Shown here piece after piece: positions 1 through 64,000 of a stretch of 64,000 nt of DNA (the first letter of the stretch is position 1; every line of letters starts with the position of its first letter). The DNA is from Kalaharituber pfeilii (Eukaryota > Ascomycota > Pezizomycetes > Pezizales > Pezizaceae): contig WHUZ01000041.1 in assembly GCA_015179045.1 (NCBI GenBank), positions 1 through 64,000 of the forward strand. The letters are read 5' to 3'. The notes under the pieces were generated by a model. The model saw only the letters and a program-made list of their open reading frames with translations. It was not told the origin of the DNA and did not search any database. A program made the position numbers and the translations under genes.

Positions 1-289
1 CACAAGACACAATTAAATCATGAGCACCCTCTACCCCCTCTCCCATCCCTCGTTTTCCTGCTTGGAGGCCCAACACCTAGACTTTTCCATCCTGCAACGT
101 GCTTTGCAAGCTTGCAGAAATATCACAAGGGAAGCGAAACCAAAATTTGATAAGGAAAACAGGACATAAGTTGACATAAAGACAGAAACTCAAGTAAGCA
201 CGTGAAAAGGCAGTTGATGACAATAGAGGGAACAAGAGATAGAAATACAGATCTTGAAAACTGAAAACACGAAAACACAACCGATTGCA

Positions 290-2823
290 CTACCCGCGAA
301 CATATTCTGCAGACGGTATCTCCGGAGTGTCGAGTCCAAGTATTTTTCGCATTTGTACTATCCTGCGTGCGGAATTCGCTTGTGCAGGCTGTAGCCACAG
401 GAAAATGAATACTACCAACCATGAAGCCAATAAAACTGCAGGTATCGCCACGGGATCCTCTAGCCTAAGGGCTGTTGCATGTTCTGTACGAACGACAAAA
501 TCTCCAGCGCCTGGAAGAGGTTCTCCATCTACCGCTCGGAGTAGATTATAACTGTGGTTGTTCGAGAACTGACGATCAGATCCCTGCAATATGCTGTACT
601 CAATTGCTGTATCTCTAAACAGTTCGCGAATCATGATATATGCCCCTTCGACTAGCCTTTTCACATCGGTTGCCGCTGAAGATTTGTTTGCCTCCACATT
701 GTTCGACTTCCACATCCACTGTAAGGACGTAGTAGTACTCGGATAGATTTCGGGCAGCACTGACGCTACTACGGAACTCCCTAATCGATCTTTACTCCGG
801 AATCCATCAAATTGCAACTCCAGCAATTTTCTTATCCCTTCGGAAAGGTTGAGGTTAGGAATCTTATTGTCTCGAACATCGGCAAACGTACCTCCCACCC
901 ATTATATGACCAAGTCTGCTTCTCCCAGCACCGTAGTGCTGGCCGTCGGGAGTCGATAGTATAGATTCTACTGCCGTTAGTGGTGAAGTACCAAGGGTCA
1001 ATGCCAGGGGAGTTTGATCCTATGCCCCACATTTGTGGGATCAAGGCGAACTGATAGGTAGGGTCCTGTTTAGGTTCAATTCCCTCTCGGAGCTTCGCGG
1101 GCTTGTAAATCAATGATGGTATCCACCCTGGAGAATATATAATTTCAACCCTATCCTCCTGATAAACATCGTCGTTGGGCCACAAGGTCATATTACCATT
1201 TTTTTGCGCTCCCGGCTCATCCTCAGGGTATTGGGTCTTCCATTCGTACATAAATGTACAGTTTCCATCTACTATAACCTTTAGGTCACTCGCATGCTGC
1301 AGGCCCATTTCATGTCCAGATACGGAAATTGAATATTGTATGGTATAGCTAGTCTCATTCGGCCTGTCGCTTGGAGGGCGTTTATGAGGAGCCTCAAACT
1401 TCACGCCGTTGCTGATTAGTTGGTAAGAGCGTGCGTTATCGACAACTGCAATTGCATGGCGACCAGGTAGATTTCCTATGAAAGGTGTAATACCTAATGC
1501 CTCCGGTGCTATTTGTATGGGCCCCTCAATACCCCAGTTATATGTGAACAGGGTATATGGGTTTGCTGGTGCCGCGTTGCCTAGAACGAAGTGGTTAGGA
1601 AGTACGATGCCTGCAATTGTGCTACCTGCAATCACCGCGACTGCTAGAAGGAGAACACAAGCTGTAATAGTAATGTTTATCCACGGAAATTTGACGTCTC
1701 TAAGGTCGATTACATTCTGCCGTGCCAAAGTCTTCTTGCGGGCAATGGAGTGACTGCAGTATGCTGTGATTGTCTCCCTGCAATGCTTCATCATGGCAAT
1801 AGAGGCTTGTACGGGCTCATAAATGGTCCAACTTCTAAGAATAGTGATTGATGGTTGGTGTGCCAGTTTCTCAGGGACAAGATACCGCACTGCAAGCGTG
1901 ATGATAATCCACCAAGCTGCAAAAATGGCCGTGACAAGGATTGTATACAAGGAGATGATATAGATTTCCTGAGACCTAGCGACAGCAATAGCATTCTTCC
2001 CTCCTCCAGGAAATGGCACAACGAAGCGTTGTCCAAGCAAGTATTGAGAAGGGTAGATGCCATTGATGTCTGGCTCTGCTCCTGTCCAGACATGGGTCCA
2101 ATTGTTCATTTTTACTTGCTTGCAACGGTATAGTTCTGTTAGTCTTCATTTGTAGTTATTAAAATTGGGATCTTATGTAAATACCTTGATGCCTAGTTTT
2201 GTAACCACCACTTGGTTAACATGTGGCTTGTAGAAGGTGGGCACGAGAGAAGTGGTTTGTATCTTAGTAAGCTCTGGGACACTCGGTCCCATTCTTATAG
2301 GTGGTGGAATACCTTCAAGAGAATAAATCGAATGCAACAGGTTGTGGACATACAAGGGCTGAGCAGTATTAGTTGAGCTCCACAGCCATCTGCCAATCCC
2401 CGTGTAACAGGGAATAAGTGGAATATGTCATATCTATCACTGAGCCCTGCGTCCGCCTTCGAGAACAGCATCGCTTTACGTAGTTGATGAGAACAGCCTG
2501 CAATCTTTTTTTCTCTGGATCATTGCCTGGACTACTACCGTTTGCCGTAAAAGTTACTTTGATGTGACAATTTGAAGCTCTTCCACGCCCATCCCTCCCA
2601 TGATACTCTCCCGCCAGTACATCTTGCACCACTTTTATGAAAGGTCTGACTCTATCGACCTCACCCTCTTACTGGTAACTTCCTCAAGCTTCTTCAATAG
2701 CAGTGCCCGGCACCCTCCATTCAGTGGAGCACAGCCTGTAATTGTGATGGTCGGCCACAGTACATCGATATCAGGCTTCATCGAGTATGAGATCATTATC
2801 TTCTCAGGGATGAATGAGTGCAT
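290..2823 (-). CDS. multi-exon fungal membrane protein, function unknown
   Basis: I do not recognise the family. Coding sequence is continuous on the minus strand once short introns are removed: 2673-2623 (GTAAGA donor), one around 2485/2430-2356 (ACTAAT branch, CTCAG acceptor), 2184-2119 (GTATTT donor, CTAAC branch) and about 891-818 (GTACGT donor, CTAAC branch). The main exon begins in-frame upstream of the methionine at 2109. Visible are two strong hydrophobic segments (about 1970-1890 and 1680-1600), a long polar domain with N-glycosylation-like NGT/NGS sites, and a third hydrophobic segment near the C-terminus (about 450-400). This suggests a membrane protein with a large luminal or extracellular domain between segments 2 and 3. 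The start at 2823 is the first ATG after an in-frame stop, but an upstream exon cannot be excluded. Exon limits are approximate; that this is a gene is more certain than its boundaries. Confidence 0.68.
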
Positions 2824-3541
2824 TACATTACATTACACTTGTCCTGATAGCAACTACTGCGGTTAGACTAGCTAGAAATGCCTGAGGATAGTGATTTACA
2901 GTTATAAAACTCTTTCTCTTTTATACAACTTGCAACTCTTTTTCATCAGAGTCACCCATTTTGCACAAGTAGACAACGATCATGCTGAATAGGAGCCTAC
3001 GCGCCTTATGATGTGGTAAGCATTGCTAGAGCTGATCTTCCCAATGTAGGCGGGCAATACTGTTGCATTACGTCGCAATTGATGAATCAATCAATTACAT
3101 GCTGGAGGTAGCAAGTGCACGTACAGCAACGGCATAAGCAGCCTGAAAATGTGCCAAATTTTGCAGTGCCAAGGAATTCAGGTATAGCTCCCTATGGAGT
3201 AAATTCGAAACCGTACAACTGCAGCTAGCACTGCAGCTTTGACAATTTGGTGCTGACGTCACCAGCCCGTGTACAATTACAAGTAGGTAGGGTTAAACTC
3301 AGTGGACTTTGATTAATTCTCACAATAAAGATACAATGAAGACAGCAATTAGGATGTGTATGCAAATGGGAATATCAGGGACCCCTGAGATGCGAGTTAA
3401 GTGTACGCGAGTTTTTTTTAAACATCATTTATCACATGCCGCCCTGTTCACGAGTTATTAAACCCAGAGAGTATGCCGAACCTGGGCCTATCAAAGTAGG
3501 ATCAATGATCAACCTTGGTAGACATATGCCATGGGCTTACA
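2824..3541. other. intergenic, no gene seen
   Basis: AT-rich stretch upstream of the minus-strand membrane-protein gene. It presumably holds that gene's promoter, but no convincing TATA or other motif and no long reading frame was seen. Confidence 0.5.
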
Positions 3542-3549
3542 TGTACTGT

Positions 3550-4238
3550 TTTTTTTTGTTTTTTTTTTATATCAATACTCGCATGCCGCCCAAAGGGCTA
3601 TGGCGAGGTTTTATTAAAAGTGAAAAAAGAAGTCGAACCCCAAACTATCTACTCCTAACTACATGTAGTGCCCGCGAAACTTCTCCATGATGCGGGTGGC
3701 AGTCCCGGTCCCGGTATCTCCTACTTCTGTCCCCTCTCCGACTCGTACCGGACCGATCTGAGCCAACGTCCCCCGAGCCTCACCCTCTCAACATCCGTCT
3801 CCTTTTCCAAGTATACAACCGCCGAGCTGGTTTTCTTCCCCTCCTCAACCAGCGTGGTCCTCTTCCTCAGCCAGCGAATCCCCGATATCTTTCCCAATTC
3901 CTTGTTCGCGGCCTCCAACCATTGTCTGACCTTCCCTAGGTCCTTCCGTAGGGCGATCCCGTGTATTACGATGCCGGTTTTTCCTTTGGTGGTGGCATCG
4001 GGAGTGGTTGGTGGTTGCCATGTGGCGCTTGAAGGCCTCCTCTTGGCTCGGAAGCTTTCCCTTGCCCTTTCTGGTGGTGGAGGGTTTTGGCGGTGGTGGT
4101 GACGGTGGTGCCGGCATCGGTGATGGCGGCGGTGATGTCTGCATCGGTGGTACTCCCGTGGACGCGATCTTCTTGGCCTCCTCATCGCTGAGTTGGCGTT
4201 TGATCTCGTATGGTTGATTGGGAGCTGGAGTCTTCCCC
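3550..4238 (-). mobile_element. ORF1-only retroelement with F1 tail (copy 1)
   Basis: The insertion is flanked by an 8-bp direct repeat TGTACTGT (3542-3549 and 4239-4246). Read on the minus strand it has a short leader, an open frame rich in Pro, His and Arg, a frame change near 4000, then a conserved block of about 85 residues (HGIALRKDLGKV...GIRWLRK...SSAVVYLE...VRLGGRWLR) ending at 3721. A short 3' UTR, the F1 hairpin (about 3575-3605) and poly(A) follow. The conserved block resembles the region preceding the zinc knuckles in ORF1/Gag-like proteins of fungal Tad1-type LINEs (from memory of the family, not searched). There is no RT or endonuclease, so it is probably non-autonomous. The frame change suggests this copy is inactive. 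Confidence 0.8.
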
Positions 4239-4246
4239 TGTACTGT

Positions 4247-5353
4247 AATCTAGGAGATCAATAAGGTAGGCAATCGGTTACACTTGTTGACGACAGAGAT
4301 AGGCGACTAGGGTAGATGTTATGGGATGAATTAAGAAAGATTAACTTCATTATATTTGCCTATCGCTTAAGTCCTATGAGTTCTCTATCCCTGCTTCATA
4401 GTGTCTACACCTTGGCTGCCCTATCTCGTCGAACTTGGAGAATTTAACCTGCGTGTCTCGTACTCCTATCAAGCTCGTTCCTCTTTGTGAACTCTAGATT
4501 AGCAACTGCCCATCATTCACTATCGATGCCTGTTTTTTGGTGTACGTTCTTATGCAGCCTCTACTTGCACCATCCTATTCATGCTTTTTTCCCTAACCCG
4601 CTTGATCGATCCACTACACTATCCCCATCCCTGTCTTTTTCTTCTCCCCCAATTTTTTTCCCTTCTCTAATGGACGTTACTGGGTACGGGCTTTGGGACT
4701 CTTGCCTTGCCCTATGTGCTATCATTCTACCGTAGGCTGTTCGTTGTGCATGTTCGTCTTATCTAGCAGTTCCGTTGTGATGTGCATCTGTAAGCGTGTT
4801 TAAAAATTTTATGTTTCTCCCCATACAAAAGTTGATACAAGATATATCCTTTATGTTTAATTTCATTTCCCTTTGGAATGAATGCATAACAGGAAAATAC
4901 TGGTATACCCCTAAACATCTGCGCAGAACTGCCTTGCAGATTCTATAATCCTCTAGACTGTCGGTTACGCAATAGTTGACATGACATGTGAAAAGGATAA
5001 GCAAGATATCAATAGATGAAAGATTTTCACATACACGGATCCATCGTAGTCTCATCCTACATTGGTTGCCACACGCATGTCCACTTTCTTGCAACCCGTT
5101 CCTCACCTTATATCTTTGCTGGCTGATTTAGTAAGTACTAAGGTCAAAAACAGCACTTTTAGTACGGGCGCCAGGATGCAATAAACTGCCCAAAAATCTA
5201 TGGCAACAGACAGAATCCACAAAAGCGCTACAACCACACCCTACCTGAAGGAGTGACGGATATAGCAGCTATTAGGATGCCAATAACGGAAATTGACTAC
5301 TGAACAGTCAGAAATCTGCTGGCCTACCGACAGACAGTACGGCTTGCGAACCG
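4247..5353. other. intergenic, no supported gene
   Basis: Only short unremarkable reading frames are present; the longest is a 115-codon minus-strand frame at 4759-5106 without recognisable features. No repeat boundaries were identified. Confidence 0.4.
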
Positions 5354-5365
5354 GCTGGCCCACTT

Positions 5366-5414
5366 TTTTATTTTTATATCAGTGATCGCATGCCGTTCTA
5401 TGGGTTATGGCGAT
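5366..5414 (-). mobile_element. F1 tail-only retroposon (49 bp)
   Basis: A perfect 12-bp target-site duplication GCTGGCCCACTT (5354-5365, 5415-5426) brackets only the F1 hairpin and an A-rich tail. The 5' end is at ATCGCCAT, the base of the hairpin. Confidence 0.9.
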
Positions 5415-5468
5415 GCTGGCCCACTTAAGAACGCTGCTTCAGCACAAGTACCACTAGGTACTTGTACG

Positions 5469-5790
5469 TTTATACTAGCAGTAGCCCGCCTCCCGACCGG
5501 GAGGCGTGCTGCAGCGAGCGGTGAGTGGCCCCCCCGCCATCAGGCCGTATGATAGACAGAGATACTTGAGAGAGGACCCTACTTGCTTCGCTCAGAGGTC
5601 GATATCCGTTGAGGGGGTACCTGGTGTAGGGGGGACTCTGCCGTTGTTGTTGCCAAGGTATGGCGTCGCACGTGAATGTTGTGGTGAGTGACAGGGGTCA
5701 GGGGACGCCAAGAGGGATGTACAGTAATTCAGTACTATTAGCAGTAACCCGCCTCCCGACCGGGAGGCGAGCTGCAGCGAGGGGTAGAGG
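5469..5790. repeat. two direct copies of a hairpin-bearing repeat
   Basis: Near-identical segments of about 45 bp at 5469-5512 and 5740-5786 each contain the perfect palindrome CGCCTCCCGACCGGGAGGCG followed by a CTGCAGCGAG(C/G)GGT-type sequence. Related broken copies begin near 7518 and 7900. Sequence after the first copy (about 5545-5680) is paralleled at 7668-7760, so a larger repeat family is present. Confidence 0.7.
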
Positions 5791-5873
5791 ATTATGGATA
5801 CACTGTATTTGCACACAATGACCCGCCTTCTGACTGTCAGGCGCTTGTCAGTTTTAGTAGGTTACTGTGAACT

Positions 5874-5980
5874 GACCTGCGCTTAGTGTAGCGGTTAACC
5901 TCTTGGTTAACTTAGCGACATACTGAGTGTAGAATTGAGGGCCTGAGTTCAATTCCTTCGAGAGCCGAATGATGGAAGAG
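5874..5980 (+). other. tRNA-like A/B-box sequence, possible SINE head
   Basis: The stretch GCTTAGTGTAGCGGTTAACC resembles a pol III A box. GAGTTCAATTCC, about 50 nt downstream, resembles a B box. Acceptor-stem pairing and a clean T-arm cannot be drawn, so this is a degenerate tRNA-derived sequence at best. Confidence 0.25.
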
Positions 5981-6105
5981 GGGTTGTCCGGCACCTTAGG
6001 GGGGTCTGTAATTCCCCGGTTTCGCAAACATATCTGGTAGGCTGCCTTGGTAGCTGAGGATCCCTGTTGCGAAACCGGCGTAAGTCGTTTTACTTTTCAC
6101 ATATA

Positions 6106-6977
6106 CTGTGGTTCCCACTTTCCCGGACACCCCACTTTCCTGGACACATTTACCACCAAAATTGCGCAACTTTCGCACTCAATATCTCAACAACCACAAC
6201 AGCATTTGTGAATGCACTTTATGTAGCTATTACACACAGTGTAATTCTTGCTATCTAGCACTTTTTCTTCATCAAAAATTGTGGTTGCAAAGGGATTATG
6301 GCTTGTCGCATTTTTGTTGGAAGGCTTGGCATTTATTTGTATGGGATCTCCATACAAATGTCACCACCCCCGAATTCTGCATGCTACACCTGCAATCAAT
6401 TCATGAAAAAAACTCAGAGACTCACATTCAATAGCATCACTCAGTCGGAAACTATGAACAACGTAGTTAGGTAATAACTGTAGTGGTTGTGAAATTATTC
6501 ACAATATTCATATTTCCCATAGAAACCATTTGTATGAGAACAACGCCCAAAAGTGGATAGTTGTACACCAACTCTACAATTCAACAAATGAAAGTAAACT
6601 AAATGCAGCACCTTACTATACCTCTTCAGGTGATTCTTGACATATACTATCATAGCTATTGTAATTAGCGTTGAAGAGTAGGACTACATTCGAGTCTGAT
6701 GAACATTTTGTATGGAGATTCCATACAAATAAATGCCAAGCCTTCCAACGTAAATGCGACAAGTCATAATCCCTTTGCACCCCTAATTTTTGATGAAGAA
6801 AAGGTGCTAGATAGCAAGAATTACACTTTGTCTAATAGCTACACAAAGTGCATTCACAAATGCTGTTGTGGTTGTTGAGATATTGAGTGCGAAAGTTGCG
6901 CAGTTTTGGTGGTAAATGTGTCCGGGAAAGTGGGGTGTCCGGGAAAGTGGGGTGTCCGGGAAAGTGGTGAACCACAG
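6106..6977. mobile_element. foldback/MITE DNA element with ~260-bp terminal inverted repeats
   Basis: Left arm about 6106-6365 and right arm about 6709-6977 are reverse complements with modest divergence. The ends read CTGTGGTTC...GAACCACAG and are flanked by TA on both sides (6104-6105, 6978-6979), consistent with Tc1/mariner/pogo-type TA target duplication. No transposase is present, so it is non-autonomous. Subterminal GTGTCCGGGAAAGTGGG units occur about twice in the left arm and three times in the right. Confidence 0.88.
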
Positions 6978-6979
6978 TA

Positions 6980-7549
6980 ATTTTTTTTTTTCAATTTATC
7001 ACTACTCTCACATGCAGTTGTATGGTATTTTTACATATGGTTTACCGTCTATGCGGCGTATGCGGTTTATTTTGATTTTTATCATGGAGTTAATAGAACT
7101 TCAGTATAGACAATGTTTTCTGTAGTTTCTGGACCATTTTCTGGCCATAAAACTGCTGAATTATTGACATCTGTTCCACATGATAGTGCAACATACAGCT
7201 GTAAATGCCAGTGGCAGTAGAAGTACCAAGTACCCTGTGCCAGTATGTGCCAGCAGGATATACTATACAGTATAAAACCGTCCACGCGAATCGTGGTGTA
7301 TAAGCGGTGCATACTGCGCGAACTGTGGTGTAAAAGTGGTGCTGTAAAAAATGGCACTGTAGGGAGCAGTGCTATAGGAAACTAAGTATGATATGTAGGG
7401 ACCGTAATATAGGCTAAACTGGAGGCGAAAATGCAGGCGGAAGTGCAGGCGGAAGTGGTGGCCGAAGTGCAGGCGGAAGTGCAGGTGTGAAGTGCAGGCA
7501 GAAGTACAGGCCGAAGTGCAGTAACTGGTCTCCCAACCGGGAGGCTCTC
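6980..7549. other. repeat-rich spacer with a 12-bp minisatellite
   Basis: Starts with a poly(T) stretch, possibly a degenerate retroposon tail (6981-7040). It also contains GTGCCAGTA/GTGGTG-type short repeats (7200-7350). Between 7420 and 7520 there are about eight imperfect copies of GTGCAGGCGGAA. No gene is supported. Confidence 0.55.
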
Positions 7550-7560
7550 CATACTACCAC

Positions 7561-7625
7561 AAACCTCGCCATAGCCCATAGGGCGGCACGCGAGTAATGA
7601 TATAAAAAAAAAAAAAAAAAAAAAT
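7561..7625 (+). mobile_element. F1 tail-only retroposon (65 bp)
   Basis: 11-bp target-site duplication CATACTACCAC (7550-7560, 7626-7636). The unit starts AAACCTCGCC, contains the F1 hairpin and ends in poly(A) of about 20. Confidence 0.9.
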
Positions 7626-7969
7626 CATACTACCACGCTCCTACTCCCATACCTCTCCACTCCTCCAGGCTGTATCATAGACAGAGGGTTTCAGTTGAGG
7701 GCGTACGGGGAACTCTGGTGCGTTATTGCTGCCATCCACGTGAATACTCCAGTGAGCCAATAGCGAATTTTTTTTCCTAGAGGTGCTGCGAGCAGCGCTG
7801 CGGAGAGATTAAGCGAGTCAATGTTTTTTTTTTTTCTGTGATGACGGTGCTGCGCTTTTTGTGGTTTTTCCAACATTACATAATATTACATAATAGAACA
7901 TGCAGTAACTGGCCTCCCGACCCTCCATACACCACGCTCCTACTCCCGTACCTCCCCCCTGGACTGATC

Positions 7970-8269
7970 TAGTGTTTGCATCGGTTACAAGTACTTGTCA
8001 GTTTAACGTGTCGGTTTTTCGGTACAAGTCGGTTTTTTAGATATTAAAAAACTTGGACTGACAAGTTGAAACAGATACAAGTTGAAAATTTTATGTTTCA
8101 CCATACAAATAATTCCTGTCCAAGTCAGTTTTTGGCTCTATTTTCAACTTGTCAGACAAGTTTTTTTTTAAAAAAAAAACCGACTTGTTGGAGCAAGTTG
8201 GTGTTACGCCAAAGTGAAAACTTGTACCGAAAAACCGACTTGTACCGACTTGGACCGATGCAAATACTA
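7970..8269. mobile_element. hAT-like MITE (300 bp)
   Basis: 8-bp target-site duplication GACTGATC (7962-7969, 8270-8277). Terminal inverted repeats are TAGT(G/A)TTTGCATCGG. Internal inverted repeats of CGGTACAAGTCGGTTTTT form much of the body. Duplication length and TIR start match the hAT pattern. No transposase. A fragment of the same sequence lies at about 12256-12310. Confidence 0.8.
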
Positions 8270-8277
8270 GACTGATC

Positions 8278-8523
8278 TACTCCTAGTCCCCACTGCGTTC
8301 AATCTTCCACCATGCTACACATACTTATCATGCTATGTTGCCACCACGCTTGCTATACTTCATGACATGCATATGAATACATACTCATCATGCTTTTAAG
8401 TCACTATGCCGTACCATGCTTAGTGGTGTCTGGTGTGGTTGCTGCCAAGGTATGGCACACACGGGTTGTAGCGAGGAGCTAATGGAACGCAGTTGCCTAA
8501 GCCGAGAAGAAACTACAGTATGC
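8278..8523. other. short spacer, nothing recognised
   Basis: No coding frame or repeat boundary is recognisable between the hAT-like and the TA-flanked MITE. Confidence 0.4.
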
Positions 8524-8525
8524 TA

Positions 8526-8999
8526 TGGTGCCGGCAGCTTAGTACCAACACCAAATCAAGGGGGTGACAAATTATGTATCCACAACACCACAACTATAGA
8601 TCTGGAATTTTAAAACTCGTAAATCTATAGTATTTGCTATTGCGAACAATTCGACGAGATCAGAAAAAATAAAAAAAAAAAACTGCACATGTGAATAGGA
8701 AAATAAAAGAGGACATTCTGTATGAGAGATGGTCAAAAATGTAACGTGCCAAGAAGGCAAAAATTTCCCAAATGGGCAATTTTTATACTTACTCAGCTAG
8801 TCTTGGCATATTTCTCCTGAGTATTGCATGCATATTATGCAATTTTGCTGCATGCAATGCAGTAAGTACTATCTAAACACGAAAATGCAAAGGACTTGGC
8901 ATGAGACTAACTCAAAGAAGTAAAGTAAAGCGAAAAAAAGCTGCTGACTAATGGTCGAGCGAAATGTTACAAGGTGTTGGTACTAAGCTGCCGGCACCA
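8526..8999. mobile_element. TA-flanked MITE with perfect 27-bp TIRs (474 bp)
   Basis: Perfect terminal inverted repeats of 27 bp beginning TGGTGCCGGCAGCTTAGTAC (8526-8552 and 8973-8999) are bounded by TA dinucleotides (8524-8525, 9000-9001). This fits a non-autonomous Tc1/mariner-superfamily element. The interior is AT-rich and non-coding. Confidence 0.88.
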
Positions 9000-9001
9000 T
9001 A

Positions 9002-10180
9002 TAAGAAGGGACGATTGCTGGCATCGAACGTAATTGACATTAAGCGATCCAATGAATTTTTTTTCTGTAATGGTGCTGTACTTTTTGTGGCTTTTCCAAC
9101 AGTACTCGGGGGTAGGGGAAGATACTCAGAAGCGCTATGCATGCATTAATGTGCGCCACCGGACAGGGGGTGAAAGTGAGGTAGGTATGACTTTTTGTCG
9201 AAAAGTCTTCAGAACTTTTTGTTATGGGATTTACACACAAAAGTACGACACACGTATTTTTATAATTGCATTCAAGTCAACAAAGCATTGCATAATTTGC
9301 ATAACTACAACCTGGCTGCCCAAACGCGAAGCCAATCTTGCACACTTCTAACTAATGGTATGAGGCATTCTTTTATTCTTTATCCCACTCTTCTTGAGGC
9401 TTTTCCACTTCATTTGCGCATTTGTTGTGTACATTATCAATTCAGATATGCTCAACTAGAGTAGTTTCTCGATTGTGAATTTTATACCGAAATTTGCATG
9501 CCGAGCTCGGGTTTTCATTTCGCTATTGTATGAGGCTTCAGTGGGTGATTCGATACTGTGATTGGGAAAAATGAATTGTGCTGGCTGATTGAAAACAAAC
9601 ATTGCAGCGTGTAACGATGCGAAGCGTGTAGGAATCCTGTAGATAACAAGTGCTGTATTACATAACAAACAGCTGAACTGCCCTAGCAACGATCCCTGTC
9701 ACAATGTATGCAACTTTTCGCGCTTCTGAAGACTTACCCTTGATACCGAGTACATAATAGATAGATATCAGATTTTATCAGCTATGAGAATAGGGTAATG
9801 ATCAGCTACGCTGCACATAATTGATAAGCCAGTTTCTAACTACTTAAGTACGCAATCCGTTGCCACTAGGTTGCCACTTGCTGATATTACTGGACAATTG
9901 CTACCCGCCATACAGTAAAGTAACTGGAGTTTGTTATTGTTTTACGTCCCCGACGGTGCCTGGCTATTGCACTTTTTCCGGGACTATACGCAACATTTGT
10001 ACGAGTTCATTAGCCGCGTCTTGGCAACAATGCCCATTAGCTATGTTCCGCCTTGAAATGTAAGGTAAGGGACACTATCACAGTATATTTCTGAAAAATC
10101 TACACCACGAAATAGTCCCGTTACTTTTGGAAAAACATTTACTTTGATCCGTAGGTATCGCGAACCATCGCTAAATACGA
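9002..10180. other. spacer, no supported gene
   Basis: The first ~100 bp (9020-9100) resemble 7760-7870, including a shared stretch around TTTTTGTGG(T/C)TTTTCCAACA, so it is an older repeat. The remainder shows no convincing gene. Confidence 0.45.
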
Positions 10181-10189
10181 CGTGAGGCG

Positions 10190-10640
10190 AGACGAACCAG
10201 CTTAGAAGGGCAGGTTCGGTCCGAGAGGACGGATGCGGCTGTCGGTACCTGACGGCCTCTTCGGAGGCTTAGCGCCGGTGCTTCAGAAGCAAACAACGGG
10301 CACGAGTCCGGACTTCCAATCCGGAGATTCGTCTCACACTAGGGGAGCCGCCTATGACAGCAATCCCGTCCGTACTCATCTGGGTGGTGCCCTGAGTTGG
10401 TTCAGGCGAAACGGCAGGTTCTGGCAAGATGGCTACCGCCGAGGAGACGCTGCGGGGCTGCCGTGGCCCCGGTAGGCCGTCGGCAATCAGAAGGGATAAG
10501 CAAACCGCGTGAGAGTCGCAGGTTGGTACGCCTACGTAGGATTCAAGTGCAGAGGGAGCGGCGAGCTTCGGTGAGCTGCGTTAATATCTCTAGGGGCCCC
10601 GAAAGGGGATAAGGCAGCCCGAAGCCTTAGTGAGATTAAA
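10190..10640 (+). repeat. GC-rich, highly structured block, possible retroelement 5' UTR
   Basis: Unlike its AT-rich surroundings, this block is GC-rich and dense in short stems, for example CGGCCTCTTCGGAGGC, TCCGGACTTCCAATCCGGA and GGCCCCGAAAGGGG. No coding frame is convincing. It lies upstream of a plus-strand LINE fragment, so a retroelement 5' UTR is plausible; a structured non-coding RNA is the alternative. Confidence 0.4.
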
Positions 10641-10688
10641 AGACGGGCCTTCGATACACCTGTGTGCATGCAGGAAATCTCCCCTACC

Positions 10689-10727
10689 TTTTTTTTTTTT
10701 TTTTTATATATCATTTATCGCTGGCCG
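10689..10727 (-). mobile_element. F1 tail-only retroposon, 39 bp including poly(A)
   Basis: 10-bp duplication CTCCCCTACC (10679-10688, 10728-10737) encloses only about 22 nt of F1 tail plus poly(A). It starts inside the hairpin and is the shortest copy in the window. Confidence 0.82.
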
Positions 10728-10737
10728 CTCCCCTACC

Positions 10738-11374
10738 GTTGAAAAGTACACAAGGGAATCACGGACAACACGGAAGCAGATACGGCGGCCAAAATAGGCA
10801 CCTGCCTACAGTACCAAGAAGAAACGATCACGGAGGCAGGGTAGAGACAACAAGCCAAGGCCTACAGGGCCATCGAGAGAAATAGACTAGACCTCACCTA
10901 CAGACCACTGCAACGACTAGGACATCGGGTCGCCACACTGGCCAGCATCCTTGAGGGTAAAGGCCTAAGAGAATGGAAGTTCAAAATTGGAACTGCTGAC
11001 AGCCCGGAGTGCCACTGCTGCGGTGAAGATACCGAGCCAACCCGACACATCCTAACACAATACAGGGAATGGAAACAGATATGCCCAAGAGGCATCAAGG
11101 ACCTCTGCCGCCTGAAAAGCGACGACCGGGACAGATCAGACGAAGAAAGAGATAGACTGTTGGAATTGCTAGACTGGGTGGGACGGTGACGGGTCTAAGG
11201 GGAATCCTTTTACTTTCTTATTCCAGTTATCATTTGACATTTATTGTTATCTATCGATATTCCAGTTTTCTTTTGATGTTTACAGTTATCTATTGACATT
11301 TCAAGTTTTCTAAGTTATTTCGTCACATGTAACTAAACATCGCCATAGCCCATAGGGCGGCACGCGATTAATGA

Positions 11375-11408
<34 letters not shown>
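10738..11408 (+). pseudogene. F1-family LINE ORF2 3' fragment (RNase H end and zinc knuckle)
   Basis: Plus-strand translation in shifting frames gives the end of RNase H (GN(T)EADTAAK-like, about 10755-10800), then a typical post-RNase H stretch ending in a Cys/His knuckle (CHCCGEDTEPTRHI, about 11008-11055). The F1 hairpin (about 11338-11362) and poly(A) of about 29 follow. Stops and shifts show it is dead. The sequence flanking both ends begins ATCTCCC, a possible short target duplication. Confidence 0.75.
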
Positions 11409-11411
<3 letters not shown>

Positions 11412-11485
11412 CCCTCCCGGCAATTTCCTTTTCTAGGTCTTGCACTCGGTGAGCACATGGATGGTGGATTCCTCCTCTTCTCCGC

Positions 11486-11535
11486 TAACATGTATAAAAC
11501 CTCGCCATAGCCCATAGGGTGGCACACGAGTACTG

Positions 11536-11575
<40 letters not shown>
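11486..11575 (+). mobile_element. F1 tail-only retroposon (90 bp) inside a LINE
   Basis: 12-bp duplication CCTCTTCTCCGC (11474-11485, 11576-11587). The unit is the F1 hairpin with about 15 extra 5' nt and poly(A) of about 34. It is inserted in the zinc-knuckle region of the surrounding minus-strand LINE. Confidence 0.88.
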
Positions 11576-12133
11576 CCTCTTCTCCGCACTATGGGAACTC
11601 CGGGCTTTCTGCTTTGCCAATTGTGAATCGCCGCCCTCTTAATCCCTTGCCCCCTAGTATATCCACAAGTGTCGATACTCTTCACCCCAGTATTGTCAAC
11701 AGTCTGTAGCTAAGTTCCAGTCGGTTCCTCTCTGCGACGCTTCAGGTTCTGGACAGTTGTCTCATCCCCGACTCGGTGATTGTTTTGTCTTGGTATTAGA
11801 GGTGAACGCCTATCTTGGTGGCTCTGTCTGCCTCTGTGTTCCCCTTGACCCCTTTATGACTTTTCACCCACATTATCGCCATGTCTAGGTCACCTCTTGT
11901 GCCTCTTGCCTCCTACTTTTCCCTGACCAGTTGTGTCGCGCCTTCGTAGCTGGGTTCTCCATTGGCTATTTTCTGAAGCTTGGAGATGGCTATCTTAGAG
12001 TCGGTAACTATTAGTAGTTCTCCCTCCTGGTGTTCTATTGCTTCGCCCATGGCTATGAGCTCTGCGTCATTGACCGTGCTCTATGCACCCAAGTATAATG
12101 AGGTCGGACAGCCATTGCCATATATGCCTGATT

Positions 12134-12797
12134 TTTTTTGATTTTTTATCATTACTCACATGCCGCCTAGTAGGCTATCGTGAGGTTTAGGTACAAAATG
12201 AAAGAAAACTGATCGAAACTAAATACATGTGATGCCCGCGGAGCTAAGGTGGTGCGGTACAACCGTACAAGTCGGTTTTTTGGTACAAGTTTTTACTTTG
12301 GACTAATACTAACTTAGTGCTCATACGGGTGGAAAGAGATGTGCCGAGCCTGCCTATTTCCTTCCTCTGTCCGGCTCGTACACCTCCGTCCGCAACCATC
12401 TTCCCCCGAGTCTGACTTTCCCAACGTCCTTCTGTGTCTCCAAGTATAACACCGCCGAGCTTGTCTTCTTTCCTTCCTCCATCAGGGTGGTCTTCTTCCG
12501 CAGCCATCTGATGCCTCTGGTCTTGCCTATTTCCTTGTTAGATGTCTCCAACCATCTTCTGACTTTCCCCAGGTCTTTCCTCAAGGCAATGCCGTGAATG
12601 ACAATGCCGTGTTGTGTGGTGGAGCTGTCGGGGCTGGTCGAGGGTCGTGGGCTGGCTTTGGAACGTGGAGGTGATGTCTGGAGGCGGGGGCGGGGGCGAG
12701 GGGCGGGGATTGGTGTGGGTTCGGGGGTATTGGTCGGGGGTGGGGTTTGTGTAGTGGGGGCGGCATATGTGCCTGAGCCGGTAATGTTATTCATTTA
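12134..12797 (-). mobile_element. ORF1-only retroelement with F1 tail (copy 2)
   Basis: Minus-strand frame 12794-12354 (146 codons) starts with a Pro/Thr-rich N-terminus, followed by the conserved HGIALRKDLGKV...GIRWLRK...SSAVLYLE...VRLGGRWLR block and stops after EPDRGRK. The F1 hairpin lies at about 12155-12187 and poly(A) at about 12131-12150. It splits a LINE of the same orientation. Between ORF and tail there is a fragment (12256-12310) of the hAT-like MITE found at 8.0 kb. This copy has the longest uninterrupted ORF of the family here. Confidence 0.8.
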
Positions 12798-13832
12798 GCT
12801 CCTGTCTGTGTAGAAGGTATTTCAACCCTCATCTTCTGCATCTGCTATGGCCCTTTCCCATTCCTGCTTGTCGGTATCTGCCGGGAGGGTGGGTACTATA
12901 GCTAGTAGGAGAGGTGGTCTGTGGTTAGGGATCCTCTCAGATATCGGCTATCCTGAGTCTTTTCTCGTAAGTGTTCATTGGGCAAGCGTAGGGCACGTGC
13001 CTCTACTCTCTGCGTTCTCCTTCTATAAATGTCTGTATCGATTCCAGGTTTGTGAGTCCCTCTACTAGGTCTAGCCTCGTGCCCCATGAAGCACTGGTGA
13101 TCTTTTAGGCAACCCCGTACTACCATCTCTCGTTTTGGCATTGTTCGGGGCTCCTCTTTCATAATTTTGCCATGCCCAGCAGCCCCATGCGGCGATGGTA
13201 CATGTGGCGCTAGTATATATTTGGTGCTTCTTGTCTAGGGATAGGTAGGTTAATCTTGTCACTATATTCCAGGCGGCTTTGCCGAGTTGTATGCATTTCC
13301 TGTGGTGCTGTTGGTACTTCAATTCCCAATCTATTGTCAACCCTGTTAGGCTGTATGCTGGTCCTTTTATCCCCACGATTAGAGTCTCGGACTTGTTGGG
13401 GTCAATCTCGAATCCCTGAGTCGCCGCTTCGGAGGTGAGGGCTCTCCGATGGTCTCTTATGGCTTGCCGTAGTTTTGGGAGTGATGTGTGAGATATCACG
13501 CTGTGGAAGTCGTCCACGTAGGACCTGGTGTAAGAGGACAGATAGTATAGATCACTACCGCCTGTGAGAGACCGGGAGAGTGAGAGCTGGCGGAACGAAC
13601 GTACAACTGATAGTGCGAGCGGGTGCGAGAGAAGATTGCTTGATTGATTGATGATTACTAGCTAACGCTCCGTAACCATACAAATATATAACCCATACAT
13701 CCCATCACGTGCCACCGCATGCCAAGCTTCCCTCTCTTATGCGCACATCCTCATTATGTCAGCGTCCCCACACTGGTGAAGTTCCTTTGGTAAAGTGGTG
13801 CAGAAGGGCCCTCACCAACTACACCTGGCTGC

Positions 13833-13901
13833 CCTGCCATGGCGAACAGCTGCAAGCGGGGTCAAGTGATAAAAAAAAAAAAAAAAAAAAAAAAAACTAC
13901 A
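13833..13901 (+). mobile_element. F2 tail-only retroposon (69 bp)
   Basis: 14-bp duplication CTACAC(C/T)TGGCTGC (13819-13832, 13902-13915) with one transition between copies. It contains the F2 hairpin starting CCTGCCATGG and poly(A) of about 26. It sits in the zinc-knuckle region of the F2 LINE. Confidence 0.88.
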
Positions 13902-14042
13902 CTACACTTGGCTGCGGATTGGGAAAGGCGGAGCCATGTGGAGGAGGAAAATGAGTGGAGAGGAGTCGCGGTGCTCTTGTGGAGCAGCTTGGAGGGCAGG
14001 ACATGTGGTGTTCGACTGTAGTGAGTTGGTCACCTGGTAGTG

Positions 14043-14048
<6 letters not shown>

Positions 14049-14088
<40 letters not shown>

Positions 14089-16827
14089 CATTACTCGCGT
14101 GCCGCCCTGAGGGCTATGGCGAGATTAGTTACATGAGATTAGATACATATGAAGGTAGAAGAAAAGGAATGAGAAAAAATTCTGTGTGTCTCCTATGCCC
14201 CTACCCACTCCAAGATGTCTCTTAGTGAGTCTATGTCCTTCTAATAAACCCTCGCCATAGCCCATAGGGCGGCATGCGAGTATTGATATAAAAAAAAAAA
14301 AAAAAAAAAAAAAGAGTCTATGTCCTTGCTCTTCGGAGGGGTGACCAAGTCTTGCGTGCCCCCTGGCCACTTTCGTTTCCATGTCCTGCACCTAGTGAGC
14401 ACAGGTTCGGTGGTCTCCTCCTCCCCACACCACCGACATTCTGGGCTGTCTGCTTTCCCGATTTTGTACTGCCATTCCGTACTGACTTGCCGCCCAGTAT
14501 CCCTGTTAGTGTGGCTATGTGTCGACTTCCGAGTCTTATCAAGGGACGGTAGCTGAGCCCTAGCCGGTTTCTCTCTGTGGCGCGCTGATGTCTCGAGGTT
14601 TGTCGTATCCCATCTTCCGTTATGGTTTCATCTTGGTAGGGGAGGCATGTGCCGATTTTCGCAGCTGTGTCTGCCTCGGTGTTTCCTTTGACTCCTATAT
14701 GGGACTTGACCCACGTCACTGCAACATCCCAGTCGCCTTGGTCTGTTCTGGCTTTCCAGGCGTCTCTGACCAGTTTTGCTGGTCCTTTGTGGGTGGGCTC
14801 TCCTCGGGCGATCTTTAGGAGCTTGGATATTGCTACCTTAGAGTCGGTTACGATTAGCAGTTCTCCGGCTTGATTGCGTAATGCTTCACTTATGGCAATG
14901 AGTTCTGTGTCATTGATGGTGGTCTGTTCTCCTAGGTATGTGGAGGTGGAGGTGTCTTTTGTGTAGATGCCTAGGCCTGTCTTGTGGTCTATCCTACTCC
15001 CATCAGTGTAGATAGAGTTCCACCCCTTATCCTCGGCATTAGCTATGGCGTTCTCGAACTCGAGCTTGTCCGAGTCCGCAGGTAGCGCTAGTAGGATGGC
15101 TAGTAGTAGGGGGTCGTTGTGTGAAAGAGACCCCCGTAGGTATCTGCACTCATCATCCCTGTTTTGGATTGTCTCATCGTGGAACCATAGAGCCCTGGCT
15201 TCTACCCTCTAGCGTTCTCCTTCTAGGAATGTTTGGACCAATTCTAGGTTGGCTAGTCCTTCGACTAAGTCTCTCCTGGTGTCCCACGGGGCTGCGGTAA
15301 TCTTCTATGCCACTGTGTATTGCCATTTTTCTAGGTCTTTGATTTTGGCTGCCGGTGGGGACTGTCGTGAGTGGTCCTGCCATGCCCAGCATCCCCATGC
15401 GGCGATTGTGCGTGCAATGCTTGTGTATATCTGTCCTTTCTTACCCGGTACGAGGCGGGTTAGTCTCGACGCCACTCCCCATGCTGCATTCCGAGGAGTA
15501 GTCTCTTCTTGTGGTGTCGGGTGAATTTTAGCTCCCAATCCACAGTCAATCCAGTTAGCCTGTAGTCGGGGCCTTTTACCCCGAATAACAGTGTCTCGGA
15601 CTTGTTTGGATCAATTTCGAATCCATGCTCTGCTGCTGTTTCGGTGATTTTTGCCCTGTGTATCTTTATGGCTTGTCGGAGTTTTGGGAGTGATGGATGT
15701 GAGATTACGCTATGGAAATCGTCGACATATGACCTGGTAAAGTTGTGTTGGTCTATTTTCTCTGCCACCGGTGCCACGCCTATCAGGAATAGTACCAGGG
15801 ATAGTGGGGATCCTTGCGGTGTGCCATCTGTCATCCTCCCTGTCGCTCACGCCATAGTGGAGTCTACCCCGTCACCTCCCGGGGTGAGTCTTGGTCTCGT
15901 TTCTGACTCTTAAGACTGAGACGGCCTTATATACCCCTTTCAGGGCCACTATGTGGATTGCGCCTTTGCACCTTAAGCCCCTTCGCTAAGTTTCCGCTCC
16001 CTTCAGAACCAACTGCCGATAACTACACCCGCCGAGTTGCAGGCCATGCCCTCACCTATGCCAATGGCATTTTGACCCTTAGGCCCCCCACAGGACTCGA
16101 AGCACAGGTTTAATATTTCATGACTAGTAGTTCTGTAGCATAGTTGTGAGTGGTGATCCCGAAGCTTTGAGCATTGAAACCGCTGGGACCGACACCGGCT
16201 TTAGAACCATCCTGTCGAGCCCTCTAAGCCCCTACAGCTTAGAGACTGCCACCCAGAAGTTGTCAGGCTTCCTTCCGGCTACCAAGGCTAATCCACTGCT
16301 AGATCAAATTTGTAGCTTTCCAGGCCCTCGACAATGTTCTGTCTGCAGTTGTGACTAGCATGGCCCACAGCGTCTCGCCAGGTATCCTAATCCTGAAAGT
16401 AGTCCTCTTGGATAGAGGTACACATACTCTCAGTGACCAGTCCTCTACCCAACTAACCAATGGGTCTGCGGGAGAGCTCCAGCTATGCAAAGTCGGTGCT
16501 GCACATTCCGGACATCAGAATAATAGTACTACACATTCTGGTGAGTCCCAGCTATGCAAATCCATTCTGCCCTGGCTATGCACACCCAATCCTGCACATT
16601 CCGGTCACTCAACCTAGCCACTCCTGTGATTGCCCACGAGGGGTGACCTGTCTCTCACGCTAGCACTTGCACATTTGGGCCAGTTCGTTAACCTGGTAAC
16701 AGAGAGTCGGTTGGTTTTAGGAGGTATGTCCACGAAGGTTACTCCCTCTTCCCTTGGTTTGATTGCTCCCACCAGGGCTCCTTCGTGGGTGGCGGGCTCC
16801 GGCTTTGCCGGCCGCACCCGCCACCGC
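14049..16827 (-). mobile_element. F1-family LINE, 2.78 kb, minus strand, degenerate
   Basis: 10-bp duplication AGTGCTGGGA (14039-14048, 16828-16837). Reading right to left: an unclear 5' part (16.8-15.9 kb); RT with TDGTPQGSPLSLVLF (about 15834-15790) and YVDDFHSVIS (about 15735-15705); RNase H terminal motif VKSHIGVKGNTEADTAAK (about 14715-14660); post-RNase H region and zinc knuckle (about 14450-14390); F1 hairpin (about 14095-14125); poly(A) of about 35. Frames are broken throughout. Upstream RT motifs and an endonuclease were not recognised, so it is truncated or rearranged. A tail-only F1 copy is nested at 14241-14313. Confidence 0.82.
14241..14313 (+). mobile_element. F1 tail-only retroposon nested in F1 LINE (73 bp)
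   Basis: 14-bp duplication GAGTCTATGTCCTT (14227-14240, 14314-14327). F1 hairpin plus poly(A), in opposite orientation to the host LINE. Confidence 0.9.
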
Positions 16828-17152
16828 AGTGCTGGGAGGACTTAGAGCAGAAAGGGTGGAAGCAGGAGGGGATAGAGGGCAGCCCAGTCGAGGTATGGTT
16901 CGCCAGCCTCGATCTGGGCTAACTGAAGGGCCGGAGGGTACGTTGTGTACCAAGCGTGTACGTAGTGTAAGGTAGCTGCTTTAACCTGACCCGGGTATAT
17001 GGGTCCCTGCCATAGGCTGGTAGCATGTATGCGGGGTTACGTGACTCAAAAAAAAAAAGAAAAAAAAAGCAGTCAGATACACCAAGGTTTTTCCCTCTTT
17101 TTTGTCTTGAGATATCTTGAATTTAATCACCACTCTGTTATCCCTATTACAT

Positions 17153-17215
17153 GCCCTGCCATGGCGAACAGCTGCAAGCGGGGTAACGTGACAAAAAAAA
17201 AAAAAAAAAAAATCG
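17153..17215 (+). mobile_element. F2 tail-only retroposon (63 bp)
   Basis: 9-bp duplication CTATTACAT (17144-17152, 17216-17224). Starts GCCCTGCCATGG and ends in poly(A) of about 20. Confidence 0.87.
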
Positions 17216-17233
17216 CTATTACATAAGGCAGTA

Positions 17234-17419
17234 CAGAGGCCACCCCCAGTATTTCACTATAGCAAGTAGACTTTACCTGTAGCTGAAATAATTAGTCCTG
17301 ATAAGCTCCTCACTTTCACTACAGCGCTTCTTTTCACTATAGCCAGAACGACCTCACCCATTCCGTCACGATCGCTAGGATTTCACTATCAAGAGTTTCA
17401 CTAAAGCCAGGGCCACCTG
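17234..17419. mobile_element. possible short pogo-like MITE
   Basis: TA-flanked (17232-17233, 17420-17421) 186-bp segment with poorly matched ends beginning CAG and several internal TTTCACTATAGC repeats like those in the pogo-like elements at 21-22 kb. The weak TIR match makes this tentative. Confidence 0.35.
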
Positions 17420-17878
17420 TACATCACTACGCAACCTAGTTTCGAAAAAATTAACATTACTACTTGCTAACGCTCGCAACACATGAAATATCGGGAACTT
17501 CACAAAAGTAATCACATGAGTGAAGTGAGGTCCAAGACGGATATCACAAGAAAATGGAGAGAACTATCCACCCATAAAACAAGGACCTAAGGGCGCCAAT
17601 TACTAAGAACAATATGCAACATTTAATGAAAGAGGATAAAGCGGTGCAGTACTGCATCAGCATCCCTGCCAATGTTAATGGACAGGAAGACGTATATATT
17701 TCCAGCTTTATGTCATGTACAGCATGCTCTAAAATGTGGTGTAAGTGACTCCCTGAGATTCATCTCTCAAACAGTTCTCCTCTGCGGTCTTCGAGTTCAC
17801 CTTTATCTCGTGTCTTCTTGTAGGAACTGTTGGCTGACGCGGTCATGAACCAGGTAGGGTACAATCGTGCTCTGACGA
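17420..17878. other. intergenic, 3' flank of receptor gene
   Basis: AT-rich; no gene or repeat boundary identified. Presumably holds the 3' UTR and poly(A) site of the minus-strand receptor gene. Confidence 0.4.
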
Positions 17879-20597
17879 TTAAAAGCCGGTATTGGAATGC
17901 TTAGTTCTACTATAGCTATCAGCTACTGGTGTGGGAACAGAAATTGGGATGTACTCACATCCTTGTTGCCGTCCATCGGGTAATATTGACATTTCGGTGA
18001 AGTTCTTTCGGTTGCCTCGATGCTGCCCTACTTCGACATTTGCTTGGGGTAGGCTCCATGTGTTGTGCATATGCGTGATAGCTGCTCCCGGAGACAGGGG
18101 CGCCATCACTGGGCCTGTGGTTCCCAAAGCACTAGACTGCCTCCCATCATCAGCAGGTGTTGGATGGTGGAGTAGTTTAGACCCCGCCGCGCAACTGTCC
18201 GCAAGCCATGCCGGGTTTGAGGGAAGATCTTGCGATGCTGTTGATGTCATAATGGAACTTCCTGGCCAACTATCTATCTCGGACTTGCAGCTACTGACAG
18301 TTGAGGGCCATCGCGGGCCGCGATGATATGGTTCAATTGCGCCCGTAGGTATGTCAGCATTGCTGTGTCCGGTAATGTCAACTTCGCACGACTTTAAACG
18401 CAGATTTCCTGGGCTCTCAAGCTCCGATGTGGGTGTAGTCAGAGCTACTTTTTCTGTCGCGAGCTGTAGAGCCATCCTTAAATTACTTGAGCTAGAAACA
18501 ATGCATTCGTCCCTCTCTTTAACAACTTCAAGAGGGTTTTCCGTACTCCAACGGCGAACGGAAGTCAGACTTTGAGCCCCATGCCGAGGGATGAATTGAC
18601 GCAGATCACTTGTACATTCATGCCTTTGTAGAATTCCAACTACTCCTTTGCTGTCTCTGCTAACGGCAGACGGAATGCTGCCAGTGCTTCCTCGCCGTAG
18701 CCGTTCTGCCGTTTCTGTATTCTTACCGGCTGAAATGCATTTATCTGCGATCGTTGTTGCAGTTGCAAGATTTGCAGGATTGTTCCTCGCCATACTTGAA
18801 CGATAGTATCCTGACAGGAGTCCACGAAAAACCCCGAGCGTCGTGCTACTCTTTCGTCTCTTTTCGGGAGGATCTACGAGGCGTCCAACCTCCAAGTCGT
18901 GGTCCTGGCTGTCACTTATGGAATATCCAATTTCACTCTCATCCACATCAAGGTGTCGCTTCTTGAAGTCCTCTTCAGATGCGGGGTCCATTGTAGTAAG
19001 GCCCTCTATGGTAGGCATCAAGGAAGAGACGTCATTGAGACGAATTGGGCGTTGGTGGACTGCACGCTGCGCCGGTTGGCGTTGGGCAACAGTAACCTTC
19101 TTCTGTGTGAACCTTCGAAGGAGGGGGCGCAAAGTAGGGATGCAGAAGCACACGATGGAAATGGTGACTTCCATTTGCCCGCAGATTACCACGAGGTGCG
19201 TTCCATCTGTAGAGAGATTTAGTGTTTAGCATGTTGAAGGTACACCGAGCACTATAACAACAGAGATCTTAGGGGCGGGTAGTACATGTGAAGTCAAAAT
19301 TGCCCTGTATTTGGGGCAAGAAGCAAATACGCGCAACAGCGAAGGCGCATGCCCTATGTGATGAGTTAGGGTATTGCAACAAACTGTGTGCAGGGAACTC
19401 ATGCGACATACAATCCACCCATACAAATCAGAAGCATGGCGACGGCCTGCGTAACTCTCCCAACACGGTTGACCATTTCAGGCTTCGAACGCAGCCCCCA
19501 CACGGCCTTCAATGGTAAGAGCAACACCACAATGTCACCAAAGAGATTCAACGCTGCCGTGAGAAAGAACAGCTTCTGAACATTGATGCAGTTACCAACG
19601 TCACCTCCAGATTTCAACTGTGCTTCTGGGGTTGAGGCCACCCTCATGCGGAGATCCCAAGCGGCATCCACAGGCCTGCATTGAAAAAAGTAGAGGAAGA
19701 TCATCGTCAACGTGCAAGCTCCAGAGTAGGCGAAAACAAGGAAAATCATGGCGCGTTGCCGATTAGTACGGGGGAGAAGCCGCAAGTAGAACAAGCACAA
19801 GCAAAGCCTTGTGAAGAAGAGAGTGACAGCGTGAAGGACTTGGTGCGCGAAAGCCAACTGGAAGGGCAGGTAACGTCATAGTCAGTATGGTGCGGTTGCA
19901 AGAACTGATAATTATGAAATGAACCAAGATTCCGTGCTTACATACTTTATAAGCCTCAAGAACCTGAAGGGGCATGAGGTCATAGACATGAACCCCAAGA
20001 CCACCAACTTTAACAACTGTGGATAGCTCACAATATTAGTTTCAGTCTACTGTTGGTTATTCCGGTTACACCGTTGAGAATGTCCCTGCCGTAGGCTAGT
20101 AGCCTGTGGGCACGGTTAAATGACTCAAACGAGATAAAAAATGTTGAGAATGCTAAATGTGACCATGGTTTCAGACATGAAATTTACGTCTTTGAACTTA
20201 CATAAGCATTGCAAAACAGTGAAACCCACAGCAAAGAGCTATTTCACAAGTGATTAACTTCCGGTTCATTGACCTGTTGCGGTGATGGGTAACTCACCGT
20301 AGCTACAATCAATGAATAGTCTTCTGCCTCCCATGAACCATGGCCAACCATAATGGACCTGGCAGTAATCCGTAGAATCACAAGCATGAGTGCAATGCTC
20401 ATAGATATGACACTAGTGTACAGAACAGCCATTCCATGATCAGGGGGAACATAATTAGGGTTAGTACGTGCTGGATGTATGAAACCGATTGGAAGAAAAT
20501 TGAGCAGGTCTCGGTAATCGTCCTGCAGCCAGGCACCCATGAGTTCCGTAACCCGAGTCGAATCGCGCAAGGCGCTTTCGGAAATGCTGGTGTCCAT
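17879..20597 (-). CDS. PTH11-like seven-helix membrane receptor (fungal rhodopsin-domain family)
   Basis: Six exons, minus strand, phases agreeing: 20597-20298, 20238-20202 (37 nt), 20016-19946, 19857-19412, 19353-19286, 19206-17879; about 749 aa. Introns have GTGAGT, GTAAGT, GTATGT, GTATGT and GTACTA donors. Seven hydrophobic segments: TM1 before ILRITARS; WEAEDYSLIVATLFAVGF (TM2, completed by the 37-nt exon); KVGGLGVHVYDL loop; FFTRLCLCLFYLRLL (TM3); a FFQCRPVDAAWD loop; NLFGDIVVLLLPLKAVWGL (TM5); TM6 split by intron 4; VVICGQMEVTISIVCFCIPTLRPLL (TM7). This order matches the fungal Rhodopsin/PTH11-like family, implicated in surface sensing in some plant pathogens. The ligand is unknown. The long Ser/Thr/Pro-rich cytoplasmic tail (about 400 residues) is typical. 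Intron 2 carries an F2 retroposon. Confidence 0.88.
20083..20142 (+). mobile_element. F2 tail-only retroposon in an intron (60 bp)
   Basis: 10-bp duplication GTTGAGAATG (20073-20082, 20143-20152) around a diverged F2 unit starting TCCCTGCCGTAGG. It lies antisense in intron 2 (20201-20017) of the PTH11-like gene and lengthens it from about 115 to 185 nt. Confidence 0.85.
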
Positions 20598-21139
20598 CCC
20601 GGTTCGCTAGCTTATTCAATCGCAACCGCAGCGCTACCACTACCGAACTGGAATCCTGTAAGCTTATGAGGTTCGTTTTCAGTTGAAGAAAAATCTGTTT
20701 GCCACGTTGCAACATATAACTCACGGCGGTATCGCAGTTGGGTATATTAATGCTCTTACCGTTCTATATAAATATATATAGGTCTCCACGCGCACTCGGT
20801 AACAAGAAAAAACAAAGAATAGTGATGCAATCGTCCATGGCAATGGGCAGCAGAGCAATGATATATGAGTTTTTTTTCTTTTTTTTTTTAATATCATTAC
20901 TCGCATGCGGCCCTATGGGCTACGGCGAGATTAGGTACAAAGAGGCTAAAGAGATACGAAAAAGAAGAAAAGAAATAAAGAGAAATCCCCGTCGCTGTCC
21001 CCTTAAATTATGTGTCCCTTGCCCATGCCAGCATGTTCACCAAGGGGTCCCCCTCCTGTTCCTTCGCTTCCGGGGGTTCTTTTGCCCCTGCTTGGCCCCC
21101 TGGCCATTTTCTTGTCCATACCCGCATCTCTCCCAGATA

Positions 21140-22644
21140 CAGTCAGACCCTGCTATAATGAACACGTAAAATTTGGCCTTTTGTTTTCACTATCGCAAGA
21201 TCTTGGTATAGAAAATTGTGCCACATTAGTCATATAGTCTTGGCAGCTGAGTTCCTGACTAATTAAGACTTACTAGTAAAGGAAATAGCCACATTAAAAA
21301 ATCAATTCAAATGGGACAGTGGTGGTAGTGATGAGTAGGAATGGAAATAGAAATGTAAGAAGCAGTGATAGTGAGAGAAAAATATGAAATAAAAGTAAAT
21401 TAATTGTAGATTGAGATCGGTCACCCGTGGCCTAACAGTCAAGATGTCTACTAGTAAGCGGCGACAATCGTACCAGCAACATACAGACACTCACACCTTC
21501 GTTTAAACCAAGCTCTAGTGCCCAGCGACATAGTTGCTGTTGTCTGGGCTGCTCAAGAATTACTGGTGCGCAGGAGGCAAGACAGCAGCATGGGTGTTTC
21601 TATGGATTCCATTAGCCTCCTTTCATTATAGCAAGAACAATTTGTATGGAGATAAAAATAACTTCTCTAGATTTTGTCATTACACTACAGTCTACCCTTG
21701 CTATACGGGATCGCTAAAATCCGGCAATTTTCGTCCGGTATAGCAAGGTTCCGGTATAGAATAAAATTCTTGGCAGACAGGGTGGTGATAAAATTTCGCA
21801 AATCTAAATAATTTCTGAAATAGGAAGTAAATGAAGTAAACATCAACTTGTTTACATATCCGGCCTAATACATCACTATGTGTTGCTCACAATATCTAGA
21901 AAATATCGGGCCTTAAGTGTGCTTTACATGCATCAAATATGTAAATGTTGACTAGAACCAAAGTATGCTAAAGAAAAGTTAAGTGAGTTTGGTAACATTT
22001 TTGAGATACGTTGGTAAGATTACTATACTTCTACTTAACTGTGATATCCTAAGTATCTAACCTATTATTTAGGGCTGATTAGTAGGTGTATCTGCTTTGT
22101 CAGATATCTTGAAACAAAGTGGTAAGTGCTTAACAATTAATCTTAGAAATATAGTACATCGAAAAAGAAGCAACGAAGGGCCCAGTTTCCATTACTTAAA
22201 CAACATTGTAGCAAGTGATGGTAGAAGCGGTAGCAGCGGCAGTAGCAGAAGCAGTGGCAGCAGTGGTAGCAGCAGTGATGGCAGCCAAGTGTGAAGTGGG
22301 GTAGTTTAAGATGTATTAGTATTAGAGTATCCGGTATAGCAAATATTATTTGTATGGAGACAGGGGGGCACTTGTCTGGAGGTTTCTGTCCGACGAGTGT
22401 CCGTTCCGAAATTGTTAGGGCGTCCGGTATAGCAAGGGCGATTTGTATGAGGAACGGATGTCGCAGGCGGAGGCCATCCGGTATAACAAGGTTTCCGGTA
22501 TAGCGAGGTCCGGTATAGCAATGGGTAGACTGTATTTGGTGTGATTTCATTATAGCACGGTCAAATTGCGTGGGGATGGAAATCCGAGAGCGTGGTGTGT
22601 TCATTATAGCAAGGTTCTCACTATAGCGAGGTTCATTATAGCAA
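21140..22644. mobile_element. pogo-like TA-target element containing a second nested one
   Basis: Outer ends are CAGTCAGACC(C/T)TGCTATAATG and its inverted repeat (...AAGGTCTGACTG at 22644). TA precedes the left end, while the right flank is CG, so the right duplication is lost or mutated. No transposase is visible. Subterminal TTCATTATAGCAAGG-type units recur near the right end. Confidence 0.7.
21688..22532. mobile_element. pogo-like MITE (845 bp) nested in the outer element
   Basis: TA duplications (21686-21687, 22533-22534) and inverted ends CAGTCTACCC(T/A)TTGCTATAC. Units of CCGGTATAGCAAGG repeat near both ends. A GNN-type repeat (GGTAGCAGCGGCAGTAGCAG-like) lies at 22215-22285. No transposase. 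Confidence 0.8.
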
Positions 22645-22894
22645 GGTCTGACTGCGTGTGACGCTGCCTCCTCCTCTTCCCCGCACAATCGGCATTCCGG
22701 ACTTTCCGCCTTTCCTATCTCCAGCTTCCAGGCGTTAAGCCCTTTGCTACCCGATGATATATGGCTACAGACTTGCTACAAACTTGCAATACAAAGAGCT
22801 GAGAGCTGAAAGCCCTGGCGGAGCGGTCTGTCTAAGTTTACTGAAGGAGGAAACGGAGCTAACAAACCGCAGAACCTTAAGCTGAAAATGATTA

Positions 22895-23263
22895 TTGCCG
22901 CTCAAAAGGCTTCCCAGCCCAAAACAGTACCTTCCATATTCAGGCCAGTTTTGGATACAAGATGTGCACGCTACCCGTATTCGTGTTCGCTACTCGCCTG
23001 CAACCGGATTCCCCACAACCTACCACGATTGGGCAGGAGCAGTATATTATAAGTTTATGGATGCAATGGCCATTGACAACACCCTGAAAATGCTAATCAA
23101 TTTCCAAACAACTCCTCTAACGGCGCTGATGGGACCTAGTAACCACGTGAATCCTGGTAACATTCAGCTCGGCCAGTTCCTCGGGCGAGTTCGTTGCCTC
23201 AATTTGTATCATACTTTGCATCTTGAACTAACGACAAACTACATACTACCTGAACAAAATTAA
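22895..23263 (+). CDS. hypothetical 122-aa ORF
   Basis: Uninterrupted 122-codon frame in a repeat-free stretch (22764-23569). Composition looks protein-like (Trp, Tyr, His spread evenly), but no domain, signal peptide or intron was recognised. It could be an exon of an unfound gene or chance. Confidence 0.3.
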   Translation: MPLKRLPSPKQYLPYSGQFWIQDVHATRIRVRYSPATGFPTTYHDWAGAVYYKFMDAMAIDNTLKMLINFQTTPLTALMGPSNHVNPGNIQLGQFLGRVRCLNLYHTLHLELTTNYILPEQN

Positions 23264-23569
23264 TCGCCGCCTCGCTCACTATACAATATCACGAAAATTG
23301 TACGGAGTGTATGCACTGCATTAGGCAACATACAGTGATTAGGATGCAGGGATCGAACTAGAAGTGGACTTACTAACCCAGTATTGCTAGCACATGAATT
23401 TGATTGATACTCTCAAATGCAATCTTTTCGTATTGCCTATACAAAGGTAAATACCCTGAATGTACTTTTCCATTATTACATAGTGGGCAGGGTGCCGAAT
23501 ACTTTTGTCTAGGTACTGTACACTAAGTATAAAGATTGCACATTATTTATTGCCCATCTAACCACAAAT

Positions 23570-25700
23570 TTTGTTTTTTTATATATCATTAATCACATGC
23601 CGCCCTATGGGCTATGGCTATTTAGTTACATATGAAATAAATAGGAAGACATGAATGAATAACAGGGTGAGTGCCCACAGTCCCATTAGTGAGGTGGGTG
23701 AAAACAAACAGGTTTTTGCCCGTGGCTATCAGTGTTACAGGCGGAAGGAGGTGGAAAGAAAAGGTGCGAGCGACAAGAAACCTATCAAATTCTCCGTCCT
23801 TCGTCCCATTCATACTCATAAGTCCCAGGTCGCCGTACGCAGGATTAAGAAGATCGCACGAGGACACCCGACGCCAGACGGAGCGACACAAACAGTCAGG
23901 AGAGCATGGGAGGCCAGATCAACACGAGGAGACAGGGACGTGCCGTAATGTGACTCAAAGGACACAAGGGACTACCTGGTAACACGGAAGCGGACAAAGC
24001 AGCCAACTCGGCACATGCTTCAATACCAAGACGAGATCGTTACGGAACCCGGAATAAGACAAGCAGCAAAGGCCCAGAGGGTGGAGGAGAGGAGCCGCCT
24101 GGGACTGAGCTGCACAACGCTACAACGTCTGGGACACCACGTGAGCATACTGTCCGGACTCCTGGGGGCAAAGGCCTGCGAGCCTGGAAATTCAAACTAG
24201 GAAAAGCCGACGGTCCGGAATGCAGGTGGTGCGGGGAACAGGAGGAGACGACGGGAACAGGAGGAGACGACGGCGCACCTACTGGAAGAATGCAGGTCCT
24301 GGAAGAGATTCTGGCCAGGGGGCAGAGACGACATCAACACACCCCCGAAGGGCACTAACAACGACAAGGACCCCCTCATGACACTGATGAGTCGGATGAC
24401 GTTTCCTTGACCCTATAATCACTCTGGTAATGGACAGACGGAGGACGGAGGCCTATACATTTCTTGGTCTATTCCAATTTCTGCCTCTTTTCAGTTTTTA
24501 TTCCTTTTCATGTATCTAAATCGCCATAGCCCTTAGGGCGGCACGCGAGTAATGACATATTAAAAAAAAAAACAAAAAAAACAAAAAAATCGCAAGACTT
24601 CAGCCATTTTCCTCCCAATCTCACTCTTCCCCGTGTGGGCTCGGTGAGTTCCGCCAGGTAGAGCATGATCGAGCCTGTGAGCTTTCCCTCCTTGACGAGA
24701 GTCTCCTTCTTTCTCAGCCACCGAATTCCGACAGTCTGTCCCAGCTCCCTGTTAGTAGTTTCCAACCATTTGCATACATTCCCCAAATCCTTTCTCAGGG
24801 GTATACCGTGCACCACGATGCCGAACTTTGTGGTGGTATTGGTTGTTGGAGGGGTTCCGGGGGGTGCGGCTGTCGCCTTGTCGTTTCTTTGCTCCGGGCG
24901 CCGGGGGGCGGGGAGCCTGGGTGTGTTCGGTGGGGGGGTTGTGGTTGGGGCGCTGGATGTGTCGGAGGGGGGGGTTTTTGCGCCTTCGTGCCCTGTGCTG
25001 TGTGCGGTTGGGGGAGGTGGGTTGCCCGGGGTACCGGATTTCGCGATTTTCTCGGCGTCGGGGTCTTCTCCGTGGACAGCTCTTCCGAGCTCTGGGCTGT
25101 GATGGTGCGGACTTCCGTGTCAGGCTGCACTAGTACCGTGTCTATGTTGGTGATGGGGTTGAGCCCCAGTGTGTCGGATGGCGGGGGAGGGGAGGGAGCG
25201 GCAAGCCAGTTTTGGAGGGATCCTTCCGGCCCGCTTCCGTGAGCTAGCAAAGTGGAGTCTCCATCCCATCTGATCGATAGGGTTGATCCTGGCATTGGGC
25301 ACCCGTCTTTCCCTGACTTGAGCTTCCACAGCGATGCCAGTATCATGCACCATCAGAAGCCCAACCGTCCCCGCATTGTCTCCAGCACAACATCCCAGTC
25401 TAGTATCTCCTGCGTGGGGGTGGGGCTCGGGGGGTGTCCTTCCTGGGTGGGGGCGGGGGCGTGGGGTGTCCTCCGCGGGCGGGGAGTCTGTCTTCTTCGT
25501 CCCTTTTGGCATTTTCTATTGGTGGGCGGCTGGTTTTTGGGGCCTCCTATTGGCTCTTGGCGCCGAGTTGATGTGTTGAGAATTTCCTCGAAGCTCTACC
25601 CCAAGGGGGGTTTTGGGGGAGTGGGTATTTTGAAACGAAAATTAGATCAAACGACTTAGCGCGCTGAGAGTTTCGTCGGTGGGAGCGTTGTGGTTGTGGA
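23570..25700 (-). mobile_element. ORF1-only retroelement, long subfamily (copy 3), split by a LINE
   Basis: Right to left: 5' UTR with GGGTATTTTG...GCGCGCTGAGAG (about 25620-25670, shared with the copy at 37-38 kb); ATG at 25512 (MPKGTKKTDSPP); region MILASLWKLKSGKDG; Pro-rich linker; HGIPLRKDLGNV...GIRWLRKKETL...VRLGGKWLKSC ending near 24600; then a plus-strand LINE (about 23820-24590); then the rest of the 3' UTR, F1 hairpin and tail (23575-23640). Frameshifts break the ORF. Confidence 0.72.
23820..24590 (+). pseudogene. F1-family LINE ORF2 3' fragment inserted in the ORF1-only element
   Basis: Plus-strand post-RNase H stretch (QDEIVTEPGIRQAAKAQR..., about 24018-24190) and Cys knuckle (CRWCGEQEE, about 24222-24250). 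F1 hairpin (24522-24550) and A-rich tail end at 24589. The sequence on either side is contiguous in the related copy at 37.3 kb, proving insertion. Possible diverged duplication TCATAAGTC/TCGCAAGAC. Confidence 0.7.
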
Positions 25701-26768
25701 GTCGCTTCCAAACGGTTGTCCTGTTGTTGTGGTTGTTGTCGGTGTCTCACCACAACTGCCTGGGCCACAAGGTTCTGAAACACGCCGACATCGGATCTTT
25801 TAAAGCTGCAGTCTGGATGGCGACATGTGCTGCTCATTGAGTCGATTGTTTCAATCGCAATGTGCAACGTTGCCGAGAATCAAAGTGGGATGCCTCAGTC
25901 GTGCCAGGTACAGTAGGAAATGCCACCCGCAGATGCATGGGCAGTCCTCTACATATTATGAACTCGGAGTTTCCGAAGCATTGAGATAAGATTGCCTTGG
26001 CCCGTTTTCGAATTTAACAGGCTATTTCCATGGATCTACGACAGGGTGAAGCTGCATAAAGAACAGCCCTGAGCAGGTTGATGACGCGACACGACATGAT
26101 GCATGGTATGAATCGAATTCCATTTCACAGGACATCTTGTGGCAAGGCGAGTCTAAAATAAACTAGCTGCATTATTAATCCACTGGATTATGCCATTAAT
26201 AAGCTTTGCAATATGTACTTTCGTTTTTTATCAATAACGCTTTGAAAGATGTTGTCATGTCTGCCGGAGAACCGTGATAATCTAGCACCTAAGCAGCTAG
26301 CCGCAGTGACTCCCCTTCCGACGGCACAGTACTAGTATCATATGCCACATAAATTTCTGACACGGAATGAATTTGTTTGATTACTGATGGCCGTTTCTAA
26401 AAGTGCTAACGCAGGACCATCTTGATCGAAGAACTACACCTTCGCTCGTAGCGGTACTACAAGGACGAGTTTGTAGTGCAGCCGCAAAGAAGTCACTATT
26501 TGTGAGTAAAGTTGGTGAGGGTTTATTTCCTTTGTTTTGTGCGGACCAAAGAAAGTCAACATAACACATGGTGAACCTATCCCTTAGCCATGTAAGTGAT
26601 CAAACAATACTACGTCCAACCGTAATTAGTATACGACGAACGCTTGATCAAAGCATCTCTCTTTAGGTTATTTCATATGCATCAGAGCACGGCTATTATT
26701 TGCTCCAAAACCCTCCTTCAGGAATCCTTCCTCTTTTTCGGCGACTCAATTATGCAGCTGCTGAATTA
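25700..26768. other. intergenic, no supported gene
   Basis: Only short frames were seen, including a minus-strand one with CRHPDCSFKRSD (about 25840-25800) overlapping the end of the retroelement. No repeat boundary was identified to 26768. Confidence 0.35.
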
Positions 26769-26778
26769 ATAAAGCGCT

Positions 26779-26837
26779 CTTTTTTTTTTTTTTTCTTAAT
26801 CAATACTCGCATGCCGCCCTACGGGCTATGGAGAGGG
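26779..26837 (-). mobile_element. F1 tail-only retroposon (59 bp)
   Basis: 10-bp duplication ATAAAGCGCT (26769-26778, 26838-26847). F1 hairpin plus poly(A) of about 16. Confidence 0.88.
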
Positions 26838-26967
26838 ATAAAGCGCTTGTTTTTTGTATCTGACAACAAGGCGAAGCGCACCATCGGCGAACTACGGACT
26901 CTCAGCCCTTCATCCTTTCAGGTTAGGTCTTTTGCCATCTAGTGTGCTTACTAGCAATATGGACTTG

Positions 26968-27230
26968 TTTTTTTTTTTTTTTTTTTTTTTAATATCATTA
27001 ATCGCATGCCGCCCTATGGGCTATGGCGATGTTTTACGGTACATAGTTATGATGAAACATACTAATGGAATAGATGATGGAATAATAAGTAGGACATAAG
27101 TAAAAAATTTAAAAATGGTGCCCGTTCCCAATTTCCCTCACCCAATCTAGGATTCCAGTAGTCCGTCTCTGTCTTCATCTGGCCCGTTCGCGTCATTGAG
27201 CCCAGTTCCTCTTGGAGCAGACAAGGTAGC
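26968..27230 (-). mobile_element. F1 retroelement 3' fragment
   Basis: Poly(A) (26968-26990), F1 hairpin (26999-27030) and about 200 bp of 3' UTR-like sequence. The 5' boundary and target duplication were not found. Confidence 0.6.
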
Positions 27231-27241
27231 TCAGGATCCTA

Positions 27242-27838
27242 CTACATAACTGCACATGTTGATGTTACACCGGTGATACCTACATTCTGTTTTGGAAGTC
27301 TTGTCCGCCTTGCCAATGTATTAATATAACCGTGCTCGAGTACACTATACCCAGTTGTCGTGAATGCGGCTGAGCCGTGCAATGGACAAACTGAGCAGAC
27401 TATCATTGGTGCAGCCATTGTAATCATCGCCAAGATCTGTGTAATAATTCAGGGGAATAGATGAAGAGCCGTAGCACAGCGGGCACGGCTACGCGATCCA
27501 GCCGAGATCAAGCCGAGATCATGAATCACAACCGCGCCAGGGTTACAACGGTTAAATACAAGAATGAGGAGCCATCCAATTTTTGTCAAGGGTATTCGAA
27601 TTCGTGGATCCTTGCATACCGGCAGTTGAACATTTTGCGCTTTGCAATTGAAACTCTGTTATCCTTCTGGTGAGCATTGGTCCAACGTATAGGGAGCGGA
27701 TACTTACTATGAACTCGGTAAGTATCGCAAGCTGCGTCAATCCACAGGTTATTAGAGACACCAAGTGAAGCCACCAATTCCGGTGGGCCGGCATCGGACA
27801 TCTCCTCAGCACCTGTGCATCTGGATTCGCCGACGGAA
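27242..27838 (-). pseudogene. fragment of a small membrane protein gene, cut by a retroelement
   Basis: Minus-strand frame running from the retroelement junction includes PSANPDAQVLRRCPMPAHRNWW and a hydrophobic stretch (LHLVSLITCGLTQLAILTEFI), then a strong GTAAGT donor (about 27709). A second exon after a TTACACAG acceptor (about 27434) continues ILAMITMAAPMIVC... to a stop at 27242. The open frame continues across the insertion into sequence upstream of 28531. No family recognised. Either a live gene with a retroelement in an intron or, more likely, a broken one. Confidence 0.4.
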
Positions 27839-27861
27839 CAGGAGTGGGTCCAGTGCCACGA

Positions 27862-28508
27862 AAATTTTTTTTTATTTTTTTTTTTTTTTTTCATATCAAT
27901 ACTCGCATGCCGCCTTATGGGCTATGGCGAGGTTTTATTTAAAGTAAAAGAAGAATAACAAATAAATAAATACATGTGGTGCCCGCGGTACTCATACATG
28001 ATGCGGGTTGAACGTCAACACGGGAGCCAGTATGTTCGTCCTACTTCCGTCTCCTGTCCCATTCATACTGGTCCGCTCTCAGCCATCGTCCTCCCTCTCC
28101 CAACCTCGGTAGTTTTCTCCAAATATACTATCGCTGAACTGGTTTTCTTTCCTTCGTCAACCAGTGTGCTCTCCTTCCTCAGCCAGCGGATCCCTGCTAT
28201 CTTGCCTAGGTCCTTGTTGTCTGCCTCCCAACCATTTTCGGACCTTCCCTAAGTCCTTGCTCAGGGCAATTCCATGTACGACGATGCCGGCTTTGGAGGT
28301 GGTGGTGGCATCGGGGGTGGTTGGTGAGGAGGAGGTCTTGCTCTTGGGGCGGGGGAGGGAGGGGCGGTGGGGAGACGGTCCTTCGGCATGTCTGATTGGG
28401 TGTTGACGCCGATCAGGGTGTTCTTTATTGGTTCTTGGCGCGAGGCTGAGTGAGTAGATGTGTTGACAACGGGGTTGATGAGCTCCCCTTGGGGGAAATT
28501 TGTGGTGT
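27862..28508 (-). mobile_element. full-length ORF1-only retroelement, short subfamily (copy 4)
   Basis: A 23-bp duplication beginning CAGGAGTGGG and ending GTGCCACGA (27839-27861, 28509-28531) gives exact limits and a length of 647 bp. Minus strand: a leader resembling the 5' region of copy 3 near 25560-25620; ATG near 28390 (MPKDRLPTAPP); short Pro-rich part; frame-shifted HGIALSKDLGKV block; F1 hairpin (27900-27930); poly(A). With copy 1 (689 bp) it suggests a unit size of about 0.65-0.7 kb. Confidence 0.85.
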
Positions 28509-28639
28509 CAGGAGTGGGTCCAGTGCCACGATATTGACGAATTTGATTGCGGGAGCTGTTGCAGTGAGTACTTGTTTTTGTTTTTTGCTTTCCTCTGATG
28601 ATGGATCGGTGCGGTATCTACCTTTGCGCATGTATTGTT

Positions 28640-29035
28640 CCTCTCTGCCTTGTGCTAGGGTTATGGCGGCTCGAACGCCTGAAAATTTGTGACACGTGGA
28701 TTGTTAGGCTCGGTGGAACATCAATTTATTAGTATCTTCATCACAGAGAATTAATGCCTAACCATGGAATTTTTGTTGTCGGATAGCCCTGTCAGCACTA
28801 GTGGTGGAGTGGTGGATTAATTAAGCACTCGAACCTCGACGCGACCCGTCCAATTTTCTCTGCTTGTTCGTCCTTGTGTTTGTCGCGTTCTTGTTTGCCT
28901 TTATTTTCAGCATCGATGATTTTTGGTGTATAATCTTATATCCTTTGTTTCTTGTTGCAGATACCACATTAATACCTTACTCTGCTCGCGAGCGCTCTCA
29001 TAGGCTACGACGACCACAGCAGCACCGACTCCGAG
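28640..29035 (+). promoter_or_regulatory. 5' flank of the NLR-type gene
   Basis: Mixed-composition leader. A possible 5' UTR intron acceptor (TTGTTTCTTGTTGCAG, ending about 28961) precedes the start codon. No TATA box can be assigned with confidence. Confidence 0.3.
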
Positions 29036-32000
29036 ATGGAAGTGGTTGGTTTTGCCTTCGGCGTGGTGGGCCTCGCGGGTCCGTTCTCCAAGGCCTGCAT
29101 CAGTGGCTATGAGCTTTTGCGTGGTGCCGCCACCACCGCCGAAGACGCCGCGGATTTCCGTTTGCGAGTTGACACGGAGATGGGTTTGCTAAATTTGTGG
29201 ATAAAGCACTGGGTTAACCAACACAACGGGCGTATTAGGGGGAGTGCTCAGATCGGGGAGCAGGTCTGTGTGCTCGCCGTGGATATTTTGGCGAAAATCG
29301 GGACCCTCTTGTTGGATGCGGGTAAGTTGCAGGCAAAGTATGGGATCCAGGTGAGGTCGGGGACTGGGTTGCTGCAAGGGGAGATTCAGAGGGTAGGCAC
29401 CGGACTGGGAGGAGAAATTAAGAGGGTTGGCACGGGAACATCGATGTCGGCGGGTTCGGAGAGAACGATTGTGGAGAAAGGAAGTAGGATAGGTTTAAGT
29501 GGGTTGGAGGTATTGAACGAGGATGACGGCCAGGGGAAGTCGAAAGAAACTGTCAATCAACGACTCATTATGTCCCGAAGGTCCTCCGTGACGCTAATTC
29601 AGAACGGTGCGACACTCCCCTCAGAAGCGCCTGTACCAAGCCACTCTACATCGAAAAAGGAAAGCAGAATTCGGCGATGGCTACGCAAGGCTGGGTTCAT
29701 TAAATCGAAACCGCAATCCGCAAAAGTATTAATGCAACAAGGGACAATGAATGAAACTGCCTTTACTGCAATCGCAAACCCGGCCCAAGTCACAGATAAA
29801 GATGCTTCTCTGCAGGCCACCACCCCCGGGGGGTGCCTTCGCCCTTGGATGTCAAAAGCACCACTAAGCACGCGGGAGCCGTCCAAACACCGAGATTGAG
29901 CGAGCTAGACCTGTCAACGGCGCCTATGGAGGAAGTGTTGGCGACATTAGAATCGACAAAAGCGGAAGTCGAGGCCAACCTGACGCAGGTGCGGAGGTTA
30001 AAATGGACGATGTTGGATAAGGATAAGGCAATTCAATTGGCTGATGAGCTGAAAGCATGGAATGAACGATTGTTTGCCCTACTTCCACCGAGACGGCTCG
30101 ATCCCCGAGGTAGGCACGCAAGATCAGAAGAACATGCCATTTGAACCCCAGACATGACTGATGAATTGATGCAGGACCAAAGAGAAATAGACACTACATA
30201 GTTCCTCAGCGAGCAAGCCCAATATTTACCGGACGTGCGACTGCTCTCAGTCTACTTGAAGAGGCCTTCTTCGGCCCAGAACATGATGGTGACGGCGAGA
30301 CAGAAGACGACGAGGAACTTGAAAGACAGCGGAGGGCAGTCCTCTATGGCCTTGGTGGTGCTGGGAAAACTCAAATCGCACTCAAGTTTGCCGAAGACTA
30401 TCGGGATCGGTTCGATTCTATTTTCTGGGTTAATTGCAGCAGTACAGTTGCCATTGAAGAAGGGTTCAGGGAGATAACTGGTATTTTGCGGTTGCCGGTG
30501 GGAACTGCTAGTAACCCGGTTTCGGCAGTGAAGAACAGACTTGCGCAACTGAGAGAGAAAAATTGGCTTCTGATTTTTGACAACGCAGACGACATCCAGT
30601 TGGCGCCGTATCTACCGCAAGGGAATCATGGCAATATTTTGATTACGAGCCGCAATCCACGCGTCAAGCAGTATCTAGGTCTGCTCGACAAGCAACCATA
30701 CCACGTTGACGAAATGTCACCGCAAGAGGCGCAAGAACTGCTATTACGAGCTGCCAGGTTAATTGACGTGGAACAGATGAATCAAGTTGTCACGGTAGAA
30801 ACGCAAGAACATGCGCAGAGGATTGTTAAGACGCTTGGGTATCTTGCGCTGGCAATCGATCAGGCTGGAGCATATATCTCGAACAACGGCACCATCGACA
30901 CATACCTCGATGTCTATGAAAGCTTTAGGGCCGACCTAATGGAAATGAGAGAGTTTGAGGCGTCAGGCTACGCCTATGCTGTATATCAGACTTGGGAAAT
31001 CTCCTTTCAGGCAGTGAAGCAGAAGAATAAGGCGGCGGCGGATTTGTTAGAGGTCTTTGCATACCTTCACCATGAACGGATCCCTCGAAGTTTATTCGAA
31101 GCAGGAAGCGTCGACTTGGGTGAAGACGGGGCTGAATGCTACCCAATACAGCTCGAGGATTTGAAGCGGTTGTTGGCCTTATGTACATCCGTACAAGCTA
31201 CGGGAACCATAGCAGCAGCGCAATGGAGACCTTTTCATTTTGACAACGCGATTAACCAGCTTGTGAGCTACTCCTTAGTTAAGAAGAACGAACCCCCGAT
31301 CGATAAAGACCTGCCACCTACCTTCTCTATCCACCCACTAGTGCATTCCTGGATGCGCGATCGCAAGGCCACTGAGGAAAGCAGGAAAACAGCAGCGCAA
31401 AACAGCACGGTTGCGCTGCTGAGGCAAGCGGCTTTGGCGCCGACAGGCCAGACTGCTTACGCGCTACGTAGCCATCTTCAAACTCACATTGACTCGTGGG
31501 TTTTATCCATCCTTGAGATTGATCCGTTGTCTTCATCTCTTGGACCAACCCAGCGGGCACAGATAAAGACCATTGGGGCCTTCGCTGTGGTATACCATGA
31601 AGTTGGTCGCCTCCAATTAGCCACACGTTTGCGGGAACGTGTTCTCACCTGGTGTACGAAGAACCTAAGTCCACCATCACATCCAGATATTATAAAAGCG
31701 CGGACCGTGCTTGCAGAAACATACCGACGATCGACAGTTCGAATACCACAAGCACAGGTCCTGGACGCTGAAACTGTCGAGCTGCTGATGTCCGCACCTG
31801 AATTTGGGCCTGATCATACCAGTACAATCACAGCAAAACTGAACCTCGCAGCTTCATTGAGCGAAGCTGGAGACCGTCTTGGCGCACTGCTTTTGGAACA
31901 GGAGGTTATAGTTTCCCGCACCCGTGCTTTGGGTCCAGATCACATAGACGTTGCAGTAGCACGGGGAAATCTTGGTGTTTCACTCCTCCGCTTGCGGCGG

Positions 32001-32603
32001 TACCCGTCTGCAGAGGTGGAACTCCGTGCAGCATACAAGCAGCGGTTGGCGATAGTTGGTGAGAAACATCCAGGCACCCTGCTGAGCATGGGGAATTTGG
32101 CTGGGGCGTTACGAGGACAGGGAAGGTTTGAGGAAGCAGGCGAGCTCCTGAGACGTGTCATCGAAATTCGTACAGGCCTGCTAGGTGAGGATCATCAGGA
32201 CGTTGCGCGTGCGAAGTCAAATTATGGGTATACGTTATTCTCGGCAGGGAGGTTAGAGGAGGCAGAAAAGTTGGAGATGGAGGCTGCGAAGGCTCTAGAA
32301 GCGAAACTGGGGCCATATCATGCGTTTACAATGGATGCAATGAGTAATCTGGGTCAGGTGTACTTAAAAATGATGGAGGAGGAAACCCAGCAGGGCACTG
32401 GTACTGAGCTCGCTGTCCTTGAGCTCAGAAATCGTTGGGAAAAGGCACAGAAGACACTGGTGGAGTTGGTCGAGCGGAAGAGGTTTGTGCTGGGGGATAC
32501 CCATACATCGACGAAGGAGGCCGTGAAATTATTGGTGCAGTATTATGGTAGAGTAGGGATGAACAGTGAAGCGTACGAGTTCGAAACCCAATTTGGGTTG
32601 TGA
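29036..32603 (+). CDS. HeLo - NB-ARC - TPR (NLR-type) protein
   Basis: N-terminus MEVVGFAFGVVGLAGPFSKA with the following ~110 residues matches the HeLo domain (HET-s/prion-inhibition N-terminal fold), a membrane-active cell-death domain in fungal incompatibility. A charged linker follows, then NB-ARC: Walker A GLGGAGKT (30348-30371), Walker B WLLIFDNADD (about 30563), sensor GNILITSRNPR (about 30630), GYLALAIDQAGAYI, and an MHD-like IHPLVHSWMRD (about 31330). The C-terminus has about five 42-residue TPRs of kinesin-light-chain type (LGPDHIDVAVARGNLG, GEKHPGTLLSMGNL, GEDHQDVARAKSNYG, etc.). One clear intron is 30110-30174 (GTAGGC donor, TGACTGAT branch, ATGCAG acceptor). The frame also changes at a C5G6 run (29823-29833) with no convincing intron: a one-base indel, so this is either inactivation or an assembly error. 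About 1,165 aa if read through. Confidence 0.85.
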
Positions 32604-33330
32604 TTTATCCCTAGAGAACCATTATTGGTTTTTATATGTCATTCCCCTATTAGTCAATGCATTGTCTGAAAAAATGAAGAAATCAAGCAATTTGTGCGGT
32701 AAAGGCATCGCAATGCCGTGTATCATTCCATCTAACGACCAACCGTGACAGAACCAACGCAGTTGTAACGATGTTTCACCATCTCGTGGGCTTGTTCGGA
32801 CGCTGATTCTTTTTCCCACGTTGTTTTACTAGTAGGATGTGAGTTATGAGACTTGAATGTACTGCCAGCGATGAATCAAACCTGTATTGAGACTCAAGGA
32901 TAATAGCAGTGCATATGAATCCCCAGGGGATCTTGTTGGAAAATGCTTCCAACTGCGTTACACTAGAGATAGAACAGATCTTGAAAATAAGGGCGAAGGA
33001 CAAAGAAGTCAAACGGTTTGTGTATTCAGGCATCAACCCTAACATCGATACTCCGGTCAGGGTTTTTTTTTTGGTCAACTAACCGCGCATACAGGCTCTC
33101 AGCGTAGGGCAGGACCCCTTTATTACGCGGCGACATGTCTGTGACAGCGGATTGTGGGCCGGATCACCCACGTTGGGTGCAGCACTTCAGGTGTGGTCGC
33201 GAAGTAGCTCCAAAAACTCCTTCTGCGGAGGTTGTTGTCGGTGATGTTTTCTTGCGAGTTCTCTGCGTCAGGGTAAGCATCGACCTATCCACTCCATGTA
33301 CGTACCTGGCGTATCCTCGACCCTTCGGTT
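32604..33330. other. intergenic, no gene seen
   Basis: 3' flank of the NLR-type gene. A short poly(T) at about 33062 may be a degenerate tail. No supported coding sequence. Confidence 0.35.
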
Positions 33331-33339
33331 ATCGCCATT

Positions 33340-33672
33340 CTTGATCTGCCTTTCAAGACGGACGGGCCAGAGTGCAGATGGTGCTGAGAAGAGGAAGAAA
33401 CGGCGCCACACATATGGGAAAGGTGCAGGGTGGAGAAGGAAATGGCCGGGAGGATTGGAGGTGATACACAGTCCACCGGAGACAAGGAAAGGGGAGGAGG
33501 ATCCTGTGGTGGAACTCATCGGGTGGATAGAACGCTATTCTTTTCGCTTTGCTCACGGTACTTTATTTTATGCTTCGTTATTTTCTCCTATCGTTCCTTT
33601 GTACGTAATTTTGCGATAACGTATAGGGCGGCACGCGAGTAATGATATTAGAGTGAGAAAAAAAAAAGCCGG
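33340..33672 (+). pseudogene. F1-family LINE ORF2 3' remnant
   Basis: Contains the zinc-knuckle stretch (GPECRWC then stop, GRGRNGATHIWERCR-like, about 33362-33430) in broken frames. A diverged F1 tail (GGGCGGCACGCGAGTAATGA, 33627-33646) and a short A-rich run follow. Confidence 0.6.
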
Positions 33673-34211
33673 AGCTAATGTAGTTAATAAGGGCACCTCT
33701 ACCTCACCTCACGAACTACCCCCTCCGGGAGCTGCTTTGCTCTCTCTACGGTGACAACAGGACATGACGATAGTAGCGACACCAATATGGCAATGAAATG
33801 TGGCGACTACAATGTGGCATCACCTGATCTCCTGTTTCAGCCTCTGTCTTTCGATAATACCGACATGAAGCATTTTAAGTTTCTTGAATTTAGTTTTATA
33901 ATCATTTTTCTTCTATCTTGTAACCCACGTCCGCCACTGCTTTATTGGTTACAGCAGTACATGATGGTGTACATACAGAGCGATGTAGCACTTTCAGATT
34001 CCGCGCCATTGTCGTAACGATCTAGTTTGTTTTTGACCCGGAAATGACGTGCTAGATACAAACAATGTCCCGTAGCACAGCCGACATTGTCCGCCGTGGC
34101 CTAATCACCGTGTTTGGCACGTGGCATAGGCAGTGACTGGCTACATAAGGCCTTAATTATACTCAGAACTTTGGCACCATGTATACCCAATACATGGGTG
34201 GTGTTCAGATG
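33673..34211. other. spacer, nothing recognised
   Basis: Contains an 88-codon plus-strand frame (33751-34017) without recognisable features; considered chance. Confidence 0.3.
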
Positions 34212-34213
34212 TA

Positions 34214-34658
34214 CAGTTACACCTTGCTATACCGGAAGACCAAAATCGATCACTTTCTGTACGGTTCAACCTAGCGTCCGGTATCAAATTTTGCAACGGT
34301 GCCTGCCAGGGGGGTAAAGAACTTACTAAGCCAATTGAGAGATCCGGAGACTGGTATTCCAGCAGGGCATTCTATTTCTCAATCTCCCAAGATCTTACAG
34401 AACTTTGAACATTGAATTCAATATATTGAGAACTTCAATAATACCACTATAACACACAGAAGGTACAAAATAAGTTTCATGGTTGAGACCTTCATCCCAG
34501 TTCAGCTACTTAGTTTTGTATGTAATCTGAATTTAAAAGTCTATAATTTTATTGTCCGGTCCGGTTTAACTTGGTGTCCGGTATAGCTACTGTAATTTTT
34601 TTGTATGTAAATTGCAAAAACCGTCAAGGGTCGTCCCGGTATAGCAAGGGTATAACTG
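34214..34658. mobile_element. pogo-like MITE (445 bp)
   Basis: TA duplications (34212-34213, 34659-34660). Inverted ends are CAGTTACACC-TTGCTATACCGG and its partner (CCGGTATAGCAAGGGTATAACTG, right end). Same TATAGCAAGG-type subterminal units as the 21.7-22.5 kb element. No transposase. Confidence 0.78.
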
Positions 34659-34660
34659 TA

Positions 34661-35252
34661 CTTACAGCCTGACCCAATATTGAGCCGATTTTATTGCGCT
34701 GGCCGGCTGGAGTATCGCTTCGGCAGGGGCAGTCGCTTAGTTTTACTCGGAATTAATACTCTGCTGCACATATGATAATAGGCAACGGAGCAGGAAAACC
34801 TTTCCTGGGACAGCAATAACGTTATCCAATTGGATGAGTACTTGTATGCCAATCTCCCAGCTTCACTATCCCTGCTTTTTCACCGCATTCGGGAAGTTTC
34901 GATCATTTGTCATGATCGCATGACAATGGCGGTATGCGAGCGCAGGGTTAAGATGCAGTGTGGTACGAGTGCATGTGACGGGCCCGTATGCATGAATACT
35001 CCTATACGTATATCCCGGCCGTACTACCGACGGTCACCGGCAGTTCTACCTTACGGTTTGCGAAACGGTCGGTTTGCAACCCATAACATCATCCCAATCA
35101 GGCCATTCTATCCCGCCTTCAAACAATTCAATCCAAAAAGCAAATCAGCCATATTAGAAACTCGAGATTAGAGCTGCTGCCATCCTCTCGCTCTCTGAAC
35201 AAGGGTTCTAATATCATGTAGTTGTTTTTTCTCGTTGATACCGTCCGGGTAC
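34661..35252. other. spacer, nothing recognised
   Basis: A 113-codon plus-strand frame (34830-35171) shows no domain and is probably chance. Confidence 0.3.
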
Positions 35253-35608
35253 CTTTTTTTTTTTTTTTTTTTTTTTTATTATGTCATTACTCGCGTGCGG
35301 CCCTATTGGCGATGGCGAGGTTTAAGTACATGGGTTTACATACAAAGAGATGATACATGGAGATAAGTATGAAAATGTGCGATAAGATATGAAAATGGAA
35401 GCCTAAAAGTAGAAAGTGACCCTGTCTCCTGCTTTCAATTCTCCTCCAATATTACTATCAGTCTGCGTAACGGGTCCTCGTCCTTTTCTTTGGGGTCTCT
35501 GTATGTCCTCCATGCCCCCGGGCCATCTCTTTCGCCATGCGCGGCAGTCCTCTAGGAGGTGTGTTGTTGTTTCTTCGGATTCACCGCACCATCGGCATGC
35601 AGATTATT
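35253..35608 (-). mobile_element. F1-family LINE 3' fragment
   Basis: Poly(A) of about 26, F1 hairpin (35290-35320), 3' UTR and the zinc-knuckle region (antisense CCGCACCATCGGCATGC, about 35587). 5' truncated; duplication not found. Confidence 0.68.
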
Positions 35609-36412
35609 GAGATAACCAAAGTGCAGAGCGATTGCGAAAAAGGTCCTCACTTGGGTGCGGGACATCTGGTCGGAGCAATGTTTCTCGGTTATCTATAAGG
35701 AGTGTTGAAACATGACATCCGTTGCACCCTTATTGCATTTTGTCGCGGCAGGTTTCGGAACACTCGCAACGGCACCAATAAAGGAAAGCAAAATTTCGTC
35801 TTGATCGCTATGATACACAGGTAAGGACGCATGCAAGTAATGTACGCGCCTCACATGCGCGCCGGGCCATTCGTAACAGTAATTCAGTCACCACTAGCCC
35901 GGATCGTAATTTTTTTCTCTGTACAAAGCACTACGCACTACATTACCTACACGCCCACTACACGCGTACTCACGTGAGGATTCAATAACACGTTCAAGAC
36001 CAGCCAGCCAACACAAATGAACAGGGAAATAGAAACCCCCGAGTGTGAGGAGAAGGAGGGCGCGAGGAGAGCAGGGGATTGAGGAGCAAGAAAAAAACAG
36101 AACAATCGGTAACGATAATTGAAGAGAGCATGAGGACTGGTTAATTAAGTACTGGTGTAGCATTATTACAGCACTGTAGTAGAAGGAGGGGGCGGCACTC
36201 TCCCGCCACCCGCACAGGAACCTACTCCGGAGCCTCTACCTTCCCGATATTTACAAGCTCTATTATAGCCCTGCGATCAACAGGGTTTGTAACCAAGCCC
36301 ATTCTGCTACCACAGCGACGACACCGCCTCCGGAAATATCCGGAGTTTACAAAAGAGACCTACAAGTTCCTTTACATGGCCCTGCCTCTACCCCCTGGCA
36401 CTCCGCAGTTTC
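35609..36412. other. spacer, no supported gene
   Basis: No domain or repeat recognised; a minus-strand 89-codon frame (35894-36163) is Leu/Ser-rich and probably chance. Confidence 0.3.
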
Positions 36413-36424
36413 AGTGGATCGAGA

Positions 36425-36472
36425 ATCGCCATAGCCCATAGGGCGGCATGCGATTAATGATATAAAAAAAAA
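36425..36472 (+). mobile_element. F1 tail-only retroposon (48 bp)
   Basis: Perfect 12-bp duplication AGTGGATCGAGA (36413-36424, 36473-36484). The insert starts ATCGCCATAG and ends after a short poly(A) of 10-11. One of the clearest copies. Confidence 0.93.
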
Positions 36473-36484
36473 AGTGGATCGAGA

Positions 36485-37080
36485 TGAAAATTGACATATA
36501 TATACGGAGTAGTGTCGGACGGTTTGAGTCAGCTTATACTTTTGAACATTGGGAAGCACTTTATGAAAGGAACTGCCATCGGCGGTGAAGGTTGAGTAGC
36601 GCGGAAACCCAACTCCATGGGAACATTCCAGGCCATTCCTCGCACTTGTACTTTTCACCGCCAAAAAGTAGATAATACAAATGAAATATGTGCTAGTATG
36701 CAGCAAAGTTTGAAAATTTATTGCTGGCGCGATGTATAGGATCTAATATAATAAATGCATCCTCGATGTTGCAAACAAAATAGTATATGTCATTGAAAAG
36801 AAACAGGCTGCTGGCTAGTCATTTTCCAAGTTTTTCGCTGCTGTATCATATATTTGGTATAGTCCGCAAGAACGGCAGTTCTCAACTCGCGATCGCCTTG
36901 GAATATGGAACAGCCATGGTCCTCGTAAGCCGAGCACGTAATTAATTGTATGCAGGGAGGGGTGGTTGTGTTTAGCGGAAATGCTTGTAACATTGAATGT
37001 AGAATGGAGGACGAAGGTGATTCGTACCCCTGACGCTTCAGAGCCTTGGCATTAGCCTACAACAGAGCATACAAGTACAA
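36485..37080. other. spacer with minor minus-strand frames
   Basis: Minus-strand frames at 36347-36706 and 36790-36993 (67 codons) may be parts of one small gene hit by the F1 copy, but no splice sites or domains were found. Confidence 0.25.
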
Positions 37081-38315
37081 TTTTTTTTTTTTTTTTTTTT
37101 TTTTTCCTTTAATATCATTAATCGCATGCCGCCCTATGGGCTATGGCGATTTAGGGACATAAGAGATAAAATCAGGAAAAAATAAAAGGGTGAGTGCCCA
37201 CAGTCCCGCTGGTGGGGTGGGTGAAAGCATTTGCCCGTGGCTGCCTGACACAGGCGGCGCGAGGAGGAAAAGTAAAGTGGGGAAAAAAAAAAAAGCCCAA
37301 GCTTATCCGTCCTCTGTCTCATTCACACTCGCAAGACTTCAACCATTTTCCTCCCAATCTCACTCTTCCCGGTGCTGGCTCGGTGCGTTCCGTCAGGTAG
37401 AGCACGACCGAGCTTGTGAGCTTTCCCTCCTTGACGAGAGTCTCCTTGTTCCTCCGCCACCGGATCTCGGCAGTCTGTCCCAACCCCCTGTTGGCGGTTT
37501 CCAAACTCAGGGATATACCGTGTACCACTATGCCGATCTTTGTAGCGGTCCGGGGGTGCCGGCTGCCGCCTTGTCGTTTCCTTTGCTTCGGGCGGGGGGC
37601 CTGGGTGTGTCTGGTGGGGGGGTTATGGCGCTGGGTGTGTCGGGTGGGGGGGTGGGGGGTGGTGGTGCCGGGGGAGTTGTTAGCGCTCGGCACTTTAATG
37701 TCATGCCCTGCGATTAGGGGAGGTGGGGGGCTGGGTGGGGGTCCGATGTGCCGGACTCCGCCTGCTCACGTTCAGCTGGCGTACGGGTCTTGGGCTGACG
37801 CCGTCTTGCCTGGCGTCGGCGTGGTTCCGGGGGTCTGCTCCATGGATGGCTCTTCCGAGCCCTGGGTGGTCATGGTGCTGAATCCTAACCCTTTCTGTGG
37901 TGGGCTGCACCGGTGCCGTGTCTATGTTGGTGGTGGGGCTGAACCCAAGTGGGGGGGAAAGGGAAGGGAGCGGCCCTTCCGGCTCGCCGCCGTGCACTAG
38001 CATGGAACCGGGCCCATCTTTCCATTTGACCGTCAGGGTTGATCCTGGTGTTGGGCAAGCTTTCCCTGTCCTGAGCTTCCACAATGATGCCAGTACCATG
38101 GCCCATCCGATGCTCAAAAGTTCACTTATTTCCGCCCGTACAGTATCCCAGTCGAGTGTCTCATCTCCGGCGGGGGAGTGGGGGCACGGGGGGGGGGGGG
38201 GGAATTTTGAGGAAGTGGGTATTTCGGAACGGAAATTAGATCAAAAAGACTCAGCGCGCTGAGATCTTTCGATCTACGTAGGTTTCGTCATTGAGGGAGT
38301 TGTGGTTGAAACTTA
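37081..38315 (-). mobile_element. ORF1-only retroelement, long subfamily (copy 5)
   Basis: Right to left: 5' UTR block GGGTATTTC...GCGCGCTGAGA (about 38215-38262) shared with copy 3; region MVLASLWKLRTGKACPTPGS (about 38105); Pro-rich linker; a shortened HGISLS...RWRRNKETL...VRLGGKWLKSC block (about 37540-37330); 3' UTR matching copy 3 around GTGAGTGCCCACAGTCCC; F1 hairpin (37120-37152); poly(A). The HGI block lacks about 11 residues. A possible duplication AGTACAAG (near 37070 and 38316) marks the ends. Confidence 0.72.
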
Positions 38316-38319
38316 GTAC

Positions 38320-39170
38320 AAGTGCGGGGTGCCAGAACGTGTCGCGGGATGAAGTGGAATGAGCTCAATTGACTCATACGAAAATACTTGAGGACCCCCG
38401 CAAACGGCTGTACGTGTCTTTCCTCCACGACGAAATGGAATGAAATGAAATGTAACGACTTTTTAAAATCTAGATGGGCTTCACACAGTCCATTTCCCCT
38501 ATGCTAGTGAGACTAACGCAGCCCGAAATGGTACCTGGCACCCATTTTCCGACTACTTCTCTTAACCAGACTACCCTCTTTCATACGCCTTGCAAACAGC
38601 AGCTGCCATTTGTCTCCGTTTCTCCCAGTCTTGGCACCTCGCATCCGGCATACACAAACCTGGCTGCAGTATACCGGAACCGGTAGCGGATTTCTAAATG
38701 TTCTCCGCACAGCGAACGGCGACTGGCTATACCGGACAACCAGTAGTATACAAGATATGGAGGAAATCTTAGGCATGACGGGGGTCGCCTACAGGTAAAA
38801 GAATTTTGCGATACCGGAATACACAGCAAAGATGCTGGTGCATATTGTTTGGCTGGCATGTTGATAGTACTATTAAAGAATTCTGAAGGTCTTGATATTT
38901 GTTGTACAGTATGTTAATGGTTCATAAAACACGAAATTAATACAACGTTATCTCATGGACTCGTAAAACTTCTAACTTCAATTCCTCGCAAGTGAGCGTT
39001 TTTTACAAACTAGGAAACATCGCTAAAAAATTTATCGGGGAAGTGGGGGGGGACTCTTGGGGAACTTGTACCAGACAAAAACGGCTCCGCTCTTGGCCTC
39101 CAGTAGCGCAAGGCTTGATTGCGAGAGTGCATACGTTCCTGCTGCCGGCTCGCGAATGGAACTCATACTG
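38320..39170. other. spacer with weak pogo-like traces
   Basis: Scattered TATACCGGA/CCGGAATAC words (38670-38820) recall the pogo-like ends, but no bounded element or gene can be defined. Confidence 0.3.
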
Positions 39171-39174
39171 TAAC

Positions 39175-40020
39175 TCACCCACAACGCGATGTACACCCCG
39201 TCCGGATGCACGTTTCACACCAATACTGACTGTGCGCCACAACATATATCTCAACCGCCAGAATAGAATCTTGTACGCAACTTGTAGACTAGTTAAATCA
39301 AAGGACCATTCCTCATATTCCGCACCTTAGCTTCTTCAGATATGTTGCTTTGAAGGGATTAAAATTCGCACCATAGGCTAGGCATATATTCTCCACTGTG
39401 ATATCAGTAGTATTGAATTCCACTTATAACACCTGAATTAAATTTGGTAAAAAATAGTAGAACCACTTGAATGTCAATATCTTATTCTTATCCTATTCAA
39501 AGATGTGAGAAACACATCAAGCTAATTTCCAAAGAAGTGGATAGAGTTGTTCACAAACGTTATAATCTCATAGAAATTGTATGCAATAATTGTATTGGAA
39601 AACCACTGGAAATGGCAATTTGATGTATGAAATAGGCATTAAACAACATCAAGCCAATCGAAGCACTAATTATCAAGAGGCCTATTGGGGAGACTCTGTA
39701 GCCACAATTCTATAGGCAGCCATTATGGGGAGCGTTGACGGGAAGTAGTGCATCCTACTCTCCAGTTTACTTTGTATGGGAATTCCATATGAATGCATAC
39801 CAAGACATCAATGAAAACCTCAGGGTGCCATTAATCGACCACAATAGTCTTCTAAGGGCAAATAGAGTTATTAATAGTGAAGAATAACCCTTGATTTATT
39901 ATCCCTGAAAAGGGCATACAAAATTCTGTTCTGGTGGTTGAGATGTATGTTGTCGCGCACAGTCAGTTTTGGTGTAAAACGTGCGTCGGGATGTCGGGTT
40001 GTGGTAGCTTTGCAGCTGCA
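39175..40020. mobile_element. diverged inverted-repeat element (~0.85 kb)
   Basis: Arms of roughly 150 bp at about 39175-39325 and 39870-40020 are reverse complements at clearly reduced identity; for example GACTGTGCGCCACAACATAT matches the complement of ATGTATGTTGTCGCGCACAG. No coding capacity; target duplication not resolved. Probably an old MITE or foldback element. Confidence 0.6.
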
Positions 40021-40203
40021 ACGGAGACCGCATTATGTACGGAATCATCACATAGGCGAGTCCACGTCAATGCCACTCCTCCGCAACGTGTATTTCTGCA
40101 AAAAGAAAAAAAATAGAAGTTTAAAATATGATCCCTTGACCAGCGCACATAACTACAACTTCAAAAAAAAAGAATTGCATCCTAAATCTATATCAAGCTC
40201 AAG

Positions 40204-41028
40204 ATGAACGCCTCCGCGGAAGGAACCAACCCACAGACTGCACCACCTCGCTCGGATTTTCCAGAGCGTGATCGGGACATAATTGAACCCGATAAATACC
40301 TTCTGGTTTGAAGCTCGATAAACTGTGGAATTTGTTCTGTGCTGCCAAAGAAGATATTACAGATCTGCAGTTCATTTTCGTGAAACTTGTGCACCAGGTA
40401 ATTTCGCATTGTGTACTCCCCGGTAGCGATTACACTGATATATTTACAGGTGCTCAAAAGATTTAAAATAAACCTAGATCCGGAAACCTTATCGCTAATG
40501 CCTTGGGTGGAATTCTAATTTCGGGACTAGACGCGATACGCCGAGTGACTGTACCATAACTATCAGTGTCCTGGAGCGAGTACAGCGAGCAGAGGCAGAG
40601 AGAAGACAACTAGGATGTCACTCAAGGCAGAACACAACAGGTGCCAAGTCGTACGGCGAGCAATCAAGCCAGTGCAATACAACACATACATTCGGATGAT
40701 TGGCGACATGAACAGCTTCCAAATGTCCGCATCAATTAGCGGCTGGGAGGTCTTCGAATATGAACGCCATCCTGATGGCACAGTATCCTTCAAAACTACC
40801 TATTTTAATACGTACTTGAGCACTGATGGATCAATTCTCAGGTGTAGCAAGTGCTGTGGTAGCAGAGAGAAATATCGGATTCAGTGGTCAGGTGAGGGGC
40901 AAATGTGGATTCACCCTGTGGATATTCCAGGAAGTTTCCTCACGACGGGTGCGGATGGCTGCACCCTTCAACTTGCAAAGGGTTCAAAAGGTTACAAGGC
41001 GCTATTTTTTATTTATGTCGTTAAGTGA
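40204..41028 (+). pseudogene. decayed first copy of a coiled-coil/beta-trefoil gene
   Basis: Parallels the gene immediately downstream. A 5' exon (MNASAEGTNPQ... then ERDRDIIEPDKYLLV) is broken by a 4-nt loss relative to the paralogue. The homologous frame then resumes (KLDKLWNLFCAAKEDITDLQFIFVKLVHQ) up to a GTAATT donor at the same relative position as in the second copy. The coiled-coil part (ERVQRAEAERRQLG) and the trefoil part are in different frames. Only the C-terminal trefoil frame (40615-41028, 137 codons) is intact and could still be made as a short protein. Trefoil features: YIRM, WEVFEYERHPDGTVSFKT, YLSTDG, CCGSREKYRIQW, WIHPVDIPGSFL. Confidence 0.7.
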
Positions 41029-41254
41029 ATGATTTGTGCTAAAGAAGTTCTCAGTACTGTACATTCATAGTTCGTGGGAGGGTTGTAGCTTGTGTTGTCT
41101 TGGCTGGAGGCCTGACATACGTGCTTTACTTGCATATGCTAGTTGCACCTTTCGTTGGCGGCAACAGAGAGATAACATCAAATTATTATCACCACAGAAC
41201 TTCCTCAAACGCATCGCGTTTACAAAATCTCTACATATATACAATTAGTCCACC

Positions 41255-42338
41255 ATGCGCTATTTCTCTCTCTCATCAATACTTCCTTATAATGGCGCGG
41301 TCCGAGCATCATCGAGTGCTACTGCCGTCGAGAGCACACGCACAGATCATGTAGAAGTTCTGCAGCGTGATCGGGACCTAATGGAGGCCGATGACTATCT
41401 GACGGAGTCCAAGCTTGACAGTTTGTGGACTTGGTTCTCCGCTGCGAATCGAAACATGATGGATCTGCAAATGATTTTTGTTAAGCTTGTTAACTCAGTA
41501 AATAGAAACTCTTGCCATGGATCTAATTGTGCATTCTTTGGTTGTTACTAATATATATGGTCTTTAGGTCCGCAAACCTTATCGCGATAATCTCTTGCTG
41601 TCCCGTAGTCTGTCCACTCCAGGAGGCACCAGTCGCTACACACCAAGTGAGTGTACTATCACGGAATACCTCGCTGAGGAGCAACAACCACACTACAGCG
41701 AGGACCAATCTCTACAAGTGTTGCATACCAATCTTACGATTGCGGAGGACTCATTGCGAACAAAGCAAATAACGATAAATCAGCTGCAGGACCGCATTAC
41801 ACGTATGGAACAACAGCACCGGGAATATGAACAGAGGGTACAGGGTGAGAAACAGCAATTGGAGCGAGATCTTGCAACGATCAGAGCAGAACACGAGAAG
41901 TCCCGTAATCTAAAGCCAACATATGTAGCAATCAAATCAGGCCACTGGGGCGAGAAGTACATCCAGATGACTAACGATCGGGTCCGAGTGGCAAAATCCA
42001 TTGGTCCAACAGAGACTTTCGAACTTGTGCGTCATCCAAATGGCATGGTTTCATTCAAGTCTACCTGCTTCCCAGATACGTATATGAGTGCTGAAGCATT
42101 CAATGTTCGCCCCGGGGTAAGAAACTATGGGGGATCTGTCACTTGCAGTAACACGTGCGGCAGCAGGGAGAAGTTTTGGATTCATTGGCCAGCCGATGCG
42201 AGAGTTGGGATTGAGCCAGTGGATTTTCCAGGGCGTTTCCTGATGTTGAATGGAAATTATCTTGAGGCAATTCGATTGCAGGGTATAAGGTCTAATTGGG
42301 AGACATTTTATATTATTTGTGTCACGAATCATCAGTGA
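41255..42338 (+). CDS. coiled-coil plus beta-trefoil (fascin/actin-crosslinking-like) protein
   Basis: Two exons, 41255-41497 and 41568-42338 (GTAAAT donor, TACTAAT branch, CTTTAG acceptor), about 337 aa. The N-terminal part holds an acidic helix-prone stretch (RDRDLMEADDYLTESKLDSLWTW). Residues about 140-195 form a strong coiled coil (RTKQITINQLQDRITRMEQQ...EKQQLERDLATIRAEHE). The C-terminal ~145 residues show fascin-like trefoil repeats: YIQMTNDRVRVAKSIGPTETFELV, GMVSFKSTCFPDTYMSAE, SREKFWIHWPADARVGIEPVDF. Similar domains in fungi occur in actin-bundling and lectin-like proteins. The actual ligand is unknown and no signal peptide is evident. It is the intact member of a tandem duplication. 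Confidence 0.75.
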
Positions 42339-42380
42339 GCATGGGCACTCGTTTGTGAGAGGCTTTTGGGGTGAGCTATA

Positions 42381-42585
42381 ACCTTTTTTTTTTTTCTTTT
42401 TTCTTTTTTCTTTTTTTTTTTTTTTTTTTCTTTTTTCTTTTTTTCTTTTTTCTTTTTTCTTTTTTCTTTTTTCTTTTTTCTTTTTTCTTTTTTCTTTTTT
42501 CTTTTTTCTTTTTCTTTTTCTTTTTCTTTTTTCTTTTTTTTTTCTTTTTTTCTTTGATATCATCACTCGTATCCCAACCTTGATG
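42381..42585 (-). repeat. (TTTTTTC)n polypyrimidine tract with a relic F1 tail
   Basis: About 175 bp of T6C/T5C repeats (42381-42556), near-perfect strand asymmetry, adjacent to GATATCATCACTCGTATCCC, which resembles a degenerate F1 tail. Probably an expanded, mutated poly(A) tail. It lies directly downstream of the trefoil gene. Confidence 0.65.
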
Positions 42586-42589
42586 GAGC

Positions 42590-43300
42590 AAACATAGGGT
42601 TCAAGATTGCACGAGGCTTCGGGTAAATTTGGTAGGATAGTTCTAGCAATTGTTGCCTTATTGATCCAATACAATTATTTTCAGTTATAGCTTGTTACAA
42701 TTTAAGTGTTGAAGCACATTCGGAGAAGGCACATTGGGCTCTCTACTGAGTGTATACTTATTTAATGTTTGAGCCTTTCCGGGAATTTTTTAATGCACGT
42801 CAGTGTGTCTTGGTCTATCTCGCTACACTGGCATACGAATACACACACACACACAAAAAAAAAAAAGAAAAAGAAAAAAAAAAAAAGAAAAAATTTCGCC
42901 GCAAGTCATTCCATTTATAATAAGTACTACCAAAAACGCACGTTTCGCCGATACAACGATGTCAGACATAATATCTTCTATACAAGACCGCCCCGCGCTC
43001 CCCCAACTACAACATAATAATTTCGATACCACGTTTCGCTGAGCAACTGCTATAACTGCGCTGGCGCTAGGCTCAAGGAAGTCGCAGGTCACGTTGGTTG
43101 TACAGTAAGCGAATACTGGGAATGCGGGTAAGGCTGGAAGGAGGTGTGATTACTGTAGAAATGGATATTTGGTCAGCCAGCAGTAGAAGAGGCGGTGATT
43201 CTGTACAGCTCTTCGTTCTCAACATCTAGTTCTTTCCTACACATCTATTCAATGTTCAGTCCTTGATTCTTGTCTTCAGCTCTCCTTTACCTTTGCCTAT
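42590..43300. other. spacer with (CA)n/A-rich simple repeat
   Basis: Short (AC)n followed by A-rich sequence at 42841-42895. No supported gene. Confidence 0.4.
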
Positions 43301-43313
43301 TCTCTATATAGCT

Positions 43314-43380
43314 ATCGCCATAGCCCATAGGGCGGTATGCGATTAATGATATTAAGAAAGAAAAAAAAAAAAAAAAAAAA
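43314..43380 (+). mobile_element. F1 tail-only retroposon (67 bp)
   Basis: Perfect 13-bp duplication TCTCTATATAGCT (43301-43313, 43381-43393). Starts ATCGCCATAG; A-rich tail. Confidence 0.93.
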
Positions 43381-43486
43381 TCTCTATATAGCTTGCCTTT
43401 ATGTTCTTACCGATCACCTTCTACTATATTTAATACATACAAACATCAGTTGTTCTGTCCTTACTTGTACATTCGCACTTGCACAT

Positions 43487-43892
43487 TGTTACGGAGTCTA
43501 CGATGATGTAGCTAAAGTGAGGGTGTAACTTAGGACAACGCTTGAAGCTTGACCATCTCTCGAAGGCAGAAGACCCTCCTTATATAGCCAGCTCCCCGCG
43601 CATGCCCACTGTATGTTCTATTGCTTATGCCATCTATGCTTAACAATTGATATCAATGCTTAACAATCGATAACAATGTCTGAACTGTGCACAACAAGCC
43701 TACGCGTACTCTTGCCACTCAGTGGCGCAACTCACTCAACCATGTGCTCCGCTTGTGATACGCTTCCGTGACCCGACCTGTCAATTGTATTGCCCTGCTG
43801 TAGCTATCGGTTGATCGGGCCGAATGGTCACTAGCAGCCTTACGGGTCAACTCAGGTGGATATCCCCAGCCTTTCTGGGTAGGCCCGTGACA
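43487..43892 (+). mobile_element. solo LTR of a gypsy/copia-type retrotransposon (406 bp)
   Basis: Starts TGTTACGGAGTCTACGATG and ends CCCGTGACA (TG...CA), flanked by the 5-bp duplication CACAT (43482-43486, 43893-43897). The first ~60 bp, including GTGTAACTTAGGACAACGCT, match the minus-strand LTR at 63.6-63.8 kb. No internal region remains, consistent with LTR-LTR recombination. Confidence 0.85.
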
Positions 43893-44103
43893 CACATACG
43901 CTCAGCACGACGCCGCACAGTACAACTGGAAGTATCTATACGCCTTCCCTCCAACGCGTCATTCATTGCGTTATTCTATGTGACATTAAGTGCTAATAAC
44001 AAGTGCATCATAGTCTCATAGTCTCTGATCATCGTCTTGTCATTAATGGAATCAGTCATTGCCCTGCGTCCCTGTGGGTACCATGTGGATATCATGCATC
44101 ATC

Positions 44104-44155
44104 TTTTTTTTTTTTTTTATATCAGTACTCTCGTGCCGCCCTATGGGCTATGGCG
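44104..44155 (-). mobile_element. F1 tail-only retroposon (52 bp)
   Basis: 10-bp duplication ATGCATCATC (44094-44103, 44156-44165). Poly(A) of about 14 and an F1 hairpin starting TTCGCCATAG. Confidence 0.9.
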
Positions 44156-44165
44156 AATGCATCAT

Positions 44166-44792
44166 CTGTGGATACCATATCTGGGCTCCCTGACAGAAAC
44201 TTTGTACTTAAAGTAACCGCTTTACTATGGACATATTTTCAGAATATGTTTTAAGTTACAATTCTGAGTGAGAAAGCCTTTCTGACATGATTATGGAATG
44301 CCAATCGAAAGCTATGAATTCAGTGCTTCTGCGCCCAGAAATCAGTAATTAACTATACCCAAACCTGTCAATACTATAGAGCTTTCAAGCAACCAAAAGT
44401 GAGATGAATAGCCAGTCGTTCTTCCAATAAATTATACCTCGCCACAATTCCAAATTTCCCTAACGAGATACGATGCCTTCCTACTAGCGAGAGCCAGCAA
44501 AGAAACAAAGCGATACCTGCATCCTATGGAGCTCTAAGCCATCCATTTCATCATCCCTGCCAATTAACTGCAATCATGCCGCGTCGACGAAGACATGATC
44601 AACATCTAGTTCATTTGTGTGGAATCTATGTAGTCAGCAATATGCAATGTTAAATAGAGAGATCCGCGCGGAGACGACAGAGGAGATTCTCCACAAAGGG
44701 ACCGGATTGAAGGGAAAAATCTCATGTATTCAGCCACAGAGGGATGGGGTATAAAATGATAAAGAGGAGGCATTTGCAAGGTTGAAGAAACG
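44166..44792. other. spacer, nothing recognised
   Basis: AT-rich sequence without a supported gene or repeat; may include the promoter of the frame starting at 44793. Confidence 0.3.
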
Positions 44793-45120
44793 GTGCATCA
44801 AGGTCGACTTCTCGGCTGTCAGTTCCACAGTCCTCTCCTCAGCCGACAAGCCGATGCCAAACCCACAATTGAGTCTTTGCTAAATACGACTCAAAATGGC
44901 TTCACGAGCCTTCCCTCCCAGGTTGATTGGCTTTCTATCAGCTCTCACATACTCCCCGGTATCGATAGTTCATACCTTGTTATAATGTTTCTCGTATTCG
45001 TCTCTGCCGTTCAGCTCTGCCCTCTGGCCCTTTCTTGCATGAAGTTCCATCTGTACCTTGCTTGTAATGCTATAGTCATCTATTCCTGCTCCGCAGCACC
45101 GCTGAATGTGTTGACTGTAT
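44793..45120 (+). pseudogene. hypothetical ORF interrupted by a retroelement
   Basis: A frame of about 109 codons with a hydrophobic stretch (YLVIMFLVFVSAVQLCPLALSC and following) runs into the retroelement at 45121. Beyond the insertion the same frame stays open for about 35 codons (45610-45717). No family recognised; it may be a small membrane protein gene or a chance frame. Confidence 0.35.
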
Positions 45121-45609
45121 TTTTTTTTAATATCATTAATCGCATGCCGCCCTAAGCCTAAGGGCTATGGCGATGTTTAGTTACATATGGAATAAAGGAA
45201 AGTTAAATGTAAAAGTAGAAATCCCCAGAAATTCCTGTGTGAAGGGGAAGTGAAAATGCCAATAACAATAAATAAAAGTAGAAATCCCCGGGACCTCTTG
45301 TGTGAAGGGGAAGTGGAAATAACAAAGTCTAAGGGGAAACCAGTCTCCGTCCCAGTCTACTTCCGTCCCCTGTCCCACTCGTATTGGCTGGCCTTCATCC
45401 ATTTCCCCCAAGTCTCACCTTATCCAACCCTACCTGACCCTCCAGGTATGCGGCAACTGAGCTGGTGATCTTGCCTTCCCCCGCCAGAATTGCCTTCTTT
45501 CTCAGCCACCGAATTCCCGTGATTTTTCCCAAGTCTTTGTTCGATGCCTCCAACCATCTCCGGAGATTCTTCAGGTCCTTGCGGAAGGCTATTCCGTGTA
45601 CTACGAGGA
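45121..45609 (-). mobile_element. ORF1-only retroelement, 5'-truncated (copy 6)
   Basis: 11-bp duplication GTTGACTGTAT (45110-45120, 45610-45620). Starts within the conserved block (LVVHGIAFRKDLKN...GIRWLRKKAIL...KVRLGG), has a 3' UTR with an internal duplication (GAAATCCCC...GTGTGAAGGGGAAGTG twice), then F1 hairpin and short poly(A). Confidence 0.85.
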
Positions 45610-45620
45610 GTTGACTGTAT

Positions 45621-46989
45621 ATGCGCGAGTGAGATATCTCAGCTGGCAAGCATATAAGGGGCCGGGATCGGCTCGTATAGATAGCTTTTCTCCTAATCTG
45701 TTGTCCTATCAATAGGACTCTCTATTAATTCTATACGCTGGTGGCCTTGTCGCTATACTGCCGCCGTTGATATCCTTATCGTCTTATCCTCGTCCCTGCT
45801 ATCCTTATCGCCGTTTTCCTTTAGTCGTACCCGTTATAAAAACCCCAGCGTTGAGTTGAACTGCCAGAATCTGCCACCTCCGGATCATAACAATAAGCGT
45901 TAATAGCTGAAAAAGGAGGGGTGATTGAGACGCTGCAGAAGATGGTAGAAGAGGCAGTGGGTTAGGGGGTGGTTGCAGAGATCAGGGAAGCGAGTGAAGG
46001 TCGGGAATATGAAGAAGGGCTATAGGAGTGAGTGAAAGTGGAGACGATGAGGACCAGTGGAAAAGCAGAGAGGGAAGGAGAGTGGAGAAGATACAGCTCT
46101 TTTTTATATATATATCAAGTAATCCCGCTTACCGTTACTCGCTATGGCAGGGCCCCTGGGCCGAAGCACTCGATGCTCGGAGGCAAGCATGCAAACGAAA
46201 ACTCAGATAATTACATGTACCTCGCGTTGGCACCCCTTGTCCCTATGCCTTCAGGGAGTGGAACAGCTGTTCGAGGATGTTCACCTCTTCGCCATTCTCC
46301 TGCCTCGCCTCCCAACTTCCTTGCTCTACATCCTCCCACCGTTCCCACCCCTCCGGGTACGCTATCTCTTCACATCTGAACGCCAGATGGTCCACCGTTT
46401 ACGGCTCCGAAGATACTGGTTAAATGTGGGAAGTGGTTGTAATTGTAACTGCATAGTCGAACTGTCTAGTTGAGTGTCGACGATTGAGTTTCTGTTAGCT
46501 AGTCAGCGGCCAAGACCCTCAGAGGAGACCAGACCAGTGGTCTTGTACCAGCTGCTAGCCATGCGCTGGCGGAGGTTATGAAGCCAGACTGGACCTTACG
46601 CTGTGATGACGGCTCAACAGCATCCACTGTTTCGCACGGGTACCGGTATCTAGAGCTGGCGGAACGAAGCCTCAAGGGCGACCTCAATGATCAATTGTCA
46701 AGGAAAGGGTCTTCAATTGTCTTGTCTGTGCGTGTCCATATCTGTCCATGTCTGTATATCTCCGTGTATGTCTGTATGTATGTCCCTCCACACAGTCCTA
46801 TCTTCATACAATTCATAGACCACCTTCGCCTTCCAACTGAGCCTATACATACATATCTCGCTTCTTGATCATAATTTTCTTCCTCATCCCATGCATGTGT
46901 CATCATGTGGCCCTACCGCTGAGTACCGCTCCGGCCCGCGTATGGCCTTATTCTTTCCATCGGTACCGTGGTTACCACCACGACGCCAG
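45621..46989. other. spacer; possible F2 relic at 46102-46153
   Basis: Contains a minus-strand F2-like tail (46102-46153, T-run then ATCAAGTAATCCCGCTTACC...CTATGGCAGGG) without a clear duplication. No gene is supported. Confidence 0.4.
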
Positions 46990-47137
46990 TTTTTTTTTTC
47001 TTTTTTTTTTTTTATTTCATTGCTTCAGTGCGCCTTATGGATATAAGGTACAGTATGCCCTCTTTGTGAAGTCAACATTCGCGATCGGTCAGATTCCTGC
47101 CCTGGCGAATAGCTACAAGCTGGGTTACGTGATATTC

Positions 47138-47193
<56 letters not shown>
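46990..47193. mobile_element. diverged F1 tail (-) and F2 tail (+) next to each other
   Basis: 46990-47048 is a T-run followed by a mutated F1 tail (ATTTCATTGCTTCAGTGCGCC). 47095-47193 is an F2 unit (CCTGCCCTGGCGAATAGCTA...) with poly(A) of about 50, the longest tail in the window. No duplications found for either. Confidence 0.65.
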
Positions 47194-47194
<1 letters not shown>

Positions 47195-48315
47195 AAGAAC
47201 TTGGGGAGGTTAAGGACGACGGCCGGATTGAGAAAGAATCGGTGGTATATTGACGGACCTTGTATTACCTATTTCATACGATCTAGTTACTGAATTTCAT
47301 GAGTCTGACCATAGCATGATTATCTACTAACTTCTCAAAATCTCTCTGCTGTAGCTCGAGATATGTTCAAGGGAGAAAATGATAAAAATGCACAAAATTG
47401 AGCTCAACTCCGATTAACGCGCTGAACAACTATCCTACATACAGCACCGGAAGGAACATCGAGGCAAATTGTGAACGCGACTTATTCTAGCGCGGTCTCT
47501 GATCAAGTCTGGAATGAAAAGCAAAAGCCCGATGCTAATTCGTACCAAAATATCGAATACCGTACGAAGCAAAAATACTGCATAAGATTATAAACGAAAA
47601 ATCGATGCGTTAGCAGTGTTGTGGGCTCAGTTAACCTGCACGCCATCCCTTGCAATTGGTTTTATGAGATGTGAAGCTGAGCACCGCGCCCCACCATCCG
47701 CTCGTCGAGTACAGTACTTGCATACACTCCGGGATATGGCGGGTTTTTACTCGGGAAAAAATAAACCTTCCTTGTATACCGTCATATCGGCTTTTTACAA
47801 AGGGGATAATGGAATAAGGAAATATCAAAATATCAAAGTATCAAATATCAGCGCATCTCCTCAAGGAAATAAAATCACATGTATATAGCCTGCCATCTTA
47901 GACAGACTCGCCGTCATCTCTCCACCCATCACATCAGTTCCACCAGTGGAAAGGTTCATCCTCGCCTGCCAGTCGCTTCCTTATCGCCTCTTCCCCTCTA
48001 GCCACCCTTTCTTCAACGCCACGCGGTTATGGCGGGAACATAAAGTAATATCATTATAAAAAGCAAGCAGCATTCTGAATGACGCCCCCCACCTTCCATT
48101 GTCCGAACGTGATTGATAATTCCTACAACGAACGGGTTGGCTTCATCCACGGAGCTAAAGAGATGTTTGTATAAGCTAAGTACCCATGAAAAAAACTTAG
48201 CCCGAGTCTCGTGCAATTGACAATGTTCATAACGCCGACTCACCCCAGTGTAAGCTACACGAGATTTATGAAGCTGGAATCAAAGAAAAAACTCACTATG
48301 GAACCGGCTGCATGT
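47194..48315. other. intergenic, 3' flank of the HET gene
   Basis: No domain-bearing frame; a 90-codon plus-strand frame (47616-47888) is unremarkable. Confidence 0.35.
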
Positions 48316-50415
48316 CTAGTGCAGCAACACGGGGATCTCCACTGTCACCTTGAAGGGCCGCTTGAAGGGCAGGAATTTTTCTCCATCGTGCTTCCAAAGC
48401 AGAGTTGTAACCCGCCGCAAGTGAAGGTCGCATTCTTCGTTAATTTCGTCAGCCTCGGTGTGACCCACACCATCGTCGTCATCTGGAGAATCGTCCTCCT
48501 CATCGTCCTCCTCATCGTCCTCTTCATCGTCCGCATCGCCCTCGTCGCTGTCAGACTCACTATCCCCTTCACTATCATCATCTTCACTCTCAGTGTCATC
48601 CATGTCATCTTGTACTTTACCCAGATATCGACAGACAAGTATTATTCTATAGTCTTTCAAACGAGCAGGAACCTTTTCGCACTTGCGTGAAAGTGGAATG
48701 TGAAATAGTACATAGTCCTGGGATTCGTCAATGCTGCCAATGCGTAGGGCTTCATCCTTGTCAGCAGAAATCAGGGTAAGTTGTTTGTTACCCCGGGTTG
48801 CGGCGTATGCGTTCCCGACATAGCGTAACTTGCATTTCCAATACACACGACCCTTCTCGAAGCGAACTGTACCGGTAGCTGTTGATAAATCTTCAGCTTT
48901 AGGGTCTGGAGAGATTGGCTCGATGACGGAGACATCTGGAAATTTGCTGACTTGATTCCAGCTGGGAAACCAATGGCTGGAGGAGGGATGAGGAAAGTTA
49001 ACAAGTAGCTGATAGACCACGCCATAAAAGTCTGGACCTGCGAACTCCATGTGCATGGCAAAGCGACTCCATGCTGTATCAGGAGTGTCGGATGCCGTAT
49101 ACACTGGTACTACGTCGCAGGCCCCTAATATTGCACAGAGACCTGCAACCCTGTCAACTGGGTTTGAAGCGTGTCGAATATTCATCTCGGAGAGGAGCGA
49201 CGTAATATCATCCTCCTTCACAAACTGGTCAAGTTGGTCCAGGCGGGTTCCAAGTGTGGTTCCAGCGTCGTCAATCTGTTCGTGTCAGCCACTGTTAGCA
49301 AATCCTTTCATACTTTTTGCCACAAGTGTATCACTCACCACGGCCTGAAGTAAATCCTGAGCTTGTCCAGTGCCTCCGATTATAACTTTGTCGGCACCCA
49401 GAGTCTCCTGTATTGTCCATGCACGCCGTAGCCAATGTCGCTCGTGAGTCCAGCCTTCTGCTTTGAATGGCCTTCCAAGCCCACTAAAATACACTACTAC
49501 GTGATTCATATTATAGATAAACCCAATGAGTGGTACATCAAGTTTCCATTCTTCTCTCCTAATCTTTTCCCGTTTAGGATCTGTGGGATACTCTTGTCGG
49601 AGACACAAAACGTCTACCCATGCATATCTACAGCCCAATGCAAGCAATTGTGCACGGAGATCTTCGAGAGTAATGTCAGCTGGGATAGGCACTGGCCACT
49701 CAAAGTCGTTCACTGCTGTCATAACTGTTTGTCTTTCAGCTTCTGGAGCCCATGAATGAGAAATTGGCCAGACATCTATGTGTAAAGCGCTGCGGTTTTT
49801 CAGTAGCCATATAGTCGGAATAACCTTGTTATTACACACATCCCAAACGCGACGCGGCTCGGAGGTGACAGCATTCTCAATGAATTCATTTCCGTTACCA
49901 TCAACCTCAAGTCGCTCACTGCCGTAGAAATTTTCCCAAATGGAGGATTTTGGACGGTAATTTTTCGGGTCATAACCTTCGGGGTCAAGCCGGGATAGCT
50001 TATCTGGATTTTCTATCAAAGCGCCCAACCATGCGTTGACAGTACCGAAATGGGCATTCTTCTGAATGAAAAAGGAGAACCATTTCTCCGTAACTTGACC
50101 GAGCCTGCGCTTCCTATGTTGACCCAGGGAGTTTGTTTCACCAGGCACATGGCCCCGGAATTCTCGCACTTTTGCCTTCAATTCTTCCAATGTGAGTTTG
50201 CCGCACTGGAATTCGGATTCATCAGTTGTGAGTGCAACGCAGTCCTGAGCAATGTCCACGTTCAGATCCTTTGAAAATTTATTTTTATGTTTCAGTTTCT
50301 TCGGATGGCACCAATACCCGGGATTATCTCTATATCCGGTGACAATCCATCGCCCCTCAGGTCCGCTAAACTGCCCAGGCTGCATGTTGGAAGGTAAAAA
50401 GACAACGAGAGACAC
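48316..50415 (-). CDS. HET-domain protein with acidic C-terminal region
   Basis: Two exons, 50415-49339 and 49275-48316, joined by a 63-nt intron (GTGAGT donor, GCTAAC branch, GAACAG acceptor; phase 0); about 678 aa. The HET domain is shown by DVWPISHSW (about 49775), a central CRYAWVDVLCLRQ (about 49635), IYNMNHVVVYFSGLG (about 49520) and WLRRAWTIQETLGADKVIIGG (about 49440-49370), the usual motif order in heterokaryon-incompatibility proteins. Upstream are ~200 residues of unknown function. Downstream is a ~300-residue region (DRVAGLCAILG..., typical of the family C-terminus). A run of Asp/Glu/Ser (about 48610-48440) is probably disordered. The family mediates non-self recognition and cell death, but most members are uncharacterised. 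An alternative start is the Met near 50385. Confidence 0.85.
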
Positions 50416-50862
50416 GAGAATAGAAGAAGGCAGTCAAAAGCTGATGGTAAAGAATGATGTCCGCAATATTCTGGTCCTATGATGTGGAGGTAGTACGGAG
50501 GTGCAATTAGTCTTAATTGAGCTGGGTTTGCTATCTTCACTGCCCGATATATATTAACCGCGAGGTCTTATTTCCTGTGCTAACTGTGCCAAAATGCCTC
50601 ACGTTCACAAACCCTCCAGCAGGTGACACGAGTAATACGGTACTATTCTTGAGTGTGTCAGTTGTGATTGATAACATCACTGGAAAGACCCTGTCCAGTC
50701 ACTTTCTGACTGGACAGAAGCCGGGATAATAGTGGCTAACTCTACATGCGACTGCTAATCTGCTTAGTACGTATCACCCCCATGCCCGAAAATGCAGGGA
50801 TCAATTGAAATCACGAAATTTCGTTGAAAACTTTGAAGCCCTGTATCGCACTCTACCCCACC
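50416..50862. other. 5' flank of the HET gene
   Basis: No coding sequence or repeat recognised. Confidence 0.35.
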
Positions 50863-50872
50863 TCCAACTATT

Positions 50873-50942
50873 TTGCCCTGCCATGGCGTACAGCTACAAG
50901 CGGGGTTACGTGAAATATATATATAAAAAAAAAAAAAAAAAA
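50873..50942 (+). mobile_element. F2 tail-only retroposon (70 bp)
   Basis: 10-bp duplication TCCAACTATT (50863-50872, 50943-50952). Starts TTGCCCTGCC; (AT)n then poly(A) tail. Confidence 0.88.
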
Positions 50943-51297
50943 TCCAACTATTGCCTCCCCACATTGCCTCACTTCACACAACGCGCAAAAAATGACAACG
51001 TTTGCATCTCTCTTACATGCTCATGAAGTCATTGTTGCTGCGTTGGCTGCATATTTGAAAAAGCCCGAGAAGGGTGAAAGCTATGGGATAAACCCAAGTG
51101 CTGTGAAAACCCGACTGTAGGCTTATGCGGGGCTTGTTGATTTCCACAGCAAGTGAGTCTGAGCAGTCTGGAAGGAACGGTACAGATGTGTCCACTATAC
51201 GGACGCTCCTCGTGACTAGCATAGGTTTCAGCAACTGCCTGTGACCCAAACGGAATCTAAAGCCACTGGTGAATACATTATGTAGAGGTTAATCATT

Positions 51298-51739
51298 TTT
51301 TTATTTTTTTTTTTTATTTCATTACTCGCGTGCCGCCCTGTGGGCTATGGCGAGGTTATTTTAGGTACATGTATGAGAGAGTAGAAAGAAAAAACGAAAA
51401 GAAAAGAGGAAGAAAGAAAGATTATTCCTGTCCTGCCCATTCCAGTATCTCCGCGATGTTTGTCTCCTTATCCGGTTGCCTTAGTCCTCCCGCTCCGTCC
51501 CTTATCTTTCTCCTCCATGTCTGGCAGTCGTTGGTTATGTGGGTTAGGTTCTCTGGTGCTCTCCCACACCATCTGCATTCTGGGGAGTCGGCCTTTCCTA
51601 TGGCGTATCTCCACTCTTTGAGCCCCTTGTTCCCGAGGATCCCGGCCAGGGTTGCGATTCTCCTGCGGTTGTCTATGCTTTGGAGGGGTCGATAGGAGAG
51701 GTGGAGGCGGTTCCGTTCTTCGGCCCTGAGGCTTTTGGC
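51298..51739 (-). mobile_element. 5'-truncated F1 LINE (442 bp)
   Basis: 13-bp duplication GAGGTTAATCATT (51285-51297, 51740-51752). The minus-strand frame is open for about 105 codons: RLHLSYRPLQ...LAGILGNKGLKEWRYAIGKADSPECRWCGRAPENLTHITNDC, i.e. the post-RNase H region and zinc knuckle of a LINE ORF2, ending QEWAGQE-like before a 3' UTR, F1 hairpin and tail. It is the best-preserved ORF2 C-terminus in the window. Confidence 0.88.
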
Positions 51740-51802
51740 GAGGTTAATCATTGGGCTCGAGTTAACACGGCTTCCTAAGCAGCAAATGGGAGATATGAAT
51801 CT

Positions 51803-52192
51803 CTACACAATGCTGGCAAGGCTATCGATGGTAGCATTCGAAAAGATTGGATACTTGGAGTAAATGAACTTGATCATATCCATGAGATAGCCACACACCC
51901 CCTGTCCTCCCTCCCATATCCCTCCACCCATCCCATTAGCCATGCCAATGGGTCCGGCTCGTCTTCGCTCCCTGCTGGCGGCGTCCCTGTCGCATCTTGC
52001 TCCCTGGCTACCTTCTCTTTCACACCTCACAACGTGGGGCACACGAACATAAGTAGTAAGGTATGCAGACAGGAACAACACCACCAAAACTGCAGACAAA
52101 CAAAGGACGGAAGTGACGAGGTTAAAATCTGTCCATTGGTTCATGGTTCTCAAAACCTGTCTTGTGTTGTTGTTCTTAGTATAATCTACCAT
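51803..52192 (-). CDS. hypothetical 129-aa protein with one hydrophobic segment
   Basis: Uninterrupted minus-strand frame with a hydrophobic segment (LVTSVLCLSAVLVVLFLSAYLTTYV cannot be assigned to a family; about residues 24-48), then a basic/Gly-rich part. No homology recognised and no splice sites needed. It lies between two LINE insertions. Could be chance. Confidence 0.3.
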   Translation of the reverse strand: MVDYTKNNNTRQVLRTMNQWTDFNLVTSVLCLSAVLVVLFLSAYLTTYVRVPHVVRCEREGSQGARCDRDAASRERRRAGPIGMANGMGGGIWEGGQGVCGYLMDMIKFIYSKYPIFSNATIDSLASIV

Positions 52193-52296
52193 TATGAATA
52201 TGTGGTCCAGGACAGTATTGCAAAGTTCAACTCTTGACTCATCATTATTGACTTCTCAACCTGTTCAATACTTGTTACATTACCAGTTCCAACTTA

Positions 52297-52868
52297 TTTT
52301 TTTTTATCAATTTTCATTACTCGCGTGCCACCCTATGGGCTACGGCGATATTAGGGGCATAGGAGATGAAGGGAAAAGGAGAAGAAATAAAGACCAAACG
52401 GTAACTCTGTCTGTCCGGTGCCTCTTCCCCCTTAAGGTTCTATCCACCTCAGTTCCGCCAACGAGTCCCCTCTGCTTCGTCCCTCTCTGGTGGTCGGAGT
52501 ATTGCGTCAAGTGCCTGGCCATCTCCTTCTCCACTCCCGCCATCCCAAATGTGCATCGTCTTTTTTTTTTTTTTTTATATCAATACTCGCTTGCCGCCCA
52601 ACGGGCTATGGAGAGAATGTGCATCGTCGTCTCCTCCTCTTCCTCGCAGCACCTGCACTCCGATCCGTCCGGCTTGCCTACCTTGTAGCCCCACGCTCGC
52701 ACGCCTTTGCCCCCCATTAGGCCAGCCAGAGTTCGCATTCCGTGTAGCCTTTGTAGGGGCGTGTAGGTTAGCCCCAGCCTGTTCCTTTCCTCCGCTCGCT
52801 ATTCCTTCGCGTGCTGGCGCATGCCCGCCTCTGTGACCATTTCCTCCCGGTACTGCATGAACGTGACT
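52297..52868 (-). mobile_element. 5'-truncated F1 LINE (572 bp) with nested tail copy
   Basis: 12-bp duplication AGTTCCAACTTA (52285-52296, 52869-52880). Minus strand: post-RNase H and knuckle region in broken frames, 3' UTR, F1 hairpin (52320-52345), poly(A). Confidence 0.85.
52561..52615 (-). mobile_element. F1 tail-only retroposon nested in an F1 LINE (55 bp)
   Basis: Perfect 13-bp duplication AATGTGCATCGTC (52548-52560, 52616-52628). Hairpin and poly(A) of about 16. Confidence 0.92.
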
Positions 52869-53022
52869 AGTTCCAACTTAGGCAGCAGCCTCAACTAGAT
52901 CCACTCGATCAACATGTGGTCTCATCCGGGCTAGCCATGGCCACGTGCCAGCTGTTGTCACTGTGTTGTGTAGCCGGGCAGTGGATGTCCAGACTAGCGC
53001 CAACAGGAGCCTGGGCCACCAG

Positions 53023-53084
53023 TTTTTTTTTTTTTTTTTTTTAATATCACATAACCCCGCTTGCAGCTGTTCGCCATGGCAGGG
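53023..53084 (-). mobile_element. F2 tail-only retroposon (62 bp)
   Basis: Perfect 12-bp duplication CTGGGCCACCAG (53011-53022, 53085-53096). Starts CCCTGCCATGG on the minus strand; poly(A) of about 20. Confidence 0.92.
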
Positions 53085-53567
53085 CTGGGCCACCAGGTGA
53101 TTGAGGGTTGATATTTTTCTTTTCGACAGATGCTTGGTGTCAACACAGTCTTAATCGCCTCCAGAACATGAACCCTGGATAATACCTGAAATGGCGGAGA
53201 ATTACAGCTATCTCTGCCTATTAAGATATCACTTTGAACATTCGTTGAGCGTACGTCAGATTCGACATACAATCTGGTGACTTTGCTATAAATTTTGTGA
53301 GACAGAAAATACCCTTAGGAGCATACATCCAGGCTTACATAGCTTACTCGGATTAGGATTGTTACAAGCGCATCATGTACTAAGTATATTTACGCAGCAT
53401 CAAAATATTACTAGAAACTCTCTGGTATCTAGGCTCATAGTGGAACATGTACATGTCAACAGTACTGTACTATCCTGAAGATGTAACGATGACAACTGGC
53501 GACATGAGAGGTTTGCGCAGCAAACGTCCTAGGAAGTTCACAACTTTGAATCAATGGAGCGCGGGTT

Positions 53568-53632
53568 ACCCTGCCATGGCCAAGTGCTACAAGCGGGGTT
53601 ATGTGATTAAAAAAAAAAAAAAAAAAAAAAAA
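53568..53632 (+). mobile_element. F2 tail-only retroposon (65 bp)
   Basis: Perfect 15-bp duplication AATGGAGCGCGGGTT (53553-53567, 53633-53647). Starts ACCCTGCCATGG; poly(A) of about 24. Confidence 0.93.
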
Positions 53633-54015
53633 AATGGAGCGCGGGTTTCCGTAGAGAATAAGCATTGAAATGCAGGATGACGTGATCCACTCGTTAGATG
53701 GATCAGTGATTATGGCGACTCCAATTACAAATTGACAATCCTGCATTCCATACTGACACTGTGACTCTAGATGTGTTTGAAGATAATCTTCTCTATTCTA
53801 CATTTAACGGGCTGGAAGATTGACTGGGACATATTCTTAATCCTAATATAATTGGTTTTCCACTGGCTCTGGTTGGCAACAGTGCTATGAAAAGAGGTCG
53901 ACACGCAGCACCGCGGTATCTGAGTGCAAGTGCAAAAGGTTGACACTGAAAAAAGATTGCTGTGAATACTTCCAACTGATCAGCTACAAAGGTTACGACA
54001 AAGGAATGTGAAGCA

Positions 54016-54063
54016 GGCTTTTTTATTTGAGTAACCCGCATGCAGCTGTTCGCCATGGCAGGG
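54016..54063 (-). mobile_element. F2 tail-only retroposon, short poly(A)
   Basis: T-run then TTTGAGTAACCCGCATGCAG...CCATGGCAGGG, a minus-strand F2 unit. No clear duplication, so older or imprecise. Confidence 0.6.
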
Positions 54064-55818
54064 TAGCTGCGCCTCGCAATGGGTCTTTCAGGCCCGGAGG
54101 CAGGCACCTACGAGCACAATGTAGTAACTACCAGCACAAACTTCGGACGTCGTAGATTGAATGAAAAGAAAGCCCAATCCTCCCGAGCAAATTCAAGCAA
54201 AGATACTCAATAAACTAAACAGGAAATCAAGCGGTCATATCTATATCCTCCATTTATCTGCTGTTTGTCCTCTTGTCCACCTTCATTCTATTCCACTCAT
54301 ATAACCACAAGTATAATTATAACCATTTTCCCGACGATTTCTCCTTCGCTGGTGTTTGACTATCTGACTCCATTTCCCCCGCTAGGTAGATGACAATCGA
54401 AGGAGGTTCTTTCCCTCCCTTTCATCCCTGACCAACCTCTTTGCCGCAGCAATCTTCCCCATCCGTGGGTTTGTTTGTCCATCCAATATGTTACTCTCCA
54501 AGGTTTCTTTCTTGCTACTGCCATACCAAGTCTCCTTATCATGCAACACAAACGAGGAACAGCTCCACAATCTTGGCACCCATGATTTGCACGCTGAGCA
54601 GAAAAGATCAGCCGTACCCCTATGCCCTATGCAGGACTTTGGAACTGAACTGCAGAGACGAGTATTCTCACGCGGTCATCAGCATTGGAGCGCTTGAGAA
54701 GCGGATGGCATGAATCTTCCTCTGCAAGTGTCAGGCAATGTGACGCCGACACAGGGACTATCAAAATTAAAAGATATTAAATCGTCCGGTGATTCACGTA
54801 CCAGGTGCTAGGGTCTTCAGGAAGGTATGAAGAGGAGCGATATCACTAAGTCCATTGAATTAATGGTCGCAAGAGCCCAAGGCTCTCCACAATAGATACC
54901 GGAATAGGGTACTGAACATAACAGACATAAGTACAAACTACCTACAGAATGTAATGTAACTAGCTGCCATGCTCTCCTCCGCTGTTCAAATCCCGGAGCC
55001 ACCACCATGGATTCGGCACGATTCCCAGTTCTTATGTTGATGCGGTCGCGGAGATTCGATGCGAACTAAATGCGCTCCATTCACTCCCCTTTACGATAGG
55101 CAAACACCCCACTAGCAATACTCAGTACACTCGTGCAAGCTAGCTACACGTGCGCGGCGGAGATATCCATGCGCTTATAAATAGTATAAAAGCATGCTCA
55201 TTAGCAGTGGGCACTGCGCAGGTCAGGGCTCAAGCATTCCCAATTCATGGTTTTTCAGCGGCCTACATTGACCCCTGTACGTGCCTAGACTGTATTGCAT
55301 CGTTATCTTGCATTTCCGATTACTTGAGCGACACAACTGTACTTGAGAACAATCACAGTAGGAACTCGATCTCAATATAACGCGCAAGAAGGCCGCAGGT
55401 AAGTCGTAACAGTCATGCACCATTTCGGTGAGCTGTCGGTCCTCATTCAGATTTTATGTAACTGGTGTTAGGCTACATTGTTACCGCCCCGATGATAAAA
55501 AGTAACAAGTGATGTCATTTAATGCTTCCCAGGTAGATATCATTGGTGTACTCAGTTGCGTGTTAAAAATTGTAACAGCCGTGTCTGCGCGTGGTTCCTC
55601 AATGCATGATGCGTGTCGCACAAATCTCTTCACGTGAAGTAGATTTTGACCAAACTCTGCAGTGACAAATCCAGAGTTTTGCTTTTCGTATGTGACTGTG
55701 GTCAATGCCCGCAATTACCGCTACTTAACTGGACAATTGCGAGGACACATGTTGCTTGCTTGGATCGGAGGCGTACAGAAAGGCGGGGTAATTGGGAGCC
55801 CTGCAGGCGCATCTCAAT
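54064..55818. other. spacer with an ORF1-like relic
   Basis: 54355-54480 on the minus strand is about 80 percent identical by eye to 56020-56165 on the plus strand (see that entry). The rest holds no supported gene. Confidence 0.4.
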
Positions 55819-55828
55819 CAACCCAATT

Positions 55829-55880
55829 TGCAAGCGGGGTTACGTGAAATATAAAAAAAAAAAAAAAAAAAAAGAAGAAG
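55829..55880 (+). mobile_element. F2 tail-only retroposon, truncated in the hairpin (52 bp)
   Basis: 10-bp duplication CAA(C/T)CCAATT (55819-55828, 55881-55890) with one transition. Starts TGCAAGCGGGG, the 3' half of the hairpin. Confidence 0.82.
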
Positions 55881-56017
55881 CAATCCAATTGATAGGCGTG
55901 TAGTTGGTCCTCTGGGTAATGATTAGTAGCATATGAGGTGTAGTTGCAGCTGAGGGATGACAATACAAGCGCAGGACGTTAGCAGTGACAGAGAAACATG
56001 GGTAAGTAAGAGATTGG

Positions 56018-56266
56018 ATGGAAAAGGCAAGCCCATGGATGGAGAAAATTGTTGCGGCAAGATGGTTGGTCAGACAAGGAAGGAGGGAGGGAAAGAAGAC
56101 TAGCTCAATTGTTATCTACCTAGAGGGGGAGGTAGAATCAGATAGTAAAACACTGGCGAAGGTAACATTATCAGGCAAGTGGCACCACTGGTGCCTGTAT
56201 GACTGGGATAGGACTACGAAGGTGGACAGAAAGGGGAAGGGGAGGATGTGGAGGAATTGGACATGA
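56018..56266 (+). pseudogene. relic of an ORF1-type retroelement protein
   Basis: Open frame of 82 codons: KIVAARWLVRQGRREGKKTSSIVIYLEGEV...KVTLSGKWHHWCLYDWDR, aligning with the GIRWLRK...SSAVVYLE...VRLGGRWLR block of the ORF1-only elements, but much diverged and without an F1 tail. An inverted relative lies at 54480-54355. Probably another LINE family's ORF1 remnant. Confidence 0.5.
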
Positions 56267-56280
56267 CGGCTTAATTTTTT

Positions 56281-57668
56281 GGGGGATTTTTGGGTATTTC
56301 TGCTTGATTGTTCTCTTGAAAGATTGGGCTTTTGCTTTGTGATTCCTCCGTGTCACCAAAAGTCATGGTTTGGTATTTTGTGTTTTTATGGGGGACGTTT
56401 ATGTAGGTATGGTTGCGGACGGCTTTAATCAACACTATGTAACACTTCATTCCGCTTACTAATACAGCCTTTTTTTTTTTTTTTTTTTTTTTTCGCTCTT
56501 TGATCCCCCCTCCGGAATACCTCTACTGTGCAGAATACACGCCTCTTGCACTTCGCTTCTAGTGTACAGAATTAGAAGCAGCAAACCAGTTTATAATCTT
56601 TTATCCAAAGTTTCATTGTGAGTTGAATTTTATTGATTTTGATGTGCAGCAAAATACTATGCTCGTGAGAACAGTCAATATAACTTTGAAGATTTACGAG
56701 GTACTGTACCTGCTGCTTCACATTCTGTAAAGGTACTGCTTCTATTTTTCACTATTATGAGCACTGCATGCGACTTCTTAATGCATACTTTAATGGATAT
56801 ACCTATGAGATTAAACAATTTCAGGAATGTATATATAAAAGTCAGCGGCAAGTGGTGAATAAAAAGCACATGATAATTACATGTGCTTTGTTCTCATGCC
56901 TCATGTACTTTAGACTTAGCCCTTTTAAGAAAAGTTCCTGCTTACTAATACATAATCTTACCTAATTTGTACTAGTAGTATGTAACTCAGTTAGGGGTCT
57001 CCCACCAAAATTTGCTTTTCTTTAACTTTCGATAACTTTTTTACAAAAATTTGCAAAATTAAAAACGCAATATAGATTGATTCTTTACTCAATTCTGTTC
57101 ATATCTATATGCAGTTTTGACATTTTTAGGATTTTTGTTGTGTTCTTATCGGGTTTTGAAATTTCGGATCAAAATGTGTTGATTAAAGGCGTCCGCAACC
57201 ATAGCTGCACAGGTGCCTGTCTCCGGGCGATAAGGACTTCAGTCTAGGGACCCCGCCATAGCGGCAGCGATAAGCGGGGTTACGCGAAAAAAGAAAAGAT
57301 TGCAGGAAAGTTGCAGAATTGTTGACGTCATAGAATGTATATCATTTGCTTATATTGCATGCATGCTCCAATCTCGAAGTACCAATGCCTGAAGAAGAGC
57401 CTCCTCCCCCTCCACTCTCCGTCCTATTGTACCCGTGATACACCGTATTAGCGAATAACGATGCTTCTTGACTAGTACCCTAGGAATGTACAGGGAAGGC
57501 AAGAGGCGCTACTGCAAGTAGAGATTAAGTGCCTTTAGATATAATTGAGCTGCAAATATAGGTTATCTCTTCTAGAGGAACATTTGGGAAGAGTTTGCAA
57601 GCCATAGATATCTACCTTGTGGAGAATTGTTACAGATTGCATGTGAGGTAATAAGTATGTATTGGTAT
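56281..57668. other. AT-rich spacer; possible F2 relic at 57232-57288
   Basis: Poly(T) of about 23 at 56470-56493 without a recognisable tail. A mutated F2-like unit (ACCCCGCCATAGCGGCAGCG...GCGGGGTTACGCGA) lies at 57232-57288. No gene. Confidence 0.4.
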
Positions 57669-57679
57669 AGCACGGATGG

Positions 57680-57680
<1 letters not shown>

Positions 57681-57711
<31 letters not shown>

Positions 57712-58086
57712 CATTACTCGCATGCCGCCTTACAGGCTATGGCGAGGTTAGGTACAAGATAAAGTGGACAGAAGTAACCGGAAAACATTATGAAAATTAG
57801 ATGAATAAAGATAACGGTCAGTGCTCCCCCCCGCCCTCCTCCAGCATCTGCACTAGGCTCTGTAAATTAGATGAGTGAAATAGATAACAGTCAGTGATCC
57901 CCCCCGCCCTCCTCCAGCATCTTCACCAGGCTCTGTAAGTGATCTCCCTCTCCTTTTTTGAATTCCGGGGGCCGTCGGACTGCCTCCAAGCCCCCCGGCC
58001 ACCTCTTCCGCCATACCCGCATTCTTCCAATAGGTGTGTAGTGGTCTCCTCCGCCTCTCCGCACCATCGGCAGTCCGGGTCTAGCG
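57681..58086 (-). mobile_element. 5'-truncated F1 LINE (406 bp)
   Basis: 12-bp duplication AGCACGGATGGT (57669-57680, 58087-58098). Poly(A) of about 26, F1 hairpin, 3' UTR with a local ~75-bp duplication (compare 57822-57863 and 57894-57937), then the knuckle region. Confidence 0.88.
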
Positions 58087-58163
58087 AGCACGGATGGTGG
58101 AGAATATGTGTTTGGTGGAGATTGAGTTCTGGTGGGTAGTAGAGGGGACAAGAGGCTCTGCAT

Positions 58164-58430
58164 TGTATACTTGGTCTTTTTTTTTTTTTTTTTTTTTTTT
58201 TAATATCATTACTCGCTTGCCGCCCTGTAGGCTATGGCGAGGTTTTAAGTACATAAATGGTAACGACATGACCGTAAGGAAGTTAAGTGGAGAAATGAAG
58301 TACGTAAGTAAAGTGAATAGATAAAGGAAATAAAGATATGTGTAAGAGTTCATGTCCTCGTTCCGTCCTCCCCTAGCACCCTCATCAGTCCCTGTAGCGG
58401 GTCGTCTCCCCTTCCCCCCCCCCTGGGGGG
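58164..58430 (-). mobile_element. F1 retroelement 3' fragment
   Basis: Poly(A) of about 23, F1 hairpin (58210-58240) and 3' UTR similar to the neighbouring copy. The right limit is approximate; no duplication found. Confidence 0.6.
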
Positions 58431-59569
58431 GCGTCGTATCAGGTACAAATTTACCTGGGCACTGTGCCGTTAGATCACCACAACCATGGCCCCATTTCAG
58501 GCCAGGTATTGAGAGTCACGCAGCAACGCCCATATGTGTACAGATGGACTTCTCATATTGGATTGGCTAGCCCGTCTCCTAATTTGCTGATACTGGATTA
58601 TTAGTGTTATTGCATGAATATAAAAGAAAAAAAATGCATGGGTCCTAACTAGTTAGTGTCACACCTTTTCACCTCGAATACTGGATTACCGAGTAGCACG
58701 AAGGGTGAATAAATTGAGTAATAGTATGAGAATCCAGATCGTTGTCACACCTGCTGAAGCATTGGAAGCTGTCAAGTTATTGGATCCTTTTGCTCAAACT
58801 ACAACATCAACTCCAACTGCGAGCTCAAGTGATATCGAAATATTTACAGTGCTGCTGCACAGGATCGAGAGGCAGCTCAATAGGCCCACCTATCTTGCTC
58901 TGTCACACAACCTACCATTCACTTCCTATTCTGGATCCTAGTATTCTTGTGTGCTTCAAGGAATATTAGGATTGAGGAATATTAGCATTGCATAGGTTGT
59001 CTATTCTTGCTCGCTGTTCCTCTAGAAGAGATATCCTAGTATGCATATACAGCTCACTAACATTAGAGACGCTTCTCCATCTCGGGTTGCAGCATTTGCC
59101 TGTATGTTCCTAGGATACCAGGCATCTTGATTAGCTAAACATCACGAGTACAAGGCGTGATGGGTGACAGCAAGAGGGGAGGACCAGAGGCGGGGCTTCT
59201 CCAGGCTGTCAGCGTAGAGCATGGGATGTAAGCAGCTGTAGACTCAACGTGGACAACCTATGTGTGGGTTGGCTTAGGTCTTTGGCATTGGCGAGCATAC
59301 ATGGGCCTACAAGTATGTAATAATGTAGTTGCCGTGGATGCTCACCATCTCTAAAGCCGCATAGTGTCCTAATATTCTTTGAATCAGCGGCTATTATGAA
59401 TTATTCCAAGTAGAACTACTCGTATTTGTTCGGGGCCAGCTATCTTACCGGGCCACTCATGACTGGCCGTGCCATCCCTGCTAGGACCAATGGCCTGGGC
59501 CAGCTGGTCCGGATTTCGAGATAAGTGGCCCGGGCCATCTATATTTGTGCTGCTGGCCCCGAACATATC
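58431..59569. other. spacer; small inverted-repeat sequence at 59428-59564
   Basis: 137-bp segment bounded by 13-bp inverted repeats GTTCGGGGCCAGC, with a second inner pair (CCGGGCCACT/AGTGGCCCGG). No target duplication visible. Otherwise no supported gene. Confidence 0.4.
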
Positions 59570-59580
59570 CAAATCGATTG

Positions 59581-59654
59581 CCCTGCCCATGGCGAACAGC
59601 TGCAAGCGGGGTTACAGTACGTGAAATCAAAAAAAAAAAAAAAAAAAAAAAAGA
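59581..59654 (+). mobile_element. F2 tail-only retroposon (74 bp)
   Basis: 11-bp duplication CAAATC(G/A)ATTG (59570-59580, 59655-59665) with one transition. Starts CCCTGCCCATGG; poly(A) of about 24. Confidence 0.88.
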
Positions 59655-59665
59655 CAAATCAATTG

Positions 59666-60828
59666 TCTGTTGTTTAAGTTATGTTTTCGTTTTCCACCGT
59701 GAGGAGCTTCTTGTTGAAGTGGACTCATCGCTATTTCAAGGGGGTTTGCCGAAGACCTCTTCCGCGGTCGCGAGGGGTGGCGCATAGCACTAGTTGATAA
59801 TGAGATCATTTGTGCTTCCCATTATAGTGAGCACCGACCCACAATCCCAGTCACCCTCAGAAGAGGCCACTGAACGAGAACTCTCCATGGTGGAGAATTG
59901 CGGATATCGCTGCCTCTGAGGGCATTACTACTTCGCGCAACGGAGATCCTGATTTTTCCCTCCAATTTGTACTCTATTTACGATCACTATGGGTTGCACA
60001 GCACAATGTGATCGTCGAGATCCTTTAGGTCCTGTCTCGTGAATACTTTGTACTAGATTAAAGATAGTGAGGCAGTATCTTTGTAGCACGCAGTTAATAC
60101 CATTGTAAACAGGCTTGCAGCTCAAGTGACAGACACAGACAGACACAGGGTTCTCATATGATATACTGTGTTTCACCACATCTCGACGCACACCACAATT
60201 CGACGCACTTTCCCACCAAAACTTAGCGAATGAGAACGTGTATATCCCCCACGCACAGAACCTACATTTCTAAGCGCCTTTCAGGAGGCTTAAAGCAAGC
60301 ATCATTCTTCAGATCCTGCATCTCTACTTTTTTAAAAAAAAGTAGATATGAATGAATTATATCTCTGCACATTTTCACGTAAGTCTTGGCATTGCACAAA
60401 AAAAAGAGACCTGGCTACCGTTACCCTGAGTTCTCTCAACCAAACAGACAGTGTCCATCGTCAAGAAGTGTATGTGTCTATTTTCCGGAGATTTGGTAGT
60501 ACTTTGTTAACCAAATCTATCCTGGTATATACTCGTCAGTACAAGGTATTTTATCTCTAGAAACATCCAGGTGATCCCAGATTGCGTATGTTTCTACATC
60601 TTCACATAAAGGGATCTGCTGCATCTTCAGCAGCGTCTTCTGACCTTGTAGAATTTAAAGGAATTGCTGCTAGTCATCCGCCTTTCACTTGCAAGTGTTA
60701 CACTCAACCTCCTCCAAGTAGTATACCTTCAATTTCAAGTTCTTCTTCCGCCCATAAGAGCTCATCCTATTGAATATCCCACATACGCCAATAGTAGTGG
60801 AACAGAATAAATGCACAACCCTCTCCCG
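59666..60828. other. spacer, no supported gene
   Basis: Contains a short perfect palindrome of CTACTTTTTT type (about 60326-60346). No gene or bounded repeat. Confidence 0.3.
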
Positions 60829-61614
60829 TCATTCTTTCATGCGGTTCCACCTACGACACAGACATTCCCACTTTTCCTTCCCGAGGCCCTCCGCAATAAG
60901 CTTCCTCGCACGTTCCACTACCGCATGAGAGGAGCTTAGCACCTCCCCTCTGCTTCCTTGGTCCGTCAAGTCTGGATACTCCAACCACATGCGCAGCGTG
61001 CCCTCCCGCGTACTTGCCAATCCGACACTGGCGTAATGTGCAGGAATCGCAAAGTGTACAATCGACGCCTCACAAACGAAATCGCGGAGCAAACGAGAGT
61101 TTGCATCTCCTCGGAATAGTTGCGAAGCTGGTGACGCTCACTCTCTAACTCGGATTCTAACTTATTGAGCTGATGAGAAAGATGCAGCATGTCCTCCAGG
61201 CAGCAAATGTAAGGCTGAACCAGAGCTGATTGGGAGCAATGCGCATCGTTTCCATGCTTCTGGTCAAAGGCCTCAAATAATGGCTGGTCTTCGGGGATAT
61301 GCAGGTGAGGGCCAAGGCCAGGAGGACAGGAACCTGCAACCAGTTTCTCATACTTAGACTCTAGGGCCCGTCGTAAGGGGGTATCTTCCCCGTTGGAGCC
61401 CGCCTTGCTGGGTGGCCTTTGTGCCAGTACCGAAAAATCTTCTACCGAGCCGACCAAGCTTGAATAGTTCAAAGGCAAAGGCAGGCAGTTGCTCGTCTTG
61501 GAGGAAGTTGATCCTTGACTGCGCGTCGCGGATATTGCCCAGTGCAAGCTGTACTTTGTGAACGCTGAAGCTGCGAGCTTCTGTCAATATTGTGGACGGT
61601 TTGGACTCATTGTT
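60829..61614 (-). pseudogene. decayed gene with coding signal in three frames
   Basis: Minus-strand coding-like segments succeed each other in different frames without room for introns: ARSFSVHKVQLALGNIRDAQSRINFLQ (about 61580-61480), LRRALESKYEKLVAGS...LHLSHQLNKLESELESE (about 61370-61150), ASQLFRGDANSRLLRDFVCE...WLEYPDLTD...CRRWNRMKE (about 61130-60829). The middle part has a short coiled coil. Family not recognised. Indels at about 61480 and 61140 indicate a pseudogene, or missed tiny introns. Confidence 0.5.
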
Positions 61615-62394
61615 TCTGCAGATACCTTGAACTCATTGTGACGAAGTCAGAGGCCGACAATAGCGATCAACCCATGTGGTGGTGTAGTCTTAGTGGTGGT
61701 GCTCAACGGGCATGTTATTGGCACAATAAGCTCGGGTAATCGTGGCGTACTCAGAACCCTAAGTTCCATGCCAAGGCTCCTCCCAATTGCCAAGGCGGTC
61801 GGGCTACTGCTAGACATGCCTTAGTGCAATACTGAAATCGTAGCGATGTGTAAGGACTCAATTACCATTTTTCTCTATGTACGTGTATATATGACAATTG
61901 AGAACAGTATCACTCAGCTAACGTGTGCTCCGCATCTAGTTTCATCAGGAAAGAGTCCTAGTGTCGTCATCAGGTATGTCTTTCCATGCTCTACCATGTC
62001 ATCCTCCGAGAAGCTGAAGTTGCTTCACTATAGCTGTGCACAGCAATGAGGCGACTATAGGGTATGGGCTCCCGCAGTTCAGTCTACTATTCTCTTCACG
62101 TCCGTTCCTCGCTCCCAGTCGACGACTACTGTCGTTCATAAACGATGACAGCTCCACTTTCACACATGTCTGGAGAATCGGGGCCGGTGCCAGGCGTTGA
62201 TCGTGAACATAGGCATGCTGGCGGAGCAAGATATAGAAGCCCCGCAATTGCTGCTCAGGCGCACCTGATGCCAAGCTCAGAGCATTTGGCAGACACCGGA
62301 TGGGCAGTGGAGTGATGTGAGACTACCGGATAGTGAAGCTGCTGACACATTGGGCACGCCTTGCCAAGCATTCTGCAGCCCGCCCTCTTCTCTT
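61615..62394. other. spacer, nothing recognised
   Basis: Could include an upstream exon of the decayed gene (GTATCT donor near 61625). No other signal. Confidence 0.3.
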
Positions 62395-62690
62395 CTGCTC
62401 CCTCCACCTCATCGACTCATCCGCCTTCTCCTCTTCTGCTTCCATCCTTCTCTCGGTTCTCCAACTCATCACCCATCCATCGCCATAGCCCCTAGGGCGG
62501 CAAGCGATTAATGATATAAAAAAAAAAAAAAATCACTCATCCGCCTTCTCCTCTTCTGCTTCCATCCTTCTCTCGGTCCTCCACCTCATCGACTCATCCG
62601 CCTTCTCCTCTTCTGCTCCAATCCTTCTCTCGGTCCTCCACCTCACCGACTCATCCGCCTTCTCCTCTTGGGCTCCCACATACCTTCTCT
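62395..62690 (+). repeat. ~60-bp tandem repeat, about four copies
   Basis: Imperfect units containing CATCCGCCTTCTCCTCTTCT and CCTTCTCTCGGTCCTCCA recur at about 62405, 62540, 62597 and 62655. An F1 copy interrupts the array. Confidence 0.75.
62479..62532 (+). mobile_element. F1 tail-only retroposon in a tandem repeat (54 bp)
   Basis: 11-bp duplication ATCAC(C/T)CATCC (62468-62478, 62533-62543) with one transition. Starts ATCGCCATAG. Confidence 0.85.
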
Positions 62691-62718
62691 CTGTCCCTCA
62701 TCTGCTCGACCCGCTTCA

Positions 62719-63517
62719 ATGGACCAAACATGGATGCCAAAATACAAAGACGACCGATTTCATCAACGGCCTGTTTTTAGCAGGGAGAAAGTTCAGAAGG
62801 CCTACCACACGGCAATGCTTGCATTGCAAATGTTGGATATGGTTACGCGGAGCATGCCCGAGGAGGAGAAAAAACTCAAGTTCTAACCCCTTCCAGAACT
62901 TCAGGCAATTGGTAGTACGCTAACACTGGCTCAGAGCGGCAGAAGCGCGGACGGAGGTGCGGAAGTACATAAACACCGCGGCTAGTGACAAGCATGGGCT
63001 GCACAAGGCGGCTGCTCTGGTGTTTGGCATTGGATACTACCGTACGGTGTACCGGGTGGAGCTAGAGTACCTAGTTCTGTTCCTAGTTGCCGTTTGGGGT
63101 ATTGTGTTTGAGTGGACGGAGACCTACCCCCACTCTGTCTCCAAACCACTGGCGATTAAGCTCTCCGAGACCTTTTTCAAGGTCCTGAGATTGATCCTCT
63201 TTGGCCTCTATCGTGGGGTCATGGGGAAATCATGGGGAAAGCTGAAAATGGGCTGTGAAGACACTCGATTGCTGTGGGGAATGGGGGTCATGACTGTACT
63301 GGATGAGGGGGTCCGGAACATCATGATCGCAATGATGATCCCAGAAAGCGGTGTCTCAAAGCCTGTGGACCAGTTCAACGTGCTTGCTACGCCATCCATC
63401 GCGGTGGTGTTTGTGGTGCATGATCTCAAAAATAACCTGGCTCCCCGACTCCCCTTCACGGATAAGAAGGATCTTTTCACTATCTTGCTGATTACCCACT
63501 GCTGGGGCAGGGTCTAG
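62719..63517 (+). CDS. hypothetical two-exon protein with hydrophobic segments
   Basis: Exon 62719-62879 (MDQTWMPKYKDDRFHQRPVFSREK...) and exon 62935-63517, intron 55 nt with a GCTAAC branch and CTCAG acceptor but a weak GTTCTA donor; about 247 aa. Exon 2 has hydrophobic stretches (YLVLFLVAVWGIVFEW, FFKVLRLILFGLYRGV, TPSIAVVFVVHDL). I recognise no family. The frame is long, compositionally protein-like and closed by a stop shortly before a solo LTR. Confidence 0.55.
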
Positions 63518-63591
63518 GGCGGTGGGAGTTGGGGAGGCTGCTCGAAGCCCTGTTGTGGAGGAATCCGCAAGATGGTAAGAGAATAGAGGTG

Positions 63592-63848
63592 TGTCAGGGT
63601 GACCGAACAAAGTATCAATGATGTCATGGCGATGAGAGATGACGCATGGTAATCACGCCATCCATAGTTATGATGATGAAGAGAGGGAAGCTTGTTAGTT
63701 AGCACTCAATGTTAAATAGAATAATGCAAATAACCGACACGCTGGACGCCTATATATAGAGGCCCCCACGGCCTCTATACAAAGGTCAAGTTCCAAGCGT
63801 TGTCCTAAGTTACACCTCCATTTCGCTGCAATCGCAGACACCGTAACA
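63592..63848 (-). mobile_element. solo LTR, short version (257 bp)
   Basis: Minus strand starts TGTTACGGTGTCTGCGATTG and ends CCCTGACA. 5-bp duplication AGGTG (63587-63591, 63849-63853). Shares GTGTAACTTAGGACAACGCT with the LTR at 43.5 kb but is 149 bp shorter. Confidence 0.85.
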
Positions 63849-64000
63849 AGGTGGGGGCGGAGGTTGTTTCTGTTGCTGCTTGATTAAGGAGTTCTTCCTC
63901 TGGTACGCAAATCCCCTTGATCTTTCTTACTCCTGTGCGGGCCATCACGATGTCGGAGTTTAGACTGATCATCAAGATTACTCCAAAAGGTTGCGTTCCA

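Follow-up and report, generated by a model that had tools for sequence, protein, structure and literature searches.

A large class of target-duplicated LINE copies in the fungus Kalaharituber pfeilii consists of the terminal hairpin alone, followed by an A-run, and begins at the foot of the outer stem of that hairpin. The tails concerned, F1 and F2, each consist of a terminal 3' hairpin plus poly(A) and belong to LINEs coding for reverse transcriptase (RT) and RNase H. An earlier note on 64,000 nucleotides of contig WHUZ01000041.1 (the window; the assembly comprises 78 Mb in 360 contigs) had described F1 and F2 as separate micro-retroposon families, a claim that is not supported, since both tails are shared with ORF2-bearing LINEs and with longer non-autonomous copies.

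LINE copies were chosen from the list of an RT search by their longer RT match, and eight regions were taken. F2 tails terminate the ORF2-bearing LINEs L071–L075 and L078, and an F1 tail terminates L077. L074 and L075 are broken copies whose longest frame stops well short of the tail. L076 carries neither tail and was excluded as a parent, and loci that we read as Ty3/gypsy-like LTR elements from their domain order were set aside. ORF2 of L071 and of L077, the two tested, contains RVT_1 and RNase_H domains, a combination expected of Tad1-clade LINEs; Rfam searches of both elements at a loose threshold gave sub-threshold matches only. In having a 3' end in common with ORF2-bearing elements from this genome, together with target duplications and poly(A), F1 and F2 copies resemble ordinary 5'-truncated LINE copies.

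The F1 core was found 24 times in the window at up to three mismatches (0.00 expected) and the F2 core 8 times (0.01 expected). Across the assembly, F1 occupies at least 4340 places (19-mer, up to one mismatch) and F2 at least 2915 (25-mer, up to two mismatches). A clean target duplication and a start 1–12 nt before the core characterize eight F1 copies of the window (cores at 5393, 7567, 14253, 26814, 36427, 43316, 44136 and 52594; Table 1); other F1 cores, which the earlier note passes over, belong to longer copies (e.g. 27910, 51333, 57725) or had no called duplication. Clear duplications flank five F2 copies (13832, 17154, 50876, 53065, 53569). That every unit lies in its own duplication, as previously proposed, is correct for most, but the F1 insert at 62481 is ambiguous, the duplication at 59582 is weak and contains a mismatch, and none could be called for the F2 copies at 47095 and ~55,830, the latter tail-only. 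Overall, duplications were called for 67 of 121 F1 copies and 26 of 34 F2 copies, an A-run of at least four followed the tail in all 96 copies examined, and the body of short copies is ~41 nt long. These features support the earlier proposal that the copies were inserted by target priming, with a poly(A) tail and a short duplication of the target. MITEs were rejected because the A-run follows the tail and the stem belongs to one end of the element, not to both. A third tail, F3, is related to F2 and rarer, and is known from short copies.

Table 1. Inserts, cores and one open reading frame in the window; 5' ends are relative to the core
Feature	Positions	Strand	5' end	Target duplication	Remark
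Gag-like ORF, 154 aa	3721..4185	-			3' end ~115 nt before F1 tail (core 3586-3605)
F1 hairpin-only body	5376..5414	-	-2	AAGTGGGCCAGC	body limits from printed sequence
F1 hairpin-only body	7561..7603	+	-6	CATACTACCAC	
F1-type insert, 22 nt	10706..10727	-		GGTAGGGGAG	truncated within hairpin
F1 insert (core 11503)	11486..11540	+		CCTCTTCTCCGC	17 nt precede core
F2 hairpin-only body	13833..13870	+		ACTACACCTGGCTGC	one mismatch in duplication
F1 insert	14241..14289	+	-12	GAGTCTATGTCCTT	
F2 hairpin-only body	17153..17192	+	-1	CTATTACAT	
F3 short copy	20084..20103	+	-1	GTTGAGAATG	
F1 hairpin-only body	26795..26837	-	-4	AGCGCTTTAT	
F1 core, longer copy	27910..27929	-	-579	23 nt	gag-like ORF upstream
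F1 hairpin-only body	36425..36463	+	-2	AGTGGATCGAGA	
F1 hairpin-only insert	43314..43360	+	-2	TCTCTATATAGCT	
F1 hairpin-only body	44119..44156	-	-1	AGATGATGCAT	
F2 core + long poly(A)	47095..47114	+		none called	
F2 hairpin-only insert	50873..50924	+	-3	TCCAACTATT	
F1 core, longer copy	51333..51352	-	-387		carries LINE ORF2 C-terminus
F1 hairpin-only body	52577..52615	-	-2	GACGATGCACATT	diverged paralogous empty site in L003
F2 hairpin-only body	53043..53084	-	0	CTGGTGGCCCAG	
F2 hairpin-only body	53568..53608	+	-1	AATGGAGCGCGGGTT	
F2 tail-only copy	55830..55852	+		none called	without 5' hairpin part; coordinates from printed sequence
F1 core, longer copy	57725..57744	-	-342		
F2 core, probably hairpin-only	59582..59601	+		weak, one mismatch	
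F1 insert (core 62481)	62458..62517	+		indistinguishable from array	within 57-bp tandem array

Joined flanks of 18 of the 52 short copies gave BLAST matches, some of them local repeats, and 9 of these 18 copies were inspected for empty sites. Paralogous empty sites with a single copy of the target were found for three insertions (L035, L006 and L018), that of L018 with one mismatch in the target. The candidate sites for L014, L016, L078, L081 and the window insertion at 52594 were diverged, with no matching single target, and were rejected, as was the match for L024, which was located elsewhere in the stretch.

The 5' ends of F1 and F2 copies were called by the target duplication and compared within −70 to +24 of the core. 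The interval from −6 to +2 contained 29 of 37 F1 ends (3.5 expected under uniformity, p=3.7×10−23) and 20 of 23 F2 ends (2.2 expected, p=4.5×10−18), confirming the claim that the 5' end is fixed at the hairpin base. Some F1 copies start as many as 6 nt upstream of the core, and one copy of the window starts at −12. Ends within the hairpin are rare, and few lie on the 3' side of the stem; scattered 5' ends are true of the longer copies but not of the short class. The fixed end recurs in F1, F2 and three F3 copies.

Copies cut within the core are invisible to a search by the core, and finding copies in this way could make the ends of a smooth truncation series appear at the core. We consider this explanation close to negligible, since a scan anchored on 210 A-runs reproduced the peak (45 of 71 inserts with bodies of 34–49 nt, three shorter), as did a search anchored on 137 tails; null pairings scored 5 times in no more than 1050 trials. 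Nested genome-wide counts also speak against it: ends between −11 and −27 are almost absent. In the window, 53 A-runs searched to 400 nt yielded 15 inserts with a duplication score of at least 10 and a body of at least 15 nt: 11 of 38–52 nt and one each of 22, 55, 60 and 380 nt. The earlier note had expected an excess over ordinary truncation scatter, on which duplication-called and A-run-anchored ends agree, and had named a smooth genome-wide distribution as its refutation. Genome-wide, within one LINE subfamily, 12 of 41 exact tails end within 9 nt of the hairpin, while 46 of the 47 tails passing that point extend at least 16 nt more.

Selection could likewise enrich very short copies if insertions of all lengths occurred and these were retained more often, short inserts being in general expected to be less harmful to genes. 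This is very improbable, as it leaves unexplained a cliff at a single position and the scarcity of inserts of 5–30 nt and 50–75 nt in the A-run scan. A fixed cDNA length counted from the poly(A) was rejected, because it requires a slope of 1 between 5' end and hairpin-to-poly(A) length and the measured slopes were 0.14±0.16 and 0.06±0.14; nor did the 5' ends vary with the length of the poly(A) (rho 0.04, n=31; rho 0.07, n=21). Upstream homology between copies, tried as a measure of the end that is free of target duplications, was too noisy and unsupportive and was not used: 22 of 29 short F1 copies had 13–70 nt of apparent homology and the other 7 had 71–300 nt, which we attribute to chance A/T-rich similarity.

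The most frequent ends, −2/−1 in F1 and −1 in F2, coincide with the first paired base of the stem. In F1 the basal pair −2/27, mostly C-G or A-T, is a standard pair in 74 of 83 distinct rows compared with 42.4 in shuffles (kinship ignored), and forms part of a base-paired 3' stem-loop as found in tails of the stringent type. This covariation may go back to a small number of events passed on to many copies, and neither the eight further F1 pairs nor the eleven F2 pairs, all nearly invariant, exceeded the shuffles. According to PMC4176376, zebrafish LINEs cannot do without the stem-loop, and a part of ORF2 that lies between endonuclease and RT binds it; tails common to a LINE and a SINE are listed there for the Tad1 clade as well. 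We infer that the F1 and F2 hairpins are recognition tails of the stringent type, probably bound by the LINE protein before target-primed reverse transcription.

High copy number and a fixed 5' end would also be expected of a true micro-SINE, i.e. a separate tiny gene whose 40-nt poly(A) RNA uses the LINE machinery, and the 3' tail is indeed common to a partner LINE, as in SINEs. We regard this origin as unlikely. The nucleotides upstream of short F1 copies vary (aaacct, ggacat, cacct, tacct, atat, acat), these variants for the most part match different subfamilies of longer LINE copies, and the −1 base of short F2 copies tracks the tail subfamily (all judged by eye); a stand-alone SINE gene was rejected on account of the varied upstream bases. 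Neither a tRNA gene nor, at the gathering threshold, an Rfam family turned up in the window, which speaks against a head of tRNA, 7SL or 5S RNA origin as in SINEs. An internal Pol III promoter has little room in 40 nt.

These results suggest that the copying enzyme often uses, or releases at, the terminal hairpin fragment only. We favour, with about even confidence, a template in the form of a short 3' piece of RNA, cut back as far as the folded hairpin, which is probably held by the enzyme. Cleavage or decay would remove the LINE RNA from the 5' direction and halt at the protein-bound hairpin, leaving a discrete 3' fragment; the enzyme would then prime on the poly(A), copy ~40 nt and run off where the RNA ends, at the foot of the stem or slightly upstream of it. 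The F1 ends that lie upstream of the core, and the lack of excess pairing over shuffles in F2, count against this reading. Because copying the 3' arm abolishes the stem, a cut made during the folded state marks the 5' base without an extra assumption. Of the two mechanisms proposed in the earlier note, the discrete short template is the better fit; an RT stop induced by the folded hairpin is a poor fit, since the ends it predicts lie at the stem's 3' side and such ends are rare. In 4 of 20 short F2 copies, one or two junction nucleotides (TT, TC, TT, C) are unlike the LINE upstream sequences seen (by eye), and could be run-off additions or later mutations.

The main rival is an early release, in which the enzyme starts on intact RNA and often lets go after copying its own recognition hairpin. 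The change from initiation to elongation would fail, perhaps because the RNA-binding part holds the 5' arm or the cDNA folds back. The short copies do comprise the whole recognition element and little besides, their end is common to F1, F2 and the three F3 copies, and the duplications of short and long F1 copies have similar mean match scores (12.2 and 12.6), all of which agree with early release; a protein still gripping the 5' arm after strand separation would produce identical ends. However, a plain structural pause predicts ends at the stem's 3' side, of which we found few, fold-back of the cDNA should add a peak at the finished inner stem (~+7), where none was seen, and an extra assumption is required to mark the 5' base. 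We judge early release possible, but distinctly less than evenly probable.

If the trimmed-fragment reading is extended, the enzyme-bound hairpin would be a protected footprint, and decay or cleavage would leave tail-only templates whose abundant insertion makes a separate class of LINE product, a proposal to which we give slightly less than even weight. Seven upstream nucleotides of F2 are kept at 629 places genome-wide, compared with 2621 places with the hairpin and two downstream nucleotides, so that as much as roughly three quarters of the main F2 subfamily would consist of stubs, an estimate in which copies with differing upstream sequences are miscounted as short. The LINE's own recognition RNA would then be an abundant retroposon, and seeds of ~40 nt (recognition hairpin plus poly(A)) sown genome-wide are possible raw material for SINE tails.

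What truncates LINE copies is a long-standing question, and the end points are usually described as scattered. According to a review (PMC3747384), LINE members are mostly truncated at varied positions and 100–1,000 bp long; in contrast, F1 and F2 form a class of ~40 nt that ends at one structural position. The stringent tails of UnaL2, ZfL2-1 and ZfL2-2 are likewise 3'-terminal stem-loops common to LINEs and non-autonomous partners, but the partial descriptions compared mention no large class that consists of the stem-loop only and starts at one fixed point. Among fungi, the LINE MGL and the SINE Mg-SINE in Magnaporthe have similar 3' ends; in the excerpts of PMC2104539, Mg-SINE is longer than F1 and F2, a 350-nt 3' fragment of it is mentioned, and the recurrent junctions are internal template-switch sites rather than the base of a terminal hairpin. 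Our literature search, with most subscription journals outside its scope, found no description of hairpin-only LINE copies in the texts available, and the F1 and F2 core stretches did not occur in the paper texts searched. An end fixed by structure in at least two different hairpins offers a precise genomic readout of the enzyme's hold at the onset of target-primed reverse transcription, and the discrete-template and early-release models can be set against each other in a simple biochemical test.

Longer non-autonomous copies also carry these tails. The HAL1-type half-LINEs of mammals have kept ORF1 and the tail and lost ORF2; copies with a gag-like ORF and an F1 or F2 tail resemble them, their ORF1 being a candidate without Pfam match, as for the ORF at 3721..4185. 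The copy with this ORF is a putative non-autonomous partner sharing the F1 tail.

Both hairpin cores, the consensus stretches of the two hairpin and poly(A) tail types F1 and F2, are far more frequent in the window than expected by chance. We carried out the assembly-wide search that an earlier note had proposed (78.0 Mb, 360 contigs) and found thousands of places on the two strands about equally: at least 2173 and at least 2167 for F1, and at least 1483 and at least 1432 for F2. From the window and 118 loci of the assembly (L handles) we gathered 157 distinct cores, of which 155 were usable (121 F1, 34 F2). Of these loci, 30 F1, 10 F2 and another 40 F1 were chosen by exact core match, from the top of the matches listed; the remaining copies were bystanders in fetched loci or window copies. 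Target duplications were called for 67/121 F1 and 26/34 F2 copies. Insertion was also seen against paralogous empty sites: the F1 copy in L035 matches L030, with a single target copy, at 96.8% over 190 nt; the F2 copy in L006 matches L092, likewise with a single target copy, at 99.4% over 173 nt, which suggests that this insertion is recent; and the F2 copy in L018 matches L035, again with a single target copy, at 85% over 117 nt with one target mismatch.

The 5′ ends of the inserts pile up at the hairpin base, as the earlier note had claimed. Relative to the core start (minus, upstream), 29 of the 67 duplication-called F1 ends fall at −6 to +2, two at −12 to −7, three at −24 to −13, three at −70 to −25, 17 at −300 to −71 and 13 beyond −300. 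The corresponding F2 counts (n=26) are 20, 1, 0, 2, 0 and 3; when flanks are mispaired, the peak bin receives 0.75 F1 and 0.11 F2 ends. Far ends are under-called because the loci are short and the score threshold increases with distance, which inflates the proportion of short copies (hairpin alone plus poly(A)) among called ends; its floor is 29/121 for F1 and 20/34 for F2.

Controls anchored on features other than the core gave a similar picture. In a search anchored on the tails, more than six core mismatches were present in 14 of 137 tails, several of which are a third tail type (F3) or diverged and about three of which, by eye, appear cut inside the hairpin. Counting an A-run as an insert at a direct-repeat score of at least 10, 71 of 210 A-runs passed (null pairing: 5 matches in at most 1050 trials), with bodies of 34–49 nt in 45, 5, 22 and 23 nt in three, 52–60 nt in four and 78–380 nt in 19. 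These loci were selected by F1, F2 or reverse transcriptase (RT) matches, which biases the family mix and leaves end position unbiased; the window alone gave 15 inserts from 53 A-runs. Genome-wide, the tail pattern of one F1 subfamily occurs at 363 places (≤2 mismatches, other subfamilies included). At 41 exact places of this tail, the next 9 upstream nt are present in 29 and absent in 12, including two sampled copies with duplications (L005, −4; L013, −9). The pattern extended by these 9 nt occurs at 47 places (≤2 mismatches) and at 46 with 16 nt more. Early stops in 12/41 vs 1/47 (Fisher p=0.0004; the mismatch rules of the two sets differ slightly) speak against a smooth genome-wide distribution of 5′ ends in this subfamily. 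For F2, the hairpin plus 2 nt downstream occurs at 2621 places and the hairpin with 7 upstream nt at 629 (both patterns 32 letters, ≤2 mismatches), a comparison that miscounts copies with different upstream sequence as short.

Single-sequence prediction folds F1 into an outer stem (A/C)TCGC...GCGA(T/G) and an inner stem GCCC-ATA-GGGC, and F2 into an outer stem (G/A)CCCTGC...GCGGGGT and an inner stem (T)GGC...GCT(A), with energies of −12.0 to −14.3 kcal/mol. When longer 3′ UTR pieces were folded, the minimum-energy structures of L077 (F1) and the L071 F2 piece contained the hairpin; those of L075 and the L071 F1 piece lacked it or showed it only partially. At the base of the F1 stem, positions −2 and 27 form a standard pair in 74 of 83 distinct rows (C-G in 47, A-T in 24), where 1000 shuffles average 42.4; this covariation may reflect two lineages, not many independent events. 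The remaining F1 pairs and those of F2 are almost invariant, with no covariation signal above shuffles. From 5′ end to poly(A) the body measures 41.0±3.5 nt in F1 (n=31) and 41.6±3.2 nt in F2 (n=21).

Insert ends track the stem base and do not track distance from the poly(A). Reverse transcriptase approaches the hairpin from the 3′ side of the RNA. A fold blocking the enzyme, one of the origins that the earlier note had offered, would be expected to yield ends that lie in the 3′ arm or short of it, or at the finished inner stem; among the sampled copies only a few end at any of these places, which argues against such a stop. Because the fold is lost once the 3′ arm has been copied, only RNA that is still folded naturally marks the 5′ base. 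We therefore favour a template cut or trimmed beforehand at the folded hairpin. In the simplest route, RNA decay would halt at an enzyme-bound hairpin and the trimmed fragment would then serve as template. Early release, with protein still gripping the 5′ arm as the enzyme lets go, is a serious rival.

The view of F1 and F2 as families of their own was not supported, since the same tails end ORF2-bearing LINEs and longer non-autonomous copies. Among eight LINE-type RT loci, four (L071–L073, L078) carry an F2 tail 95–126 nt downstream of a 723-codon ORF2 stretch, L074 and L075 carry one behind a broken frame, L077 has an F1 tail 48 nt past its frame end, and L076 has neither tail. Pfam RVT_1 and RNase_H matched in both ORF2 segments tested. 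Upstream, longer F1 copies contain the ORF2 C-terminus of diverse L077 relatives or a gag-like ORF, as do three longer F2 copies (L033–L035) with respect to the latter, although some of the listed ORF matches sit in adjacent elements outside the copy. The tails are thus common to several LINE subfamilies and to non-autonomous partners. The gag-like ORF ends about 105–125 nt before the tail in these F1 copies and 230–260 nt before it in F2, and these copies seem to be a half-LINE occurring with either tail. The sequence upstream of the F1 copy is ~99% identical in L004 and L007 and is a recent duplication.

Shared 3′ tails of LINEs and SINEs, the Tad1 clade included, and ORF2 recognition of a 3′ stem-loop are known (PMC4176376, PMC3747384, PMC2104539). 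By analogy with the zebrafish work in the first of these, ORF2 would bind the F1 and F2 tails. A large insert class here consists of the putative recognition hairpin only, with a structurally fixed 5′ end; as far as a limited literature search shows, this class is new.

F3 (CCCTGCCATAGGCTGGTAGC), a relative of the F2 tail whose inner stem differs, was found at ten places (≤4 mismatches). Three are short copies with duplications (score 9–10), and three further copies extend into one shared upstream sequence; no ORF2-bearing F3 element was seen in this small sample of ten places. Separately, L041–L070 hold several LTR-type families that we read as Ty3/gypsy-like, some with long open frames; the copies are highly alike, many pairs sharing 97–100% protein identity. 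The HET and HeLo genes of the window suggest that the DNA comes from a filamentous fungus. Further features are tabulated.

Positions of F3 tails, gag-like-ORF copies and other features in the window and in loci of the same assembly
Place	Position	Strand	Feature
Window	3721-4185	-	non-autonomous copy with gag-like ORF
Window	7399-7519		12-bp tandem repeat, AGGCGGAAGTGC-like; may be coding
Window	17004		F3 tail
Window	20083		F3 tail, short copy, end -1
Window	29036-32603	+	HeLo-domain ORF, then TPR-repeat ORF; possibly a single NLR-like heterokaryon incompatibility-type gene
Window	49285-50415	-	ORF with HET domain
Window	62401-62702		57-bp tandem array broken by F1 insert
L002			F3 tail, short copy, end -2
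L023			F3 tail, short copy, end -1
L073, L107			F3 tail
L013	2807	+	5-nt body plus poly(A) within 17-nt direct repeat, an almost pure poly(A) insertion
L033, L034, L035, L080, L082, L084, L086, L103, L106			non-autonomous copies with gag-like ORF
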